The notes beneath the pieces are model-generated. The model was not told the DNA's origin and ran no database searches. It worked only from the letters and a program-made list of their open reading frames with translations. 64,000 bases of DNA from Prevotella sp. (GTDB lineage Bacteria; Bacteroidota; Bacteroidia; Bacteroidales; Bacteroidaceae), in assembly GCA_017442825.1 (NCBI GenBank), contig JAFRYZ010000035.1, positions 1-64,000 of the forward strand, written 5' to 3'. Below are positions 1 to 64,000 of the stretch, piece after piece. How positions within the stretch are numbered: position 1 is the stretch's first letter; each line of letters opens with the position of its first letter. The position numbers were made by a program, and so were the translations under genes.

Positions 1-100
1 CCTTAAGAGGAAGGTTCTCAATACGATAAAGTTTGTACACCTCTTCTTGCAAATGAACACGCTCAATACCTGAACGAAGATAATCCTTACTTGTTTTCAT
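1..100 (-). CDS. Partial gene of unknown function (N-terminus only)
   Basis: An open frame starts at the ATG complement at 98-100 and runs off the window edge, giving 33 residues (MKTSKDYLRSGIERVHL...). I do not recognise the family. The charged, soluble N-terminus has no signal peptide. It is preceded by more than 400 bases without a clear gene but with strong inverted repeats (232-527), which on this strand lie upstream of it. That layout would suit a regulated or replication-type gene of an integrated element, but this is inference only. Confidence 0.45.
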   Translation of the reverse strand, partial: MKTSKDYLRSGIERVHLQEEVYKLYRIENLPLK

Positions 101-231
101 CTTTTTGAATTTTAGGTGTCAACCTTATCTACAAAAAGACAAGGTTCGTTAGTGCTGGTTCTGGAGACTCGTTGGAGACGTTTTGAAGACTCATTAGCGC
201 ACCTTTACTTGAAAATTTTTTCATGAAAAAA

Positions 232-527
232 CCTCACTTCCTCACTTTTTGCGTATAACTCATTGTCTTACAGACTATTATATGAGTGAGAAAATAGTGA
301 GGAAGTGAGGAAATTTATGTGATATTGGAGAAAATACCCCCTTCTTTTTACCAGAAATTCTCATCAAAATTCTAATCGTTTGCTCAAAAAAAAAACGGCA
401 AAAAGCCAAGTAAAAATACGTTAAATCCGCTCCGTTTCACCATTATTTCCTCACTTCCTCACTATTTCCTCACTCGCTGTAACCTCGATCTACAAAGGGT
501 TTGAGCGCAAAAAGTGAGGAAGTGAGG
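232..527. repeat. Nested symmetric inverted repeat with GTGAGGAA iterons
   Basis: Four blocks rich in the motif GTGAGGAA/TTCCTCAC are arranged symmetrically: arm A 232-253 pairs with A' 506-527 (22 bp, exact), and arm B 284-313 pairs with B' 446-475 (29 of 30). Both pairs centre on 379.5, and the A-B and B'-A' gaps are both 30 bases. The inner segment shows weaker residual symmetry (for example TTTTTAC on both sides). On the minus strand a small GGC-loop-GCC stem followed by a T-run lies at about 407-382. The whole resembles a decayed palindrome of about 296 bp with iterons. Confidence 0.8.
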
Positions 528-534
528 AAAAATT

Positions 535-663
535 TCAAAAATCTTTGTACGTCTTGTCTTCAGTTACAAAAATGCTTGAATCATAACCAATAGTAATATC
601 TGATGTCTCATCAGTAAGAGCCAAACTGAATTTTAACACACCTAAAGAAGAGTTTTTCAAACA
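535..663 (-). pseudogene. Possible C-terminal ORF remnant
   Basis: A 41-codon minus-strand frame without an ATG ends with TGA at 535-537 and reads like protein (LKNSSLGVLKF...DITIGYDSSIF...). There is an in-frame stop just upstream and no start codon, so if real it is a leftover of a disrupted gene. The family is not recognised. It could also be chance. Confidence 0.2.
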
Positions 664-670
664 TTATACT

Positions 671-678
671 TAAATTTG
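671..678 (+). promoter_or_regulatory. TAAATTTG -7 box for the STAS-like gene
   Basis: The TAAATTTG motif matches the Bacteroidetes -7 consensus TANNTTTG. It lies 45 bases before the ATG at 724. A clear Shine-Dalgarno sequence AAGGAG at 710-715 follows, unusual in this window and supporting the start at 724. Confidence 0.5.
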
Positions 679-723
679 CACACAACTTGCACTTGCTGGT
701 TGACTCTACAAGGAGAGCAAAGT

Positions 724-1068
724 ATGAAACAGACGATAATATTCAAGGATTTATTCAACACTGAACTCTACACAAGGTAAAAGGCGACAGAACTGAAAGA
801 CATTATACGTGCAGATGCAGATGAGGTGGAGTTCAATTTCTCTGATGTGACATTCATGTCCCGTTCTTTTGCCAACGAGCTTTATAACATTACAGATACG
901 TTCAAGAATAAGTCTTTCATCTACACGCACCAAAATGATGTAGTGGAAACGATGATGACCAAAGTGGCAGAAGGACGCAGTAGGGAACGAAATCGAGGAA
1001 TCAGCAATCCGAAAATACTGGAGTTTAAAGATCAGAAAAGTCTTGAGGAATATCTAACTGCGCTATAG
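724..1068 (+). pseudogene. STAS-like DUF4325-type protein interrupted by an in-frame stop
   Basis: From the ATG at 724 (AAGGAG eight bases upstream) the frame reads 18 codons, hits TAA at 778-780, and continues in the same frame to the stop at 1066-1068, about 114 codons in all. The continuation carries the pattern VEFNFSDVTFMSRSFANELY, typical of STAS-like DUF4325 proteins (hydrophobic strand, D-[FV]-[ST]-x-V, then S-F-A-N-E-L). Members of that family are often encoded beside GHKL-type ATPases, but no such partner is visible here. The single stop suggests a recent pseudogene or a sequencing error. A restart at the GTG at 826 would lack the first strand. Confidence 0.6.
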
Positions 1069-1144
1069 TCTATTCTGATTACAAATTTGAAAAGACGAAT
1101 TTAAATTGAATTGAACAAGCAAGAAGGGAAGCCTGCATAGACAA

Positions 1145-1357
1145 ATGGATACAGGCTTCCCTCTTCATTATCGTTACAAGAAAGGGGCAGACCTCAAGGT
1201 GGGCAGCTATACCTTTACGACCCTTATTGGCGACAATAAGGTCAACCACTGCTATACGGAACTCCCCGACGGACGCCTGATGGAGTTGCAGCTTGTCTAC
1301 CTCGAACCAGAGGCTGAGGTAGTGAAGCAGGTTGTCGAAAGCATCAAGATCAAGTAA
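1145..1357 (+). CDS. Small hypothetical protein, possibly a gene remnant
   Basis: A 70-residue frame with good coding character (KVGSYTFTTLIGDNKVNHCYTELPDG...EVVKQVVESIKIK) looks like the C-terminal half of a beta-rich protein. No signal peptide or known motif is seen. The frame stays open for about ten codons upstream of the ATG, so the start is uncertain and the gene may be a truncated 3' end. A good hairpin follows at 1384-1411, which argues that the 3' end is genuine. Confidence 0.4.
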   Translation: MDTGFPLHYRYKKGADLKVGSYTFTTLIGDNKVNHCYTELPDGRLMELQLVYLEPEAEVVKQVVESIKIK

Positions 1358-1383
1358 GCATAAGCATCCATCCATAACCAAAA

Positions 1384-1411
1384 GAGGGTGTGCCTATTTT
1401 GACACACCCTC
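1384..1411 (+). terminator. Hairpin terminator after the small ORF
   Basis: GAGGGTGTG at 1384-1392 pairs with CACACCCTC at 1403-1411 (9 bp, 10-base loop), followed by a moderately T-rich tail. It lies between the plus-strand ORF ending at 1357 and the minus-strand lipoprotein ending at 1507, and may serve both. Confidence 0.55.
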
Positions 1412-1506
1412 ATTTCATTTTGTATTGAAGTGGATATGTTTACAAGTTGAAGTTATCAGCTCAAATTTACCCTTATATGTTCCCTGCATTAAATCAATAC
1501 AAACTA

Positions 1507-1902
1507 TTATCTTTTATTCCAAGTAGAAACCATTGTTCCATATTTTACAGAAGTCCATTCTATCGAGAGCACCTCAGCTGTAAGAACTTTTACAGTACCC
1601 GTAAACCCCGTAGAAAGAGCTAATACATTGGTTTGTGAGTTAAATGCCCAAGTTCCTTTTGCATCATATCCCGAAACTAATTCAACATCACACGTTCCAT
1701 CGGAATATAAAGTAAAACTAGGAGCAATATTGCCATTGAAAGACCAATGACCAATAAAGAGTTTTGGATCTAAACCATTTATTACTCCAGAGGAAGAGGC
1801 ATTGTCAATACTATCATCGTCATCACCACCACAAGAAATAAAGCCCGTACACAAACAGATCATTAAAAATACGGACATCAATTTAAAATTCACTTTTTTC
1901 AT
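1507..1902 (-). CDS. Small lipoprotein, lipocalin-like
   Basis: 131 residues. The N-terminus is a lipoprotein signal (MKKVNFKLMSVFLMICLCTG then FISCGG), so the mature protein would start at the cysteine near residue 24. An acidic DDDD linker, common in Bacteroidales surface lipoproteins, follows. The rest is a small beta-rich domain (GHWSFNGN...SDGTCDVELVSGYDAKGTWAFN...) like the lipocalin-type extracellular domains of this phylum. The ligand is unknown. The start lies at the end of a leader of about 247 nt holding a large hairpin (1995-2111), with a TATCTTTG promoter box at 2154-2161 on the same strand. Confidence 0.75.
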   Translation of the reverse strand: MKKVNFKLMSVFLMICLCTGFISCGGDDDDSIDNASSSGVINGLDPKLFIGHWSFNGNIAPSFTLYSDGTCDVELVSGYDAKGTWAFNSQTNVLALSTGFTGTVKVLTAEVLSIEWTSVKYGTMVSTWNKR

Positions 1903-1994
1903 TTTCTTTTGATTTTATAAATTAATACTAAAGTTAATAGGGAACTCATATTTTTAGCACTAACTTATAAAAAGAAAGCGCAGACCCGTTCCAT

Positions 1995-2111
1995 CACGAC
2001 TCAGGCCTAGCACAGCCTCTATAACTTATGGATAAGTCTACGCTTATGGCGCAGCTCTATAAGTTATAGATATTGCTCTTTATCATTTCCGAGGTGCTAG
2101 TTCGAGTCGTG
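1995..2111 (-). ncRNA. Large multi-stem hairpin in the lipoprotein 5' leader
   Basis: Read on the minus strand, CACGACTC pairs with GAGTCGTG (8 bp, outermost), CTAGCAC with GTGCTAG (7 bp), CTATAACTTAT with ATAAGTTATAG (11 bp, at 2019-2029/2059-2069), and an inner CTTAT/ATAAG stem closes the structure. The predicted transcript from the box at 2154-2161 would start near 2149 and carry this element about 95 nt before the ATG at 1902. A structured leader (regulatory RNA) is the simplest reading. A small mobile inverted repeat is the alternative. Confidence 0.5.
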
Positions 2112-2153
2112 AATTTGAGCAAATAAAATGGTTGTGCTCCGAAGAACACGGTG

Positions 2154-2161
2154 CAAAGATA
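2154..2161 (-). promoter_or_regulatory. TATCTTTG -7 box upstream of the lipoprotein leader
   Basis: CAAAGATA on the plus strand is TATCTTTG on the minus strand, matching the Bacteroidetes -7 consensus. It implies a leader of about 247 nt for the lipoprotein gene and places the hairpin at 1995-2111 inside the transcript. Confidence 0.5.
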
Positions 2162-2338
2162 CAAAATAATTGTAGAATGCCAAGTTTTTGAGAAAGAATT
2201 TAATCTACTTTTTTGCATATTTGTAAAAGTTGCCATTCAGTATATTTAAGGTAAAAAGTACTCCAAGACACCTTTTTTTACAAAAAAATGTTTATCTTTG
2301 CCGCTGATAAATATAATGACTAACGTTGCCGATATGAT

Positions 2339-2554
2339 ATGAGCAAATACGAAATTCCTTTTTTGACAGCCTGCATCCATGCTTTTAGTCAGCGTTTTGC
2401 CATGACTCGACAGGCGGCATTCCAATATCTTCAAAAGCATAAAGGATTGGGATTTTTGATTGAATTCTATGATGTGGAACATTTGCAGTCAATGGACGAA
2501 ACCATAGACGACTTGTGCATTGTCTGCCAAAAGAACGGAGGAAAGCTTATATGA
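2339..2554 (+). CDS. DUF3791 domain protein
   Basis: 71 residues, the usual size of DUF3791 proteins, with the typical beginning (MSKYEIPFLTACIHAFSQRF, then Q-A-x-x-Y-L-x-x-H-K-G-L-x-F-L-x-E-x-Y-D-V-E-H). DUF3791 genes occur in small cassettes with DUF3990 genes, whose products resemble ADP-ribosyltransferase folds. Function is unproven and a toxin-antitoxin-like role is often suspected. A TATCTTTG box lies at 2293-2300. The stop TGA overlaps the ATG of the next, truncated frame (ATGA at 2551-2554), so the genes were translationally coupled. Confidence 0.75.
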   Translation: MSKYEIPFLTACIHAFSQRFAMTRQAAFQYLQKHKGLGFLIEFYDVEHLQSMDETIDDLCIVCQKNGGKLI

Positions 2555-2640
2555 TACTATATCATGGTACGAATACTGACTTCAAACCATCATATTATGA
2601 CACAGCCAACCCATCACCAGATAGCAACGTATTTAACTAA
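2551..2640 (+). pseudogene. Truncated DUF3990 N-terminus
   Basis: The 29-codon frame begins MILYHGTNTDFK, matching the start of DUF3990 proteins (MxLYHGS/T). It ends at TAA 2638-2640 after about 17 family-like residues. Intact DUF3990 proteins are well over 100 residues, so nearly the whole enzymatic domain is missing. The next gene begins inside this fragment at 2597, which points to an internal deletion that fused the two genes' ends. Confidence 0.55.
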
Positions 2641-2845
2641 TTATGCCTTGAGCGAATTAGTTAAATATGTTATGGAAGACACGAATTGTACGATTGAGCA
2701 AGCGATGGAGCGGGTCTATAACTCACCACTAATGCCGGCTCTGCAAGATGAAGAAGGTGAATTGTACGTGCAGAGTCCTGCTTATCTATATGAAATGATG
2801 GCTCCGACCTTGCCATTAAAAACTCACGCTCAAGAATGCAAATAA
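2597..2845 (+). CDS. Small protein of a DUF3791/DUF3990-type cassette
   Basis: 82 residues (MTQPTHHQIATYLTNYALSE...). The pattern YLTNYALSELVKYVMED...AMERVYNS...LYVQSPAYLYEMM resembles the third small gene often found with DUF3791/DUF3990 pairs. An in-frame ATG at 2564 would add 11 residues, but that sequence belongs to the DUF3990 remnant. A hairpin (AGAATGCAA/TTGCATTCT) overlaps its stop codon at 2832-2859. Confidence 0.5.
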   Translation: MTQPTHHQIATYLTNYALSELVKYVMEDTNCTIEQAMERVYNSPLMPALQDEEGELYVQSPAYLYEMMAPTLPLKTHAQECK

Positions 2846-3044
2846 AAAAACTTGCATTCTCTTCGCTTATTCGTTTTTTTTGCACTACCTTTGGATAAGG
2901 TACTTTCGCTCGACAATGAAAGAAAAACAAGTTTTCTTTTTGCATTGTGCTCGCTTAATCGTACCTTTAACTGCGTTGAAGGGTGGCTTCGCCTCAGAAA
3001 AACCAAAATAAATTTTGTTTTTCGTTCGGCTTGCACTACCTTTG
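2832..3044 (+). promoter_or_regulatory. Three tandem hairpin-plus-promoter units before the thiamine operon
   Basis: Unit 1 has a hairpin (2832-2840/2851-2859) and TACCTTTG at 2886-2893. Unit 2 has a palindrome at 2913-2948 followed by CTCGCTTAATCG and TACCTTTA at 2962-2969, with a TTTG -33 box at 2939-2942 in the right arm of the palindrome. Unit 3 has an A/T-rich hairpin near 3000-3024, TTTG at 3014-3017 and TACCTTTG at 3037-3044, spaced 19 bases as in the Bacteroidetes consensus. Unit 3 is the probable promoter of the riboswitch transcript. Unit 2 closely resembles the element at 15161-15219. Confidence 0.55.
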
Positions 3045-3055
3045 CAGCCGATTAT

Positions 3056-3132
3056 CAAGGGGTGCCCACATGTTGTGGGCTGAGATGATACCCTCTAACC
3101 TGATGCGGGTAATGCCGACGTAGGGATGGATA
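3056..3132 (+). promoter_or_regulatory. TPP (THI-box) riboswitch
   Basis: The conserved THI-box elements are all present and in order: GGGGTGCC near 3059, CTGAGA at 3080-3085, ATACCC at 3088-3093, ACCTGAT at 3098-3104, then the GGGTAATGCC...GTAGGGA segment ending near 3128. It lies about 70 bases before the TonB receptor gene and just after the promoter box at 3037-3044. Thiamine pyrophosphate binding is expected to lower expression of the downstream uptake genes. No obvious terminator hairpin follows, so control may act on translation. Confidence 0.95.
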
Positions 3133-3198
3133 GCAGTTGAATCTACAGACATTTTGTTCCCCTTTACATTTTTATTCATTCATTAAAAAAGTAAAGTA

Positions 3199-5613
3199 AT
3201 GACGAAAAAGTTATTTCTCATGGCGATGCTTGCTGCCGGTGCGATGGGCACGAAAGCGCAAAGCAACGTAAACAAGTTCGACTCTACTCACGTAGAACAA
3301 ATGCAGGAGGTTGTGGTGCAGGGAGTGCGTGCACAGAAAAATGCACCGTATGCCATTGCCAACATCAAGAAACAGGAGTTGCAGGAGTTTTCGAAGACGG
3401 GCAGGGAGCTGCCCTTCCTCTTCAGCAACACACCAGGAGTGCTGGCATGGAGCGAGAACGGACTGGGAACGGGTACGACGTATATGCGCATTCGCGGTGC
3501 CGGCGACTCGCGCATCAACGTGACGCTGGACGGTGTGCCGCTGAACTCGCCCGAAGACCAATGTGTGTTCTGGGCAAACATGAACAGTTACGGCGCGCTG
3601 CTGGGCAGTGTGCAGATTCAGCGCGGCGTGGGAACTTCGACCAACGGCGACGGTGCCTTCGGTGGAACCATAGCCCTGACGTCGAAAGCACCAGCTGAGG
3701 TGCCCTCGGCAGAGGTTTCGGCAAGCTACGGTTCGTACAATACGTTCAATGTAGGCGGATCGTTCTCTACGGGGCTGCTGTGGAACCATCTCATCTTTGA
3801 CGGTGCCTATCACGAGACCAATACCGACGGATACATCCACGGCACCAGCGGACGGTCGGGTTCTTACTATGGCGGACTGACGTGGATAGAGAATAAATTC
3901 ACCATCCGACTGAAAAACTTCGGAAACTTCGAAAAGACAGGGCAGGCTTGGAACGGTGTGACGGCTGGTAACGGCGACTACTCCCTCATGGACGGCAACT
4001 ACGACGACGGTTCGTGGGCTTACCAGACCAAGACGGGCATCAAGACATATAAAGACTTGTACGAAGCGGGGCTGGGCAGATACAACGATTTGTATGAGTA
4101 TATCGTTACCAACGAAGACGGACTCTTCAAACAAAATGCTGACGGACACTTCATGACTGCCCGCTACAAGATGGCTGACGGCAGCTATTGGGACAAGACC
4201 ACCGATAACTTCTGGCAGAACCGCACGCTGCTATCCGGTGTCTGGGACATCAACGAGCACTGGAAGGCTACGGCTACGCTGCATTATACTCACGGCTACG
4301 GCTATTACAACCAGCTGCGACCTGACTACAAGCTGTCGAAATTCGGACTGACCTTCACCGACAGCCAGGGGAAGAAGGTGAAAAGCAGCGACTTCGTAAG
4401 ACAGAAGGGATACAAACAGGATGCCTACGGCGGACTGGCCAACATTAGTTACAAAGACGACCGATGGGACATTATCGGCGGGCTGGCTTTGCAGAAGTTC
4501 ACATCACCCCACTTCGGCTATATCACCTATATCTCCAACAGGGAATTGAGCCAGCAAGTACTTGCCAACGGCAAATACCAACATTACGACTCACATGCTG
4601 ACAAGCTGGACGGCAACGTCTTCCTGAAAGCTGCCTACCACCTCACCGGCAACTTAGACGTCTTTGCCGACGTACAGTACCGTCATGTCAACTACAAGAC
4701 CGACGGCAAGCACGACCGCTTTGTAGAAAACGGAGACGGCACCTACAGCAACTTTATTCTCGACATCAAAGAGAAATACAACTTCGTGAACCCCAAAGCG
4801 GGAGTGAGCTACCACAACGGTGGTCACCATGCCTATGCATCGTTTGCCATGAGCAACCGCGAACCTGAACGCAACAATTTCACCGACAACGGCAGCTATC
4901 CAGCTCCGAAAGCTGAACGACTGTTCGACTACGAACTGGGCTACAACTATGCGACAAAAAGGTGGCGCGCAGGCGTGAACCTATATTATATGCACTACAA
5001 GGACCAGTTCGTGCAGACGGGGGCTCTGAGCGACATCGGAGAAAATCTGACTACCAACATCAAGAAGTCGTACCGCATGGGTATTGAACTGACAGCTGGA
5101 TGGGACGTCGCCCCGTGGCTGACACTGGAAGGAAATGCGGCACTGAGTCAAAACAAACTGAAAGACTTCGACGAGCAGGCGAGTGTGAACTGGGAGAAAG
5201 AGTTCCGCACCATCCACTACGACGATGCTACGCTGGCCTTCTCGCCCAGTGCCATACTCAACGGCTTCGCCACTTTCCACTACAAAGGTTTCCAAGCCGT
5301 ATGGCATACCAACTTCGTCAGTCGCCAGTATCTGGACAACACACAGAACAAAGACCGTTCGCTACCTGCCTATTCCGCATCAGACGTTAAGCTGAGCTAT
5401 TCCTCAAAAGTCAGAAAGGCACTGGGCATCAAGGAAGTCGTCCTGGGACTGAACTTCAACAACGTGTTCGGACGTCGCTATGCCACCAGCGGATGGGTGT
5501 ATTCGTCTATTCTTGAAGACTACGGTCACCCGAACGAGAACCGATACTACCAAATCGGCTTCATCCCTGCTGCGGGGTTCACCGCTATGGGAAGTGTGAC
5601 GCTGAGATTTTAA
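3199..5613 (+). CDS. TonB-dependent outer membrane receptor, thiamine uptake
   Basis: 804 residues. A signal peptide (MTKKLFLMAMLAAGAMGTKAQ) is followed by a TonB-box-like segment (EVVVQGVRA) and a plug domain with typical motifs (LPFLFSNTPGVLAWSENG, TYMRIRGAGDSRINVTLDGVPLN). A 22-strand-type barrel ends in an aromatic residue (SVTLRF). The TPP riboswitch in front and the PnuT-type permease behind identify it as the outer-membrane thiamine (or thiamine precursor) receptor known from Bacteroides thiamine operons. It is followed after 21 bases by the permease. Confidence 0.9.
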   Translation: MTKKLFLMAMLAAGAMGTKAQSNVNKFDSTHVEQMQEVVVQGVRAQKNAPYAIANIKKQELQEFSKTGRELPFLFSNTPGVLAWSENGLGTGTTYMRIRGAGDSRINVTLDGVPLNSPEDQCVFWANMNSYGALLGSVQIQRGVGTSTNGDGAFGGTIALTSKAPAEVPSAEVSASYGSYNTFNVGGSFSTGLLWNHLIFDGAYHETNTDGYIHGTSGRSGSYYGGLTWIENKFTIRLKNFGNFEKTGQAWNGVTAGNGDYSLMDGNYDDGSWAYQTKTGIKTYKDLYEAGLGRYNDLYEYIVTNEDGLFKQNADGHFMTARYKMADGSYWDKTTDNFWQNRTLLSGVWDINEHWKATATLHYTHGYGYYNQLRPDYKLSKFGLTFTDSQGKKVKSSDFVRQKGYKQDAYGGLANISYKDDRWDIIGGLALQKFTSPHFGYITYISNRELSQQVLANGKYQHYDSHADKLDGNVFLKAAYHLTGNLDVFADVQYRHVNYKTDGKHDRFVENGDGTYSNFILDIKEKYNFVNPKAGVSYHNGGHHAYASFAMSNREPERNNFTDNGSYPAPKAERLFDYELGYNYATKRWRAGVNLYYMHYKDQFVQTGALSDIGENLTTNIKKSYRMGIELTAGWDVAPWLTLEGNAALSQNKLKDFDEQASVNWEKEFRTIHYDDATLAFSPSAILNGFATFHYKGFQAVWHTNFVSRQYLDNTQNKDRSLPAYSASDVKLSYSSKVRKALGIKEVVLGLNFNNVFGRRYATSGWVYSSILEDYGHPNENRYYQIGFIPAAGFTAMGSVTLRF

Positions 5614-5634
5614 AACTCAAGTTTCAGAAGTTAA

Positions 5635-6246
5635 ATGGGAATGGACTTCTTTCTACAACATGGGTTAGACTTGTTTACCACGATACTCGGCTTGATTTAT
5701 ATCTGGCTGGAGTATCGTGCCAGCATCTGGCTGTGGTTCTTCGGCATCGTCATGCCTGCATTGGACATCTACCTCTACTGGAGTCACGGACTCTATGGCG
5801 ATGCAGGCATGGCATGCTATTATACGGTGGCTGCCGTCTATGGTTTTCTTGTTTGGAAGTTCAAGAAGACTCGCAAGACGCATCAGCCACTGCCGATTAT
5901 ACACATGCCGCACAGACTTTATCTGCCTGCAGTAATAGCATTCTTTGCTGCATGGGGGGGCACCTACTATATCCTCATTACTTTTACCAATTCTACGGTT
6001 CCTGTCCTCGACGCCTTCACCAATGCCTTGTCGTTCGTTGGACTGTGGGCTTTGGCACGCAAGTATCTGGAACAATGGTTCTTCTGGATGGTAGTCGATG
6101 GGGTATGCACCATCCTCTACATTCAAAAAGGCATTCCTTTCAAGGCTATTCTGTACGGGCTATACGTTGTCATAGCCGTCTTTGGCTACCGCAAGTGGAA
6201 ACAGATGACGAAAATCGTCACCAACACGAAGTCGCCAAACAGGTGA
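5635..6246 (+). CDS. pnuT: PnuT/PnuC-family thiamine permease
   Basis: 203 residues, about seven hydrophobic segments and a lysine/arginine-rich C-terminus, matching PnuC-family facilitators in size and pattern (LDLFTTILGLIYIWLEYRAS...WLWFFGIVMPALDIYLYW). In a TPP-riboswitch operon behind an outer-membrane receptor the substrate is most likely thiamine (PnuT). The kinase that usually traps the substrate in the cell is not in this operon. The C-terminal codons lie in one copy of a 25-base direct repeat, the second copy of which follows at 6251-6275. Confidence 0.85.
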   Translation: MGMDFFLQHGLDLFTTILGLIYIWLEYRASIWLWFFGIVMPALDIYLYWSHGLYGDAGMACYYTVAAVYGFLVWKFKKTRKTHQPLPIIHMPHRLYLPAVIAFFAAWGGTYYILITFTNSTVPVLDAFTNALSFVGLWALARKYLEQWFFWMVVDGVCTILYIQKGIPFKAILYGLYVVIAVFGYRKWKQMTKIVTNTKSPNR

Positions 6247-6275
6247 AGGGGTCACCAACACGAAGTAGCCAAACA
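6217..6275 (+). repeat. Direct repeat of 25 bases at the end of pnuT
   Basis: GTCACCAACACGAAGTCGCC at 6217 onward recurs at 6251-6275 with one mismatch, a 34-base period. The first copy encodes the last residues of PnuT and the second lies just past the stop, so the gene end was duplicated locally. Confidence 0.7.
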
Positions 6276-6280
6276 AATGA

Positions 6281-6937
6281 TTACAGATATTCCAACAGGA
6301 TATCCCACACGGCAATGATGTGACAAACAGAACCGGCAAGGACGAAGAAATGGAAAACGGAGTGCATGTATTTCCGTTTGTTCAGCGAGTAGAAGACGGC
6401 ACCGGTGATATAGGCTACTCCCTCGGCAATAATCCAACTGACAGCAGCTGTGCCCACGGCATCCATCAAGGGTTTGAAGGCTATGAGCACCGACAAACCC
6501 ATCAGACAGAAACAAATAGTCTCCCAATGACTGTGGTCGCTCAGTTTACGGAAAGAGAGCACCGTACCCACCACGGCACAAGTCCATTGGAAGATGAAAA
6601 ACGACCATCCCCAATAACCTTGGTCGCGCATGGCGATGAGCGTTATAGGCGAATAGGAACCAGCGATGTGCCAGTAGATGGCAGCATGGTCCCACTTTCT
6701 CAAACGTTCCTTCCAAACCGAACGGGCTGAAAGAGCATGATACCAGGTGGAGGCGATATACGACATCAGCATACCGAAGAGGTAGAGCGACACTCCGAAG
6801 GTTGCCCAAGCATTCTCGTGGCGGGCGCACCATACCAAGAAAATGGTACCCATGACCGCACCCAACACAATACCGCCGGCATGCGACCATGAGTTCCATA
6901 ACTCTTCCTTATGGCTGAAATGAATCTTAAACCTCAC
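6281..6937 (-). CDS. PAQR / hemolysin III family membrane protein
   Basis: 218 residues with seven predicted membrane helices. The family motifs are clear: WSHAGG near residue 18, S-x-W-Y-H-A-L near 64, DHAAIYWHIAGSYSPI near 83, and HSVFHFFVLAGSVCHI near 193. The conserved Ser, His and Asp residues form the metal site of PAQR proteins. The biochemical role in bacteria is not settled; some members affect membrane lipid homeostasis. It is convergent with pnuT and has no visible operon partner. Confidence 0.9.
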   Translation of the reverse strand: MRFKIHFSHKEELWNSWSHAGGIVLGAVMGTIFLVWCARHENAWATFGVSLYLFGMLMSYIASTWYHALSARSVWKERLRKWDHAAIYWHIAGSYSPITLIAMRDQGYWGWSFFIFQWTCAVVGTVLSFRKLSDHSHWETICFCLMGLSVLIAFKPLMDAVGTAAVSWIIAEGVAYITGAVFYSLNKRKYMHSVFHFFVLAGSVCHIIAVWDILLEYL

Positions 6938-6960
6938 TCTAAACTCTAGTCTCTAAACTC

Positions 6961-9186
6961 TCAACTCTCCAGCTCAAAATCCAGCTGTCGTTTTTCCAGG
7001 TTGGCACGAGCCACACGAATGCGAACAGGGTCGCCGAGTTGGTATTTATGGTGGTGGCGACGACCTACAAGACAATAGTTCTTCTCATCAAAGTCGTAGT
7101 AGTCGTCGTCAAGGTCACGCATGAGCACCATTCCCTCACAGTGGTTCTCATCTATCTCGCAATAGATGCCATACGACTGTATGCCGCTGATGTGGGCATC
7201 GTAAACCTCACCTATCTTGTCGCCCATAAACTCTACCATCTTGTATTTGATGCTGTCGCGTTCAGCATTTTGAGCCACTTGCTCCATGTCGGAACAGTGT
7301 TCGCACAGTTCTTCGTACTTCTCGCGGTTGGCAGAGCGTCCGCCTTCTTGATAACGGGTAAGCAAGCGGTGGACCATTGTGTCGGGATAGCGACGGATAG
7401 GCGACGTGAAGTGGGTATAGTATTCGAATGCCAGTCCGAAGTGTCCGATGTTGTGAGTGGAGTATTTCGCTTTCATCATGGCTTTCAACGCCACCATCTG
7501 AATAAGTTTTGCTTCGTTGGTACCTTCACACTCGCTGATGAGGGCATTCATGGCCCGTGCTGTGGCATTCTTATTGCCTGCCGACTTCATGCGATAGCCG
7601 AACTTCACGACGAACTCGCGCAGGTTTTCAAGTTTCATCGGGTCTGGTTCATCGTGGATACGGTACGGCAACGTCTTAACAGGCAACTTCTTTCCTTTCG
7701 CCATCTTGGGTTTTCCTACGTCTTCAGCCACGGTACGGTTGGCAAGGAGCATGAACTCCTCGATGAGTTTGTTGGCATCTTTCGACCGTTTGAAATAGGC
7801 TCGTGTAGGTTTTCCTGTTTCGTCGATGTCGAAATGCAGTTCTTCGGAATCGAAATTGATGGCTCCGTCCTTAAACCGCTTGGCACGAAGTTTCTTGGCA
7901 AGGGCATCAAGCGTACAGATTTGTTCGGCATACTCTCCTTGCCACCCTTCCTTGCCAGGGAGAGGTGCCGGTTGCCCTGTGCCATCGACAACACCGTTGC
8001 GCTCCAACAGTTCTTGCGCCTCTTCGTAGGCATAGCGACGGTTACTGCGAATGACGGTGTGCACAATGCGGTAGTTCTTGACGTTGGCTTCTTCGTCGAG
8101 AACGAAAACAACACTATAGCAGAGTTTTTCCTCGTCGGGACGTAGAGAGCAGATGAAATTACACAAGCGTTCAGGCAACATCGGAATGGTGCGGTCAACG
8201 AGATAGACGCTGGTGGCTCGACGTTGTGCTTCCTTGTCGATGACGGAACCTTCGGTGACATAATGGCTCACATCAGCAATATGTACACCAACCTCATATA
8301 GTTTCTTGTTCGACTTACCGCCATCGCTGATGATTCTAATGGAGAGAGCATCGTCGAAGTCCTTGGCATCGTGAGGGTCGATGGTGCATGTCCATACATC
8401 GCGGAAGTCTTCACGGCGGGCAATCTCCTCAGGTGTTATCTCTGCCGAAAGTTTCTCGGCTGCCTCTTCCACGTGTTTCGGATACTTATAAGGCAATCCA
8501 TACTGGGCAAGGATGGCGTGCATCTCTGCATTGTTCTCGCCTGTCTTTCCCAAAACATCGACTACCTCTCCAACAATGCGTTTCGACTCTCGTGAAGGCC
8601 ACTGGGTAATGCGTACAACAGCCTTGTCACCAGTCTTTCCTCCTTTCAGTTTACGCTTGGGAATGATGATGTCGTTAACAAACATATTACTCTCGGTAAT
8701 CAAGAAGGCGATATCCTTCTCCACCTTCAGCTGACCAACGAAAGTTTCACGGGCATGCGAGAGGATATCAGTAACCATAGCCTCTTTGATATGGTTTCGA
8801 CGACGAGCCATCAGCGATACCCTCACACGGTCGCCGTTCATGGCAAAGAGCGAATTGCGCTCGGAAACGAATATGGGTTTGTCGCTGCCATCGGGCAAGA
8901 ACGAATTTTTGCCATTTGACTTGCGTACGAAGACTCCTTCCTGTACCTGTCCTTTCGTATTCAACCGATATTGGTTGTCCGACACCTTCGACAAAACATC
9001 GTCCCAAGCCATCTCCTCCATGACGTCCACCGCCAACATCTTTGCCGGATGGGTGTCTAAATGGAGAGCCTTGAATATCTGCTTGAAGCTGAACGTCTCG
9101 TTCGGTTGAGACTGGAAGAATCCTGCCACCATCTCCGAAACCTTACGCTTATTGAGGCGAACGCCCCCTCTTTTGCCTTTTCCCAT
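6961..9186 (-). CDS. rnr: Ribonuclease R
   Basis: 741 residues from the chosen start. Order: winged-helix-like N-terminus, cold-shock OB domains, the RNB catalytic core with DPHDAKDFDDALS (the Asp cluster that binds magnesium) near residue 290, IADVSHYV, LCSLRP, HFTSPIRRYPD, and a C-terminal S1 domain. The enzyme degrades structured RNA 3' to 5'. An upstream extension to 9246 is rejected because the TACCTTTG box lies at 9214-9221 on this strand, inside that extension; MGKGKRGG at 9186 fits. A segment at 7939-7985 (GQPAPLPGKEGWQGEY) resembles a dispersed GC-rich repeat of this window and looks like an in-frame insertion. Confidence 0.93.
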   Translation of the reverse strand: MGKGKRGGVRLNKRKVSEMVAGFFQSQPNETFSFKQIFKALHLDTHPAKMLAVDVMEEMAWDDVLSKVSDNQYRLNTKGQVQEGVFVRKSNGKNSFLPDGSDKPIFVSERNSLFAMNGDRVRVSLMARRRNHIKEAMVTDILSHARETFVGQLKVEKDIAFLITESNMFVNDIIIPKRKLKGGKTGDKAVVRITQWPSRESKRIVGEVVDVLGKTGENNAEMHAILAQYGLPYKYPKHVEEAAEKLSAEITPEEIARREDFRDVWTCTIDPHDAKDFDDALSIRIISDGGKSNKKLYEVGVHIADVSHYVTEGSVIDKEAQRRATSVYLVDRTIPMLPERLCNFICSLRPDEEKLCYSVVFVLDEEANVKNYRIVHTVIRSNRRYAYEEAQELLERNGVVDGTGQPAPLPGKEGWQGEYAEQICTLDALAKKLRAKRFKDGAINFDSEELHFDIDETGKPTRAYFKRSKDANKLIEEFMLLANRTVAEDVGKPKMAKGKKLPVKTLPYRIHDEPDPMKLENLREFVVKFGYRMKSAGNKNATARAMNALISECEGTNEAKLIQMVALKAMMKAKYSTHNIGHFGLAFEYYTHFTSPIRRYPDTMVHRLLTRYQEGGRSANREKYEELCEHCSDMEQVAQNAERDSIKYKMVEFMGDKIGEVYDAHISGIQSYGIYCEIDENHCEGMVLMRDLDDDYYDFDEKNYCLVGRRHHHKYQLGDPVRIRVARANLEKRQLDFELES

Positions 9187-9213
9187 AGTACCTCTTTTTT
9201 TGATAATGATGCT

Positions 9214-9221
9214 ACAAAGGT
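9214..9221 (-). promoter_or_regulatory. TACCTTTG -7 box for rnr
   Basis: CAAAGGTA on the plus strand gives TACCTTTG on the minus strand, 27 bases before the ATG at 9186. It decides the start of the RNase R gene. Confidence 0.6.
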
Positions 9222-9276
9222 AGGAAAAAGGTATGAAATAATGCACTATTTATCATTTACTATTCACAATTATTTG

Positions 9277-9284
9277 TAAATTTG
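9277..9284 (+). promoter_or_regulatory. TAAATTTG -7 box for the epimerase-like gene
   Basis: A match to TANNTTTG about 62 bases upstream of the ATG at 9347, divergent from the rnr promoter at 9214-9221. Confidence 0.5.
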
Positions 9285-9346
9285 CACCCAAAATCAATCA
9301 TCAAGTGAACCTTTCATCCTTGATTCTTTCCGAATTCGCATAAAAA

Positions 9347-10345
9347 ATGAAATCGATACTCATCACTGGAGCAAGCGGATTCATCGGCTCGTTTATTGTC
9401 GAAGAAGCCCTGCGCAGAAACATGGAGGTATGGGCGGCTGTACGCAAGAGCAGCAGTCGCCAGTTCCTGCAAGACGAGCGCATCCGATTCATCGAGCTCA
9501 ACCTCAACTCGGAAGAAGAACTGAAAACCCAACTGGCTCCTCACCGTTTCGACTATGTGGTACATGCCGCTGGCGTTACGAAGTGTCTTCATAAGGAAGA
9601 CTTCTTCCGTGTCAACACCAACGGGACGGCTAATCTCATCAGGGTGTTGCGCCAACTGGAGATGCCCCTCGAAAGGTTCGTCTTCCTGAGCAGCCTCAGC
9701 GTTTATGGCGCTATCCACGAGAAACAACCCTACGAACCCATCAGCGAACAAGACAAGCCACAACCCAACACCGCTTATGGAAAGAGTAAACTCAAGGCTG
9801 AAGAAGTGCTGAGAAAAGAGGGTGAAGGACTACCCTATGTCATCCTGCGACCGACAGGAGTCTATGGACCACGCGAGAAAGACTACTTCATGATGGCGAA
9901 GAGTATCAAAGGACACATGGACTTCGCTGTGGGATTCAAACGGCAAGACATCACTTTCGTCTATGTAAAAGATGTTGTTCAGGCTGTTTTCCGTGCTATA
10001 GAACACGGAAAGACAGGGCGAGCCTACTTCCTTTCCGACGGACAAGTCTATCAGAGTGCAACCTTCAGCAACCTCATACACGAGGAACTGGGACGTCCCT
10101 GGTGGATACGCATCAAAGCCCCGATATGGCTACTTCGCATCATCACCTTCTTCGGTGAGCGAATGGCCCACCTGACAGGGAAAATTTCAGCATTGAACGA
10201 CGACAAGTACAACATCATGAAACAGCGCAACTGGCAATGCGACATTCAGCCTGCCATCGAGGAATTGGGATTCAATCCGGAATACGACCTCGAACAGGGT
10301 GTCAAGGAAACCATTGCATGGTATAAGGACAACCTGTGGCTGTAG
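9347..10345 (+). CDS. NAD(P)-dependent epimerase/dehydratase-type reductase, possible 3-ketosphinganine reductase
   Basis: 332 residues, an extended short-chain dehydrogenase. The Rossmann motif GASGFIG lies near residue 8, the catalytic S-S-L-S-V-Y-G near 120 and Y-G-K-S-K near 145 (YxxxK). The N-terminal half is typical NDP-sugar epimerase/dehydratase, while the C-terminal substrate domain diverges and contains a hydrophobic stretch (WIRIKAPIWLLRIITFFG). From memory, the Bacteroides 3-ketosphinganine reductase (BT_0972) belongs to this group, and the neighbour at 10521 is a PAP2/Aur1-like enzyme, so a sphingolipid role is plausible but unproven. Sugar-nucleotide chemistry is the alternative. 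Confidence 0.8.
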   Translation: MKSILITGASGFIGSFIVEEALRRNMEVWAAVRKSSSRQFLQDERIRFIELNLNSEEELKTQLAPHRFDYVVHAAGVTKCLHKEDFFRVNTNGTANLIRVLRQLEMPLERFVFLSSLSVYGAIHEKQPYEPISEQDKPQPNTAYGKSKLKAEEVLRKEGEGLPYVILRPTGVYGPREKDYFMMAKSIKGHMDFAVGFKRQDITFVYVKDVVQAVFRAIEHGKTGRAYFLSDGQVYQSATFSNLIHEELGRPWWIRIKAPIWLLRIITFFGERMAHLTGKISALNDDKYNIMKQRNWQCDIQPAIEELGFNPEYDLEQGVKETIAWYKDNLWL

Positions 10346-10520
10346 TATGAAGGGGAGTTAAAGGGGAGTTAAAAGGGAGTTAAAAGGAAGTTAAAGGGAT
10401 ATTAGAACTTTCAAATAGAAAAACTATCGTCCTTTTAACTCCTTGAGCGAAGCGATAACTCCTCTTTAACTCCCAAGCAGTGAAGCTGCGATAACTCCCC
10501 TTCAATATAACAAGGAAACA
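10346..10520. repeat. Tandem GGGAGTTAAA repeats and left arm of a 50-bp inverted repeat
   Basis: This gene-free stretch consists of degenerate GGGAGTTAAA/TTTAACTCCC units. The block 10393-10442 recurs inverted at 11530-11579 (47 of 50 bases identical), so the PAP2 gene lies between inverted copies. The same short unit occurs at 45373-45440. Confidence 0.8.
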
Positions 10521-11501
10521 ATGAAAAAGAATATAGGAAAAAGGCTGAAAAGCATCTTCCAACTGGAGAAAAAGCCGAAGAAAGGATTCCTACTCGTCGA
10601 GTGGGTAGTGATGGCATACCTTCTATTTACGCTTGTCTTCGCCCTTTTCATGTACACCAAGTTGGAGAACCCCAACGCCATCATCTGGGGACGACTGCGC
10701 ATCGTTGCCATGACCGCCGCTCTGTGGATGGTCTATCGCATCATTCCCTGCCCTTTCACACGAATGATACGTATCGTAGCACAAATGGGGCTGTTGGCTT
10801 GGTGGTATCCCGACACCTACGAATTCAACCGTATGATGCCCAACCTCGACCACCTCTTCGCAGCTTGGGAACAATCATGGTTCGACTGTCAGCCAGCCCT
10901 GCTCTTCTCACAGAAGATGCCTGGTGCTTTCTTCAGCGAACTTTTCGACATGGGCTATGCCTCTTATTACCCCATGATAGCCTTGGGAGTCGTCTATTAT
11001 TTCGGTTGGCGATACCATGAGTTTGAACGAGCATCGTTCATCGTCATGGGTTCCTTCTTCCTCTACTATCTCGTCTTCATCTTCCTGCCTGTTGCCGGAC
11101 CGACATTCTATTATAAGGCAGTAGGTTTGAAGAAGATTATGGCAGGCATTTTCCCTCCCATGCACGACTATTTCAACTTTCATCAGGATTGTCTTCCCTC
11201 ACCAGGCTATACCGACGGTCTTTTCTATCAACTCGTAGAAGACGCTAAAGCTGCCGGTGAGCGTCCGACAGCAGCCTTCCCCAGTTCTCATGTCGGCATC
11301 TCCACCGTCATTATGTGGCTGATAATCCATGCCCGCAACTGGCGACTGCTGTATGTCGTATTGCCTTTCTATGTACTGTTGTGCTGTTCTACGGTCTATA
11401 TTCAGGCTCATTATCTCATCGATGCCATCTTTGGTCTCATCAGCGGCACCATCTTCTATTTCGTGTTGCTGTATCTAAGCAAGGGAGTTAAAAGGATTTA
11501 A
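10521..11501 (+). CDS. PAP2-superfamily membrane enzyme (Aur1/Ipt1-like)
   Basis: 326 residues with about six to eight membrane helices. The active-site motifs of PAP2-type lipid phosphate transferases are present: GERPTAAFPSSHVGIS near residue 246 (PSSH histidine) and YIQAHYLIDA near 294 (second histidine and Asp). The layout is closest to the inositol-phosphoceramide-synthase type of PAP2 domain, which transfers phospho-head groups between lipids; simple lipid phosphatase activity is also possible. It follows the reductase at 9347 across a repeat-filled gap. Its last codons (SKGVKRI) are encoded by the GGGAGTTAAA repeat. Confidence 0.8.
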   Translation: MKKNIGKRLKSIFQLEKKPKKGFLLVEWVVMAYLLFTLVFALFMYTKLENPNAIIWGRLRIVAMTAALWMVYRIIPCPFTRMIRIVAQMGLLAWWYPDTYEFNRMMPNLDHLFAAWEQSWFDCQPALLFSQKMPGAFFSELFDMGYASYYPMIALGVVYYFGWRYHEFERASFIVMGSFFLYYLVFIFLPVAGPTFYYKAVGLKKIMAGIFPPMHDYFNFHQDCLPSPGYTDGLFYQLVEDAKAAGERPTAAFPSSHVGISTVIMWLIIHARNWRLLYVVLPFYVLLCCSTVYIQAHYLIDAIFGLISGTIFYFVLLYLSKGVKRI

Positions 11502-11675
11502 AGGGGAGCTATCGCGGCTTTGCCGCTTAGGAGTTAAAAGGACAATAGTTTTTCTGTTTGAAAGTTCTAATGTCCCTTTAACTCCTCTTTTACTCCCCTT
11601 TAACTCCCAAGCGGCAAAGCCGCGATAACTCCCCTTTAACTTCCTCCCCTCCCCAGGGAGGGGTCGGGGGTGGGC
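11488..11675. repeat. GGGAGTTAAA repeats, right arm of 50-bp inverted repeat, and a GC-rich repeat
   Basis: The block 11530-11579 is the inverted partner of 10393-10442. It is flanked by TTTAACTCCC units and by a GCGGCAAAGCCGC palindrome. At 11640-11675 lies the CCTCCCC...AGGGAGGGG repeat that also occurs inside several genes (7939, 20651, 32484, 38637). No gene is seen. Confidence 0.75.
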
Positions 11676-11679
11676 TTTC

Positions 11680-12375
11680 CTACAGCAACTTCACCAGTTC
11701 CTTCATGCCCGCACTGGCACCAGCCTTGATATGCGTGACATTGCGGACAACATTTTGTACGTCGTCCGACGGATCTATCAGATAGACAGGCGCCTCTGTC
11801 GGAGCATAATGCAACAACCCTGCGGCAGGATAGACATTCAGCGACGTACCTATCACCACGAAGATATCCGCCTTCTGCGTCTCAACAGCTGCCGGTTCTA
11901 TCATGGGGACACTCTCACCAAAGAAGACGATGAATGGACGAAGTAAGGAACCGTCGGCAGCTTGAGCACCGATCTCCACCTCAGGATTGTCTTCCGTCAG
12001 TTCTTGCACATAACTCTCGTTATAAGGATCACGCGACGAACACACCTTCGCCAACTCACCATGCAAGTGAATCACCTTCGTCGAACCCGCTTTCTCGTGC
12101 AGGTTATCCACATTCTGCGTAATGACCGTCACATCGTAGTCCTTCTCCAGTTCGGCAATCAACCGATGCCCCTCGTTCGGTTTTGCAGCATACAGTTTCT
12201 TGCGCAGTCCGTTATAGAATTCCGTCACCAGCTTAGGGTTGCGCTCCCATCCCTCGTGCGTTGCCACATCCTCTACCGGGAAGTTCTCCCAGAGACCGTC
12301 ATTGCCGCGGAACGTCTTAAAACCACTCTCCACCGACATTCCGGCACCCGTCAGAAACACCAATTTCTTTTTCAT
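11680..12375 (-). CDS. Sir2-family NAD-dependent protein deacylase
   Basis: 231 residues. NAD-binding and catalytic motifs are clear: GAGMSVESGFKTFRG near residue 9, TQNVDNLHEKAG near 92, the catalytic histidine in HLHGEL near 109, FFGE and GTSLNVYPAAGLL near 180. The four zinc cysteines of most sirtuins are absent; only one Cys follows the catalytic His (KVCSS). The start at 12375 is chosen because AAGGAGG lies about five bases upstream and a TATCTTTG box at 12409-12416; a longer frame to 12462 crosses that promoter. Confidence 0.88.
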   Translation of the reverse strand: MKKKLVFLTGAGMSVESGFKTFRGNDGLWENFPVEDVATHEGWERNPKLVTEFYNGLRKKLYAAKPNEGHRLIAELEKDYDVTVITQNVDNLHEKAGSTKVIHLHGELAKVCSSRDPYNESYVQELTEDNPEVEIGAQAADGSLLRPFIVFFGESVPMIEPAAVETQKADIFVVIGTSLNVYPAAGLLHYAPTEAPVYLIDPSDDVQNVVRNVTHIKAGASAGMKELVKLL

Positions 12376-12491
12376 ATCCAACCTCCTTATTAAAATAGTT
12401 TCTGGGCACAAAGATAGGATAAAGTTGAGAGTTAAGAGTTGAGAATTAAAAGTTTTTTTCATATTCCCCCATAAACTCCTGCTTTTTTATT

Positions 12492-12499
12492 TATCTTTG
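12492..12499 (+). promoter_or_regulatory. TATCTTTG box 8 bases before an ATG
   Basis: The box ends at 12499 and the ATG of the His/Cys-rich small protein is at 12508, so the mRNA would have almost no leader. Compare 26203, 31658 and 31772. Confidence 0.5.
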
Positions 12500-12507
12500 C
12501 ACGCGAA

Positions 12508-12855
12508 ATGCATATCAGACACAAAAGGAACTGGGCAGCAAGACTGTTACTGGCAGTCTTCATACCGATGGTATTGCTATCGGCAACCCACCGTCATGAC
12601 TTCCAACCGACGGGAACCGGCAACTGTGATGAGTGTGTCAAGCACGTTCCTCATGCCGGTCACCTTCTGCCACATGTCAACCATGTGTCAGATTGCGTTT
12701 TATGTCAATTCCTACAGATAAGCAGTATTGTCGTTTCAGCGGCAATATCATTGTTTGTCTGCCAAAAAGTACAACACTACGTCCAGCCCGAAAAACGATG
12801 CAGGGAAGTGTGTGTTGTACATCCTTCAACTCGCGCCCCCCCTATTGTCGCTTGA
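12508..12855 (+). CDS. Small His/Cys-rich protein before a metal receptor
   Basis: 115 residues. A basic N-terminus and hydrophobic stretch (MHIRHKRNWAARLLLAVFIP) suggest a signal or anchor. A His/Cys-rich segment (HRHDFQ, CDECVKHVPHAGH, HVNHVSDCVLCQF) follows, then a second hydrophobic helix near residues 72-88. The metal-ligand-like segment and the TonB receptor 55 bases downstream suggest a role in metal sensing or handling, as for small proteins often encoded before metal receptors in this phylum. The family is not recognised with certainty. Confidence 0.6.
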   Translation: MHIRHKRNWAARLLLAVFIPMVLLSATHRHDFQPTGTGNCDECVKHVPHAGHLLPHVNHVSDCVLCQFLQISSIVVSAAISLFVCQKVQHYVQPEKRCREVCVVHPSTRAPPIVA

Positions 12856-12910
12856 TTTCTTTCATACATTAAAAACATCAAGCAACAACCCATATTTTTT
12901 TACTCACAAC

Positions 12911-15109
12911 ATGAAAAAAACAATATTCATGCTGTCAGCGCTATGGTATTCCATGACGATGACAGCTCAGACGGTGTCCGATTCCACAGACATCTTCTTC
13001 AAGCATTTAGAGATAGACCAAGTCATCGTTACCGGACTGACCGGAGACAGCAAGCTCCGCGACATGGCAGCGCCGGTCAACATCGTTTCCCACAAAGACC
13101 TGCTGTCCGTTTCCTCCACAAACATCATTGATGCCGTAGCCCACCAACCAGGTGTTTCGCAAATCTCAACCGGTAGCGGCATCTCCAAACCCGTAATCCG
13201 CGGACTGGGCTACAACCGGCTGATAGTCGTCAACGACGGCATACGGCAGGAAGGTCAACAATGGGGCGACGAACATGGCATAGAGATTGACGGACAAGAC
13301 ATCGGTTCGGTAGAAATACAGAAAGGACCCGCCAGTCTCATGTACGGCTCCGATGCCATGGCAGGAGTGCTCATTTTCCATCGTCCACCCTTTGCCCCAC
13401 TCAACGAGATGGCAGCCAACATCAGCAGCGAATACCAGACCAACAACGGACTCCTCGGTTACTCCGTTAACGTTGGTGGTAACAAGGAAAACATAGTATG
13501 GGACTTGAGGTACAGCGGTAAGCATGCCCATGCTTATAAGAACCCCGTTAACGGATATGTGCCCAACTCGCAGTTTCGTGAGCAAGCCTTCTCGGCACTT
13601 CTCGGCATCATCCGCGATTGGGGACACTCTCACCTGAAGTTCAGCTATTTCAACCTCGTACCGAGCATCATCGAAGGTGAAGGTCACGAACATGAACATG
13701 AAGGTGAGGAGGCACACGAAGGAGAACATGAGCATGAAGAAGAGCACGGGCACCAGACCGTCGACAACGTCAAGACCTATGGCCACGGCTTGCCTTATCA
13801 GCGGGTGAACCACTATAAGGTGGTTTGGGATAACAGTATCCGACTCGGCAACGGCAACCTGAAAGCCATCGTCGGCTACCAGCAGAACCAGCGAAAGGAG
13901 TTTGAAGAGAGTGCCGATGAATACAGCCTCTACTTCCAACAGCATACCCTGAACTACGACATGCGCTATCAGATAGAGTTACCGAAGAACTGGAAGGTGG
14001 CAACCGGCATCAACGGCATGTATCAGCGGTCGCTGAACAAGGGCGAAGAGTTTCTGATACCTGCCTACAACCTCTTCGACTTCGGCATCTTTGCCACTGC
14101 CGACAAGCGCATCGGTAAGGTGCACCTCACCGGAGGAGTCAGACTGGACACCAGAAAGCTACATAGCGAGGCGCTGGCAGAAGACGGCGAACTGCGCTTC
14201 AATGACTTCACCCGCCACTTCACGGGAGTTACTGGCAGTATCGGCGGTGTGTGGCATGTCACCGACCGCTTCAACCTACGACTGAACTTGTCGCGCGGTT
14301 TCCGTGCGCCCAACATGAGCGAGTTAGGCTCCAACGGCATCCATCACGGCACCCACCGCTACGAAATCGGCAACAGAGACTTAGACCCGGAATTCAGCTG
14401 GCAGGCAGACCTCGGTGCCGACTTCTCGTCGGAGTATTTTTCAGCACAGGTGTCACTCTTTGCCAACCGCATCAGCAATTACATTTATGCACGCCGTATC
14501 TCCGACGCTCAACTTTCAACACTCCGCCCGACCTTGGGTCACTTGCAAGACAAGAACCTTCATTCTTCATCCCTTGACACCTACCTCTTCGATGCCGGCG
14601 ACGCCCGGTTGTTGGGCTTCGAGGCACAGGTAGACGTGCATCCCATCCACTGCCTGCACTTCAACAATACGTTCTCATACGTTGATGCCCGACAACTGCA
14701 CCAACCTGCTGACAAGAAGTACCTGCCCATGACACCGGCACCACGGTGGCTGTCAGACCTGAAGTACGAGATAACCCATAGCGGACGCATCTTCAACAAT
14801 ACCTATGTAGCCTTCGGCATAGACTGTAACCTGAAACAGAGCCATGTCTACCTCGCTGATGGTACGGAAACACCCACACCTGCCTATACCTTGCTCCATC
14901 TGTCGGCAGGAACCGATATTATGATCGGTGGAAAGCGCAGGGTTTCCCTCTACCTGAATGCCGACAACCTGACCAACAAAGCCTATCAAAACCATTTGAG
15001 CCGTCTGAAATATGTGGAACTGGACAACGGCACCCAGCACAACAGCGTCTACAACATGGGCAGGAACATCACCCTGAAACTGGTCATTCCCCTCTCGTGG
15101 GAACTGTAG
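12911..15109 (+). CDS. TonB-dependent receptor with His-rich loop, probably zinc
   Basis: 732 residues from MKKTIFMLSALWYSMTMTAQ (signal peptide). The plug carries IDQVIVTGLTGDSKLRDMAAPVNIVSHKD, QPGVSQISTG, PVIRGLGYNRLIVVNDG and ASLMYGSDAMAGV; the barrel follows and ends SWEL. Residues about 256-282 form a His/Glu-rich loop (repeated HEHE), a known feature of ZnuD-type zinc receptors. A longer upstream frame from 12728 is rejected because it overlaps the 12508 gene and has no signal peptide. It is probably cotranscribed with 12508. Confidence 0.88.
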   Translation: MKKTIFMLSALWYSMTMTAQTVSDSTDIFFKHLEIDQVIVTGLTGDSKLRDMAAPVNIVSHKDLLSVSSTNIIDAVAHQPGVSQISTGSGISKPVIRGLGYNRLIVVNDGIRQEGQQWGDEHGIEIDGQDIGSVEIQKGPASLMYGSDAMAGVLIFHRPPFAPLNEMAANISSEYQTNNGLLGYSVNVGGNKENIVWDLRYSGKHAHAYKNPVNGYVPNSQFREQAFSALLGIIRDWGHSHLKFSYFNLVPSIIEGEGHEHEHEGEEAHEGEHEHEEEHGHQTVDNVKTYGHGLPYQRVNHYKVVWDNSIRLGNGNLKAIVGYQQNQRKEFEESADEYSLYFQQHTLNYDMRYQIELPKNWKVATGINGMYQRSLNKGEEFLIPAYNLFDFGIFATADKRIGKVHLTGGVRLDTRKLHSEALAEDGELRFNDFTRHFTGVTGSIGGVWHVTDRFNLRLNLSRGFRAPNMSELGSNGIHHGTHRYEIGNRDLDPEFSWQADLGADFSSEYFSAQVSLFANRISNYIYARRISDAQLSTLRPTLGHLQDKNLHSSSLDTYLFDAGDARLLGFEAQVDVHPIHCLHFNNTFSYVDARQLHQPADKKYLPMTPAPRWLSDLKYEITHSGRIFNNTYVAFGIDCNLKQSHVYLADGTETPTPAYTLLHLSAGTDIMIGGKRRVSLYLNADNLTNKAYQNHLSRLKYVELDNGTQHNSVYNMGRNITLKLVIPLSWEL

Positions 15110-15160
15110 AAAGGAAAGAGCGTCAATTCCATTAGGTTGATTGAGAAGCCTTTTCGTTCG

Positions 15161-15219
15161 ACAAAGCAAAAGAAAAACGAGCTTTTCTTTTGCTTTGTCC
15201 TCGCTTAATCGTACCTTTG
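15161..15219 (+). promoter_or_regulatory. Perfect 16-bp hairpin joined to a promoter
   Basis: ACAAAGCAAAAGAAAA (15161-15176) pairs exactly with TTTTCTTTTGCTTTGT (15183-15198) around a 6-base loop. The TTTG -33 box (15189-15192) lies in the right arm and TACCTTTG at 15212-15219 is 19 bases on. The T-rich arm may also terminate the receptor transcript ending at 15109. The element matches the unit at 2913-2969, including CTCGCTTAATCGTACCTTT. Confidence 0.6.
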
Positions 15220-15252
15220 TCCCCGTTTTTAATCATAAAGAGAAAGAAAAGA

Positions 15253-15858
15253 ATGGATAAAGTAAGTTATGCACTTGGCATCGGAATCGGTCGCCAGTTG
15301 GCACAGATGGGTGCCGAAGAGTTGAACATCGACGATTTTGCACAGGCCATCAAGGATGTGATTGCCGGTACCAAACTGCAAGTATCAGACTCCGAAGCAC
15401 AGACCATCGTTCAGGAGTTCTTCGCCAACCAAGAGAAGAAACAGCGTGCCGCTGCTGCCGAGAAACACAAGGAAGCCAAGGCAGCCGGTGAGCAGTACCT
15501 CGCCGAAAACGCCAAGAAGGAAGGTGTTGTCACCACAGCAACGGGTCTTCAGTATATGGTGCTGAAAGAAGGCAACGGCAAACAGCCGAAAGCTACCGAC
15601 AAGGTGCGCTGTCACTACGAAGGCATGCTCATCGACGGCACCCTCTTCGACAGCAGCATCCAGCGCGGCGAACCGGCAGTCTTCGGTCTGAACCAGGTCA
15701 TCGCCGGATGGACAGAGGGCTTGCAGCTGATGAAAGAAGGTGGCAAGTATCGCTTCTTCATCCCCTATCAGCTCGGTTACGGTGAGCGTGGTGCCGGCGG
15801 CTCCATTCCTCCCTTTGCAGCCCTCGTCTTCGATGTAGAGCTGATCGAGGTAGTATAA
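15253..15858 (+). CDS. FKBP-type peptidyl-prolyl isomerase (cytoplasmic)
   Basis: 201 residues. Residues 1-85 are an FKBP_N-type dimerisation helix region (KVSYALGIGIGRQLAQMG...), and residues 95-200 the FKBP catalytic domain (TATGLQYMVLKEGNGKQPKATDKVRCHYEG...IPYQLGYGERGAGGSIPPFAALVFDVELIEV). There is no signal peptide, unlike the next two genes. An upstream frame from 15190 is rejected because it overlaps the promoter at 15212. It is the first of three FKBP genes in a row and shares the promoter at 15161-15219. Confidence 0.92.
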   Translation: MDKVSYALGIGIGRQLAQMGAEELNIDDFAQAIKDVIAGTKLQVSDSEAQTIVQEFFANQEKKQRAAAAEKHKEAKAAGEQYLAENAKKEGVVTTATGLQYMVLKEGNGKQPKATDKVRCHYEGMLIDGTLFDSSIQRGEPAVFGLNQVIAGWTEGLQLMKEGGKYRFFIPYQLGYGERGAGGSIPPFAALVFDVELIEVV

Positions 15859-15936
15859 ATCCTAAATATTTAGAAATTCCTAGAAATCCTAGATAATAAT
15901 CATAGAAAAAAGAAAACAACAAACAACATATCAACA

Positions 15937-16827
15937 ATGAAAAAAATCTTCTATGTAGCCACAATGGCTATCACAGCCGCCACATTCGTTTCGTGCGGCA
16001 ACTCTGTCCCTAAGGCAGAATTAAACGACGATGTCGATACGCTCAGCTATGCCTTTGGCATTGAGCAGTCGCAGGGTGTAAAGCAGTTCCTCCAGCAGAT
16101 GGAAATCGACACCGCCTATATCGACGAATTTGCAAAAGGTATTGCCGAAGCAGCCCAGGGCGTTGACGACAAGAAGAAGGCAGCCTACAATGCCGGTATC
16201 GGTGTCGGTCAGCAACTGAACATGATGCTCAAAGGCTACAGCCGTCAGCTCTTCGATGGCGACTCCACCAAGACACTGTCCATGAAGAACCTCGCAGCAG
16301 GCTTCATCGCCGGAGCGACAGGCAAGGATGCCAAGATGACACTAGAGCAAGCCCGCATGTTCGGACAGGCTAAGGCTCAAGCCATCCAGACCAAGAATGC
16401 CGAGGCCAAGTTTGCCAAGGAAAAGAAAGCCAGCGACGACTTCATGGCTGCCGCTGCCAAGAAAGAAGGCATCCAGAAACTCGGTCTGGGCGTCCTCTAC
16501 AAAGTGCTGAAAGCCGGCAACGGCGCCGTTCCTTCCAAGAACGCCACCGTCACCATCAACTACGAAGGTAAGAACATCTCAGGCAAAGTCTTCGACAAGC
16601 GCGACGGAGCGAAGATGCCCATCTCTGGAGCCATCCCCGGTTTCGTTGAAGCCATCTCCCACATGCCCGTCGGCTCAAAATGGGAAATCTACATCCCCTA
16701 CAGTGCCGGCTATGGTGCTCAACAGGCAGGTCCCGACCTGAAACCCTTCTCAGCCTTGATTTTTACCGTTGAACTGCTCAAAGCCGAAGAATCCTCCCAG
16801 GCTGGCGCACCACAAATCCAACAGTAA
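15937..16827 (+). CDS. FKBP-type peptidyl-prolyl isomerase lipoprotein
   Basis: 296 residues with a lipoprotein signal (MKKIFYVATMAITAATFVSC), cysteine near residue 20. A helical FKBP_N domain (VDTLSYAFGIEQSQGVKQFL...) is followed by the FKBP domain (VLYKVLKAGNGAVPSKNATVTINYEGKNISGKVFDKR...IPYSAGYGAQQAG). It should fold proteins in the periplasm or at the outer membrane. It lies three bases before the next FKBP gene. Confidence 0.92.
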   Translation: MKKIFYVATMAITAATFVSCGNSVPKAELNDDVDTLSYAFGIEQSQGVKQFLQQMEIDTAYIDEFAKGIAEAAQGVDDKKKAAYNAGIGVGQQLNMMLKGYSRQLFDGDSTKTLSMKNLAAGFIAGATGKDAKMTLEQARMFGQAKAQAIQTKNAEAKFAKEKKASDDFMAAAAKKEGIQKLGLGVLYKVLKAGNGAVPSKNATVTINYEGKNISGKVFDKRDGAKMPISGAIPGFVEAISHMPVGSKWEIYIPYSAGYGAQQAGPDLKPFSALIFTVELLKAEESSQAGAPQIQQ

Positions 16828-16830
16828 GCC

Positions 16831-17802
16831 ATGACGAAGAAACTCATGATACTGGCACTCGTCATCCTGGCGAGTGCTTCTTTTAGCACAGCAAGTGCAA
16901 AAGACAAGAAAGACAAGAAGAACGCCACCGTCGTGGCTGAACCTCAGCGACTGCAGCCCACTACTGCCACCGACTCACTGAGCTATGCTGCCGGCATGGC
17001 CATCACCAATGGTCTGCTCCCCTATCTGCAGCAGCAGTTCGGCATCACCCCTGCCCAGATGCCCGATTTCCTCCGCGGTTTCAACGAAGCCGCCAGTCAT
17101 CGCAACGACAGCACCTTCCGTGCCTATTCTGCCGGTCTGCAGATTGCCGACATGCTGAAAAACCGCATGATACCCAATCTCAACAACGAGCTCGATGCCG
17201 TCAGCGAAGACTTTGTCTTCGACGGTTTTGCCGCTTCCCTGCAGAAAAACTACAGCATCTATACCGACTCCGCAGCCCAGAAAATTTTCGAAGATGCCCG
17301 CCTTGCCACCATCAACAAACGCAACGAAGCCTACAAGCAGGAAGGCGAGCGCTTCCTGGCAGAGAACAAGACCAAGCCAGGCGTGCAGACCACTGCCAGC
17401 GGCTTGCAATACAAGGTGCTGAAAGCCGGCAACGGTCCCGTTCCTACCATCAACGACAAGGTGGAAGTCATCTACGAAGGTAAGACTCTCGACGGCAAGG
17501 TCTTCGATGCGACCAGCAAGCACGGCACCAAGAGCGACAAGTTCGGTGTCGGCGGACTCATCCAGGGATGGACCGAAGCCCTCACCATGATGCCCGTAGG
17601 CTCTAAGTGGGAACTCTATATCCCGCAGCAACTGGCTTACGGTGAGCGTGGAGCCGGACAGAACATCAAACCCTATTCCGCCCTCATCTTCACCCTCGAA
17701 CTGCTCGGCATCGAAGCACCGGCAACAAAAGCCGAACCGGCAGCCCAGAAAGGAGCCAAAGCAGCCGTGAAGAAAACCCCCGCTACCAAGAAAAAGAAGT
17801 AG
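16831..17802 (+). CDS. FKBP-type peptidyl-prolyl isomerase with Lys-rich tail
   Basis: 323 residues. An export signal (MTKKLMILALVILASASFSTASA) precedes a KDKKDKK segment, an FKBP_N-like helical domain, the FKBP domain (TASGLQYKVLKAGNGPVPTINDKVEVIYEG...IPQQLAYGERGAGQNIKPYSALIFTLELL), and a tail rich in Ala and Lys (KTPATKKKK). No lipobox cysteine is seen, so it is probably soluble in the periplasm. The paralogue series suggests local duplication. Confidence 0.92.
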   Translation: MTKKLMILALVILASASFSTASAKDKKDKKNATVVAEPQRLQPTTATDSLSYAAGMAITNGLLPYLQQQFGITPAQMPDFLRGFNEAASHRNDSTFRAYSAGLQIADMLKNRMIPNLNNELDAVSEDFVFDGFAASLQKNYSIYTDSAAQKIFEDARLATINKRNEAYKQEGERFLAENKTKPGVQTTASGLQYKVLKAGNGPVPTINDKVEVIYEGKTLDGKVFDATSKHGTKSDKFGVGGLIQGWTEALTMMPVGSKWELYIPQQLAYGERGAGQNIKPYSALIFTLELLGIEAPATKAEPAAQKGAKAAVKKTPATKKKK

Positions 17803-17821
17803 TCTAGCTAAATACACTATC

Positions 17822-18283
17822 ATGGACAAGATCGACATTTTAGACCGAAAAATCCTCAGCATTCTCTCCATGAATGCCCGCATCCCGTTCAAAGACGTAG
17901 CCTCCGAGTGTGGCGTCTCCCGTGCAGCCATCCATCAGCGCGTGCAACGCCTCATCGAAGACGGTGTCATCACCGGTAGCGGCTTCGATGTCAACCCCAA
18001 GAGCCTTGGCTACAGCACCTGCACCTATGTAGGACTCAACCTGGAACGCGGCAGCATGTACAAGGAAGTCGTCGAACGGCTCAACCACATCCCTGAGATT
18101 GTCGAGTGCCACTTCACCACCGGTCCCTACACCATGCTGGTGAAACTCTATGCCCGCGACAACGAACAGCTCATGGACCTGCTCAACAACCAGTTGCAGA
18201 GCATCCCCGGAGTTGTCAGCACCGAGACGCTCATCTCCTTGGAACAGAGCATCAAACGCGAAATACCCGTAAAGATTGAGTAG
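17822..18283 (+). CDS. Lrp/AsnC-family transcriptional regulator
   Basis: 153 residues, the usual family length. An N-terminal winged helix-turn-helix (LDRKILSILSMNARIPFKDVASECGVSRAAIHQRVQRL) is followed by the ligand-binding RAM domain (VECHFTTGPYTMLVKLYARDNEQLMDLL). Lrp proteins respond to amino acids or related effectors. It lies 19 bases after the FKBP genes and before an amidotransferase-dipeptidase gene, so amino-acid or peptide control is plausible. Confidence 0.92.
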   Translation: MDKIDILDRKILSILSMNARIPFKDVASECGVSRAAIHQRVQRLIEDGVITGSGFDVNPKSLGYSTCTYVGLNLERGSMYKEVVERLNHIPEIVECHFTTGPYTMLVKLYARDNEQLMDLLNNQLQSIPGVVSTETLISLEQSIKREIPVKIE

Positions 18284-18330
18284 GCAATCCCTTCGCTATT
18301 AAGACTTCCATACCTTAGACTTGAAGATTG

Positions 18331-20169
18331 ATGAACCGTTTTCGTTTACAAGACCATCTCGACGACATCTATTCGTCGTTCCCCAACAGCCGGCGACAAC
18401 CCGTCATCGGCATAACGGCGAACTTCAGCGACGGCGACGCCACCCTGCGCGACCGTTACTATAAACAGATCATCGCTGCCGGCGGCACACCCCTGCTCAT
18501 CCCCCCCGTAGCCGACAAGGATGTCCTCCACAACACGTTAGATGCCATCGATGCCCTGCTGCTCACCGGTGGTGGCGACTACAATCCCCTGTGGGCAGGT
18601 AAACAACCCTCACCCCACCTCCACAACATCAATGCCGAGCGCGACCTGCCCGAACTGCTCATCACCCGCATGGCATACCACCGGCAGATACCCATGCTAG
18701 GCATCTGCCGCGGCATCCAGACCCTCGCCATGGCACTCGACGGCGAAGTGATGCAAGACATCGAGAGCGAAAGCACAAAGCAACAGGAGAACGAACCCCT
18801 CATCAAACACAGTCAGGATGCCGACCGCAGCGAACCCACCCACACCGTCGCCGTCGTCCCCGACTCCATCCTCCACAGTCTCTACTTCTCATCCCCAGAT
18901 TCTAAGCCTTCCACCCCAGACCTTAGTCCGGGCACCCTCCCCGTCAACTCCTTCCACCACCAGGCAGTCCGCGCCACCGGCAAGCGGTTCCGCGTCACGG
19001 CAACAGCCCCCGACGGCGTCATCGAAGCCATCGAGAGCAGCGAGCACAAAGCCATCCTCGGCGTACAGTGGCATCCCGAATGGTTAGGCACCGACGGACT
19101 CCCCCTCTTCCAGTGGCTCGTACAGCAGGCATCCCTCTTCCAACAAGCCAAAACCCTGCACCGTGACATCCTCACCATCGACACCCATGTCGATACCCCC
19201 ATGTTCTTCCCACAAGGCATCCACTTCGAACAGCGCGACCCCCGCATCCTCGTCGATTTGCACAAGATGACCGAAGGCCGCCTCGATGCCGTCTTCATGG
19301 TCGCCTACCTGCCACAACCCAAGCAAGGCGAAGTCTTTGCCGACAAAGTCGATATCTCAGCCTTCAACCTTCGACTGTCAGCCTCAGACCTTAGACCTTC
19401 CACCTACGCCAATCTCATCTTCGACAAGATAGAAGCCATCGTAGCCGACAACCACGACCACCTTGCCCTTGCCCGCACCCCCGACCATCTCTATGCCAAC
19501 AAGCAGGCAGGCAAGAAGTCCATCATCCTCGGCATCGAAAACGGACTCGCCATCGAAGATGACCTCGCCCTGCTCACCCACTTCAAAAACCGCGGTGTAG
19601 CCTATATCACCCTCTGCCACAACGGCGACAATGCCATCTGCGATTCCGCACGAGGCTCCCACACCCACGGCGGCGTCAGCCCCTTTGGAGAACAAGTCAT
19701 CCGTGAGATGAACCGCCTCGGCATCATGGTCGATCTCAGCCATGGCGGCGAACAGTCGTTCTACGACGCCCTCGACATCAGCTTGAAGCCTATCGTCTGC
19801 AGCCATAGCAACTGCCGCTCACTCTGCGACGTGCCGCGCAACCTCACCGACGACCAGCTGCGCGCCCTGGCATCCAAAGGCGGTGTAGCCCATACCACCC
19901 TCTACCACGGCTTCCTCCGTCAAGCTGGCGAAGCCACCATCCTCGACGCCATCAGCCATCTCGAACACGCCATCGACATCATGGGCATCGACCATGTCGG
20001 CATCGGAACCGACTTCGACGGCGACGGTGGCGTCCCCGGCTGTGCCGACGCCTCCGAAGCCATCAACTTCACCCTCCACCTGCTCCGTCGCCGCTACTCC
20101 GCTGCCGACATCCGCAAAATCTGGGGTGGCAACTGGCTCCGCGTGTGGCAAGAAACATTAAAATTATGA
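18331..20169 (+). CDS. Class I glutamine amidotransferase (C26) fused to membrane dipeptidase (M19)
   Basis: 612 residues. Residues 1-265 are a gamma-glutamyl-GABA-hydrolase-like peptidase C26 with the nucleophile in LGICRGIQ (C near 126) and the QWHPEW His/Glu pair near 248-250. Residues 280-612 are a peptidase M19 renal-dipeptidase-type domain with zinc-site motifs DTHVDTP near 284, GIENGLA, VDLSHGG, CSHSNCR and IGTDFDGDGG. Both halves look catalytically complete. Together they could remove gamma-glutamyl groups and then split the dipeptide. Two segments (18896-18931 and 19360-19402) resemble the intergenic GGTCTAAGG repeat. The stop overlaps the next start (ATGA). Confidence 0.88.
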   Translation: MNRFRLQDHLDDIYSSFPNSRRQPVIGITANFSDGDATLRDRYYKQIIAAGGTPLLIPPVADKDVLHNTLDAIDALLLTGGGDYNPLWAGKQPSPHLHNINAERDLPELLITRMAYHRQIPMLGICRGIQTLAMALDGEVMQDIESESTKQQENEPLIKHSQDADRSEPTHTVAVVPDSILHSLYFSSPDSKPSTPDLSPGTLPVNSFHHQAVRATGKRFRVTATAPDGVIEAIESSEHKAILGVQWHPEWLGTDGLPLFQWLVQQASLFQQAKTLHRDILTIDTHVDTPMFFPQGIHFEQRDPRILVDLHKMTEGRLDAVFMVAYLPQPKQGEVFADKVDISAFNLRLSASDLRPSTYANLIFDKIEAIVADNHDHLALARTPDHLYANKQAGKKSIILGIENGLAIEDDLALLTHFKNRGVAYITLCHNGDNAICDSARGSHTHGGVSPFGEQVIREMNRLGIMVDLSHGGEQSFYDALDISLKPIVCSHSNCRSLCDVPRNLTDDQLRALASKGGVAHTTLYHGFLRQAGEATILDAISHLEHAIDIMGIDHVGIGTDFDGDGGVPGCADASEAINFTLHLLRRRYSAADIRKIWGGNWLRVWQETLKL

Positions 20170-21185
20170 AGAAAACAACCCTACTATTGCTCACCCTCCT
20201 CGCGTTGTTCTCCTGCAAGAGCAGCAAGAACAACGTCGATGACACAGCCCAGCCCGTCGGCCCCGCTTTCAATGCCGACTCCGCCTTCGCCTTCTGTCAG
20301 GCACAGTGCGACTTCGGTCCGCGCACCATGAACTCCGACGCCCACGAGCGCTGCGGCGAATGGATCGCCGACAAGTTCCGCCAGTACGGCTGCACCGTCA
20401 AGTTGCAGAAAGCCGACCTCAAAGGCTACGACGGCACCCTCCTCAAGTCCACCAACATCATCGCCTCCTACCAGCCCGAGGCAACCACCCGCATCCTCCT
20501 CTGCGCCCATTGGGACAGCCGTCCGTGGGCAGACAACGACCCCGACTCCACCAACCATAAGACCCCCGTCATGGCAGCCAACGACGGAGCCAGTGGAGTC
20601 GCCGTCATGCTCGAAGTCGCCCGCCTCCTCCGCGACTCCCTCAAAACATCACCCTCCCTCAACAGGGAGGGTCAGGGAGGGTCTCTCCCCATCGGCATCG
20701 ACTTCGTCTGTTTCGACGCCGAAGACTGGGGCTTCCCCATGTGGGAGACAGACCGTGAAGACCCCGGCGACACCTGGGCACTCGGCGCCCAGCATTTCGC
20801 TGCCAACCTGCCCCAAGGCTACGAAGCCCGCTACGGCATCCTCCTCGACATGGTCGGAGGCGAAGGCGCCCAGTTCTTCAAAGAAGGCATGTCCATGCAG
20901 TACGCCAATGCCATCGTCAACAAAGTGTGGGCTGCCGCCAAGGCAGCCGGCTATGCCAGCTACTTCCCCGACCGTGAAGGCGGCTATGTCACCGACGACC
21001 ACGTGCCGCTCAACAAGACCGCCGGCATCCCCACCATCGACATCATCCCCTTCTATCCCGACTGCACCGCCAGCAGCTTCGGACCCACATGGCACACCAT
21101 CAACGACGACATGCAGCACATCGACAAAAACACGCTGAAAGCCGTCGGACAAACCATCATCCAAGTCCTGTTCTCCGAAGAGTAA
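20166..21185 (+). CDS. M28-family peptidase / glutaminyl-cyclase-like lipoprotein
   Basis: 339 residues with a lipoprotein signal (MKKTTLLLLTLLALFSCK). Motifs of zinc M28 enzymes: CAHWDSRPWADND near residue 113, AANDGASGVAVMLEVARLL near 139, FDAEDWG, and the C-terminal DDHVPLN and HTINDD. The arrangement (GPRTMNSDAHERC early, FDAEDWG) is nearest to glutaminyl-peptide cyclotransferase-like M28 members. The start overlaps the previous stop. Bases 20651-20683 (SPSLNREGQGGSL) match the AGGGAGGGT dispersed repeat and look inserted in frame. Confidence 0.9.
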   Translation: MKKTTLLLLTLLALFSCKSSKNNVDDTAQPVGPAFNADSAFAFCQAQCDFGPRTMNSDAHERCGEWIADKFRQYGCTVKLQKADLKGYDGTLLKSTNIIASYQPEATTRILLCAHWDSRPWADNDPDSTNHKTPVMAANDGASGVAVMLEVARLLRDSLKTSPSLNREGQGGSLPIGIDFVCFDAEDWGFPMWETDREDPGDTWALGAQHFAANLPQGYEARYGILLDMVGGEGAQFFKEGMSMQYANAIVNKVWAAAKAAGYASYFPDREGGYVTDDHVPLNKTAGIPTIDIIPFYPDCTASSFGPTWHTINDDMQHIDKNTLKAVGQTIIQVLFSEE

Positions 21186-21497
21186 AAAAGTTGAGAGTCT
21201 AGAGTTCTTGCTCTGGCAAGCGCTTCGCGATTAGAGAGTCTAGAGATGATTACCATCCTTGGTCTAAAGTCTAAAGCTTAAAGTCAAAGGTCAAAGGCCC
21301 CCATTAGGGGGCTTTAATTGTCTAATCGCGCAGCGCTTTGCTTGCAAAGAATTGTGAATTGTGAATTGTCAATTGTGAATTATTAATTGTCAATTGTCTA
21401 ATCGCGCAGCGCTTTGCTTGCAAAGAATTGTGAATTGTCAATTGTCAATTATTAATTGTCAATTGTCAATTTGTAATAATTGAACACCGTTCAATTA
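21186..21497. repeat. Mosaic of dispersed short repeats
   Basis: No gene. The stretch is built from pieces recurring across the window: GAGAGTCTAGAG units (21190-21250), GGTCTAAAG with a CCCCCATTAGGGGG palindrome (21260-21315), TCTAATCGCGCAGCGCTTTGCTTGCAAAG blocks (21320-21350 and 21398-21426), and AATTGTGAATTGTCAATTG runs (21350-21480). Confidence 0.85.
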
Positions 21498-22148
21498 TTA
21501 CAGTTGCCCTGCCTCCACCTGCAGCACCACCCTCTCCGTCAGTCTGTCCACCCCGTTCGGGTCATACTGTTTCGTCAGGCTTGCCCCGAAGGCCCAGGCG
21601 AAAGCCTGCCAGAAGCCAGCGCGCACCGGTCCCAGAAACGCCTTTATCGTCGTATAAGCCGACGAGTTACACTCGCGGTAGATCAGTTTTATCAGCAGCT
21701 TCCCCTGTTGGTACGTCAGTTTCTTCATCCTCGGACCATAACGCGCCTTGATATCCTTCTCCACCAGTTTCATGTGTGCATCCTTCGCCTTCTTGTCCGG
21801 CAGCGTCTGCAAGTATTCATACGTCTCAATGATAATCTGGTTCGCCTCCTTCGCTATCGGCAGCACCTTCTTCACGTTAAACACCAGGCGGTTATACGCC
21901 TGTTTCTGTTTAGCGTTTTTAAACTCCGGTTCCGGAAACACATACACGTTATTCGTCTGCACATACGGGATAGAGTCCCCCTCATACATCGCCTTGCCAA
22001 TCTTCACCATCGGCACGAACGTCGGATTGTCCATGTCCACCTCCCTGTCCTCAGGACTCACCCGCACAGCCTGTGCCCCTGCCGTCATACTTGCCGCCAG
22101 CAGCACCGCCACACACCCCATCCTAGTCAATACACCCATGAACCACAT
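21498..22148 (-). CDS. DUF4294 domain protein
   Basis: 216 residues from MWFMGVLTRMGCVAVLLAASMTAGAQA (signal peptide). The core (YEGDSIPYVQTNNVYVFPEPEFKN...YNRLVFNVKKVLPIAKEANQ...RMKKLTYQQGKLLIKLIYRE...IKAFLGPVRAGFWQAFAWAFGASLK-like) is typical of DUF4294, a periplasmic family of Bacteroidetes without known function. The chosen start follows a TATCTTTG box at 22173-22180 on this strand; the frame further upstream overlaps that promoter. Confidence 0.82.
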   Translation of the reverse strand: MWFMGVLTRMGCVAVLLAASMTAGAQAVRVSPEDREVDMDNPTFVPMVKIGKAMYEGDSIPYVQTNNVYVFPEPEFKNAKQKQAYNRLVFNVKKVLPIAKEANQIIIETYEYLQTLPDKKAKDAHMKLVEKDIKARYGPRMKKLTYQQGKLLIKLIYRECNSSAYTTIKAFLGPVRAGFWQAFAWAFGASLTKQYDPNGVDRLTERVVLQVEAGQL

Positions 22149-22386
22149 CCTATCTTTCTTTTTTTCTCGCTGCAAAGATAATGCAAAGCCCCCACAATCC
22201 AAAACATTTCTCCTCATTATGCCACCTCCCCCGCTGTTTTTTTCTCTCTCGCGTGTGTGAAGACATTATTATATTGTCATAAAAAAACACTCAAATCTTT
22301 GGCAGAATACATATAGTGTTGTACCTTTGCAATGAACATATTGTCCCATGTCGAAGAATCACTGCTCACAACATTTACTCCCTGCC

Positions 22387-24378
22387 ATGAAAAAACTATT
22401 AGCCGTACTTCTTTTCTCGCTTTTCTGCTACCCGCTCGCAGCACAACAGGAGGAATGGGAAAGTGTGTTCAGTCAACTCATCAACGAAGAAGAAGGTGAA
22501 AACTGGGAAACGAGTTATGATGTGCTCAGCGACTTGGAACAGCATCCTATCAACCTGAATACTGCCACACGTGAAGACTTTGAGCGCATTCCATTCTTAA
22601 CCGATCAGCAGATAGAAGAACTTTGTGCTTACCTATATCAATATGGCGGTATGCGCTCGTTTGGCGAACTTGCCATGATAGAATCCTTAGATCCTGTACG
22701 CCAACAGCTGCTCCCCTTTTTCACATATATCGACAACGAACAAAAGGACAAAACATTCCCTTCATGGAAAGACATTGCCAAATATGGAAAACACAACGTT
22801 ATCGTGACGGCAAAAATACCCTTCTACAAACGTCATGGTGACGAGAAAGGCTATTTAGGCTATCCCTATCGCCATTCCTTACGGTACACTTTCAACTATG
22901 GGGATTACCTGCAAGCTGGTCTTATCGGGGCACAAGATGCAGGAGAACCTTTCTTTGCTAGAGAAAACAAGATGGGGTACGACCACTATTCGTTCTATCT
23001 GGTTATTAGAAAACTCGGGCGACTGAAGGCTTTGGCTGTCGGACGTTATAAATTAAAGTTCGGTATGGGGTTGGTGATGAACACTGACTTTAGTTTTGGA
23101 AAGACTGCCACACTTGCTACCTTGGGAAGAAGCAGTAATGCCATACGCGCCTATTCATCACGGTCGGCAGCCAACTACCTGCAGGGGGCTGCTGCTACAG
23201 TAACGTTAGCGAAAGGTCTCGACTTGACTGCATTCATCTCCTATCGTAAAATTGACGCAACCTTAAACACCGACAAGGCATCTATTGCCACCCTGTTAAC
23301 TTCTGGTTACCACCGAACAGAAAGTGAAATGAATAGGAAGGAGAATGCTTCTGAAACCTGCGGAGGAGGCAATTTGAACTATTTCAAGAATGGATTTCAT
23401 ATCGGCATAACGGGTGTCTTCAATCGTTTCGACAAGCCTTTGCAACCAAAGACTACACAGGCGTTTCGCCAATATTATCCTGCAGGAAAGTCTTTTTGGA
23501 ATGCCAGCGTTAATTATGGTTATACATCGCGGCGCTTCTCCATCGCTGGCGAAACGGCAACCGGTGACAGTCACGCCCTTGCCACTATCAACCGCGTAAA
23601 CTGGATGCCTGTTTCATCCTTGCAACTGCTGTTGTTGCAACGTTTCTACTCTTACAAATACCATGCTCTGCACAGCCAGAGTTTCGGTGAAGGGAGTAGC
23701 GTTCAAAACGAGAGCGGCATCTACCTTGGAGCGACATGGCAGCCCTTGCGTCGACTAACTTTAATGGTTTATACAGACTACGCCTACTTCCCTTGGGCGA
23801 AATATCAAGCAGCAACAGCATCTAAATCTTGGGATAACTATGTTTCTGCCACTTACTCTGGAAAGAAAGTCACAATATTTGCCCGTTATCAATTTAAAGT
23901 TCGCGAAAAAGACAACAAACAGAAAACCCGTTTAGTGAACGACCAAACCCATCGGGGCAGACTCGCCGCAACACTTCTCTATAACCAATGGACGATGAAG
24001 ACACAAGCCGACTGTGCATGGAACCAATACAAACAACAGTCGTTCGGATGGATGGTAAGTGAAAACGTTAGTTGGAAAGGCTGTAAAAACAAACTGCAAG
24101 TAGCAGCAACCTTTGGCTATTTTCATACAGACGACTACCAATCGCGTATCTTTTGTTACGAACGAGGACCGTTATACCAATTCTCTTTCCCCTCCTACTA
24201 CGGCAAAGGAATCCATTATAGCTTATTCGTACGTGCGGATGTGTTACCCTGTATGATGGTGATTGGTAAGATTTCTACGACGAACTACTTCGACCGTGAC
24301 CACATCTCCAGCGGACTGCAACAGATTGACCATTCGGCAATGACGGATATGGAGGTGCAGGTGAAATGGAAATTTTAA
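22387..24378 (+). CDS. Helix-hairpin-helix protein with outer-membrane-like barrel
   Basis: 663 residues. The signal peptide MKKLLAVLLFSLFCYPLAAQ fixes the start at 22387; an earlier ATG at 22348 would bury it. Residues about 25-110 hold a helix-hairpin-helix region (PINLNTATREDFERIPFLTDQQIEELCAYL, then MRSFGELAMIESLD). The rest is rich in alternating aromatic and polar residues (LKFGMGLVMNTDFSFGK, VNYGYTSRRFSIAGETATG) and ends in VKWKF, as in outer-membrane beta-barrels. Such proteins are common in Bacteroidales; function is unknown, though the HhH part recalls ComEA-like DNA binding. A TACCTTTG box lies at 22322-22329. Confidence 0.75.
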   Translation: MKKLLAVLLFSLFCYPLAAQQEEWESVFSQLINEEEGENWETSYDVLSDLEQHPINLNTATREDFERIPFLTDQQIEELCAYLYQYGGMRSFGELAMIESLDPVRQQLLPFFTYIDNEQKDKTFPSWKDIAKYGKHNVIVTAKIPFYKRHGDEKGYLGYPYRHSLRYTFNYGDYLQAGLIGAQDAGEPFFARENKMGYDHYSFYLVIRKLGRLKALAVGRYKLKFGMGLVMNTDFSFGKTATLATLGRSSNAIRAYSSRSAANYLQGAAATVTLAKGLDLTAFISYRKIDATLNTDKASIATLLTSGYHRTESEMNRKENASETCGGGNLNYFKNGFHIGITGVFNRFDKPLQPKTTQAFRQYYPAGKSFWNASVNYGYTSRRFSIAGETATGDSHALATINRVNWMPVSSLQLLLLQRFYSYKYHALHSQSFGEGSSVQNESGIYLGATWQPLRRLTLMVYTDYAYFPWAKYQAATASKSWDNYVSATYSGKKVTIFARYQFKVREKDNKQKTRLVNDQTHRGRLAATLLYNQWTMKTQADCAWNQYKQQSFGWMVSENVSWKGCKNKLQVAATFGYFHTDDYQSRIFCYERGPLYQFSFPSYYGKGIHYSLFVRADVLPCMMVIGKISTTNYFDRDHISSGLQQIDHSAMTDMEVQVKWKF

Positions 24379-24643
24379 GCGAAGTGCAGTACATGCGCTT
24401 CGCTAATGGACAATGGATAATGGACAATTCTTGCGCCGCTGCGCTCTGCAAGCGCTTCGCGATTAGACAATTAAAAGCCCCAGGGAGCCTTTAGACCTTT
24501 CTTTTAGTCCTTAGACCTTAGACTTTTAACCTTAGACCTTACTTCGCCCGAGGATGGTAATCATCTCTAAACTCTAGACTCTCATCTCTAGTCTCTAAAC
24601 TTTCATCTCTAAACTCTAAACTCTAGACTCTCATCTCTAGTCT
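24379..24643. repeat. Mosaic of dispersed short repeats
   Basis: No gene. ATGGACAATGGATAATGGACAATT (24408-24430), the GCAAGCGCTTCGCGATTAGA block, CCTTAGACCTTAGAC units with a palindromic GGGAGCC piece, and ACTCTAGACTCTCATCTCT tandem units (24560-24650) follow one another up to the stop of the GT4 gene. Confidence 0.85.
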
Positions 24644-25798
24644 CTAAACTCTAAACTTTTCTACCACTCTTTCATACACGTCGGCGACTTGTTGGGCTAC
24701 GTTGTTGCCGGCGAAGCGGCGGACATAGTCGCGGCTGAGGTCGATGCGCTGCTGGCGTCCGGGAGCTCCTTTCAAGGTCTGGCGGAGGGCGGCGGCAAGA
24801 GCTTCGGCGTCGTCGGGGGAGACGTAGAGGCTGTGGGGACCACCTGCTTCTTCGAGGCAGGAGCCGGTGCAGGCAACGACGGGGAGTCCACTGTTGATGG
24901 CTTCGATGATGGGGATGCCGAAGCCTTCGTAGCGGGAGGGATAGACGAAGGTGTCTGCCAGGGCATAGAGGACGGAGAGGTCGGCATCGCTGACGCCATG
25001 GAGGATGACGACGCGCTGCTGCAGGTCGTGGCGACGGATGAAGGTGCGGATGCGGTCGGTATAGGGGGTGCGCTTGCCGACGAGGACAAGGTGGATGTTG
25101 TCGGGGAGGTGCTGCAGGGCTTTGACGGCGAGGAGGGTGTTCTTGCGCTCTTCGATGGAGCCGACACTGAGGATGAAGGGGGAGTACAGACCGAAACGAC
25201 GGCGCACGCTGGCGACGGCATCGGGGGTGGCTTCGCCAGAGAAACGGGGAGCGCAGCTCTGGTAGATGACGTCGATGGAATCGGGGGAAATGCCGCCGAA
25301 CTCGACGATATCGCGCTTGGTGCACTCGCTGATGGCGATGATGCGGTGGGCTTCGCGACAGGTCTGACGAAACTTGTAGGCGTAGATCTTGGCATCGAGC
25401 CAATGGTAGTATTCGGGATGGCGCAGGAAGATGAGGTCGTGGATGGTGACGACGGAGGGGATGGCTGCCTGACGGATGCCGCGGGGCAACTCACCGGAGA
25501 GACCATGGAAGAGGCTGACGCCGTCGCGACGGAGGTCGCTGACGATGCTGTGCATGCGCCAGAGGTCGCGCTGCAGGCGCAGGGGTCTGCCGTGGGGATA
25601 GACGAGTTGCACGTTGGGCAGCTGCTCGACGGGCTGCCGCAGGTCGTCGCTGCCTGCGTCGGGAGCATAGAGCAGCAGCTGACTGTCGGGAAGGAGGGCG
25701 GAGAGGTCGGTGACGAGGGTGCGCCCGTAGTTGCCGAGTCCGGTGCGGTTGCGCACGACTCGCTTGGCGTCGAATGCTATTTTCAATTCACAATTCAT
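24644..25798 (-). CDS. Glycosyltransferase family 4 (GT-B)
   Basis: 384 residues. The GT-B fold shows in the N-terminal DAKRVVRNRTGLGNYGRTLV and DLIFLRHPEYYHWLD, and in the C-terminal nucleotide-sugar motifs SVGSIEERKNTLLAVKAL and SRYEGFGIPIIEAINSGLPVV (E-x7-E). The glycan acceptor is unknown; neighbours suggest envelope polysaccharide or LPS. The first six residues (MNCELK) come from the AATTGTGAATTG dispersed repeat, so the start codon lies in repeat DNA. The base composition is notably GC-rich, giving long antisense frames. Confidence 0.88.
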   Translation of the reverse strand: MNCELKIAFDAKRVVRNRTGLGNYGRTLVTDLSALLPDSQLLLYAPDAGSDDLRQPVEQLPNVQLVYPHGRPLRLQRDLWRMHSIVSDLRRDGVSLFHGLSGELPRGIRQAAIPSVVTIHDLIFLRHPEYYHWLDAKIYAYKFRQTCREAHRIIAISECTKRDIVEFGGISPDSIDVIYQSCAPRFSGEATPDAVASVRRRFGLYSPFILSVGSIEERKNTLLAVKALQHLPDNIHLVLVGKRTPYTDRIRTFIRRHDLQQRVVILHGVSDADLSVLYALADTFVYPSRYEGFGIPIIEAINSGLPVVACTGSCLEEAGGPHSLYVSPDDAEALAAALRQTLKGAPGRQQRIDLSRDYVRRFAGNNVAQQVADVYERVVEKFRV

Positions 25799-25825
25799 AA
25801 TTCTCTAGTCTCTAGACTCTCATCT

Positions 25826-26197
25826 CTAAACTTTTTTAAATACGAACCGGACGAGGAGGAAGTTGGTGGGGACGGCGATGGCATAGACACCGAGGGGTGC
25901 CACCTCGCGGCTGAGTCCTACCCAGAGCCAGAAGTTGAGGAGGGCGATCTGCAGGCAGTAGTTGAAGAGGTGGGCTCCGCCGAAGCCGACTCCGTTGCGC
26001 TTGGTGGCTTTCTCGTGGAAGGTGAAATGGGCGGTGAGGTAGTAGTTGACGAGGAAGCTGAGGACATAGCCTATGGTATAGGCGACATTGACGTTGAGCC
26101 AGTGTTGCAACAGCCAGTAGAGGGCGTAGTGGATGGCGGTGGAGATGACACCGACGATTCCGAAGCGCAGGATTTCGCCCAGGGTTTCTTTCTTCAT
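25826..26197 (-). CDS. GtrA-family membrane protein
   Basis: 123 residues, four membrane helices (ILRFGIVGVISTAIHYALYWLLQ..., VAYTIGYVLSFLVNYYLTAHFTF...). GtrA proteins are thought to help flip undecaprenyl-linked sugars for polysaccharide modification. The start at 26197 is taken because TATCTTTG at 26203-26210 ends only five bases upstream; the longer frame to 26248 would read through the promoter. It precedes the GT4 gene on the same strand with a short repeat-filled gap. Confidence 0.88.
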   Translation of the reverse strand: MKKETLGEILRFGIVGVISTAIHYALYWLLQHWLNVNVAYTIGYVLSFLVNYYLTAHFTFHEKATKRNGVGFGGAHLFNYCLQIALLNFWLWVGLSREVAPLGVYAIAVPTNFLLVRFVFKKV

Positions 26198-26202
26198 GGA
26201 TG

Positions 26203-26210
26203 CAAAGATA
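26203..26210 (-). promoter_or_regulatory. TATCTTTG box 5 bases before the gtrA-like ATG
   Basis: TATCTTTG-CATCC-ATG on the minus strand. With the usual distance from the -7 box to the transcript start, the mRNA would begin at or next to the ATG. Confidence 0.55.
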
Positions 26211-26447
26211 CTATAAATAATTGACAATTGACAATTCTTTGCAAGCAAAGCGCTGCGCGATTAGACAATTGACAATTCTTGCGCCGCTACGCTCTGCAAG
26301 CGCTACGCGGTTAGAGAGTTGAGAGACTAGAATTCTTGCTTTGGCAAGCGCTTCTCGATTAGAGAGATGAGAGTATAAAGTTCCCCCTTTAGGGGGTTAG
26401 GGGGCTTTAATTGTGAATTGAAAATTGTGAATTGTGAATTAAAAGAA
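26211..26447. repeat. Mosaic of dispersed short repeats
   Basis: No gene. TTGACAATTGACAATT runs alternate with CTTTGCAAGCAAAGCGCTGCGCGATTAG and TGCTTTGGCAAGCGCTTCTCGATTAG blocks, a GAGAGTTGAGAGACTAG piece and CCCCCTTTAGGGGGTTAGGGGG. Confidence 0.85.
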
Positions 26448-26477
26448 TTACTTTTGCACCGAGAAAAAGAATGAACG

Positions 26478-27614
26478 ATGATGATTCCCTTTAACAAACC
26501 TTATTGTTCTGGTCGTGAACTGGACTATATAAAAGAGGTGTGCGGCTCGATGACGATGTCGGGCAACGGTGATTTCACGAAGCGCTGCCATGCGTTTTTC
26601 GAACAGCGTTACGGATTCAGGAAGTGCCTGCTGTGTACGTCGGGTACGGATGCTCTGGAGATGTGTGCGATGTTGTGCGAGCTGCAGCCCGGCGACGAGG
26701 TGATTGTTCCTTCGTACACGTTTGTGTCGTCTGCCATCGCTTTCCTGCGCGAGGGTGCGAGGGTGGTGTTTGCCGACAGCGGTAAGGAGAATCCGAACAT
26801 GACGGTGGAAACGATAGCACCGCTGATAACGGAGCGCACGAAGGTGATCGTGGTGGTGCACTATGCGGGCATAGCCTGCGACATGGACGGCATCATGGCT
26901 CTGGCGGAGCGCTACGGGCTGCTGGTGGTGGAGGATGCGGCGCACTCGATAGACTCTTTCTACCGCGGCAAGCCGCTGGGGGGCATCGGGCATCTGGGTG
27001 CCTTCTCGTTTCACGAGACGAAGAACATCAACTGCGGCGAAGGCGGTATGCTGGTGGTGAACGACGAACGATTTGTGCGCCGGTCGGAGATTCTCTGGGA
27101 GAAGGGTACGAACCGTGCTGAATTCTACCGAGGGATGGTGAACAAGTATGGCTGGTGCGATATTGGTTCGTCGTTCCTGCCGTCGGAGTTTAATGCTGCC
27201 TTCCTGTGGGCTCAGCTGGAACAGCTGGACGACATCCAGGGCAAGCGCAAGCGCATCTGGGACATCTACGACAAGGCGCTACGGGGAAAGGTGGAGGAGA
27301 TGGGCATACAGCTGCCCATGATTCCGGACTATGCCACGAACAACGGACACATGTACTACCTGGTTTGTCCGTCGCTGGACTTCCGTACGAAGCTGATGGG
27401 ATGGCTGAAGGAGCAGGGGGTGCAGACGACGTTCCACTATCTGCCGCTGCACTCGAGTGCGTACTACAAGGATTTGTTCAAGGGTGAGCCGCTGGTGAAC
27501 TGCGACCACTATGGTGACTGCCTGGTGCGACTGCCGTTATACTACGAGCTGACGGACGAACAGGCGGAGAAGATAGCACAGCTAGTGGTGGAAGGTGTAA
27601 GGTGTATGGTCTAA
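26478..27614 (+). CDS. PLP-dependent sugar aminotransferase, RffA/WecE type
   Basis: 378 residues of the DegT/DnrJ/EryC1 family. The N-terminus IPFNKPYCSGRELDYIKEV and the segments LCTSGTDALEMCAMLC, PSYTFVSSA, VEDAAHSID and SFHETKNINCGEGG (PLP-binding lysine near residue 187) match dTDP-4-amino-4,6-dideoxygalactose transaminases. It would transfer an amino group to a dTDP-4-keto-6-deoxyhexose for LPS or capsule synthesis. A TACTTTTG box lies at 26448-26455. The last residues (VVEGVRCMV) and stop run into the GGTCTAAGG repeat. Confidence 0.9.
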   Translation: MMIPFNKPYCSGRELDYIKEVCGSMTMSGNGDFTKRCHAFFEQRYGFRKCLLCTSGTDALEMCAMLCELQPGDEVIVPSYTFVSSAIAFLREGARVVFADSGKENPNMTVETIAPLITERTKVIVVVHYAGIACDMDGIMALAERYGLLVVEDAAHSIDSFYRGKPLGGIGHLGAFSFHETKNINCGEGGMLVVNDERFVRRSEILWEKGTNRAEFYRGMVNKYGWCDIGSSFLPSEFNAAFLWAQLEQLDDIQGKRKRIWDIYDKALRGKVEEMGIQLPMIPDYATNNGHMYYLVCPSLDFRTKLMGWLKEQGVQTTFHYLPLHSSAYYKDLFKGEPLVNCDHYGDCLVRLPLYYELTDEQAEKIAQLVVEGVRCMV

Positions 27615-27715
27615 GGTCTAAGGACAAAGGTCTAAGGCCCCCATTAGGGGGCTTTAATTGTTAATTGTCAATTATGAATTGTTAATTGTCAATTGCGAAG
27701 CATACTCTCTTGTCA
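27600..27715. repeat. Repeats spanning the convergent gene ends
   Basis: GGTCTAAGGTCTAAGG units, a CCCCCATTAGGGGG palindrome and AATTGTTAATTGTCAATT runs cover the interval between the aminotransferase and the GT87 gene and supply the last codons of both. Confidence 0.8.
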
Positions 27716-28859
27716 TCATCTCCCAGCATAGTTTCAGCCATACGACGGTGATGGGCAGTGCCTTCAGGGCGTAGGGACGGATGATGGTGTCGCGGACGAC
27801 ACGGGGGAAGAGGAGGTCGGAATGGGCAAAGCTGCAACAAATCATGACGAAGACCATGAGGGCGATATCCCACTTGCCACGCTTCCAGGGGGCTGCGACA
27901 TACCAGATGACGACGCCAATCATGGGGGTGATGTAACCGCTGTTTTCGGAACCGGTGCTGAAGAGGATGATGAACATGAGGACGGAGGCGAGGATGGTCT
28001 GGCGGAACGCCTCATGCTTATACTGTGAGAAACGCAGATAGGGAGCTGCAAAGAGCAGCATGCCGGGGACGATGAGCCACAGGTCGCTATAGGTGGCGCA
28101 ACCGCTGATTTTCCTCACCATTCCCAACAACGATATGTTTTGTGCTATGGCAAACTGATTGTCGCCGTTCTTGGTGACAAGACTGTTGTACCATTCGCCG
28201 TACTGGCTGACGATGTAGTCCCACCCGTGGAAGAAGGGCATGGGGGCTACGAACATGATGACTGCCCAGAAGAGCATGGAGGCTACGAGCTTGCCCTTGT
28301 GCTTGGAGAAAAGGAAGAAGGCGAGGCCGACGATGCTGTAGAGCTTGACGAAGGTGCCGAGCATGATGAAGAAGGCTGCCCAGAAGTCTTTCTCTTTCTC
28401 TATCAGACAGAATGCCAGCAGGATGGTGGCACAGGTGACGATGTTGAACTGCTGCATGAAGAGGGCGTTGAGCATCTCGTTGGCACAGAACCACAGGATG
28501 AACAGCTGCTGGGGTTTCGTGAAGGACGACTTGCGGATGGTCCAATAGAGGAACAGCGACAATGCCAGGCTCCACAACAGCAGTCCGAGCCAATAGGGAC
28601 CGATGGAGAAGGGAGCAAAGAGCAGGGAGAAGAACGGTCCGTAATGGTGGCAGTCTTCATACTCGGCTGGGTTCAGCATATACAGATTCCAACCGCGAAC
28701 GGCATTCCAAAAGGAACCGCGATAGATGAAATAGTTGTTGCAATGGTGTAACTTCACCAGCCATGCCACGATGGGCAACAGCATCCACAAACCGAACAGC
28801 GTGCGATAGTCGCTGAAGAAGGGCTTGCTGAAAAAGGCTTTTAATTTGTTCATAAGCAT
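27672..28859 (-). CDS. GT87-like polytopic glycosyltransferase
   Basis: 395 residues with about nine to ten membrane helices. The pattern near the N-terminus (CNNYFIYRGSFWNAVRGWNLY...AEYEDCHHYGPFFSLLFAP) and the helices that follow match GT-C enzymes of the GT87/DUF2029 type, which use polyprenyl-phosphate sugars outside the inner membrane. The last nine residues (ASQLTINNS) are encoded by the AATTGTTAATTGTCAATTG repeat, so the original stop was probably displaced. A TACCTTTG box lies on this strand near 28908-28915. Confidence 0.82.
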   Translation of the reverse strand: MLMNKLKAFFSKPFFSDYRTLFGLWMLLPIVAWLVKLHHCNNYFIYRGSFWNAVRGWNLYMLNPAEYEDCHHYGPFFSLLFAPFSIGPYWLGLLLWSLALSLFLYWTIRKSSFTKPQQLFILWFCANEMLNALFMQQFNIVTCATILLAFCLIEKEKDFWAAFFIMLGTFVKLYSIVGLAFFLFSKHKGKLVASMLFWAVIMFVAPMPFFHGWDYIVSQYGEWYNSLVTKNGDNQFAIAQNISLLGMVRKISGCATYSDLWLIVPGMLLFAAPYLRFSQYKHEAFRQTILASVLMFIILFSTGSENSGYITPMIGVVIWYVAAPWKRGKWDIALMVFVMICCSFAHSDLLFPRVVRDTIIRPYALKALPITVVWLKLCWEMMTREYASQLTINNS

Positions 28860-28982
28860 TCAAGGGAGTTTGCCACAAGCCGTGTGGCTCCATTTTCCGA
28901 TGCAAAGGTAATACTTTTAATTATGAATTATGAATTGTGAATTATTTATTGTATTTTTGCAAACGAAATAAACGAGAAAGAG

Positions 28983-29909
28983 ATGGAAATATCTGTCATC
29001 AGTCCTTGTTATGGCGCACCGACTCTCTTGCGTGAACTGGTGCAGCAGATAGAGGAAACGGTCAGCAAACTGACGAAGGACTATGAGATTATCTTAGTGG
29101 AAGACTACAGTCCGGACAACAGCCGCGAGATTATCACCGACATCTGTCGGGAGAACAAGCGGGTGAAGGGGGTGTTTCTGAGCCGTAACTTCGGACAGCA
29201 GTATGCGCTGAATGCGGGCTTCGACTGTGCAAAGGGGGAATATGTGGTGACGCTGGACTGCGACCTGCAGAATCCGCCGGCACAGATAAAAGACCTCTAC
29301 GAGAAGGCGAAGGAGGGCTACGACATCGTGTTTGCCAGTCGCCAGAACCGTCCGGACAACTTCTTCATGACACAGGGCTCGCACCTTTTCAACAAACTGA
29401 TGGGTTTTCTGACGGATACCCGACAGGATGAGTCGCTGGCGGAGTTTGCTATCTATCGGCGCAAAGTGGTGGACGCCATGGCGCAGATGGGGGACTTCCG
29501 TCGCTACTATCCGCTGATGAACCAATGGGTGGGCTTCAAGACTGCTAAGGTGATTGTGGATCACAACGAGCGCACAGACGGCAAAAAGTCGTCGTACTCG
29601 ATGAGCAAGCGCATCAACCTTGCCGTGACTACTGCCGTGGCTTTCTCTACCAAGTCGCTGCGACTGATTGCCTACTTCGGGTTCATCGTCACGTTCATTG
29701 CCATACTGTTTGCTCTCTTCCTCGTCGTCAAGACACTCATCACGGGCATCGACGTCAGTGGTTGGACGACGCTGTTCGTCTCGATGTGGTTCATTGCCGG
29801 CATCATGATCTCCATCATGGGCATCATTGCCGTCTATATCGGCAACATCTTCGACGAGGTGAAACACCGGCCGTCATACATCATCGACGAGAAACTTAAC
29901 TTCGAATAA
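28983..29909 (+). CDS. Glycosyltransferase family 2, GtrB/dolichol-phosphate type
   Basis: 308 residues. A GT-A domain (SVISPCYGAPTLLRELVQQI, EDYSPDNSREII, TLDCDLQNPP with the DxD motif) is followed by two C-terminal membrane helices (LRLIAYFGFIVTFIAILFALFLVV and WFIAGIMISIMGIIAVYIGNIF). This layout is that of polyprenyl-phosphate glucosyl- or arabinosyl-type transferases, which would feed the GtrA and GT87 proteins encoded nearby. The next gene starts 13 bases on. Confidence 0.9.
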   Translation: MEISVISPCYGAPTLLRELVQQIEETVSKLTKDYEIILVEDYSPDNSREIITDICRENKRVKGVFLSRNFGQQYALNAGFDCAKGEYVVTLDCDLQNPPAQIKDLYEKAKEGYDIVFASRQNRPDNFFMTQGSHLFNKLMGFLTDTRQDESLAEFAIYRRKVVDAMAQMGDFRRYYPLMNQWVGFKTAKVIVDHNERTDGKKSSYSMSKRINLAVTTAVAFSTKSLRLIAYFGFIVTFIAILFALFLVVKTLITGIDVSGWTTLFVSMWFIAGIMISIMGIIAVYIGNIFDEVKHRPSYIIDEKLNFE

Positions 29910-29921
29910 CGATTATCCGAC

Positions 29922-30686
29922 ATGGAAGAGAAAGGGAAAATTTCGGTGGTCATCAACACCTACAATGCCGAAAAGCATCTGAAGGTGATCGTAGAGGCGG
30001 TGAAGGACTTCGACGAGGTGCTCGTCTGCGACATGGAGAGCACCGACAGCACGCTGGCAATAGCACGGGAGATGGGCTGCCGCATCGTCACCTTCCCCAA
30101 AAACGGCGTTTCCATCGTGGAACCGGCACGCGAATTTGCCATCCATGAGGCGGCTAACGAATGGGTGCTGGTGGTGGATGCCGACGAGATTGTGACTCCG
30201 CAACTGAAAGACTATCTCTACCGGCGCATCAAGGAGGCTGACTGTCCGGACGGCATCGCCATTCCCCGCAAAAACTATTTCATGGGGAGGTTCATGCACA
30301 GCTGCTATCCGGACTATATCCTGCGCTTCTTCCGCAAGGAGGTGACACACTGGCCGCCCGTCATCCATACTTCGCCAGTCGTAGAAGGCAGGGTGGAACG
30401 TATTCCGAAAACACACAAAGAACTGGCTTTTGAACATCTTGCCAACGACAGCGTGGCTGACATTCTGCGCAAGAACAACACCTACAGCGACTATGAGGTG
30501 GTACGACGCCGACACAAACGCTACGGCATAGGGGCGCTCATCGGTAAACCGCTCTTCCGATTCTTCAAATCTTATTTCCTGAAAGGTGGATGCCTAGACG
30601 GCATACCTGGACTGATTCATGCCAAATTGGACAGCATGTACCAGTTTACGATTGTTTCAAAACTGATGGAAGAGCGGCGAAAATAG
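29922..30686 (+). CDS. Glycosyltransferase family 2, WaaE/KdtX-like
   Basis: 254 residues. Motifs: ISVVINTYNAEKHL near residue 7, VCDMESTDSTLAIA, VLVVDADEIVTPQL (DxD) and a C-terminal basic part. The pattern resembles the lipopolysaccharide core transferases of the WaaE/KdtX type. It is soluble or peripheral and follows the GtrB-like gene closely. Confidence 0.88.
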   Translation: MEEKGKISVVINTYNAEKHLKVIVEAVKDFDEVLVCDMESTDSTLAIAREMGCRIVTFPKNGVSIVEPAREFAIHEAANEWVLVVDADEIVTPQLKDYLYRRIKEADCPDGIAIPRKNYFMGRFMHSCYPDYILRFFRKEVTHWPPVIHTSPVVEGRVERIPKTHKELAFEHLANDSVADILRKNNTYSDYEVVRRRHKRYGIGALIGKPLFRFFKSYFLKGGCLDGIPGLIHAKLDSMYQFTIVSKLMEERRK

Positions 30687-30719
30687 TGCGTTTTCCATGC
30701 GATAAGCAGCGGAAATGGG

Positions 30720-31652
30720 CTACAGCTTGCTCAGAATGCGTTTGCGTTCGTGTTCATCGGGGAAATACTCCACAAATTCTTTCCATCCCCTCTTCCACCG
30801 GTTGTGGCTCCACAGCCAGAACTCCGGTGCACGCTTGATGCTGTCTTCCAACAGGCGGTAGTATTTTTCGGTGATGGCAAACTTGGGTTCTTGTTTCGGT
30901 TGGTCGCACATCTTGATGACCTTTCCCACATAATAACCACGGCGTGGACGATGCATGTCGAAATAATAGACTACGGTGTCCATGATGCGGGCTATGCGTT
31001 CGCCACCGGTATAGGCGGGTGTCTGATGGTTAAGGAACTGCGGCCAGTAGTGCATGCTGCTGAAGCCCGGCGACTGGTCGGCAATGAAGCCGGTAACGGG
31101 TTGGATGCCTGCCTTCTGCCAATCTACCAACACCTTGAAGGCTTCTTTCATGTCGATAGACGTGGAACCATACTGCCCGCGTGAGTGCAGGAACAGCTTG
31201 TCTATCATGGGATTCTCGATGGGATGGTAGAGCTGTGCCGTCTTGCCCTGGTCGATGATGCTCAGCTGCAACGAAGCTATCCACTCCCAGTTGCAATAGT
31301 GTCCGAGCATGATGGTGACGCTGCGCCCTTTACGCAAGTCTTCGTTCATCTCTTCTATGCCGTCGAAGACCATGCGGCGACGCATCTGCTTGGGCGACAT
31401 GGAGAACATCTTCACGGTCTCTACGATGTAGTCGCAGAACCAATGGTGGAACTTGCGCTCTATCTCACGCAACTCGTCCTCACTTTTTTCGGGAAAAGAC
31501 TCGGTCAGGTTTTTCCAAATCACCTTGTGGCGGTATTTCATCAGCTTGCCCACGATGAGGTAGAGTCCGTCGGAGATGACGTAATGTACCCGCAGAGGCA
31601 GCAATGACAACAGATACCAGATGCCAAAGAGGATGTAATACAATACATTCAT
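30720..31652 (-). CDS. LpxL/HtrB-type lysophospholipid acyltransferase (copy 1)
   Basis: 310 residues with an N-terminal membrane helix (LYYILFGIWYLLSLLPL). The catalytic H-x4-E motif is in LGHYCNWEW near residue 118, and the family C-terminus (IKRAPEFWLWSHNRWKR) is clear. It would acylate lipid A or a related lipid. The start at 31652 follows a TACCTTTG box at 31658-31665 by five bases; the frame upstream to 31763 is repeat DNA. It is a paralogue of 35830-36810. Confidence 0.9.
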   Translation of the reverse strand: MNVLYYILFGIWYLLSLLPLRVHYVISDGLYLIVGKLMKYRHKVIWKNLTESFPEKSEDELREIERKFHHWFCDYIVETVKMFSMSPKQMRRRMVFDGIEEMNEDLRKGRSVTIMLGHYCNWEWIASLQLSIIDQGKTAQLYHPIENPMIDKLFLHSRGQYGSTSIDMKEAFKVLVDWQKAGIQPVTGFIADQSPGFSSMHYWPQFLNHQTPAYTGGERIARIMDTVVYYFDMHRPRRGYYVGKVIKMCDQPKQEPKFAITEKYYRLLEDSIKRAPEFWLWSHNRWKRGWKEFVEYFPDEHERKRILSKL

Positions 31653-31657
31653 GGGGG

Positions 31658-31665
31658 CAAAGGTA
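31658..31665 (-). promoter_or_regulatory. TACCTTTG box 5 bases before the acyltransferase ATG
   Basis: TACCTTTG-CCCCC-ATG on the minus strand: another probable leaderless or near-leaderless start. Confidence 0.55.
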
Positions 31666-31770
31666 CGATAAATAATTGATAATTGATAATTGACAATTGA
31701 CAATTCTTTGCAAGCAAAAAACTCTAGGCAAAAAACTCTCAACTCTAAACTCTCATCTCTCAACTTTTTC
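31666..31770. repeat. Dispersed repeats between divergent promoters
   Basis: AATTGATAATTGATAATTGACAATTGACAATTC, CTTTGCAAGCAAA and ACTCTCAACTCTAAACTCTCATCTCTC units separate the divergent acyltransferase and LtaS-like genes. Confidence 0.8.
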
Positions 31771-31771
31771 G

Positions 31772-31779
31772 TATCTTTG
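31772..31779 (+). promoter_or_regulatory. TATCTTTG box 5 bases before an ATG
   Basis: TATCTTTG-CCGCC-ATG, with the ATG at 31785. The next in-frame ATG is at 31839. Confidence 0.5.
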
Positions 31780-31784
31780 CCGCC

Positions 31785-34028
31785 ATGAATTGTATAACCG
31801 CGAAGCGCTTTGCTTGCAAAGAATTAAACAGGTCCGTCATGTCACCGTTGATGGCGGTCGGATGGAATCTTTTCTTGGTATATCTTACGTATTCCATTGC
31901 CCGTGTGGAGTATTTCTTGGAGAACTACGAGTACTTCAAGCACATTCTGCACGAAGGTCATCTGGGAAAACTGTTTTATGGCAGTTTGTTTCTCGACACG
32001 CCAGGCATTCTCTATACCAACCTGCTGTGGATAGTGCTGATGATTCTCCCGCTACACTGGAAGGAGAACGCCGTCTATCACAAAGTTTGCAAGTGGCTGT
32101 TTGTCGTGGTCAACACGCTGGCGTTTGTCATGAACATGGCAGACTCCGTCTATTTCAAGTTTACGCTGAAACGTACTACAACTTCTGTCTTCGATGAGTT
32201 CAGCAACGAGGACAACCTCGGCAGCATCTTCGGCGTCGAACTGCTGCGCCATTGGTATCTCGTCGTGTTGACCATCGTTGTCGTATGGGGATTGTGGAAA
32301 CTCTATTTCACTCCTCGCATCGCCATCAAACGGCAACCGCTGGGCAGATACTACTTGCTGCAAACGTTGTCGCTGGCGGTGGTGGCGCTGATGACGGTCA
32401 GCGGCATACGCGGCGGATTCCTCAACCACTGGTATCAATATCTGCTGGCGATTCCGCTGCTGTATGTGGCATATAAAAAAAGACACCTCCTAACCTCCCC
32501 TATTCAGGGGAGAAACTCTGATAGCGAGGTTGGGTTCACTCCCTTAACAGGGAGGGTTGGGGTTGGATTCCTGCTCCTCCTTGCACTTCTCCTTCTTGCC
32601 ACTGCACCCATCGGCGGCTGGCGCCACCGTGACATCCGTCCTACGGCTGTCAGCAATGCCAACCAATACACGGAGCATCCACAGGAGGCGCCGCTGATTC
32701 TCAACACGCCGTTCACGATGATACGCACCGTCGGCAAGAGTGTCTTCTTCGATCCGGGCTACTATCCCGACAAGGCGGAATTGGCGCGTATCTACTCCCC
32801 ATTACACGGTCAAAGGGCGGAGGTCGAAGGGCTAAGGTCTAAGGTCGAGGGGCAAAGGTTGAAGAAAAACGTTGTCATCCTCATCGTTGAGAGCTTCGGA
32901 CGCGAATATATCGGCGGTTTCAACAAAGAGGTGCTCGGCGGGAAATACAAGGGTTACACTCCCTTTACCGACTCGCTAATGCAACATGCCGTCACCTTCC
33001 GTTACTCTTTCTGCAACAGTCAGCAGAGCATCGACGGTATGCCTTCCATCCTCTGTGGCATTCCGCGTTTCATCAAACCTTTCGTGCTCACGCCGCAAGC
33101 CATGAACAGGCTCGGGGGCATCGCCAACAGTCTAAGGGGTGAAGGTTACCAAACGGCTTTCTTCCACGGTGCCCGCGACGGCAGCATGGGCTTCAACGGC
33201 TTTGCCAACTCCATTGGCTATCAGGCTTATTATGGACGGGAAGAGTTCGACGAAGACAAACGATTTGGCGGCGACAACGACTTCGACGGATATTGGGCTA
33301 TCTGGGATGAACCGTTCCTGCAATATTTCGCCTTGAAGATGACGGAGATGAAGCAGCCGTTCCTCACGACTGTCTTCACGGCTTCCAGTCATCATCCTTT
33401 CCAGATTCCGAAGAAATACGAAGGCAAGTTCCCCGAAGGCACCATGCCTATACATAAGTGCATCGGATATACTGACAATGCCCTGCGCCAGTTTTTCAAT
33501 ACTGCCCGCAAACAACCATGGTTCAACAACACCATCTTCGTCATGACCAGCGACCATACCAACATGCGTGAACATGACGAATACAAATCGGACATCGGTG
33601 TCTTCTGTTCTCCTATTATTATATACGATCCCAGCGGCGATCTGAAACCCGGCATGCGCGATGCTGTGGCACAACACATCGACATCGTACCCACCATCCT
33701 CGGCTTCTTAGGCTACACCAAACCCTATGTAGCCTTCGGCATCGACCTCTTCAACACACCTGCTGAAGACACATGGGCTGTCAGCGAAATCAACGGCATC
33801 TACCAGTACACCAAGTACGGCTATATCCTGCAGTTCGACGGACAGCGAACACGTGCCCTCTACCGCCTCACCGACCAGGCAATGCGCCACAACCTCTTAG
33901 GCAAAGTGAAACAACAGGTCGTGGTCAATGGCAAAAGCGTGGACATGCAAACACAGATGGAACGCGAACTGAAAGCCATCATCCAATCCTATATGGACCG
34001 CATGCTCAACGACCAACTCGTGCCGTAA
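31785..34028 (+). CDS. LtaS-type membrane phosphotransferase (alkaline-phosphatase fold), copy 1
   Basis: 747 residues from the ATG at 31785, or 729 from 31839. About five membrane helices are followed by a periplasmic sulfatase-like domain with VVILIVESFGREYIGG (metal Glu), CNSQQSIDGMPSILCGIP (nucleophile Ser region), YTDNALRQFF and VMTSDHTNMREH (metal Asp/His). Such enzymes add phosphoethanolamine or phosphoglycerol to envelope glycans or lipids. Codons 2-14 (NCITAKRFACKEL) come from the CGAAGCGCTTTGCTTGCAAAG repeat. Repeat-like insertions also occur at 32482-32566 in the helix region and at 32808-32862 just before the catalytic domain. Confidence 0.88.
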   Translation: MNCITAKRFACKELNRSVMSPLMAVGWNLFLVYLTYSIARVEYFLENYEYFKHILHEGHLGKLFYGSLFLDTPGILYTNLLWIVLMILPLHWKENAVYHKVCKWLFVVVNTLAFVMNMADSVYFKFTLKRTTTSVFDEFSNEDNLGSIFGVELLRHWYLVVLTIVVVWGLWKLYFTPRIAIKRQPLGRYYLLQTLSLAVVALMTVSGIRGGFLNHWYQYLLAIPLLYVAYKKRHLLTSPIQGRNSDSEVGFTPLTGRVGVGFLLLLALLLLATAPIGGWRHRDIRPTAVSNANQYTEHPQEAPLILNTPFTMIRTVGKSVFFDPGYYPDKAELARIYSPLHGQRAEVEGLRSKVEGQRLKKNVVILIVESFGREYIGGFNKEVLGGKYKGYTPFTDSLMQHAVTFRYSFCNSQQSIDGMPSILCGIPRFIKPFVLTPQAMNRLGGIANSLRGEGYQTAFFHGARDGSMGFNGFANSIGYQAYYGREEFDEDKRFGGDNDFDGYWAIWDEPFLQYFALKMTEMKQPFLTTVFTASSHHPFQIPKKYEGKFPEGTMPIHKCIGYTDNALRQFFNTARKQPWFNNTIFVMTSDHTNMREHDEYKSDIGVFCSPIIIYDPSGDLKPGMRDAVAQHIDIVPTILGFLGYTKPYVAFGIDLFNTPAEDTWAVSEINGIYQYTKYGYILQFDGQRTRALYRLTDQAMRHNLLGKVKQQVVVNGKSVDMQTQMERELKAIIQSYMDRMLNDQLVP

Positions 34029-35778
34029 AATAATCATATCTGATAATCATATCAGAAATAGTATAGGCATTTTGCAGGTGTTTTATCATATCATTAGTGA
34101 TACCCCTTGGATTTCCTTCAACCTTATAATCAGGACTTATAGCAACTGGCAAAGGTTTAGAATCAACAATACTTCTCCCTATTCCCTTCCACTTGTAATT
34201 GTCTAGTTGTAATAGTTGAAGCAGCGTCGGATAGATATCAATCTGTCCCATCACTGACTCATAGCGCATTGACTTCGGAGAGTTGATGATTATCAATGGG
34301 ACAAAAGGTTTTTCAGATACCAATCCCTTTCCTTCCCGAGTTGAGCAAAGACTCTCTCTGTCACCAGCCAATCCTTCATGATCTCCCATAATAACAATCA
34401 TTGTTTCTTTATAATCTGGACGTGTTTTAATATAATTAATCAAAATGCCAAGTGCATAGTCAGTATAGTTAGCCGTAACAAGATAATCGCGCAGCATATC
34501 GGGATAATCCTTTCGAAGATGAATCCGATGTAGATGTTCAGACAATTTAAAAGGGTGATGACCAGAGTATGTAACAAACTGTATAAAGGTATGAGTTCCA
34601 TGTGGCCATGTTTTTCCTTTTCTCATAAGATTGACAGCTTGACGCATAAGTGCAGCATCACCGATATTGTTTCTTGGACCACTCGTTTCTTCTAATTTCC
34701 AATCTTGGCGATACATAGCATTTTTAATACCGAAAGCCAAAGCTACAGCCTGTTGGTTCCATATCGTTGGTCTGTCTGCCGTCAACAACCAGCTATGAGC
34801 ACTCCAACGTTCCTTCATAGCTTGGTTAATTGTAAAAAAGCGATTCTTGGGATAGAGCAGCGACCACGCACCACTTTCAACAGGCAACAATCCGGCATTG
34901 ACTATCAGTTGGCAGTCGATGCTGCGCCCGCCCTTCACTTGTGACAGCACATAAGGCGCATATAGGGTTGATTGATTGCGGATGACGCTATTAAGATTCG
35001 GCGTTATCTCCATCCCCTCCACACGCCTTTCCAATACCCATGACTCCAATGATTCACAAAGAACAAGAACTAAATTCTTTCTTACTCCAAAGGTGTCTGC
35101 CGACGATGATATTGCTATATGTTGACGAAGATAGTCCGCTATCTCTGCAGCTTCTTCTTCACTGATATGCGTTCCACTTGTAAATACATCGTATAGCATA
35201 CCTCCGAATATGGTGTATTCTGGTGTTACACACATATAATCATTAATTGTTTTCCGTGATTTGATAGCATTTACCAGTCCTCCCATAACAAAAATGAGAC
35301 ATGAAGAAAGCGTTACAGACATGACTAACACATATCTATAGCCTTTCCGCCAATTATCTTCAGTACGCTTTCGCCTCACAAAAAAGAAAGGAAGTATCAA
35401 CAACAGCAAAAGGAAGTCGAACCATCGTATAGATGAAATGACACTAGGAAGGAAATCCGTCAGGTTGTCTGCTATCAGATAACTTTGCAAAGGTATAGCA
35501 CTGTTGTATGTGCGATTATACATTAAATTTGCAATCAACAAAATATCAAGAATGAAGACTATTGGAAGAAAGAACTGGTCTTTACGCGTAAAAATATATG
35601 GAAGCAACAGTATCAGACTGACTGTCAAGGCATTGATATATGTCTCTGGATACGAAAAAGCACGAAATGTTGTCTGAATGCACCAAAACAAATCAAACAA
35701 TAAGAACGTCAGCAAGAGTAACAAAAGACGTACACCTACCTCGTAAGACAACTTGAACTTTTCGAATATTCTTTTCAT
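34006..35778 (-). CDS. LtaS-type membrane phosphotransferase, copy 2
   Basis: 590 residues. Five N-terminal membrane helices are followed by the catalytic domain with LVLVLCESLESWVL, VKGGRSIDCQLIVNAGLLP, TYSGHHPF, YTDYALGILINYI and IVIMGDHEG. It is a distant paralogue of 31785-34028 and overlaps its 3' end by 23 bases tail to tail. The gene and its two minus-strand neighbours look more AT-rich than the flanks, and no dispersed repeats were noticed inside it, consistent with later acquisition. Substrate unknown; an envelope lipid or glycan is likely. Confidence 0.87.
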   Translation of the reverse strand: MKRIFEKFKLSYEVGVRLLLLLLTFLLFDLFWCIQTTFRAFSYPETYINALTVSLILLLPYIFTRKDQFFLPIVFILDILLIANLMYNRTYNSAIPLQSYLIADNLTDFLPSVISSIRWFDFLLLLLILPFFFVRRKRTEDNWRKGYRYVLVMSVTLSSCLIFVMGGLVNAIKSRKTINDYMCVTPEYTIFGGMLYDVFTSGTHISEEEAAEIADYLRQHIAISSSADTFGVRKNLVLVLCESLESWVLERRVEGMEITPNLNSVIRNQSTLYAPYVLSQVKGGRSIDCQLIVNAGLLPVESGAWSLLYPKNRFFTINQAMKERWSAHSWLLTADRPTIWNQQAVALAFGIKNAMYRQDWKLEETSGPRNNIGDAALMRQAVNLMRKGKTWPHGTHTFIQFVTYSGHHPFKLSEHLHRIHLRKDYPDMLRDYLVTANYTDYALGILINYIKTRPDYKETMIVIMGDHEGLAGDRESLCSTREGKGLVSEKPFVPLIIINSPKSMRYESVMGQIDIYPTLLQLLQLDNYKWKGIGRSIVDSKPLPVAISPDYKVEGNPRGITNDMIKHLQNAYTISDMIIRYDYFTARVGR

Positions 35779-35829
35779 AATATTCTTGTTTTTCTGATAA
35801 TTTCAATAATAGTAGAGATATCACCTTTT

Positions 35830-36810
35830 TTAACGATGCCAATAACTTTTCCATCCCTTAGTTTTGGCATATTCCTCTTCCGTCATTTTCTCAAACACCT
35901 TTCCGTCTTTATCGTAAAAGCGGATGTCAAACTCTTCCTTGGTACGCGACCAACGGTCGTGACTCCACAGCCAATAAGCAGGTGCTCGCTGGATAGTCTT
36001 TTCCAACTCCTGCATATAGCACTCTGTCAACTGATAATCAGGAAGTGTTTCAGGATGATCCTCTATCAGTTGCAAGTGACATTCATAATATCCTCGGCGT
36101 ATCCGGTGGACATCTCCATAGAAAACAACTTGCCGAGTACGTTTTATTATTCGTTCTGTTCCCGTAAAAACAGGAGTATTATGATTCAGAAAATTCAACC
36201 ATAAATGAATATTTTTCCAATTTGGTTTCTGATCTGCTATATATCCGACAACCAAAGGATAGCCTGCATGTTGATACCTTACAATATGTCGCAACGTTTC
36301 GTTCATTGGAATACAGACACTGCCAAACCGCTGGCGAATATCAAGAAACCATTGGTTCAACCAGGAGTTTTCCAATGGGTGATAAAGCTCTGCACAAACA
36401 GCCTTTGAAGAAACAGCAAGAGAAATCGTACTAATCCACTCCCAATTACAATAATGTCCCAACAGAATAGCACACGAGACTCCTTTGTTGATATAACTAT
36501 CCATCACATCTATTCCCCTGAATACCATCCGTCGCTGGATTTCGTCTTGGCTAATTGTCATCAGTTTTAATGTCTCTACCATATAGTCGCAAAACCAATG
36601 ATAAAAACTCCGCTCTATCTGCTTGATACCTCTCTCATTTTTTTCTGGAAAAGCCGTCATTAAATTCTTTCGCACTACTTTTCTGCGATATGCAGCAACA
36701 CGATAGACGAAAAAATAGATGACATCTGAAAAGATATACAGTATGCAAAATGGAAGAGAAGATATAAACCAAAGAAAATGATAACAAAAAAATTTAACGA
36801 TGGTCTTCAT
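35830..36810 (-). CDS. LpxL/HtrB-type acyltransferase (copy 2)
   Basis: 326 residues with an N-terminal membrane helix (FFCYHFLWFISSLPFCILYIF). The H-x4-E motif is in LGHYCNWEW near residue 146, and the conserved C-terminus IQRAPAYWLWSHDRWSR is present. It is clearly a paralogue of 30720-31652, sharing many blocks, for example FYHWFCDYMVET. It lies 52 bases upstream of LtaS copy 2 on the same strand, so the acyltransferase/phosphotransferase pairing is repeated. Confidence 0.9.
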   Translation of the reverse strand: MKTIVKFFCYHFLWFISSLPFCILYIFSDVIYFFVYRVAAYRRKVVRKNLMTAFPEKNERGIKQIERSFYHWFCDYMVETLKLMTISQDEIQRRMVFRGIDVMDSYINKGVSCAILLGHYCNWEWISTISLAVSSKAVCAELYHPLENSWLNQWFLDIRQRFGSVCIPMNETLRHIVRYQHAGYPLVVGYIADQKPNWKNIHLWLNFLNHNTPVFTGTERIIKRTRQVVFYGDVHRIRRGYYECHLQLIEDHPETLPDYQLTECYMQELEKTIQRAPAYWLWSHDRWSRTKEEFDIRFYDKDGKVFEKMTEEEYAKTKGWKSYWHR

Positions 36811-36824
36811 GATTTTGAATGTAA

Positions 36825-37691
36825 TTATGGCTCAAGAGGTATATAATATTTCCAAAAACTATCCCAGTAACGATTATTGGTGTCATGACATCCGAACGGA
36901 AAGACACCATGAGTCAGTTCCAAGCACCAAGCAGGTGACTTTTCAAAAGAAAAATATAGCGCAAGACGCCAACTAGGGATCTTCAAATGTTCTCTCTCTT
37001 TCAAAAGAATTGAAATCATTACATCTTCTTGATGACTATGTTTTCCGTGAACGGAAGAAATAAAATCCTGATTTCTTTCCATTATTTCTTTCATCTTAGA
37101 AACCCTTCGAAGGCTAAATCCCCCGTTCCCAACACGCTGAAACAAATGGGCAGAATGAACATCATTATTACGGATAGGACGACGTTGCAATAAGCGCATC
37201 ACCCGTTGGCCTATCAAGCGTTCATATGGCTTGTCATTCAACATCCATGGGGCTCCTATATAGTCATAGTCTAACATGGTCCAATAGTCCAATTGGTCAT
37301 TGAAGACATAAGCATCTATCTGATAGATAAGCATGTATTCGTATTCTGTGAAAAGGGCATAAAACCAAGAACTCAACATCATCTTGTTATAAGCCTCAAT
37401 ACCACAAAAATGCTCGTCTGGCAATTCTATTGAGGTTATTTCTGGGTACAACTGTTTGAGGAGTTCTATTGAATAACTTTGTGGATGTACTACGACAAAA
37501 GGATGCTTTCCTAATACTTTCACTCCTTGGTGAAAAGAACATTTCTCCTTTTGATTCATGTCACGCCACACAAAAGTGACAACAACAGACGATTTAACGC
37601 GCTGGTTATACCATTCTGCATAACCATCCCCTCCCACCTCGTTACAGATACGTTGGTGGGATTTCTTAGCGCAGAAGTCTTTATTACTCAT
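36825..37691 (-). CDS. DUF5672 protein, glycosyltransferase-like
   Basis: 288 residues from ATG 37691. The motifs YMLIYQIDAYVF (DxD-like), YDYIGAPW, VGNGGFSLRRVSKM and HQEDVM are typical of DUF5672, a predicted GT-A glycosyltransferase family of Bacteroidetes polysaccharide loci. An upstream ATG at 37730 gives 13 more residues, but AAACGACCAA directly before the 37691 ATG is an exact copy of a leader hairpin arm, which favours 37691 as the regulated start. A leader of about 275 nt runs from the TATCTTTG box at 37970-37977. Confidence 0.8.
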   Translation of the reverse strand: MSNKDFCAKKSHQRICNEVGGDGYAEWYNQRVKSSVVVTFVWRDMNQKEKCSFHQGVKVLGKHPFVVVHPQSYSIELLKQLYPEITSIELPDEHFCGIEAYNKMMLSSWFYALFTEYEYMLIYQIDAYVFNDQLDYWTMLDYDYIGAPWMLNDKPYERLIGQRVMRLLQRRPIRNNDVHSAHLFQRVGNGGFSLRRVSKMKEIMERNQDFISSVHGKHSHQEDVMISILLKEREHLKIPSWRLALYFSFEKSPAWCLELTHGVFPFGCHDTNNRYWDSFWKYYIPLEP

Positions 37692-37694
37692 TAT

Positions 37695-37977
37695 TTGGTC
37701 GTTTTTAGAGTTTAAATCAGCTTCTGTCAAGACATAAAAAAAGCAGGCATATCCTTCGCTTTTGCTCTACCAACTCAAGGAAACGACCAAGTAACCTACA
37801 ACAGATAAAACAAGGCAAAGCACACGCCCACATAACGGACGTACCTGAACCCAGTTTCTCTGTTGTGTTCTCAGCAATTTGGTCGTTTTCTGAGTAGAGA
37901 AACAAGAACGCGACACGCTTGTCTCGCATATATGTCTTTTATTCTTGCCATTTGGCTAAGAATATTGTGCAAAGATA
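37695..37977 (-). promoter_or_regulatory. Promoter and structured leader with mutually exclusive stems
   Basis: On the minus strand a TATCTTTG box lies at 37977-37970. AAACGACCAA (37888-37879) can pair with TTGGTCGTTT (37790-37781), extended by CTCTAC/GTAGAG outside and ACAACAGA/TCTGTTGT inside. A second AAACGACCAA lies at 37704-37695, three bases before the ATG at 37691, and can pair with the same TTGGTCGTTT. The arm can thus bind either the distal copy or the start region, as in translational switches. A 70-codon frame in the leader (37929-37717) may be a leader peptide or chance. Confidence 0.45.
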
Positions 37978-38050
37978 AAAAATATCCATAAAAGAAAAAC
38001 CTTACTTTCTCTTATTTAACTTTATTTTTTTATTCCTGTATGCCTTTATT

Positions 38051-38169
38051 CTGATAGCAACAGAAATAAAAAGTAAACAAAAAGAGAGTCAACAGAAAGT
38101 TAAACTAAGTATTAACCAAAGTCAACCACAACTACAAATAAGATTCAAATTCGTCAACTAAAATCGTTA
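38051..38169 (+). repeat. 119-bp conserved module, copy 1
   Basis: This non-coding block matches 53731-53849 in inverted orientation at about 110 of 119 positions without gaps. It is A-rich on this strand and carries several GTCAAC motifs. In both copies an array of 22-bp units follows within 15-20 bases on the same side. Confidence 0.85.
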
Positions 38170-38189
38170 TGCTGTCTTGAGAACAGATG

Positions 38190-38321
38190 ACCAAAGCTTG
38201 GTATGAAGGCGACCAAAGCTTGGTACGGCGGCTACCAAGCTTTGGTATCTGGGCTACCACGTTGTGGTCACAGAACTACCAAAAAGCGGTATTGGGACTA
38301 CCACAAATCGGTAATCCCACC
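38190..38321 (+). repeat. Array of six 22-bp units with ACCAAAGCTTGGT palindromes
   Basis: Six units of exactly 22 bases each begin with ACCA. Units 1 and 2 carry the perfect palindrome ACCAAAGCTTGGT, unit 3 ACCAAGCTTTGGT, unit 4 ACCACGTTGTGGT, and units 5-6 are progressively degraded. The array follows module copy 1 by 20 bases and ends five bases before the stop of the GT11 gene on the other strand. The 22-base period is about two helical turns, so palindromes would face the same side. Confidence 0.85.
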
Positions 38322-38325
38322 ATCA

Positions 38326-39246
38326 TCAGATAATGTGCCGGAAGAGGTAGTCGAAGTGGTTGAAGGAATCGAAGGTGATGGGTTCGTTGATGTCTATAAG
38401 CCAACAGAGGGGGGTGTCGTGGTACATGGAGGCAACAAGGGTGAAGGTGCTGGGCGGTCCGATGAGATAGTCACACTGGGACAGGAGGCAGAGGTCTTCA
38501 CCTGGATTGCCGTCGGGGAAAGAAAGGGAAGGTGTTTCTATAGACAATGGACCATTGAGGGTTGACAATTGCTGACGGTAATAGTCTTTGTCTAATGTGG
38601 GGTCATTGCCACAGATGTAAATGGCGACGGAAGAATCACCCCTACCCTCTTTGTTAAGGTTTGTCTGTATGAGGTTGAGGAAGTTTTTGATGACTTTCAC
38701 ATACTGTTCGTCGGTGTAGAAGAACTTACCGCCGTTGAAAGTCTTATAGTCGCCACGGCGGATATGAACACCCACACGCAAAACCATATCTCGTCTCTCA
38801 GAGGGGGAAAGAACGGCAACCCCATCCCCTTCGTTTTCTCGTTCTGATTTTGCGAAGCGCTCAGCTACGGAGGTTTTCACTTCTGGCAGGAAATCGAAGA
38901 GTTGAAGGATTTCCGGCTTATATTTCAGGAACAAATCGAAATAGCATACATACCAGCCTTCAGCCATGACGAGAGGGCGGTGGAGCATCACCTGTTCCTG
39001 TTGGTCGGTGGGTGCTCCCTCTTCGTTGAACGTTACGGTGGGGATGAGTTTCAACTTTGCAGCATATTTGGCAAAGGCATAGTTCAAGAAGCGGTGATAA
39101 GGGGTGTGGCAGATATGGAAATACTGATACTTGTAAGCAAAGCGCATAGACATCGTCGTACGATGATGCTCCCTTCCCCATGCATACAGATGTGCATACT
39201 GGAGAATGTTGTTACACATGCGGCCTTTATCGTGGACAAATATCAT
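38326..39246 (-). CDS. GT11-family (alpha-1,2-fucosyltransferase-like) glycosyltransferase
   Basis: 306 residues. The family motif VGVHIRRGDY lies near residue 160, and EDLCLLSQCDYLIGPPSTFTLVASM near 255 matches the GT11 C-terminal motif. It likely adds fucose or a related sugar to a surface glycan. The start overlaps the stop of the ABC transporter gene (ATGA at 39246-39243), so the two are coupled. Three segments look repeat-derived: AERFAKSERENE (about 38841-38866), NLNKEGRGDSS (38637-38661) and QLSTLNGPLSIE (38541-38571). Confidence 0.82.
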   Translation of the reverse strand: MIFVHDKGRMCNNILQYAHLYAWGREHHRTTMSMRFAYKYQYFHICHTPYHRFLNYAFAKYAAKLKLIPTVTFNEEGAPTDQQEQVMLHRPLVMAEGWYVCYFDLFLKYKPEILQLFDFLPEVKTSVAERFAKSERENEGDGVAVLSPSERRDMVLRVGVHIRRGDYKTFNGGKFFYTDEQYVKVIKNFLNLIQTNLNKEGRGDSSVAIYICGNDPTLDKDYYRQQLSTLNGPLSIETPSLSFPDGNPGEDLCLLSQCDYLIGPPSTFTLVASMYHDTPLCWLIDINEPITFDSFNHFDYLFRHII

Positions 39247-41087
39247 ACCTGTTGCATATCATGGAGTTTCTTGAAGAAGCCATCCATTGCCAACAGTTGC
39301 TCATGAGTACCGCGTTCCACGATGCGTCCTTCGTGTAAAACGCAGATTTCATCGGCATTTTTAATGGTTGACAGGCGGTGGGCAATGGCAACAGTAGTGC
39401 GCGTCTTCATCAACCGCTCCAATGCATCCTGTACCAATCGTTCGCTCTCGGTGTCAAGTGCCGATGTAGCCTCATCAAGTATCAATATCGGCGGATTCTT
39501 CAAGATAGCACGTGCAATGCTGACACGCTGACGCTGTCCGCCACTGAGTCGTCCGCCACGATCGCCGATATTGGTCTCGTAGCCGTTTTCAGAAGCGGTA
39601 ATGAAGTCATGGGCATTGGCAATCTTTGCTGCATGTTCAATCTCTTCCTGCGTAGCATTTTCCACTCCAAAGGCGATATTGTTGCGGAACGTGTCGTTGA
39701 AGAGGATGGCCTCCTGGTTGACGTTGCCAATGAGCTGTCGCAAATCGTGGATGCCCAAATCTTTGACGTTGATGCCGTCGATGAGCACTTCACCCTCCTG
39801 CACGTCGTAGTAACGAGGGATGAGATCGACAAGTGTCGATTTTCCGCTACCGCTTTGTCCGACTATGGCGATGGTCTTGCCTTTAGGAATAACGAGGTTG
39901 ATATCCTTCAGCACGTAGTGGAGATCCTTTTCCTTCTTGTAAGCAAAAGAGACATGGCGGAACTCTATGCTCTTCTCAAACGATGTGATAGGTTTCGGAT
40001 GTTCCGGCTCTTTGATATTGTTTTCAGCCATCAGTATCTTATCGACACGCTCCATAGAAGCCAGTCCCTTCGGGATGTTGTAGCCTGCCTTGGAAAATTC
40101 TTTCAGGGGGTTGATGATGCTGTAGAGGATGACCAGATAATAAATAAAGGTGGAACCGCTAATGGTTGCGTTGTTCAACACCAGTACTCCACCAAACCAA
40201 AGGACAACGATAATCATGACCGTGCCGAGGAACTCACTCATGGGATGAGCCAGTTGCTGACGGGTGTTCACCCAAAGAATGTTCTCGCGATATTCGGAGT
40301 TGATACGATCATACTTGTCGTTCATCTTCTTCTCAGCATTGAATGCCTTGATGATGCGCAGTCCACCCAGCGTTTCTTCCACCACGCTCATGGTATCACT
40401 CCACAACGCCTGTGCCTTGACGGAATTCTGTTTCAGCTTGCGTCCGATGAAGCCCATAAACCAGCCCATCAACGGTACGAAGATGATGGTGAAGAGGGTG
40501 AGCTGCCACGAGATAAATACCAGCGTGGTGAAATAGGCAATAATCAGGATGGGATTCTTGAAAAGCATGTCGAGACTCGACATGATGGAATTTTCAATCT
40601 CTTGTACGTCACCACTCATACGAGCGATGATGTCACCCTTGCGCTCTTCTGAGAAGAAGCCTAAGGGCAGATCCGTAATCTTCTGATAAAGTTGGTTACG
40701 GATGTCACGAACAACACCGGTACGAATCGGGATAATTGATGCAGAGGAAAGGAAATAGGCACCCGTCTTCAAGAAAGTGGTAACAGCCAAGAAAAGTCCT
40801 ATCAGCAGCAAGGTTGTCGTCGCACCGAAATCGAGTATCCACCCCTGAACATAATAGTTCATGTTGTTGCTCAGCACATCTTTGATGTTGCCGCTGTCCC
40901 ACGGCATCAGCGACACTTCGCGTAACGACTCCTCGGTCTTAAACAGGATGTTCAAGATTGGAATGAGTGCTGCAAACGAGAAGATGTTCAGCACAGCAGA
41001 CAGGATGTTGAAGACTACCGCCCATACAAGATATTTCTTGTAAGGAGGAATGAAACGCTTCAATACTTGCAAAAACTCTTTCATCAA
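39243..41087 (-). CDS. MsbA-type ABC exporter (fused membrane and ATPase domains)
   Basis: 614 residues. Six membrane helices in residues 1-330 (ABC_membrane type) are followed by the ATPase with Walker A GQSGSGKST near 405, the signature LSGGQRQRVSIARA near 515, Walker B ILILDEATSALD and the H-loop AHRLSTI. Its size and layout fit lipid A-core flippases and related lipid exporters. Coupled to the GT11 gene, it may export a glycolipid, or be the housekeeping MsbA. Confidence 0.92.
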   Translation of the reverse strand: MMKEFLQVLKRFIPPYKKYLVWAVVFNILSAVLNIFSFAALIPILNILFKTEESLREVSLMPWDSGNIKDVLSNNMNYYVQGWILDFGATTTLLLIGLFLAVTTFLKTGAYFLSSASIIPIRTGVVRDIRNQLYQKITDLPLGFFSEERKGDIIARMSGDVQEIENSIMSSLDMLFKNPILIIAYFTTLVFISWQLTLFTIIFVPLMGWFMGFIGRKLKQNSVKAQALWSDTMSVVEETLGGLRIIKAFNAEKKMNDKYDRINSEYRENILWVNTRQQLAHPMSEFLGTVMIIVVLWFGGVLVLNNATISGSTFIYYLVILYSIINPLKEFSKAGYNIPKGLASMERVDKILMAENNIKEPEHPKPITSFEKSIEFRHVSFAYKKEKDLHYVLKDINLVIPKGKTIAIVGQSGSGKSTLVDLIPRYYDVQEGEVLIDGINVKDLGIHDLRQLIGNVNQEAILFNDTFRNNIAFGVENATQEEIEHAAKIANAHDFITASENGYETNIGDRGGRLSGGQRQRVSIARAILKNPPILILDEATSALDTESERLVQDALERLMKTRTTVAIAHRLSTIKNADEICVLHEGRIVERGTHEQLLAMDGFFKKLHDMQQV

Positions 41088-41156
41088 TTATCTATTTTAG
41101 TTTCGCTTATCGCTCAACTTAGGAATGGAAAGGAATTTAACTTCCGAAAAGTTGAG

Positions 41157-42491
41157 TTATCTATTGTCATTTATCACTTCACCCAAGAGGGTGGCACTGG
41201 TAGAACCCGTGATGCGCACACATACGCGTTCACCGATATGGTGGTTGCCTTTGTCGAACACTACCATCTTGTTTTGCTCCGTACGACCGCAGAGCTGCTG
41301 ACGGCTACGTTTGCTGAAGTTCTCTATGAGTACTTCAAACGCCTTGCCCTCGTCTTTCTTGTTTTGTTGTGCAGAGATTTCGGTCTGCAAAGCTATTAAC
41401 TCATTCAGACGACGAATCTTCTCTTCTTCAGGAACATTGTCGGGAAGGTGCTTCGAGGCATAGGTACCAGGTCGTTCACTATACTTGAACATGAAAGCCG
41501 AATCATAGCCCACCTCACGCATCAAAGAAAGGGAAAGCTGGTGATCTTCCTCGGTTTCATCGTGATAACCGACAAAAATATCGGTAGAAAGTCCACAGTC
41601 GGGAATAATGCTCCTGATGGCAGCCACACGGTCCAAATACCACTCACGGGTATATTTGCGGTTCATCAGCTTCAGTATCTTGTTGGAACCAGACTGCACG
41701 GGCAGGTGGATATGTTTACAGACATTCGGCATCTCGGCGATAACACGTAAGGTTTCGTCGCTCATATCTTTGGGATGAGATGTCGTAAAACGAACGCGCA
41801 TCTCAGGCACAGTCTCAGCGACACGACGCAGAAGGTCGGGGAAAGAGTCATGCCAACTGTTGACATTCTGTCCTAACAGCGTCACCTCTTTATAGCCACG
41901 GTCGCGCAGGTCACAACATTCACGCAGGATACTCTCCATGTCTCGTGAACGCTCTCGTCCACGAGTATAGGGAACGATGCAGTAATGACAGAAGTTGTTA
42001 CAACCACGCATAATGCTGACAAAGCCTCCGATATGAGCACCATGCAGACGCTGGGGCACAATGTCGCGGTAGGTCTCCGAGGTAGATAACTCTATGTTGA
42101 TGGCTTTATGACCTATCTCTGCCTGTGCTATCAGGTCGGGCAGAGAGAGGTAGGCGTCAGGACCTGCCACCAAATCACAATGGTGGTTGTTCAACAGGTC
42201 GTCCTTCACACGTTCAGCCATACAGCCCAGAACACCAATGATGAGGGTGGATGGAGTTCCTTCCATTCTCTCCCCTTCCCTCCTCTTCTTGATGGCATAG
42301 AGAGCCTCTAAACGATTGTATATCTTGTTTTCGGCATTCTCACGAACAGAGCACGTATTCAGGAAGACGGCATCAGCCTCATCGACAGACTCACACACAT
42401 CGTAACCCGCCATCTTCATGACCGAAGCGACGACCTCTGAGTCTGCCACATTCATCTGGCAACCGTAAGTCTCTATATAGAGTTTCTTCAT
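41157..42491 (-). CDS. miaB: tRNA-2-methylthio-N6-dimethylallyladenosine synthase
   Basis: 444 residues. The N-terminal domain has three cluster cysteines (YGCQMNVADSE, CSVRENAENK, GCMAERVKD); the radical-SAM domain has RGCNNFCHYCIVPYTRGRERSR near residue 155; a TRAM domain ends the protein. It methylthiolates i6A37 in tRNA. A purine-rich stretch encoding RREGERMEGTPS near residue 72 looks like an insertion relative to the usual spacing before GVLGCMAER. It probably forms an operon with the two upstream lipoprotein genes. Confidence 0.95.
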   Translation of the reverse strand: MKKLYIETYGCQMNVADSEVVASVMKMAGYDVCESVDEADAVFLNTCSVRENAENKIYNRLEALYAIKKRREGERMEGTPSTLIIGVLGCMAERVKDDLLNNHHCDLVAGPDAYLSLPDLIAQAEIGHKAINIELSTSETYRDIVPQRLHGAHIGGFVSIMRGCNNFCHYCIVPYTRGRERSRDMESILRECCDLRDRGYKEVTLLGQNVNSWHDSFPDLLRRVAETVPEMRVRFTTSHPKDMSDETLRVIAEMPNVCKHIHLPVQSGSNKILKLMNRKYTREWYLDRVAAIRSIIPDCGLSTDIFVGYHDETEEDHQLSLSLMREVGYDSAFMFKYSERPGTYASKHLPDNVPEEEKIRRLNELIALQTEISAQQNKKDEGKAFEVLIENFSKRSRQQLCGRTEQNKMVVFDKGNHHIGERVCVRITGSTSATLLGEVINDNR

Positions 42492-42506
42492 CCTCGGTAG
42501 TATCTA

Positions 42507-43328
42507 TTATTGGATTTCTGCAGTAATCGGATGTTTGTTGCCACGCATCGACACCAGGAATGCCTTGGCGGAACCGAATTTCAGGAACATATCCAGACGA
42601 ATGGGAATATGATTGTCGTCGTCAGTGACATAGAAACGAACGATTTCTTTCAGTTTACCATCTTTCTGCTCCAAATAAGAGAGTTCAAGACAACGGTATT
42701 TCCTATCGTTATCAGCCTTAATGGTAGATTTTCCGCGGAACTTCAACATGGCATTCTGTCGGCTGTCGCCATCGACAATAGGGAACTGAACCACATGTCC
42801 CTTTTGCCAGTTGACGGGATTGAAAGAACGGGCACGGAGGAAGATGCTCAACATATCATAGACACAGTCGTTGTAGGTATGCTGCTGCCATGCATGCGTG
42901 CCGTCAGTACGCTGGAAATGCTGCTTGATAAAGGTTTTTCCGCCTGGATAGTTATAGAAAACCTCATCCACGGTGTAGCGCTTACCCTCTTTGGCACCCT
43001 TTCGGAAATACAGTGGAGCAAGATTTGTTGTGGTGTAGCACAGCAGGGTGTCACGCATGACAAACATCTTGTCTGCCCTGCCATTGCCACGAGTTGTCAA
43101 CGAGGCACGGAATGCTTGTTTTCCCTGATAGATACTATTGACGGTGTACATGGTTGCATTTCCTGCTTTCACCCATACAAACTTCCAATTGTAATAAAGG
43201 TTGTAAGTAAGAAACTCACCACCATTGAATGCTGTGTTTCGAAAAGCACATTGAGCCGATGACTGCATGGTTGCTGTCAACAAAACCATCATCAACGAGC
43301 AACGAAAGATAAACCTATACATTTTCAT
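42507..43328 (-). CDS. DUF3108 domain protein, exported
   Basis: 273 residues with a signal peptide (MKMYRFIFRCSLMMVLLTATMQSSA). The core (GEFLTYNLYYNWKFVWVKAGNATMYT...GKQAFRASLTTRGNG...GDSRQNAMLKFRGKSTIK...FYVTDDDNHIPIRLDMFLKFGSAKAFL) is typical of DUF3108, a periplasmic beta-rich family without firm function. It lies 15 bases upstream of miaB. Confidence 0.85.
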   Translation of the reverse strand: MKMYRFIFRCSLMMVLLTATMQSSAQCAFRNTAFNGGEFLTYNLYYNWKFVWVKAGNATMYTVNSIYQGKQAFRASLTTRGNGRADKMFVMRDTLLCYTTTNLAPLYFRKGAKEGKRYTVDEVFYNYPGGKTFIKQHFQRTDGTHAWQQHTYNDCVYDMLSIFLRARSFNPVNWQKGHVVQFPIVDGDSRQNAMLKFRGKSTIKADNDRKYRCLELSYLEQKDGKLKEIVRFYVTDDDNHIPIRLDMFLKFGSAKAFLVSMRGNKHPITAEIQ

Positions 43329-43410
43329 TTCAACTATAAACTTAAAACTTTAATACCAAAATTATAACAGAAAACCGTTTATTAGATAGACGAAACGTCA
43401 CCGCCACCGT

Positions 43411-45372
43411 TTAACGAGGCGCATATTCTATCCCCAGGCTGCGTGCACGCTCAATATTGCGTCCTTTGGTAGTCTGTTTCTTCTGCTTCTGTTGCTTTAT
43501 CAAAGCTGCGGGCTTTTGCTGTGCCAGCGGTTTTGCCGTCGGATTCCACGTTTGTTGAACATCCCATTTCGCCTTACACTCGAATGATTCGGGATAATAA
43601 TAAACCGCTTCTGCCTGTTTCTGCTCAGCATAGTTACCAGTGTCCCAGATACCGTTGTCGTTCTCATCGACAAACAGCCGCGCGTAGTAGATTCCCGGCT
43701 TCACATAGTACAAGGTAGCCACCGCGTTTTGTGTTTCCACCTCTTTCTCAACAGCATCTTTATTGTTCAGTAGCTGGACGACAACATGCTTGTCTTCCAT
43801 ACCTGTCAGCGTGAAGATGACCGTACTGAATTCGTCTAGCGTCTTCACCTTGAAACCTTGTTTATAGGCTTTCGAAGCCTTACCATAGATATCTACGAAA
43901 GCAGCAGAATCTATCTCAAGACTATATTCAGCACCCGGCTGCCATTCTCCTATCAGCTGCCACACACGCGGATGACCTGTCTGTTCACTAAGTAGGTATC
44001 GGGCAGGTTGCCAAAGCGTATCGACTTTGGTATAGAGATGTATGGCTGCCGTATCAGCCTTTTGTATCGGAGATTTCATCTTAATCAACAGATTCTGGTC
44101 AGGGGCAATGGATGAAGGCACATAATAATCGGGTTCCAACGCTACGCTAGGCATCACCGTCTCAAACGACTCTCCACGTTTTTTCTTACGTTCCTGTTGC
44201 TTGCTCCATTTCTCTGCCGCTTCTTTCATTTGCTTCAGGCGCTTGGCATAAGGCTGTCGCGAAATGAGTTCCAAAGTATCAGTATTCTGATGCAAGACAC
44301 CCAACGTGTCTGTAGCAAGATATTGCATTTCTAATTGGAGTGTGTCCTGATTGACCAAAGCCGTGTCGCGCAACCAGTAGGTAATGGTGTCTTGATTGAC
44401 AGAAGGTTCAACGACAAAAGCGTTCGTTTCATCGAAGTTCAAACCTTTTATCTTCGGCAGTTCAGCATTGCCATAGCTGAAAAAGACCATAAAGTTGTCT
44501 GCCTGCTGACGGGTGGCTTTTAAAAAAGCACGGTCGGTTTGTTTCTCTTGAAAAGCCGTCAGCGTAATGTCATCGGGCAGAAAATGGGTGTACCCCACCC
44601 GATTGATGTTTAAGATATGCAGCGAATCGCGCCAGAGGGTATCTTGTCTGATGTCTGGCTTGCAAGTCGGCACAACAATGTCATGATTGAAAGCCAACTT
44701 CTCTGCTTTCTGCGTAAACCGATAATCTCCGTCCATATCTTGCAAGGCAAACACACGGTAACGACCTTCTGATACACCTTTGATCACAAAATGACCTTTC
44801 TCATCGGTAGATGAAACGCGAAGCATCGGCACTTTCAGCAAAAGCGTATCCGTTGCCTTAAACGTTTCTGAATCGGTATCGGAAACGGAACCGATATCAT
44901 ACAGTCCCACATGAATGCCTTTTATGGGTTCCAGGTTCTCGGCATTCAGCACATGGCCTGCTATCTCCAACGTATCAATAGCATTACCCGTTGAAAAAGT
45001 ATAGGTGAAGTTTCCTAATGGATTTCCTTCATTATTATCGGAAATAGCATCGGAAAAATCTATCGTATAAGTTGTATTAGGCTTCAGGTCGTCTTGAAGT
45101 TTGACCACGATATTTCTACCTTGTTCTTTGATTTCGGGCTGTTCCAGTTGAGGTGGCGACACGACGACTTTCTCCGACGGATTGTCCAACTTGACATATT
45201 CGTCGAAATAGATGGTGATTTTCTTGCTGTTCACATTCGTTGCACCGTTGGCAGGAAAAGCCCCCAACACCTTCGGCGGATCTTCGTCATACCACCCACC
45301 ATCTGGTGCACCCATTTTGGCACACGATGCCAAAAGCATGATAAAACCTATGAAACCTATCGTCTTCTTCAT
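43411..45372 (-). CDS. Ig-like domain lipoprotein
   Basis: 653 residues with a lipobox (MKKTIGFIGFIMLLASC). The N-terminal part is a bacterial Ig-like (Big_5/SbsA type) domain (PPKVLGAFPANGATNVNSKKITIYFDEYVKLDNP), followed by carboxypeptidase-regulatory-like segments (IAGHVLNAENLEPIKGIHVGLYD, VFALQDMDGDYRFT) and a C-terminal YYARLFVDENDNGIWDTG motif. This is a common Bacteroidetes surface or periplasmic lipoprotein of unknown function. The tail is rich in Lys and Gln. Confidence 0.83.
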   Translation of the reverse strand: MKKTIGFIGFIMLLASCAKMGAPDGGWYDEDPPKVLGAFPANGATNVNSKKITIYFDEYVKLDNPSEKVVVSPPQLEQPEIKEQGRNIVVKLQDDLKPNTTYTIDFSDAISDNNEGNPLGNFTYTFSTGNAIDTLEIAGHVLNAENLEPIKGIHVGLYDIGSVSDTDSETFKATDTLLLKVPMLRVSSTDEKGHFVIKGVSEGRYRVFALQDMDGDYRFTQKAEKLAFNHDIVVPTCKPDIRQDTLWRDSLHILNINRVGYTHFLPDDITLTAFQEKQTDRAFLKATRQQADNFMVFFSYGNAELPKIKGLNFDETNAFVVEPSVNQDTITYWLRDTALVNQDTLQLEMQYLATDTLGVLHQNTDTLELISRQPYAKRLKQMKEAAEKWSKQQERKKKRGESFETVMPSVALEPDYYVPSSIAPDQNLLIKMKSPIQKADTAAIHLYTKVDTLWQPARYLLSEQTGHPRVWQLIGEWQPGAEYSLEIDSAAFVDIYGKASKAYKQGFKVKTLDEFSTVIFTLTGMEDKHVVVQLLNNKDAVEKEVETQNAVATLYYVKPGIYYARLFVDENDNGIWDTGNYAEQKQAEAVYYYPESFECKAKWDVQQTWNPTAKPLAQQKPAALIKQQKQKKQTTKGRNIERARSLGIEYAPR

Positions 45373-45440
45373 TTTAACTCCTCTTTAACTCCCCTTCTCA
45401 CTCCCCTTTAACTCCTTTTTAACTCCCTTTTAACTCCCCT
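45373..45440. repeat. TTTAACTCCC tandem repeats
   Basis: Degenerate 10-12 base units (TTAACTCCCC) fill the gap between the Ig-like lipoprotein start and the GH3 gene end, the same family as at 10346-10520 and 11488-11640. They run into the last codons of the GH3 gene (NGKGS). Confidence 0.8.
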
Positions 45441-46950
45441 TCCCATTCATCGCCAACATCTCTTCAATGTTCTTACGACTGTTCGACAAACGAGGAACCT
45501 TATGTTGTCCGCCCAGTTTTCCTTTCGATTTCAACCAGTCGTTGAAAAGATGTGGTCGTGCCTTGATAATCTCCAACTGCTGCAGCGTCACGTCATGGAA
45601 GCGCTTGGCTTCATAGTCGCTGTTGATTTCCTGCAACTTGTTATCGAGAATCAGAGCAAACTCCTTCATATCTTCCGGTTCTTTAGCAAACTCTATGAGC
45701 CACTGATGGCGACATTTCGCCTTTTCGTTCATATATATCGGAGCTGCCGTATATTCCAATATCACGGCACCCGTCTGTTTGCAAGTTGCTTCCAATGCTT
45801 TTTCTGCGTTGTCCTGAATCAGTTCTTCGCCGAAAGCATTGATAAAATATTTGGTTCTGCCAGTGATGACGAACTTATAAGGGTTCTTCGAGGTAAAGCG
45901 TATGGTGTCACCAATCTGATAGCGCCACAGTCCGCAAGAAGTGGAAATCAACATGACATAGTTCTTTCCCACTTCCACTCCACTGAGTGGTACCACCGTC
46001 GGGTGTTCACTTTCAAACTCGTCCATCGGAATGAATTCATAGAACACACCATAGTCGAGCATCAGCAACATGGCAGAGTCGGCAGGATCATTCTGAATGC
46101 CGAAGAAGCCTTCGCTGGCATTATAGGTTTCCATATAGTGCATGTCCGACTTGGTAATAAGCTGCTCGTACTGTTTCCGATAGGGAGTGAAAGCAATACC
46201 GCCGTGGAAGAATACTTCCAGGTTGGGCCATACCTCCTCCAGATGCTGCTTGCCAGAGAGTTCCATCACGCGCACCAAAACAGACAACATCCACGAAGGT
46301 ACACCCGAGAGGTTGGTCACGTTTTTGTTTAACGTTTCTCTTGCTATGCGGTCGCGCTTCAACTCAAAGTCTGACAATAAAGCCGTCTGCTTCTTCGGAA
46401 CGCGAACCAGATTTGCCAGAGGATTGATGTTTTCTATCAAGATGGCACTCAGGTCGCCCACCAGCGAGCCTGCCATATTATAATTCGGAGAATGACTGCC
46501 GCCTAGTATCAAACCCTTGCCGTCGAGCATTCTACTTAGGGGATAGTTGGCAAGATAGAATGCCACCACATCTGTTCCTCCTTGATAATGTATGCGTTGC
46601 AATCCTTCTGCCGAAACAGGAATAAACTTCGACTTGTCGTTCGTCGTACCAGATGACTTTGCAAACCATTTCACCATTCCTGGCCACAGCACATTTCGCT
46701 CACCGTGGCGCATGCGGTCGATGTCGTCTTTCAGTTCCTCGTAAGTATTAACAGGAACGTTTTGTGCAAAGTCCTCATAAGTTCTGATGGTATTAAAAAG
46801 ATGATTTCTGCCATATTCCGTTTCTTTTCCACGCTCCACCAGATAGGAAAACACCTCGTTTTGCATTTGCAATGCATCCTTCTCATGGCGTTCCAATTCT
46901 ACCTGACGTCGATGGAAATATAAGCGATTGGCTATCTTTGTCAAACTCAT
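45430..46950 (-). CDS. GH3-family acyl-adenylating protein
   Basis: 506 residues. The P-loop-like AKSSGTTNDKSKFIPVS near residue 90, the later YNASEGFFG and LISTSCGLWRYQIGDTIRF, and the C-terminal ITGRTKYFINAFGEEL match GH3 proteins of the ANL adenylating superfamily. Plant members conjugate amino acids to hormones; the bacterial substrates are unknown. It lies six bases downstream of the RNase III gene stop region on the same strand. Confidence 0.88.
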   Translation of the reverse strand: MSLTKIANRLYFHRRQVELERHEKDALQMQNEVFSYLVERGKETEYGRNHLFNTIRTYEDFAQNVPVNTYEELKDDIDRMRHGERNVLWPGMVKWFAKSSGTTNDKSKFIPVSAEGLQRIHYQGGTDVVAFYLANYPLSRMLDGKGLILGGSHSPNYNMAGSLVGDLSAILIENINPLANLVRVPKKQTALLSDFELKRDRIARETLNKNVTNLSGVPSWMLSVLVRVMELSGKQHLEEVWPNLEVFFHGGIAFTPYRKQYEQLITKSDMHYMETYNASEGFFGIQNDPADSAMLLMLDYGVFYEFIPMDEFESEHPTVVPLSGVEVGKNYVMLISTSCGLWRYQIGDTIRFTSKNPYKFVITGRTKYFINAFGEELIQDNAEKALEATCKQTGAVILEYTAAPIYMNEKAKCRHQWLIEFAKEPEDMKEFALILDNKLQEINSDYEAKRFHDVTLQQLEIIKARPHLFNDWLKSKGKLGGQHKVPRLSNSRKNIEEMLAMNGKGS

Positions 46951-46956
46951 CGTTTT

Positions 46957-47829
46957 CTATGGATTAGTTATGTTGTTCGAATTCACTTCTTCCAGCTGTT
47001 CTGCCTCCTCGTTGAAAGTTTCTTCCTTCATTTCCTCTTGAACTTGAAATGCTTCTTTCTCTGCTTTAGCAGCAAACACGCTATCGATGAATTCGGGTGA
47101 TTTCTTCAGTAATTTCAATGTTTCTCTGGCAGCAAGCTGTTGAGCCTCCTTTTTGGAGAAACCCTCTCCTTCGCTACCAGCCACCTCTTCCAACAGCACC
47201 TGAAAGCGGAAAACCGGACTGTTGTTCTCGTCTGTTTTCTCGTCAATCAGTTGAAAATCTACACTGATGCGGTTCTTCTGTCCCCACTCTATCAGCTTCG
47301 ACTTGAAATTGACCTCTTTATAAGCTACCTTGTCCAGGTTTATCAACTCACCGAGAATTCGTTTTTCAACGAACTTCGTACAGGCTTTATAGCCCTGATC
47401 CAAGTAAATGGCTCCTATCATTGCCTCAAAAGCATTGCCAGCCAAATAGTTGTTGTGCGAACCGTTAGACCTGCCATTGGTCATGATGAGCCTGTTGATA
47501 CCCATTTCTTTTGACAGGCGGTTCAAAGTGGCACGCTGAACAATTTTCGAACGGGTGTTGGTCAGAAATCCCTCACGCTTCCCTGGAAAATGTTTGTAAA
47601 CAATACCACCTACGATAGCCCCCAGCACAGCATCACCCAAAAACTCCAACCTTTCGTTGTTGATGGGCTTACCCTTCTCGTTGCGATGCGCCACACTCTT
47701 GTGCATCAGTGCCAACTTGTAGTACCTGATGTCATTAGGGTAAAAGCCGAGGATTTCGTATAAAGACAAATAAAGCTCCTTCTCCTTGCGGAAAGGGAGC
47801 TTTATTCTGTTGATGATATTATTCAGCAT
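46957..47829 (-). CDS. rnc: Ribonuclease III
   Basis: 290 residues. The RNase III signature NNERLEFLGDAVLGAIV lies near residue 58 (magnesium-binding Glu/Asp), with the second acidic cluster in AFEAMIGAIYLDQGY near 130. A double-stranded RNA-binding domain occupies about 173-245 (KSKLIEWGQKNRISVDFQL...KKEAQQLAARETLKLL). The acidic C-terminal tail of about 45 residues is longer than in many rnc products. The start overlaps the fabF stop by 11 bases. Confidence 0.95.
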   Translation of the reverse strand: MLNNIINRIKLPFRKEKELYLSLYEILGFYPNDIRYYKLALMHKSVAHRNEKGKPINNERLEFLGDAVLGAIVGGIVYKHFPGKREGFLTNTRSKIVQRATLNRLSKEMGINRLIMTNGRSNGSHNNYLAGNAFEAMIGAIYLDQGYKACTKFVEKRILGELINLDKVAYKEVNFKSKLIEWGQKNRISVDFQLIDEKTDENNSPVFRFQVLLEEVAGSEGEGFSKKEAQQLAARETLKLLKKSPEFIDSVFAAKAEKEAFQVQEEMKEETFNEEAEQLEEVNSNNITNP

Positions 47830-49081
47830 ATTTTTTGAATATCACACAGGCGTTATGACCACCAAATCCGAACGTGTTACTCATGGCAGCACGTACCTCA
47901 CGCTTCTGTGCTTTGTTGAAGGTGAAGTTGAGATTGTAGTCAATTTCTGGATCCTTATCATCCTCGTCGTGGTTGATGGTAGGCGGTACAATGTCGTTCT
48001 GAACAGACAAGACAGCTACCATAGCCTCAACTGCACCAGCTGCACCGAGCAGGTGACCCGTCATAGACTTCGTAGAAGAGATATTCAGCTTGTAAGCAGC
48101 ATCTCCGAACACATCCTTGATGGCTTTAGCTTCAGAAATATCACCCACGTGTGTCGATGTTCCGTGTACGTTGATGTAGTCGATATCCTCTGGTTTCAAA
48201 CCTGCATCATCCAACGCGTTCTGCATCACGAGCTTTGCTCCAAGACCTTCGGGGTGGCTGGCAGTGATGTGATAAGCGTCAGCACTCTCACCATCACCTA
48301 CCATCTCGGCATAGATCTTAGCGCCACGTGCCTTGGCATGTTCCAACTCTTCCAGAATCAGACAGCCTGCACCTTCAGCCATCACGAAGCCATCGCGGCT
48401 TGCACTGAACGGACGGCTTGCCTTCTCAGGCTCGTCGTTGCGGGTAGAGAGTGCCTTCATGGCATTGAATCCTCCGATACCACACATACAGATTGCACTT
48501 TCTGCACCACCTGCAACAATCACGTTTGCCTTGCCCAAGCGAATCAGGTTAAAGGCATCAGCCAGAGCATTGCTTGAAGAAGCACATGCACTTGTCGTCG
48601 TATAGTTAGGTCCGTGGAAGCCGAAGTGGATAGAGATGTGACCCGAAGCAATATCGGCAATCATCTTAGGAATGAAGAACGGTGAAAACTTAGGACCGTC
48701 TTCCATGTGCTGACCATAATAGACCACCTCGTCCTGGAAAGTCTTGATACCACCAATACCTACGCCATAGACGACGCCGATGCGGTTCTTGTCTTCCTTT
48801 TCCAAGTCAAGTCCTGAATCTTTCACGCCCTGAATGGCAGAAACCATAGCCAACTGAGTGTAGCGGTCCAGTTTTCTTGATTCTTTACGGTCAATATATT
48901 CATTGATGTCAAGTCCTTTTACCTCACAAGCGAAAGTTGTTTTACAAAGGGAAGCATCAAATTGAGTCACAGGTGCAGCACCACTTTTGCCGGCAAGCAG
49001 GTTTTTCCAAGTCTCCTCGGGTGAATTTCCTACAGGCGTAACGGCACCAAGACCTGTTACTACTACTCTTTTTAATTCCAT
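47819..49081 (-). CDS. fabF: Beta-ketoacyl-ACP synthase II
   Basis: 420 residues. The catalytic Cys is in TTSACASSSNAL near residue 163, with the two histidines in NVHGTSTHVGD and SMTGHLLGAAGAVEA. It condenses malonyl-ACP with acyl-ACP in fatty acid elongation. It lies downstream of acpP and overlaps rnc, the common acpP-fabF-rnc order. Confidence 0.97.
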   Translation of the reverse strand: MELKRVVVTGLGAVTPVGNSPEETWKNLLAGKSGAAPVTQFDASLCKTTFACEVKGLDINEYIDRKESRKLDRYTQLAMVSAIQGVKDSGLDLEKEDKNRIGVVYGVGIGGIKTFQDEVVYYGQHMEDGPKFSPFFIPKMIADIASGHISIHFGFHGPNYTTTSACASSSNALADAFNLIRLGKANVIVAGGAESAICMCGIGGFNAMKALSTRNDEPEKASRPFSASRDGFVMAEGAGCLILEELEHAKARGAKIYAEMVGDGESADAYHITASHPEGLGAKLVMQNALDDAGLKPEDIDYINVHGTSTHVGDISEAKAIKDVFGDAAYKLNISSTKSMTGHLLGAAGAVEAMVAVLSVQNDIVPPTINHDEDDKDPEIDYNLNFTFNKAQKREVRAAMSNTFGFGGHNACVIFKKYAE

Positions 49082-49194
49082 AAAAACGTTTTATTTATAG
49101 CGTCTTTTTAACATAGATTTAGCGTTTAGCGTAAGCTGTCGTCTTAGAAACGAACTCCACGCTAAACGCCAAACGCTGTACGCAAAACCAATAA

Positions 49195-49431
49195 TTATTT
49201 TGCGTTTTCCTCGATATAAGCGATAGCATCGCCAACGGTAGCAATCTTCTCAGCCTTATCGTCTGGAATAGAGATACCAAATTCTTTCTCAAACTCCATG
49301 ATGAGCTCTACAGTGTCCAGAGAATCTGCACCAAGGTCGTTAGTGAAGCTTGCCTCAGGCTTTACTTCTGCATCGTCAACACCCAGTTTCTCTACGATAA
49401 TAGCTTTTACTTTGCTTTCAATTTCTGACAT
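49195..49431 (-). CDS. acpP: Acyl carrier protein
   Basis: 78 residues from [20 protein letters not shown], the usual ACP length. The phosphopantetheine serine is in [12 protein letters not shown] near residue 37. A longer upstream frame to 49629 encodes no family sequence and crosses the probable promoter (TTCCTTTG near 49485), so the short form is chosen. It precedes fabF. Confidence 0.97.
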
Positions 49432-49630
49432 AGTTGTAAGTTTTAAAATGTTAAATAATTGATTTCTTTTCAAAATTTTCGGGTGCAAAGGAACAAACTT
49501 AAATCGAAACGTGCAAATATTTCGAAGAAAAAAACACCTTTCTTTGCACATACACCCCCCTATTGTGCAAAAAAGAAGCCGTTTTCTCAAAAAAAGGCTA
49601 CTTATTGTTTGCCCTTTTTCAATTTTCAAT

Positions 49631-49638
49631 TATATTTG
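49631..49638 (+). promoter_or_regulatory. TATATTTG -7 box for the DUF4254 gene
   Basis: A TANNTTTG match 48 bases before the ATG at 49686, divergent from the acpP promoter region. Confidence 0.5.
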
Positions 49639-49685
49639 CACACAACTTCGCTAACTTTGAAAGTACTCAATAAAAACATAAAGAT

Positions 49686-50294
49686 ATGTCATTTACACAA
49701 CATTGTAACGAAATTTTCAACCAAGCTATCCGCGACTATCACGTGAAAGATAACGTTGATACGCCCATCAATAATCCCTATGACGAGGGTACCATCGAGA
49801 ACCGTCTCTACCTGAAGTGTTGGATAGACACCGTTCAGTGGCATTTCGAAGACATCATCCGCGACCCGAACATCGATCCGGCAGAAGCCCTCATACTGAA
49901 ACGCCGTATCGACCGTTCCAATCAAGATCGTACCGACCTGGTTGAGCAGATAGATTCCTATTTCCGTCAAGTATATAGTGAGGTGAAGCCGTTGCCCGAA
50001 GCTACTATCAATACCGAGAGTCCGGCTTGGGCTGTTGACCGTCTCTCTATCCTCGCTCTAAAAATTTGGCACATGCGCGAACAGGCAGAACGCCAAGATG
50101 CTTCGGCTGAACACCGACAGAAATGTCAGCAGAAACTTGATGTGCTGCTCGAACAGCAGGTTGATCTCGGCACCGCCATCAACCAGTTGCTCGACGACAT
50201 TCAAGCTGGTCGCAAATACATGAAGGTGTATCGGCAGATGAAAATGTACAACGACCCTGCCACCAATCCCATTCTTTATCAAAAGAAGGGTTGA
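49686..50294 (+). CDS. DUF4254 domain protein
   Basis: 202 residues, mostly helical, no signal peptide. The segments FTQHCNEIFNQAIRDYH, IENRLYLKCWIDTVQWHFEDIIRDP, RRIDRSNQDRTDLVE and AVDRLSILALKIWHM are typical of DUF4254, a Bacteroidetes family usually encoded beside glycosyltransferases, as here (GT9 follows). Function is unknown. Confidence 0.85.
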   Translation: MSFTQHCNEIFNQAIRDYHVKDNVDTPINNPYDEGTIENRLYLKCWIDTVQWHFEDIIRDPNIDPAEALILKRRIDRSNQDRTDLVEQIDSYFRQVYSEVKPLPEATINTESPAWAVDRLSILALKIWHMREQAERQDASAEHRQKCQQKLDVLLEQQVDLGTAINQLLDDIQAGRKYMKVYRQMKMYNDPATNPILYQKKG

Positions 50295-50368
50295 AAGATG
50301 AGAGTTGAGGGATGAGAGTTGAAAGATGAGAGTTCTTGCTTTGGCAAGCGCTTTGCGATTAGAGAGAG
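50295..50368. repeat. Dispersed repeats between DUF4254 and GT9 genes
   Basis: GATGAGAGTTGAGGGATGAGAGTTGAAAG tandem units followed by the TTGCTTTGGCAAGCGCTTTGCGATTAGAG block, which ends right at the ATG of the GT9 gene. Confidence 0.8.
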
Positions 50369-51454
50369 ATGAAGACAGAACACTTGCTTGTTATCCGCTT
50401 CTCCGCTATGGGAGATGTTGCTATGATGGTTCCCGTCATAGCTTCTTTGGCGAGACAGTATCCGAACATGAGGATAACGGTATTAAGCCGTCCTTTCGCG
50501 CGTACATTATTTAATAATATAGCACCTAATGTCAGCTTTATGGGTGCCGAGGTCAGGAAAGAGTACAAGGGAGTCCACGGACTCAATGCCCTTTACCGGC
50601 GGTTACAAGCCAAACACTTCACAGCCGTTGCCGACCTACACGATGTGCTGCGCACCAAATATCTGCGCATGCGGTTCAACGTCGATGGCAAACGGGTGGA
50701 ACACATCAACAAGCATCGCAAGGAGAAACGACAGTTGTGTGCTGAGAAAAATAAGGTTCTCCAACAACTGCCTACCTCTTTCGACAACTATGCCGACGTT
50801 TTCAGTCGCTTGGGCTATCCCGTCACGTTGAACTTCACTTCCATCTTCCATGAAGGACGGGGAGACCTTTCATCACTCCCCATCACCATCCCCGAAAAGA
50901 AAGGGGACGAACGGTGGATAGGTATTGCGCCCTTTGCTGCTCATCATGGTAAAATCTACCCCATCGACAAAATGGACTTCATCATCCGTACGTTGGCAAC
51001 TCAACACCCCGACTGGCGCATTTTCCTTTTTGGAGGAGGCAACCAGGAAGAAGATACCACCTTGAAGACGTGGGATGCTGAACTTTCACCATGTTCCTTC
51101 ATCTCACGACAGCTGAAAGGACTCGACCAAGAACTCATCGTCATGAGCCACCTCGACCTTATGCTCTCTATGGACTCAGCCAACATGCACCTCGCCTCCC
51201 TCGTCGGCATTCCCGTCATCAGCATCTGGGGAGCCACACACCCCTATGCCGGCTTCATGGGCTTTGGACAAAACCCCGACAACGCCATACAGACCGACTT
51301 GCCCTGCCGCCCCTGTAGCATCTACGGCAAAAAACCTTGCATACGACAAGACTACGCCTGTCTGCACGACATCAAACCAGAAACCATCCTTGAAAAGATT
51401 CAATTCATAATTTATAATTCTTCGACAAGCGAAGCGACTTCGTCGATTACATAA
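50369..51454 (+). CDS. Glycosyltransferase family 9 (heptosyltransferase-like)
   Basis: 361 residues. The N-terminus LLVIRFSAMGDVAMMVPVIASLARQYP and the C-terminal SMDSANMHLASLVGIPVISIWGATHPYAGF match ADP-heptose:LPS heptosyltransferases. It probably builds the LPS inner core. The last 17 or so residues (QFIIYNSSTSEATSSIT) are encoded by dispersed-repeat sequence (AATTCATAATTTATAATTC and CGACAAGCGAAGCGAC), so the original C-terminus has been extended or replaced. Confidence 0.88.
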   Translation: MKTEHLLVIRFSAMGDVAMMVPVIASLARQYPNMRITVLSRPFARTLFNNIAPNVSFMGAEVRKEYKGVHGLNALYRRLQAKHFTAVADLHDVLRTKYLRMRFNVDGKRVEHINKHRKEKRQLCAEKNKVLQQLPTSFDNYADVFSRLGYPVTLNFTSIFHEGRGDLSSLPITIPEKKGDERWIGIAPFAAHHGKIYPIDKMDFIIRTLATQHPDWRIFLFGGGNQEEDTTLKTWDAELSPCSFISRQLKGLDQELIVMSHLDLMLSMDSANMHLASLVGIPVISIWGATHPYAGFMGFGQNPDNAIQTDLPCRPCSIYGKKPCIRQDYACLHDIKPETILEKIQFIIYNSSTSEATSSIT

Positions 51455-51474
51455 ACCATTAAAACAAAAGCATT

Positions 51475-51636
51475 ATGAAAAAGTACATTTGCGACACTTG
51501 CGGGTACGTTTACGATCCCGAAGTAGGAGATCCTGACAACGGTATCGAACCCGGAACAGCATTCGAAGACCTGCCCGAAGATTGGGTATGCCCACTCTGC
51601 GGCGTCGGCAAGGAAGACTTCAGCGTAGAAGAGTAA
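51475..51636 (+). CDS. Rubredoxin
   Basis: 53 residues, the standard size. The four iron-binding cysteines are in [12 protein letters not shown] near residues 6-9 and [12 protein letters not shown] near 39-42. It is a small electron carrier, probably linked to oxidative stress defence or anaerobic metabolism. It is followed at once by a good terminator. Confidence 0.95.
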
Positions 51637-51659
51637 CAAAAACCATCCTAAACATCATC

Positions 51660-51697
51660 CCCGAACAGCGATAATAACTGTTCGGGAATGATTGTTT
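51660..51697 (+). terminator. Rho-independent terminator after rubredoxin
   Basis: CCCGAACAG at 51660-51668 pairs with CTGTTCGGG at 51678-51686 (9 bp, 9-base loop), followed by a T-run at 51693-51697. Confidence 0.85.
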
Positions 51698-51762
51698 TTG
51701 TATGAAAGGAGTTTACTTAATCACGACCTTGAGCTTTGCTCGAACTCGTTTCCGTTCTTCAC

Positions 51763-53094
51763 TCACTTCATCACGACCTTTTTGCCGTTTTTGATATAAA
51801 TGCCCTTCGACAATCCGCTATTCGAAACTTTGCGGCCGTCCAGCGAGTAGATGTTACTACTCTCCTCGCCCTTCGCAGAGGAGTCAGAGGTGAGGCTTTC
51901 AATACCTGCCGTCTCATCCATCTCGATAATATTCGTAAACTCTTTCCAACCATCTGCATTCTGATATTTTTCCTTTGTCCCATAAGGAACATACAAGGGG
52001 ATGGATTTAGGAACAATATACCAACAATTAGATGTTGTAGCAAAAGGCTCTTGAATAAATGATGTAATGGAGGTAAGACCTGAGCAAATAGCGAACGCCC
52101 AATCACCGATGGTCGTCACGCTGTTAGGGATAGTGACGGAGGTCATACCGCTGCAATTATAGAACGCATAACCGCCGATGCTCGTCACGCTGTTGGGGAT
52201 GGTAACGGAGGTCAGACCGCTGCAATCACGGAACGCAGAACTGCCTATGCTCGTAACACTGTTGGGGATGGTGACGGAAGCAAGAGCTTTGCAACCATTG
52301 AACGCACCATCGCCGATGTTCTTCACGCTGTTGCCGATGTTAACGGAAGCAAGAGCTTTGCAATAAGCGAACGCACCATCGATGCTCGTCACGCTGTTGC
52401 CAATGGTGACGGAGGTAAGACCACTGCACTCCTCGAAAACATACTTGCCAATGCTCGTCACGTTATCAGGGATGCTAACGGAAGTCAGACCACTGCAGAA
52501 CCCGAACGCTTCTTGGCCGATACTCGTTAAGTTTTCGTTGAATGTGATAGAGGTGAGACCAGTGCAACCATAGAACGCACGAAAACCGATGCTCGTCACA
52601 TTATCGGGAATGGTGAATGAGGTCAAACCGATGCAATCCTTGAACATACGATCGCCGATGCTCGTCACGCTGTTGGGGATAGTAACGGAGGTAAGACTAC
52701 TGCACTCCTCGAAAACATACTTGCCGATGCTCGTCACGCTGGCGGGGATTTCAATCGACGTCAGACCTGTACCATTGAAGGCCCATGCGCCGATTTTCGT
52801 CACGCTGTTGGGGATAGTAACGGAGGTAAGACCGCTGCAATAACGGAAAGCATCATCATCGATGCTCGTTACGGCGTAGGTCTTTCCATTATATATGACA
52901 GACGTAGGAATTGTAACATCCCCTGTATATTCATCCTTAACGGAAGAAGGATATGATCCTTGGTAAGTCACGGCGACAGTATAAGGTTCTGTCGATGAGG
53001 TGATGTTGTAATAGATTCCACCGACTTCGAAGTAATGGGCAAACGACAACAAGGCTGTCATGAGGCAAATTGATAGTGATAAAATTCTTTTCAT
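51763..53094 (-). CDS. BspA-like leucine-rich-repeat surface protein
   Basis: 443 residues with a signal peptide (MKRILSLSICLMTALLSFA). From about residue 70 to 340 there are around twelve repeats of about 23 residues with the pattern LTSVTIPNSVTSIGxxAFxxCSG, the LRR_5/BspA type. The C-terminal region (NIYSLDGRKVSNSGL...GIYIKNGKKVVMK) resembles the short sorting-like tails of secreted Prevotella proteins. BspA proteins mediate adhesion. The DNA shows matching 69-bp repeats. A long leader with a large hairpin precedes it. Confidence 0.92.
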   Translation of the reverse strand: MKRILSLSICLMTALLSFAHYFEVGGIYYNITSSTEPYTVAVTYQGSYPSSVKDEYTGDVTIPTSVIYNGKTYAVTSIDDDAFRYCSGLTSVTIPNSVTKIGAWAFNGTGLTSIEIPASVTSIGKYVFEECSSLTSVTIPNSVTSIGDRMFKDCIGLTSFTIPDNVTSIGFRAFYGCTGLTSITFNENLTSIGQEAFGFCSGLTSVSIPDNVTSIGKYVFEECSGLTSVTIGNSVTSIDGAFAYCKALASVNIGNSVKNIGDGAFNGCKALASVTIPNSVTSIGSSAFRDCSGLTSVTIPNSVTSIGGYAFYNCSGMTSVTIPNSVTTIGDWAFAICSGLTSITSFIQEPFATTSNCWYIVPKSIPLYVPYGTKEKYQNADGWKEFTNIIEMDETAGIESLTSDSSAKGEESSNIYSLDGRKVSNSGLSKGIYIKNGKKVVMK

Positions 53095-53184
53095 GTTGTT
53101 TTTGGTTTTAAGTTAATAATCAAAATAGTCCAAAAGCTATTATTGAGAGAGACAAAAATAAAACGTGGACTAAAACTTCGTCTA

Positions 53185-53311
53185 CGTCTCCTGCGGTATC
53201 GCCAAACACCTCACGACCATATTACGAGTAAAAGCCCACGCCTTGCGACGTGAGCATCCTGACTTTACTCTTGGTCGTCTCTTTTAAATTTGGCGAATTT
53301 CAGGAGACAAG
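53185..53311 (-). ncRNA. Large multi-stem hairpin in the bspA-like leader
   Basis: On the minus strand GTCTCCTG pairs with CAGGAGAC (8 bp, outermost), CGCCAAA with TTTGGCG (7 bp), ACGACCA with TGGTCGT (7 bp), GAGTAAAG with CTTTTACTC (imperfect) and CACG with CGTG at the tip. A possible promoter box TATTTTTG lies at 53427-53420, giving a leader of about 320 nt. The layout (8 bp, small internal loop, 7 bp, AAAGAG on the 5' side) parallels the leader hairpin at 1995-2111, although the stem sequences differ. Confidence 0.5.
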
Positions 53312-53514
53312 ATTCAAGCGGACGCTTCTTATCTTAATGTCTTGTTGTTCTATCCTATCCCATAGGCTTCACAATTATTTAATGGTTTAACATTTCGATA
53401 TATAAATGCTATCTGTTTGCAAAAATAGGGAATATCTTTTAAACGACAAAATAATGTGCGCTGAATTTCAAACAAGCCCTTCGGGCGATTGAAACGATTC
53501 AACGGATTTAATTC

Positions 53515-53580
53515 AGAATTCTTGCGCCGCTTCGCGATTACACAATTGACAATTCTTGTCCCGGCAAACGCTAAGCGATT
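53515..53580. repeat. Dispersed repeat fragments
   Basis: Pieces of the AATTCTTGCGCCGCTTCGCGATTA and TTGACAATTCTTG...CAAACGCTAAGCGATT families between the bspA leader and the 22-bp array. Confidence 0.65.
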
Positions 53581-53613
53581 TGACTATAAATAAACTCTTC
53601 GGGTTATGATTAT

Positions 53614-53715
53614 GGCAGTACGACATCAGTACGAAGCGTTCGTACTGGTAGTTTTAAGTCTTCGAACTAGCAGTTTTAATATCTCGTACTGACAGTTCGG
53701 AGCGTTCGTACTGGT
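53614..53715 (-). repeat. Array of 22-bp units with AGTACGAA..TTCGTACT palindromes
   Basis: Read on the minus strand from 53715, four full 22-base units and a partial fifth follow (units begin ACC/GTC/GCT/ACC and end ACT). The fourth contains the palindrome AGTACGAACGCTTCGTACT and the first a near-copy. Phase and period match the array at 38190-38321, but the core sequence differs. It begins 15 bases after module copy 2. Confidence 0.8.
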
Positions 53716-53730
53716 ACGTACTGTGTAGTT

Positions 53731-53849
53731 TAACGATTTTAGTTGACTACTTTGAGTCTTATTTGTAGTTGTGGTTGACTTGGGTTAATACTTAGTTTTA
53801 CTTTCTATTGACTCTCTTTTGGTTTACTTTTAATTTCAGTTGCTATCAG
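53731..53849 (-). repeat. 119-bp conserved module, copy 2
   Basis: The reverse complement of this block matches 38051-38169 at about 110 of 119 positions without gaps. It lies about 85 bases left of the first DnaA box of the candidate origin. Confidence 0.85.
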
Positions 53850-53934
53850 TTTCCATGTAAAAGAGGCGTTTTTTGCATCGAAAAGTGCGCTTTTTATTGT
53901 AAAAGACTGTTTTATGTAGAAACTTAATATGGTT

Positions 53935-54440
53935 TGTGGAAAACGATGTGAATAACCTTGTGGATAAAGTTTTGTTATCCACAGGATGAAGGAGGCGAGG
54001 TATTGATGGTGTGGAAATGAACAGAGAAATACAAGTGTTATCAGAAACTTTTCCACGCTTTTGACAGAGAAAAAGATATAAACTTATTAACTTTGCAGGC
54101 GAAGAAGAAAATGGTGGATAAAAGTCTTAAAGTTGAGAGTCTAGAGTTTAAAGTTGATAGCTCTTACTTCGTTCTATCAGCGAGATGAGCTATAACAAGT
54201 GATAAGAATAATTAAAGTAAGAAGATCTCGAAGCTGTGTGGATAAACCTACGTTGATGTGTGGAAATCTTTATATAAAATGTGGATAAACGAAAAACCAA
54301 ATAAAAAGGAAAGAAGTTATACACATATCCACGTCACATCATACCATTCATTTTCTTTTTCTTCTTTTTAAAAATAAAAAAGAGAATATATAAAAGTGTT
54401 GTTGATAAAAAGACGACACTAAAAAAAATAAAAGTAATAT
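53935..54440. other. oriC: Candidate chromosomal replication origin (oriC)
   Basis: Four perfect DnaA boxes (TTATCCACA) lie at 53959-53967, 53975-53983, 54237-54245 and 54280-54288. Near matches lie at 53935-53943, 54010-54018, 54049-54057, 54113-54121, 54259-54267 and 54317-54325 (TTATACACA). An AT-rich tract at 54290-54440 could be the unwinding region. The cluster is split by a dispersed repeat at 54120-54190 and sits just before nadA. No dnaA gene is in the window. DnaA-box density is direct evidence; origin function is inferred. Confidence 0.75.
54120..54200. repeat. Dispersed repeat inside the candidate oriC
   Basis: AAGTTGAGAGTCTAGAGTTTAAAGTTGATAGCTC followed by a TTCGTTCTATCAGCGAGATGAGC palindromic piece separates the left and right DnaA-box groups. 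Confidence 0.65.
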
Positions 54441-55479
54441 GCAGCAGAAAAAGATAACCGCAAAGCGCTTGCCCAAGCAAGAATGGATTAAACAGGGTTT
54501 TATTGATGAAAAAGTAGATGTTCCTGCTGGAATGACAGAAAAGGAATATCTGAAGTCGGAAATCAGAAGACTCTGCAAGGAGAAAGATGCTATCATCTTG
54601 GCTCACTATTATACTATAGGTGATATTCAGGAGGTAGCCGACTTTGTTGGCGACTCTCTTGCGTTGGCTCGTAAGGCTGCAGACACGGAAGCAAAGGTGA
54701 TGGTGATGTGTGGTGTTCACTTCATGGCAGAAACCTGTAAGATTCTCTCTCCTGACAAGTTGGTGCTTTCGCCAGACTTGAATGCCGGCTGTTCGTTGGC
54801 TGATAGTTGCAAGGCAGAAGACTTGAAGAAATTTAAGGATGAGCATCCAGGTTATCAGGTGGTGAGCTATGTCAACACAACAGCTGCTGTCAAAGCTTTG
54901 ACTGATGTGGTAGTGACCAGCGGTAATGCCAAGAAAGTAGTTGATGCGCTGCCGAAGGATGCAAAGCTGATATTTGGTCCTGACTACAATCTGGGCAACT
55001 ACATCAACAGCGTTACCGGCAGGGATATGCTGTTGTGGAATGGTGGTTGTCATGTACACGAACGTTTCTCCGTAGATGAAATATTGAAACTGAAGAAGCA
55101 ATATCCTGAAGCTGTCGTAATGGCTCATCTGGAGTGTAAAGCTCCTATTCTTGCTGTAGCTGATGTGAAAGGAAGTACGGCAACCATGTTGACGTATGCT
55201 CAGGAACATCCCGAAATAAAAGAGTTTATCGTGGCTACAGAGTCGGGAATATTGCACGAAATGGAAAGAACCTGTCCTGACAGAAAGTTCTATCCTGTTC
55301 CGCCAGAGGTGAGCGAGGGTTCGTTGGGTTGTTCGTGCAACGAATGCGAATATATGAAGATGAACACGTTGCTGAAAATCTATAACTGTCTGAAATATGA
55401 ATGGCCTGTGGTAGATGTAGATCCTGACGTTCAGAAAGAGGCATTAAAACCTATTCAACGGATGTTGGAGCTGAGTTAG
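54439..55479 (+). CDS. nadA: Quinolinate synthase
   Basis: 346 residues, a [4Fe-4S] enzyme making quinolinate from iminoaspartate and dihydroxyacetone phosphate in NAD synthesis. Seen: AIILAHYYTIGDIQEVADFVGDSLALA near residue 52, MCGVHFMAETCKIL (cluster Cys), NGGCHVHERF (cluster Cys), ATESGILHEM and GSLGCSCNECEYMKMNTL (cluster Cys). The N-terminal ITAKRLPKQEW (54456-54487) matches the CGAAGCGCTTTGCTTGCAAAGAATT repeat, an N-terminal extension of repeat origin. No nadB or nadC is adjacent. Confidence 0.95.
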   Translation: MQQKKITAKRLPKQEWIKQGFIDEKVDVPAGMTEKEYLKSEIRRLCKEKDAIILAHYYTIGDIQEVADFVGDSLALARKAADTEAKVMVMCGVHFMAETCKILSPDKLVLSPDLNAGCSLADSCKAEDLKKFKDEHPGYQVVSYVNTTAAVKALTDVVVTSGNAKKVVDALPKDAKLIFGPDYNLGNYINSVTGRDMLLWNGGCHVHERFSVDEILKLKKQYPEAVVMAHLECKAPILAVADVKGSTATMLTYAQEHPEIKEFIVATESGILHEMERTCPDRKFYPVPPEVSEGSLGCSCNECEYMKMNTLLKIYNCLKYEWPVVDVDPDVQKEALKPIQRMLELS

Positions 55480-55690
55480 TTTATAGTTGAAAGTTGAGAG
55501 TCTAGAGTTGAGAGTCTAGAGTTTATAGTTCTTGCTCTGGCAAGCGCTTCGCGATTAGAGAGTCTAGAGTTCTTTCAGTCGCTTCGCTTGGTGTAACCGG
55601 CTCTGCCGCTTCGCTAGTCGAAGAAAGCGCTTCGCGGTTAGAGAGAAGAAGGTCTAAAGTCAAAAGTCAAAGGTCTAAGGCGGGCGGAGT
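55480..55690. repeat. Mosaic of dispersed short repeats
   Basis: No gene. GTTGAGAGTCTAGAG tandem units, two GCAAGCGCTTCGCGATTAGAG blocks, a GCTTCGCTTGGTGTAACCGGCTCTGCCGCTTCGC variant and AGTCAAAAGTCAAAGGTCTAAGG fill the region after nadA. Confidence 0.85.
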
Positions 55691-55884
55691 GAATAACGTG
55701 AATTTAGACTTACTTTAGCGGAAAAAAGTATAAAAACCTTTAAGGTAGATTGTGTGTGTGCGATAACAGAAACTTCGTAACTTACTGATTATGTGGGAGT
55801 AAGCTTCGAAATTCTTAAATTTAACATTTTATAGGGTGTCTGAATAGTTGTAAACTGTTTTTTGTATAAGTGCCTGATTTTAAA

Positions 55885-55892
55885 TACCTTTG
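55885..55892 (+). promoter_or_regulatory. TACCTTTG promoter for the NlpC/P60 gene
   Basis: A TACCTTTG box with a TTTTTTG -33 region about 20 bases upstream, 53 bases before the ATG at 55946. The 190 bases before it hold no gene that I can see. Confidence 0.55.
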
Positions 55893-55945
55893 CATCGTTC
55901 AATAAATTTTCGGGTGTCTTTTGTCACCTAATAAATCTTTAGAAT

Positions 55946-56506
55946 ATGTTTTTTAAGAAGATAATTACATCTGTATTTGTAAGTACGTTTATGTTTCTGC
56001 CTGCAACGATGATGGCAGAAAATAATCAGGAAGCATCAGAACCTATTCAGGAGGAAAGTGGAGAACCTATGGACTTTTATGATGAGAGTTCAGAATTTGA
56101 AGCACTTTTCAATGTTACCGGTGAAGATATTTTGAAGACAGCAGAACGCTATATGGGTACTCCCTATCGCATGGGAGCAACCGGTCCTACTCGTTTCGAC
56201 TGTTCTGGCTTTACCAGTTATGTCTATAAGAAGCAGAACATTCAGTTGAACCGTACCAGCCGCGATCAATATACACAAGGTGTGAGCATCAACAAAGACG
56301 AAGTTCGTCCAGGCGACTTGGTATTCTTCGGCAGCCGTCGTTCAGGTAAAGGCGTAGGACATGTTGGTATAGTCTATTCCGTAGAAGACGACGGTTCGTT
56401 CAAATTCGTTCATGCCAGCTGCAAACATGGTGTTACCATTTCGCGCAGCACAGACGAATATTATACCCGCATGTATCGTGGAGCCCGCCGTATATTGGCT
56501 TATTGA
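55946..56506 (+). CDS. NlpC/P60-family cell wall peptidase
   Basis: 186 residues with a signal peptide (MFFKKIITSVFVSTFMFLPATMMA). After an acidic linker the C40 domain occupies about 60-186: the catalytic Cys in TRFDCSGFTSYVY near 85, His in VGHVGIVYS near 137 and the third residue in FVHAS near 153. It should cut the gamma-D-glutamyl to diamino-acid bond in muropeptides. Confidence 0.92.
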   Translation: MFFKKIITSVFVSTFMFLPATMMAENNQEASEPIQEESGEPMDFYDESSEFEALFNVTGEDILKTAERYMGTPYRMGATGPTRFDCSGFTSYVYKKQNIQLNRTSRDQYTQGVSINKDEVRPGDLVFFGSRRSGKGVGHVGIVYSVEDDGSFKFVHASCKHGVTISRSTDEYYTRMYRGARRILAY

Positions 56507-56552
56507 TACAGCGAAATAATCGTTTTTCTGAAATTATAAAGGTTTGTAGAAA

Positions 56553-57566
56553 ATGGTAAAAATCATATCCTTTCTGCAAACCTTTACTATTATACTGGTA
56601 GTAGTAGGTCATAGTTTTGTAGGAAAAGCCGCAGAAGAACCTTTTGTAGAGACACAGACATGGATATATTCGTTTCACATGCCCATGTTTATGTTGTTGT
56701 CTGGATGGTTGTTTTCCTATAAAAACAAGGATAATCTGTCTGGAATAAAGTGGTTTGGAAAAGAAGGTTTTGTGGTTGGAAAGATAAAACGACTGTTAGT
56801 TCCTTATTTTCTGTTGAGTACGGTTGCTTTTTTTGTCAAGGCGCAATTCAGTCAATATGCTGTCAGACCTATAGGTTTTACTTTCGACGACTATCTGCAT
56901 CAGTTGATTTATCCCTATGATAATGCGATGGGACATTTGTGGTTCCTCCCTACCCTCTTTTTCATTTTTATGATAGTCGTCTGCATCAATAAGCTACTGA
57001 AAAAGATTCCGATGCCTATATTGCAAGGAATAATGCTTGTGGTCTTTCTGATTGTTTCCTTATTTTTTAAGCCCTTACAGATAAAAATACTGAATGTATC
57101 GGGTATCTTGTACTATCTTTTTTATTTCCAGTTTGGAATAATAATTGAAAGGTATGGTATATTTGAACGCATAGGAAAGTCGAAAATACATGTAGAGGCT
57201 TTTGTTTTGTTTCTTCTCTCTATCCTTTTGCTGTTGGTACCGATGTTTTTTGGACAGAAACAAGTGGCAGCTTTGGTAGGAATAGGTTTTTCGGTGTGTC
57301 TGGGTTACATCTATCTACATCATAACAGCCATTTCTTAGACCATCTGAATGGAGCTTCCTATACGATATATTTGTTTTCGTGGTTTCCGCAAGTGTTCTG
57401 CTATCAGGTGTTGATGAAATTTTTTGAAGTTGATGGTTTGCTTTTGTTTCTGCTGTCTTGTATCACGGGTTTATATATTCCTTGGTTCATCTATCTATAC
57501 GAAACAAAAGGCAAGAAAACAGCTCTACGCACATGTCTGCGCTTTATCAATGGCATGAAACTATAA
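56553..57566 (+). CDS. Acyltransferase-3 family membrane protein
   Basis: 337 residues, about ten membrane helices. The start VKIISFLQTFTIILVVVGHSF (the family His) and YSFHMPMFMLLSGWLFSYK are typical of acyltransferase-3 (OafA/WecH) proteins, which O-acetylate or O-succinylate glycans and other envelope molecules. It lies 46 bases after the NlpC/P60 gene. The region to 59 kb looks more AT-rich than its surroundings. Confidence 0.88.
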   Translation: MVKIISFLQTFTIILVVVGHSFVGKAAEEPFVETQTWIYSFHMPMFMLLSGWLFSYKNKDNLSGIKWFGKEGFVVGKIKRLLVPYFLLSTVAFFVKAQFSQYAVRPIGFTFDDYLHQLIYPYDNAMGHLWFLPTLFFIFMIVVCINKLLKKIPMPILQGIMLVVFLIVSLFFKPLQIKILNVSGILYYLFYFQFGIIIERYGIFERIGKSKIHVEAFVLFLLSILLLLVPMFFGQKQVAALVGIGFSVCLGYIYLHHNSHFLDHLNGASYTIYLFSWFPQVFCYQVLMKFFEVDGLLLFLLSCITGLYIPWFIYLYETKGKKTALRTCLRFINGMKL

Positions 57567-57607
57567 TGATATTTCTATACCGTACAAAAAACGTTTTGAA
57601 ACTATGA

Positions 57608-59017
57608 TTATGGTGCTACTACATCAACAGTATCATGGTGTAGAATCCAGACTCTGTCGAAACCTTCCTGAAAAGCTTTGCGAGTAATTTTATCTATAAC
57701 TACTCTATCGTTTTCAACAAGATTGGTATCTCTCAGTTCCTTTGGCCATTTGTATTCCGTAACTAAACGTGTGGAATAACCCCAGGCAAAACAGTCTTTG
57801 GGCTGCACACAGAACATGGAATATTTATCGTTGCCGGACTCTATGGAGATGACGAATGCTTTCTGAATGGGTTTTCCTGTTTTCTGAATGGCTTCCATAC
57901 TCATTCTGCGTCCTGTCAATCCCGATTCGTATGCTTTGAGCCAATGGTGAGCATCAATCAGTAAACAAGAAAAGAGGAAAAGCACGAAGGATATTTTCAG
58001 CCAACCAGTATGTTCTAATTGATGAAGGAGATAAGCAACGATGATGGCTGCAATAGCTAATGAGGCATAAGCATGCATAGCTGTCGAGAGAGTTACCAGA
58101 TGGGGAGAGGTAGCAATGAATGTGCAGAGAAAGAGAAGAAGGAAGGTTTTATGGAATAACTCCTTTCTGTTTTTCCAGAAAAGCATGCACAAGAACGGAC
58201 AAGTCATCAACAACGTATTGGCAGCCAAGAATAGGTTTCTTTCTGGTGCATAGAATACGGCAACATAATCAAACGGCACCCACGTCATCATCAGAATCAA
58301 ACCGATATTTCTCAGTTTGGTATGAAGAGAAAAATCCAAGTATTTTTCGTTGATAGTGATGTTTTCAGGAGTAAGCAGATACCTGACCATAAAATACAAA
58401 AAAACGGGTATCAGGGCAAGTATAAGGTCCTGAATGCAGTTTTTCAGTTTTATTCTATTCAGGGCAAACGCCATGATTGGTGGAAGAACAAACCACGTGA
58501 TGCCGTTTTCCTTTGAAAAGGTGGCGATATAAGCGCAAACAAACCATAGAATGTAATCCGTACGCTTGCTCTTATTCAGATAAATCCACGTCGCTACAAG
58601 ACCCCAGAATTGAGCATATACCTGATTGATGGAATCGATGTCATAGACAGTTCCCAACATAGCGGGTGAGAAGAAGAAAAAGAGCAAGGCTATGTTGCAG
58701 GCATGTTGTCTGAATCCAATGGTTTTCAGAATGCGATATAGGACAAATGCTGAAGCCAGGTGACCTGTATAGATGCAAATATGATTGAGTGTGGGAAAGA
58801 GTCGATAGTTCAGTCCTAATATATGACCGAAAATTGCGTCGAACGGCCTCCAATAACTCTTATATGGAAGCAGACTATCTGCTGTGAAATCGTCGAAGCA
58901 GGGTGTGGTTAGGTATGTCCAGTCGTCAAAGGTGGGCAACAACAAAATGAGAAGCCACAAAAAGAGTGGTGAAAGGATAATGATCCAAAAGAAAGGATGA
59001 CCGATAACCCTTTTCAT
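57608..59017 (-). CDS. Polytopic membrane protein, GT-C-like
   Basis: 469 residues with about eleven membrane helices and a small C-terminal soluble part. An early DDW (PTFDDWTYLTTPCFDD near residue 29) in the first periplasmic loop, then YKSYWRPFDAIFGHILG, fits GT-C glycosyltransferases that use an Asp in this loop. The exact family is not recognised, so it is called by topology. It stands alone between oppositely oriented genes. Confidence 0.65.
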   Translation of the reverse strand: MKRVIGHPFFWIIILSPLFLWLLILLLPTFDDWTYLTTPCFDDFTADSLLPYKSYWRPFDAIFGHILGLNYRLFPTLNHICIYTGHLASAFVLYRILKTIGFRQHACNIALLFFFFSPAMLGTVYDIDSINQVYAQFWGLVATWIYLNKSKRTDYILWFVCAYIATFSKENGITWFVLPPIMAFALNRIKLKNCIQDLILALIPVFLYFMVRYLLTPENITINEKYLDFSLHTKLRNIGLILMMTWVPFDYVAVFYAPERNLFLAANTLLMTCPFLCMLFWKNRKELFHKTFLLLFLCTFIATSPHLVTLSTAMHAYASLAIAAIIVAYLLHQLEHTGWLKISFVLFLFSCLLIDAHHWLKAYESGLTGRRMSMEAIQKTGKPIQKAFVISIESGNDKYSMFCVQPKDCFAWGYSTRLVTEYKWPKELRDTNLVENDRVVIDKITRKAFQEGFDRVWILHHDTVDVVAP

Positions 59018-59072
59018 ATTCTTCTCAACTATAGTATCGTTTGAACTTTGCTGGCGAAGCGAGCAGAGAACT

Positions 59073-61124
59073 CTAATTCACAATAGCTATCTTGCAGACT
59101 GTTCCGCTTTCACCGGTCTGTGTTGCCGTCTGAACCATGTAAATGCCACTGGCCACACGTTGTCCTTTAAGGTCGGTTCCATTCCATGTAAAGGTTCCAC
59201 CATTGCTCTTTCCTTCTGCAACGAGAACACCGTTGGTGGTGACAATCTTCACATCGGCATTATAAGAGAGTCCTGTCACGGTAATCAAGCCGTTGTAGTC
59301 AGGGCGTACCGGATTGGGATATGCATAGACATTGTCTTTTGTCATCTCATCGTTGGTGGCGGTAGCATCGCTCATATAAGAACAGAGTCCTTCATCTGTT
59401 CCAAAGAACACTTCACCTGTGCGGTCGTTGATAGCGATGGAATTGATGATATTTGACAGAAGATTACTGTTTTCTGTGGTGAAATGGTGGATTTCGCTCA
59501 AACCGTCACTACTGATAAGATAGACACCAAGACCGTTGGTACCAAACCATTTTCTATTGCCTCCGTCAACAGCGATGCACCTGATATCGACATCGGCCAA
59601 GAGATAATCTGCTAGATTGGTACCGTCATTACGCGGAACTTTCACTTGCTCGACGATAGTCGGAACAACAGGATTGTAGGCATCGTCCTGCTTGAGTCTG
59701 AAAGGTCCTACATTGGTTCCTACCCAGAAATTGTGGCTCTTGTCTTCAACGACACAGGAGATGTTGTAAATCGTGGACAGTTGTGTTCCGTCTTGGTTCG
59801 TCAACTCGGTATATTCCGTCACTTCATCGTTGGTGGCATTATACCGATAGAAAGCCTTACGCGTCCAACTGTTATTGGTAAACCAAAAATTGCCTCTGCT
59901 GTCGATAATCATCTTGCTAAGGTCACCCAAGCTGCTGGTGCCCAACTTCATCAGTTCAGAATGAGGAAGAGAGACCCATTGTCTGTCTTTTGTAAACTTG
60001 ATGATGGCTTGTGTTGGTGCCTGACTGTTGAGAATCCACAAGTTTCCTTCAGCATCGAACTTCAAGCCTGTGACCAAGTTATATTCTTTACCACCAGGGA
60101 AAGCGGGTTCTATAGGACTGTTGTCTTCATTGAAGAAATTGACGAACTTGCCGTTTTGAAATTCATACAGACCGTTTCTGCCGCATGCAAAAACGTGGTT
60201 GATGTCTTTGGGGTCGTAGTCAAGACAGACTATTTCCTCGTATCTAACGCCTGTTTTCTCGCTGATACCTTCGTCTTGATATATGGTCCAGTTGTCGTCT
60301 TTCAGCAGTTGGATGCAGGCAGGAATGGTGTTGTCGATAATCATGCCGCAGGTATATAACTGCTCGTTGGCAAACTTCATGAATCCGAAAAGATTATACT
60401 TCGGACCGCCGGGGTTCAACGTCTGGACTGTCGCCAAAAGTTCTGGGTCAACGGTCTTACTGCGGGCAACATAGTCCCCTACCCTCTTCCAGTTGTTTTT
60501 ATCCAACAAGTTGTCTTTGACATATCCCCGATACAGTCCGTTAGTACTGGATGCAGCATAGATATAATCACCTTCTACATAGCTGTAGTCTACGCGGAAG
60601 CCCAAGTTGTAGGTGTTGGTGATTTCAGCATCCTTTGTATTCAGTTTGATTATACCGAAGCCTGTGGAAATGTAGGCATACTGACCACTCATGTCAATAC
60701 TGTAGATGGTCTTGTCAACGGTCATCGATTTACTGTAGTAATCGGAGATGTTCGTGATGTTGCCCTTTTCGTCCAATAAGTCGATGTTGTAGTTTTGATA
60801 GGCTATCAGCAGCTGTTTCGTGCTGGTGTTCCAGGCGATATAGTTGATATGGCAATCGGAAAGTCCGTTTATCTTGTCATAGGTCTGCAGACTCTTGTCG
60901 TTGGTGTTATAAGTATAAAGACTGTTAGACGCCAAAACATATAATGTATTGCCGCCTTTCTCTACCCAAGTGATATTGTGGTAAGACAAATAGTTTTTCC
61001 ATGTACCGATACTGGCAGCTTGTGCCGTAGGCGATTGACAATTGATAATTGACAATTGAAGATTTATCATGGAGCAAACAATGCCCCACATCAATAATGT
61101 TGTGGATAAAAACAGTCTTTTCAT
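59073..61124 (-). CDS. porZ: PorZ-like beta-propeller protein of the type IX secretion system
   Basis: 683 residues with an export signal ([20 protein letters not shown]). Residues 38-570 carry propeller repeats ([46 protein letters not shown]), and the C-terminal 90 residues form a type A sorting-like domain ([22 protein letters not shown]...[18 protein letters not shown]). PorZ helps attach A-LPS to type IX cargo. Codons 22-31 ([10 protein letters not shown], bases 61033-61060) come from the CAATTGTCAATTATCAATTG repeat, inside or next to the signal peptide. The start overlaps the RdgB stop (ATGA). Confidence 0.82.
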
Positions 61125-61726
61125 ATACTTGAATTAAAATATTCAGCCAACTTCTTAACGGCGCGGGCACGATGAGAAATCTGGTTTTTGATGTCGATGC
61201 CTAACTCGGCAAATGATTGATTGTAGCCGTCTGGTACAAAAATCGGGTCATATCCGAAACCTTCGGCACCACTTTTCTCATGAGCGATATGTCCTTCTAC
61301 TATTCCTTCGAATGTTTCGCGTCTCTCGTCTCCCGTCCCCCGACTCTCATCTTTTAATATTAACGCAATAACTGTACGAAATCGTGCCTTTCGGTTGTTA
61401 TTTTCTGCTAATTCACGAAGCAGTTTCTGCATATTGGCTTCCGAATCGTGTCCTTCACCACCGGCATAGCGGGCAGAAAAGACGCCAGGAGCACCATTGA
61501 GGGCATCGACTTCCAATCCGGTATCATCGGCAAAACAGCTTAGTCCATATTTGTTGAAGATATAATTAGCTTTTTGCCATGCATTCTCTTCCAATGTCTT
61601 TCCTGTTTCAGGAATGTCTTCATGACAGCCAATTTCGTTCAGGGATACAATCTCAAAGTCTTTTCCGAGAATGTTCCTGATTTCATCGAGTTTATGTTGG
61701 TTGTTGGTGGCAAAAACAATTTTCAT
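61121..61726 (-). CDS. rdgB: dITP/XTP pyrophosphatase (RdgB/HAM1)
   Basis: 201 residues from [16 protein letters not shown]. Motifs: [26 protein letters not shown] near residue 66, [21 protein letters not shown] near 160 and SHRARA near 186. It hydrolyses non-canonical purine triphosphates. Bases 61313-61356 ([14 protein letters not shown]) look like an in-frame insertion of the GATGAGAGT...GAGACGAGAGAC repeat type, in the loop between IALI and FEGIVEG where relatives are short. Confidence 0.93.
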
Positions 61727-61748
61727 AAGCTGGGGAACTTGTTTTTTT

Positions 61749-62711
61749 TTATTCTGAAACACTTACTTTTTGATGCTCGTCTTCCATATGCTTGGGTATC
61801 TTTACTTTCATTTCGTCGAATCCTTCGCCATAAACACCTATGACACTCGACTGACTGACAAAAGCATTGGGATCGATCATTTTGATGAGACGAAACATAT
61901 TGATGCTTTCTCTTTTCTTGGCAAGGATACAGAGTACTTTCATCTTCTTACCCGTGTACCACCCATGACCATCAAGTATGGTGACGCCATGATTCATTTT
62001 GGTTCCGATGGCATTGGCTATCTCCTGCCATTTGTGCGAGAAAATCATGAACTGTACCGATTGGCGTCTGGAATTCATGACATAGTCGAGTACATAGTTT
62101 TCCATCGCCATCACACAGAAACCGAACATGACTTTATGGGCTCGTTCCAGATAAGTGCCAAACTGCGGGAAGAACATACACGACCCGATGATACAGAAGT
62201 CAGCGACGATGAGTACAGTACCCAACGAAACGTTATGATATTTGTTGACAGAAGCTGCAATGATATCCGTTCCACCGGTGGAACCGTTGTTCATAAACAC
62301 CGTTGCCAAAGCAATACCCGTCAGCATACATCCGATAATCATGGACATGAAGTCCTGCCCCTCCCCCATCAGTTTAAAAGGTAGTCCGTTAGCTTGTTTG
62401 GGAATGATTTCCTGTGCAAACATCAGCATGAAATAGAGGGTGAAGATGGCAAAGATGGTTTTCATCAGGAACTTCACGCCTAGTATTTTCAATGCTACAA
62501 CAAGCAGAAGTCCGTTGATGATGATATAGGTGTTCTCCAGATGGAAGCCAGTGGCATAGTAGATGATGGCTGACAAACCAGTAACGCCTCCGGATACAAT
62601 CTCATAGGGCATGAGGAATACCGTGAAGGCAATGGTATAGATAAGAAGACCAAGGGCTATGAACAAATAGTCCTTGATCTCATTCCAAACAAGTATGTTC
62701 TTTATTGTCAT
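61749..62711 (-). CDS. YitT family membrane protein (DUF161/DUF2179)
   Basis: 320 residues. Five to six membrane helices with [18 protein letters not shown] and [23 protein letters not shown] (the duplicated YitT motif) are followed by a cytoplasmic DUF2179 domain near residues 225-300 ([27 protein letters not shown]). Function is unknown, possibly transport. It lies directly between leuS and rdgB on the same strand, starting one base after the leuS stop, so an operon is likely. Confidence 0.9.
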
Positions 62712-64000
62712 TTATTTTTTGAAGACGATATTCACCATACGCTTAGGGACGATGATAACCTTAAGAATGTCTCCTTCGATATATTTGGCTGAGCGCTCAT
62801 CGGAAAGCACAGCATCTTGAATGGTCTTGTTGTCGGCATCAGCGGCAAACTCCATGTCGAAGCGGGTCTTACCGTTGAAGGCTACACCCAGTCGGACGCT
62901 GTTTTCAACGAGATACTGCTCGTCCCACTTGGGCCATGCAGCATCGCAGACGCTACCTTCGCCGCCGAGCATCTCCCACAGTTCTTCAGCGATGTGTGGA
63001 GCAAACGGAGCAATAAGTGCAACGAGTGTCTTCATCACTTCCTTGTCCTTACACTTTTGCTGGCTTAGTTCGTTAACACAGATCATGAATGCTGAGATAC
63101 TGGTGTTATAGGAGAACTGCTCAATGTCGCCACTAACCTTCTTGATGAGTTTGTGTAGGCTCTTCAGGCTATTCTGAGAACTCTGAGTATTCTGATTAGT
63201 CTGAATACTCTGAATAGCCAGGTTCCAGAACTTCTTCAGGAAGCGGTGGCAGCCGTCGATACCATTGGTGTCCCAAGGCTTGCTCTGTTCTACCGGACCG
63301 AGGAACATCTCGTACAGGCGCAGCGTGTCGGCACCATATTTCTCGACTATCATATCGGGATTTACCACGTTGAACATCGACTTCGACATCTTCTCGATAG
63401 CCCATCCGCAAATGTATTTGCCATCTTCCAATACGAACTCAGCATCCTTGTATTCCGGGCGCCAAGCCTTGAATGCCTCAACATCAAGGATGTCGTTGCT
63501 GACGATATTCACATCGACGTGGATTGGTGTCACGTCGTTGTAGTTGCCCTTGATGCCTAAGGATACAAACACGGGGTGCCCCTTCGCCTTACTTGCTTCG
63601 TTGTCACGGTAAACGAAGTTGGAGCGTCCCTGAATCATACCTTGGTTCACCAGCTTTTGGAAAGGTTCTTCCTTGCAGCTCACACCAAGGTCGAAGAGAA
63701 ACTTGTTCCAGAAACGTGAGTAGATGAGGTGACCCGTAGCATGTTCTGTTCCACCAACGTAGAGGTCAACATTCTGCCAGTATTCATCGGCTTCCTTGCT
63801 GACAAGTGCTTCCGAGTTTTTCGGGTCCATATAGCGCAGGTAGTAGGCTGACGAACCGGCAAACCCCGGCATAGTATAGAGTTCCAGAGGGAATACTGTT
63901 GTGTGGTCGATATTGGCAATATCGACTACGGAACAAGTCTTGGTATCCCAAGCCCATTTCTTGGCCCGTCCCAATGGCGGTTCACCCGTCTCAGTCGGTT
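62712..64000 (-). CDS. leuS: Leucyl-tRNA synthetase, C-terminal part (cut by window edge)
   Basis: About 429 residues are present and the frame is open at the edge ([18 protein letters not shown]). Seen: [34 protein letters not shown], the KMSKS-type loop [14 protein letters not shown] with its lysines, and the anticodon-binding domain ([31 protein letters not shown]). Five 9-base units at 63171-63215 encode [15 protein letters not shown] just before SLHKLIKKV, a low-complexity expansion in the linker. Confidence 0.95.

Follow-up and report, generated by a model that had tools for sequence, protein, structure and literature searches.

We propose, with a probability of roughly 0.7, that an insertion sequence (IS) of the IS3 family chooses its targets by phased dyad symmetry and not by a fixed sequence, and that the palindromic arrays found beside it are an independent repeat at which its right end docks in register. 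In the window, by which we mean the whole 64,000-nucleotide stretch of Prevotella DNA analyzed here, a conserved block is present twice, each time bordering an array of palindromes with a 22-bp period. What is new here is that the array is one-sided, lying downstream of the right end of the IS, and that it is in register with this end.

The insertion sequence and its copies

The block belongs to an IS3-family insertion sequence of Bacteroidales, of which it forms the right end. The sequence-only reading had reported a two-copy block of 119 bp, each copy bordering a 22-bp-period array, and this was confirmed, as 38051-38169 (+) and 53731-53849 (-) align gap-free with 110 of 119 positions identical. 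The 119-bp match stood as described; the true conserved stretch is longer, since copy 2 extends to 53724 and ends in AACTACA. Both copies are left-truncated right ends of the same IS. Copy 1 (38051-38169, + strand) is without the last 7 bases (AACTACA), and copy 2 (53724-53849, - strand) has an intact tip. The left end of a further copy is found at 1-141 (- strand), with left terminal sequence at 115-141 and the beginning of OrfA (33 codons, from a start codon at 98-100). This copy is incomplete because it is cut by the contig start, the window beginning at base 1 of contig C63.

BLAST identified 11 matches to the block in the same genome, window copy 1 among them, and a search with the core pattern added one more place, on contig C5. 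Many IS copies in this genome are without their left part, which accounts for the solo block seen in the window. A MITE with a second left end was considered and rejected: the starts of the window copies and of L047 agree within one base, yet no matching 3-bp duplication was seen in L007 or L047. A search of related genomes, earlier proposed as a way to refute the association of block and array, did not do so, as 55 of the 398 genomes searched from the genus (one genome per species) carry the block end. For this search, 30 + 60 stretches among the matches listed were read, including 5 more from the genome of the window.

In complete IS copies of one related genome (G369), the window block is continuous with OrfB and leader. 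These copies are 1529 bp long, with TG..CA ends and OrfA/OrfB. OrfB matches NF033516 (transpos_IS3) with 240 bits (cut-off 160, E 4e-71) and contains rve (integrase core) domains (PF00665, E 4.6e-20; PF13683, E 3.7e-21); the match of OrfA to NF033516 is weak (E 5.7e-5). In two loci (L050 and L051), OrfA of 128 aa is followed by OrfB of 303 aa. An A7G run lies ahead of the OrfA stop. The terminal inverted repeat of the IS is imperfect. All four complete copies have TG..CA ends, and three carry a 3-bp target duplication (ACT and AAT in G369, GTT in L368); no 3-bp duplication was found for the complete copy in L040. Target duplications in the IS3 family are short, 3-5 bp. The rve-domain OrfB, the short upstream OrfA, and the TG..CA ends with a 3-bp duplication are all IS3-family features, and the earlier statement that no named family fits was wrong as far as the block is concerned.

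Palindromic arrays with a 22-bp period

Array 1 (38190-38321) lies between ORFs at 36825-37730 (-) and 38326-39246 (-) and consists of six palindromic units with cores from ACCAAAGCTTGGT to ACCACAAATCGGT, whose palindromes start exactly 22 bp apart at 38190, 38212, 38234, 38256, 38278 and 38300. Array 2 (53614-53723) has about five 22-bp palindromic units with the core AGTACGAACGCTTCGTACT (at 53628-53646) and reaches the IS end. Such arrays exceed chance: in 464 kb of the genome, 11 were counted at lag 22, whereas every other lag between 14 and 35 gave 0-3. The array scans skipped stretches in which a shorter period reached at least 50%, as well as the stretches of G078 (about 1 kb each).

The 22-bp arrays form a repeat class of their own, mostly intergenic and distinct from the IS. 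They also occur without it, including in three genomes (G016, G024 and G026) where the IS core pattern had no match; in G026, where they are dense, no OrfB relative was found either at an E-value of 0.001. In G369, a 2-kb query gave 66 matches, of which 2 were the complete IS copies and the other 64 were IS-free pieces of the surrounding repeat. The block and array are therefore not the single defined element that had been suggested, as arrays are found alone and the block is an IS end. The array period of 22 bp is constant, cores are genome-specific, and dyad symmetry is preserved through compensatory changes. The earlier expectation that every locus has its own core holds in part: cores differ between loci and genomes, but within one genome the same core family recurs at several loci.

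Among 34 arrays, 32 lay between genes, with coding sequence making up 85% of the DNA. A bias to the 3' ends of genes, hinted at by loci of the window's genome, found no confirmation in the array contexts (18 tandem, 10 convergent and 4 divergent, versus 129, 48 and 42 for gaps). No named structured RNA was recognised in an Rfam search with six loci of this genome, which gave no match at the gathering threshold, and a CRISPR array was rejected because the units are contiguous 22-mers with no unique spacers between them. A literature search brought up no published description that we recognised as matching these arrays in the portions of text available.

Position and phase of the IS end relative to the arrays

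An array at lag 22 was detected downstream of the right end in 93 of 167 loci (105 of 167 at lags 21-23), in agreement with the earlier expectation that arrays follow the block at other loci, but upstream in only 1 of 111. These counts exclude loci whose downstream (or upstream) sequence was shorter than 150 bp and loci that duplicate another in the first 100 bp of the downstream (or the last 120 bp of the upstream) sequence; where the starts of two core matches were separated by less than 40 bp, the first was counted. IS left ends had a lag-22 array in their left flank in 1 of 49 cases, the other 48 having none.

The IS end and the arrays are locked in phase. In 80 of the 93 arrays, despite their differing sequences, dyads lie 7 to less than 11 bp (mod 11) from the IS end (R 0.73). 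With one locus per genome, R is 0.90 over 15 genomes. A second locus set, drawn as 80 of at least 116 stretches (the 167-locus count used all 116), yielded 33 arrays among 52 further loci, with R 0.84 and the same mean phase; the novelty of this set lies in its loci and not in its genomes, as some of these loci come from genomes already sampled. In the window, the first dyad axis of array 1 is by arithmetic about 19 bp from the expected position of the lost IS end, equal to 8 mod 11, and for array 2 the best dyad phase, counted from the IS end, is 20.0 mod 22. In G369, the one genome in which IS-free counterparts of the occupied repeat were demonstrated, the register is looser, with two phases of about 6 and 9.5 mod 11. 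L005 and L008 contain the same array, the IS junction of one lying about 14 bp from that of the other, and the insertion in L051 splits GGTGAAAT..TTTCACC. A search for distant IS3 relatives gave 12 matches, and of the 7 loci examined, with OrfB at 27-45% identity, one had a lag-22 array nearby.

Target choice and its alternatives

If the IS targets phased dyads, it would insert at the array edge with its right end facing the array and in register with the dyad axes, and the register would be fixed at insertion. The regularly phased dyads may be read by the transposase or by a host protein that occupies the array, and recognition may rest on array dyads being laid out like the palindromic tip of the IS itself. 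We count several observations against targeting: by the threshold used, an array at lag 21-23 is missing from 62 of 167 right-end loci, 13 of the 93 lag-22 arrays fall outside the common register, the complete copy in L040 has no 3-bp duplication, L368 with its clean 3-bp duplication has no array above threshold, the IS-free counterparts of an occupied repeat come from a single genome (G369) whose phases are looser, and array units are slightly more similar to the IS tip than expected.

A tentative extension, which we consider improbable though not strongly so, is that the arrays offer docking sites, at every second helical turn, to a dimeric DNA-binding protein not described so far, whose sequence preference would have been replaced from species to species at fixed spacing. 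If the IS recognised this protein, or the geometry of the phased dyads, instead of a sequence, it could keep to the arrays even as their sequences turn over.

The similarity of units to the tip would be expected if arrays grew from the IS right end, with successive insertions or slippage leaving 22-bp palindromic footprints of the tip. Such accretion would give register and one-sidedness without targeting. A second tip copy is indeed found directly behind the first in 8 of 167 loci, the tip axis and array axes are by arithmetic in one register within about 1 bp, and units 1-6 match the tip at about 6.0-6.5 of 22 positions, compared with 5.5-5.9 for shuffled tips. However, the likeness shows no clear gradient over 87 arrays (6.5 versus 5.9 shuffled for the nearest unit, 5.8 versus 5.9 for the eighth), leaving the earlier idea of a repeat-generating element unsupported, and neither the dense arrays of G026 nor the IS-free copies in G369 fit growth from an IS end. 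We therefore regard accretion as unlikely.

Tandem hairpins could also act in untranslated regions by stabilising or terminating transcripts, the IS merely tolerating such places. The intergenic location and the compensatory changes agree with such an RNA role, but 4 of 32 arrays lie between divergent genes, the mix of contexts is near background, and DNA insertion in helical phase would be left unexplained, so that we give this explanation little credence. About equally improbable is a REP/BIME-like nature of the arrays, with a RAYT (REP-associated Y1 transposase) spreading the palindromes and the IS being simply another REP-targeting IS: the arrays are mostly intergenic, palindromic and in genome-specific families, and PF01797 was found in 5 of 13 genomes tested (array-rich G016 with three matches, G027, G004, G009 and G010), but it was absent from five array-bearing genomes (G000, which is 79% complete, G003, G024, G026 and G369), and the REP pattern is to our knowledge not a strict 22-bp tandem with changing cores.

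An IS that recognised its targets by periodic dyad symmetry, in a single helical phase and orientation and regardless of sequence, would be unusual in its mode of target choice and would provide an accessible test system. The arrays themselves are a repeat class of fixed period and genome-specific sequence, dense in several gut and rumen Prevotella and relatives, and the IS offers a handle on their role.

REP targeting is reported for five IS families including IS3 (PMC1525189). In that paper, target choice of IS1397 and ISKpn1 is ascribed to the transposase, and ISPsy8 is described as inserted at the REP symmetry axis with REP fragments on both sides. These three elements are the nearest precedents, as they too belong to the IS3 family and have an intergenic palindromic repeat as target; as described there, however, they sit inside a REP of defined sequence, whereas the present IS is at the array edge, in one orientation and at a fixed phase, beside many unrelated cores. 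The BrickBuilt MITE of Porphyromonas gingivalis, as described in PMC4596501, resembles our loci in being an intergenic leader beside a tandem array of nearly equal period (23 nt) in Bacteroidales, but its single repeat is common to all copies and comes with a tail and inverted repeats like those of IS5. In our loci the period is constant while units differ between loci and genomes, and the ends are of the IS3 family, which excludes membership. REP/BIME sequences with RAYT share intergenic palindromes in genome-specific families, but the present arrays form a tandem 22-bp lattice, and the distribution of PF01797, with three matches in G016 and none in five array-bearing genomes, speaks against membership here as well. 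In Tn7, one defined end faces the recognised target, and a dedicated sequence-specific protein selects it. We use Tn7 as a working likeness and not as a statement of membership: the present IS likewise turns one defined end to its target, but with only OrfA and OrfB seen on its 1529 bp.

The repeated block and its insertion sequence

The two blocks in the window, at 38051-38169 (+) and 53731-53849 (-), match at 110/119 positions and are both adjoined by 22-bp palindromic units (array 1, 38190-38321, and array 2, 53614-53723), as claimed in the sequence-only reading. The window's own genome comprises 2.31 Mb (69 contigs) and is 79% complete; in it, BLAST identified the block at 11 places, and the core pattern added one more, on contig C5. 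The predicted presence of the module in related genomes was borne out: of 398 genomes from the genus, 55 carry the block end GTCAACTAAAATCGTTAAACTAC with up to three mismatches, and the reversed control pattern has one match in the same table. Among the matches listed, this right-end pattern occurs in, among other records, ones titled Prevotella, Leyella stercorea, Hallella multisaccharivorax, Segatella copri, Xylanibacter ruminicola, Mediterranea, Bacteroides, Phocaeicola and Parabacteroides faecis.

The block itself is nothing unusual: it is the end of an insertion sequence (IS). In the single-contig genome G369, OrfB (303 aa) and OrfA (128 aa) lie continuously upstream of two block copies. 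OrfB scored 240 bits against the IS3-family transposase model NF033516 (cut-off 160), and also matched Pfam rve domains. Both IS copies measure 1529 bp, have TG..CA ends and are bordered by duplications of 3 bp (ACT/ACT and AAT/AAT). A third complete copy (L368) has the duplication GTT/GTT, and a fourth (L040) has no 3-bp duplication. The IS may already carry a name in ISfinder. Since complete copies run on upstream into OrfB and OrfA, and left ends lie elsewhere (in the own genome at window 115-141 and on contigs C45 and C11), window copies 1 and 2 are left-truncated right ends. By eye, nine copies in the own genome are truncated on the left and one on the right; part of OrfB is retained at one locus (L045), and four more right ends reach contig ends, the pattern expected of unresolved IS copies.

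IS copy 1 and array 1 are flanked by minus-strand genes for DUF5672 (PF18922) and Glyco_transf_11 (PF01531, a sub-threshold match), which together span window 36825-39246; only 5 bp separate the array from the stop of the Glyco_transf_11 gene. A gene for a BspA-type leucine-rich-repeat protein (LRR_5, 51763-53094) includes a coding tandem repeat of 69 bp (52069-52873). The DnaA-box-like TTATNCACA has 9 exact matches in the window, versus 2.0 expected by shuffling; six are located at 53947-54325, beside copy 2 and upstream of the NadA gene (PF02445), which fits the earlier proposal of a candidate oriC. A separate short-repeat class with a period of 7 bp and multiples (e.g., AATTGTC) was seen at 21316-21471, 24565-24657, 55478-55530 and elsewhere.

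Sidedness and phase of the junction

Sidedness was assessed for the 167 right-end loci with at least 150 bp downstream, among the matches listed. A tandem array with a 22-bp period (lag 22) was found downstream in 93/167, and an array of lag 21-23 in 105/167; at the other lags from 14 to 35, there were 6 arrays at lag 21, 8 at lag 23 and at most 2 at any of the rest. Upstream, again among the matches listed, a lag-22 array was present on 1/111 sides, and on 0/47 in the genome-contig subset; lags 32 and 33 (8 and 3 cases) we attribute to the distance between GTCAAC boxes inside the end of the IS. Left of the IS left ends, a lag-22 array was detected in 1/49 cases with testable flank (L199). The right end of the IS therefore faces the array. 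Units of family GTGTCACGATCCTGCCTCAGTT were observed in the left flanks of three IS copies of genome G329 (L199, L196 and L168).

The array dyads are also in register with the IS. Distances of the dyad axis from the right end, modulo 11, were between 7 and <11 bp for 80 of the 93 loci and outside this range for 13, among the matches listed (R 0.73, Rayleigh p ~2e-22, the 93 loci not being independent). With one locus per genome and a dyad score of at least 0.55, R was 0.90 (15 genomes, p ~5e-6), and without the dyad filter 0.75 (20 genomes, p ~1e-5). In 52 loci read once the phase had been noticed, 33 arrays gave R 0.84, with a mean of 8.6 versus 8.8-8.9 earlier. By arithmetic, arrays 1 and 2 have phases of ~8 and ~9 modulo 11. 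The tip of the IS is palindromic too. Its axis lies ~14.5 bp in from the end, and this register (7.5 modulo 11) nearly equals that of the array dyads. The two G369 insertions occupy paralogous repeats about one unit apart, and one interrupts a palindrome (GGTGAAAT..TTTCACC); loci L005 and L008 share one and the same array, their IS junctions lying ~14 bp apart.

Some loci are more complex. At L087 (G348), two neighbouring right ends on opposite strands, ~956 (-) and 2005 (+), have arrays that both finish in TAACGTGAGTTCGACGTAAGA, a hint that the array repeat has a set boundary on its far side. Inward-facing right-end arrays or flanks bound both ends of a 6140-bp contig (L091, G352 contig C35). 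At three G232 loci (L035, L060, L061), the palindromic array is followed by a second 22-bp tandem array of another unit type, CGGGGCCTCCGTTGTACCTTGA. The IS left flank at L040 (G111, 1-106) is, by eye, an inverted copy of sequence past the array, so that the array repeat there is a long inverted repeat.

Arrays without the insertion sequence

Block and array had been suggested to form one defined element, a view that does not hold, as the arrays are independent of the IS. We found 11 lag-22 arrays versus 0-3 at each other lag from 14 to 35 in 464 kb of own-genome sequence (the window and a 400-kb sample avoiding the listed module loci). Nine came from the sample, one with 18 bp of IS tip retained (L141) and one within an ORF (L140). 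G016 and G024, single-contig genomes without a core match in the genus-wide pattern search, have 9 and 4 lag-22 arrays per 200 kb, and each shows a single array at one further lag. G026, where neither an IS core match (pattern search) nor an OrfB match was found, has 7 in 40 kb. Samples of 23-40 kb per genome contained one lag-22 array each in G003 and G027, and none in G004, G008, G009, G019 and G034. The array class is thus abundant in certain genomes of the genus, and sparse or missing in the small samples taken from others. Ten genomes from other families of the order (345 kb) yielded 1 lag-22 array, 3 at lag 23 and 5 at lags 15, 27 and 30.

Outside module loci, 32 of 34 arrays in six genomes were intergenic (one was coding and one at an edge); coding sequence makes up 85% of this DNA. 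Some genomes have a period of 23 bp or 21 bp instead. The claim of locus-specific cores survives in part: cores are genome-specific, with more than one type in G024 and G026, but one type is common to the 12 arrays of G016. In G369, the array is embedded in a dispersed repeat of greater length; the 66 matches to a 2-kb query comprise the 2 complete IS copies and 64 repeat pieces outside the IS.

Across 90 arrays (49 beside the IS), variable arm bases had a compensating change at the partner position in 837/2741 cases (0.305), versus 0.185 in permutations (s.d. 0.011, largest of 200, 0.210) and 0.16-0.21 with the axis slid, a control that does not take out the effect of relatedness between units. 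Set against a column-shuffled null, the dyad score passed the 95% point in only 47/90 arrays; some arrays are thus not clear palindromes.

Probable order of events and known systems

Most likely, the arrays came first and the IS was then targeted to them through their dyads. We infer a recogniser, either the transposase of the IS or a protein of the host that coats the array, which would bind regularly spaced dyads resembling that of the IS tip and would steer insertion to the array edge in one fixed phase and orientation. Against such targeting, 62 of the 167 right-end loci, among the matches listed, lack a lag 21-23 array at the threshold used. L368, a good IS copy, has no array passing the threshold (by eye, two palindromes 22 bp apart lie ~40 bp on). 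Only one genome (G369) provided an occupied repeat together with IS-free counterparts, and the phases there are looser (~6 and 9.5 modulo 11); most insertions are visible from one end only, because contigs of draft assemblies tend to stop at the IS. Targeting does not account for the preference for truncated left sides.

The main rival is accretion, with the array growing out of IS tips, which predicts tip-like units beside the IS. However, in 87 arrays the nearest unit hardly resembles the tip (6.5/22 matches versus 5.9 for shuffled tips). The next five units have about 6.0-6.3 matches versus 5.5-5.7, and the seventh and eighth 5.8 versus 5.7 and 5.9; overall, the matches slightly exceed those of shuffled tips, with no clear gradient. 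A second tip copy at eight loci fits accretion, and fits nested insertion into an old tip equally well.

Of interest are the one-sided, phase-locked meeting of an IS with sequence-diverse palindromic arrays, and the arrays themselves. The literature searched (including the parts seen of PMC5771137; many subscription papers lie outside it) contained no recognisable account of such arrays in Prevotella or Bacteroidetes. Assignment to REP/RAYT systems (on REPs, see also the portions consulted of PMC3733652) was rejected, PF01797 being missing in five array-bearing genomes, though found in array-rich G016. As far as the consulted part of PMC4596501 describes it, BrickBuilt has a similar layout to IS end plus array but differs in its unit and inverted repeats, and the changing core of the present arrays is not matched there. 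According to the sections consulted of PMC1525189, the IS3-family elements IS1397, ISKpn1 and ISPsy8 enter REP palindromes; ISPsy8 is inserted at the axis of symmetry of a REP hairpin and has REP fragments on either side, whereas the present IS lies at the array edge.
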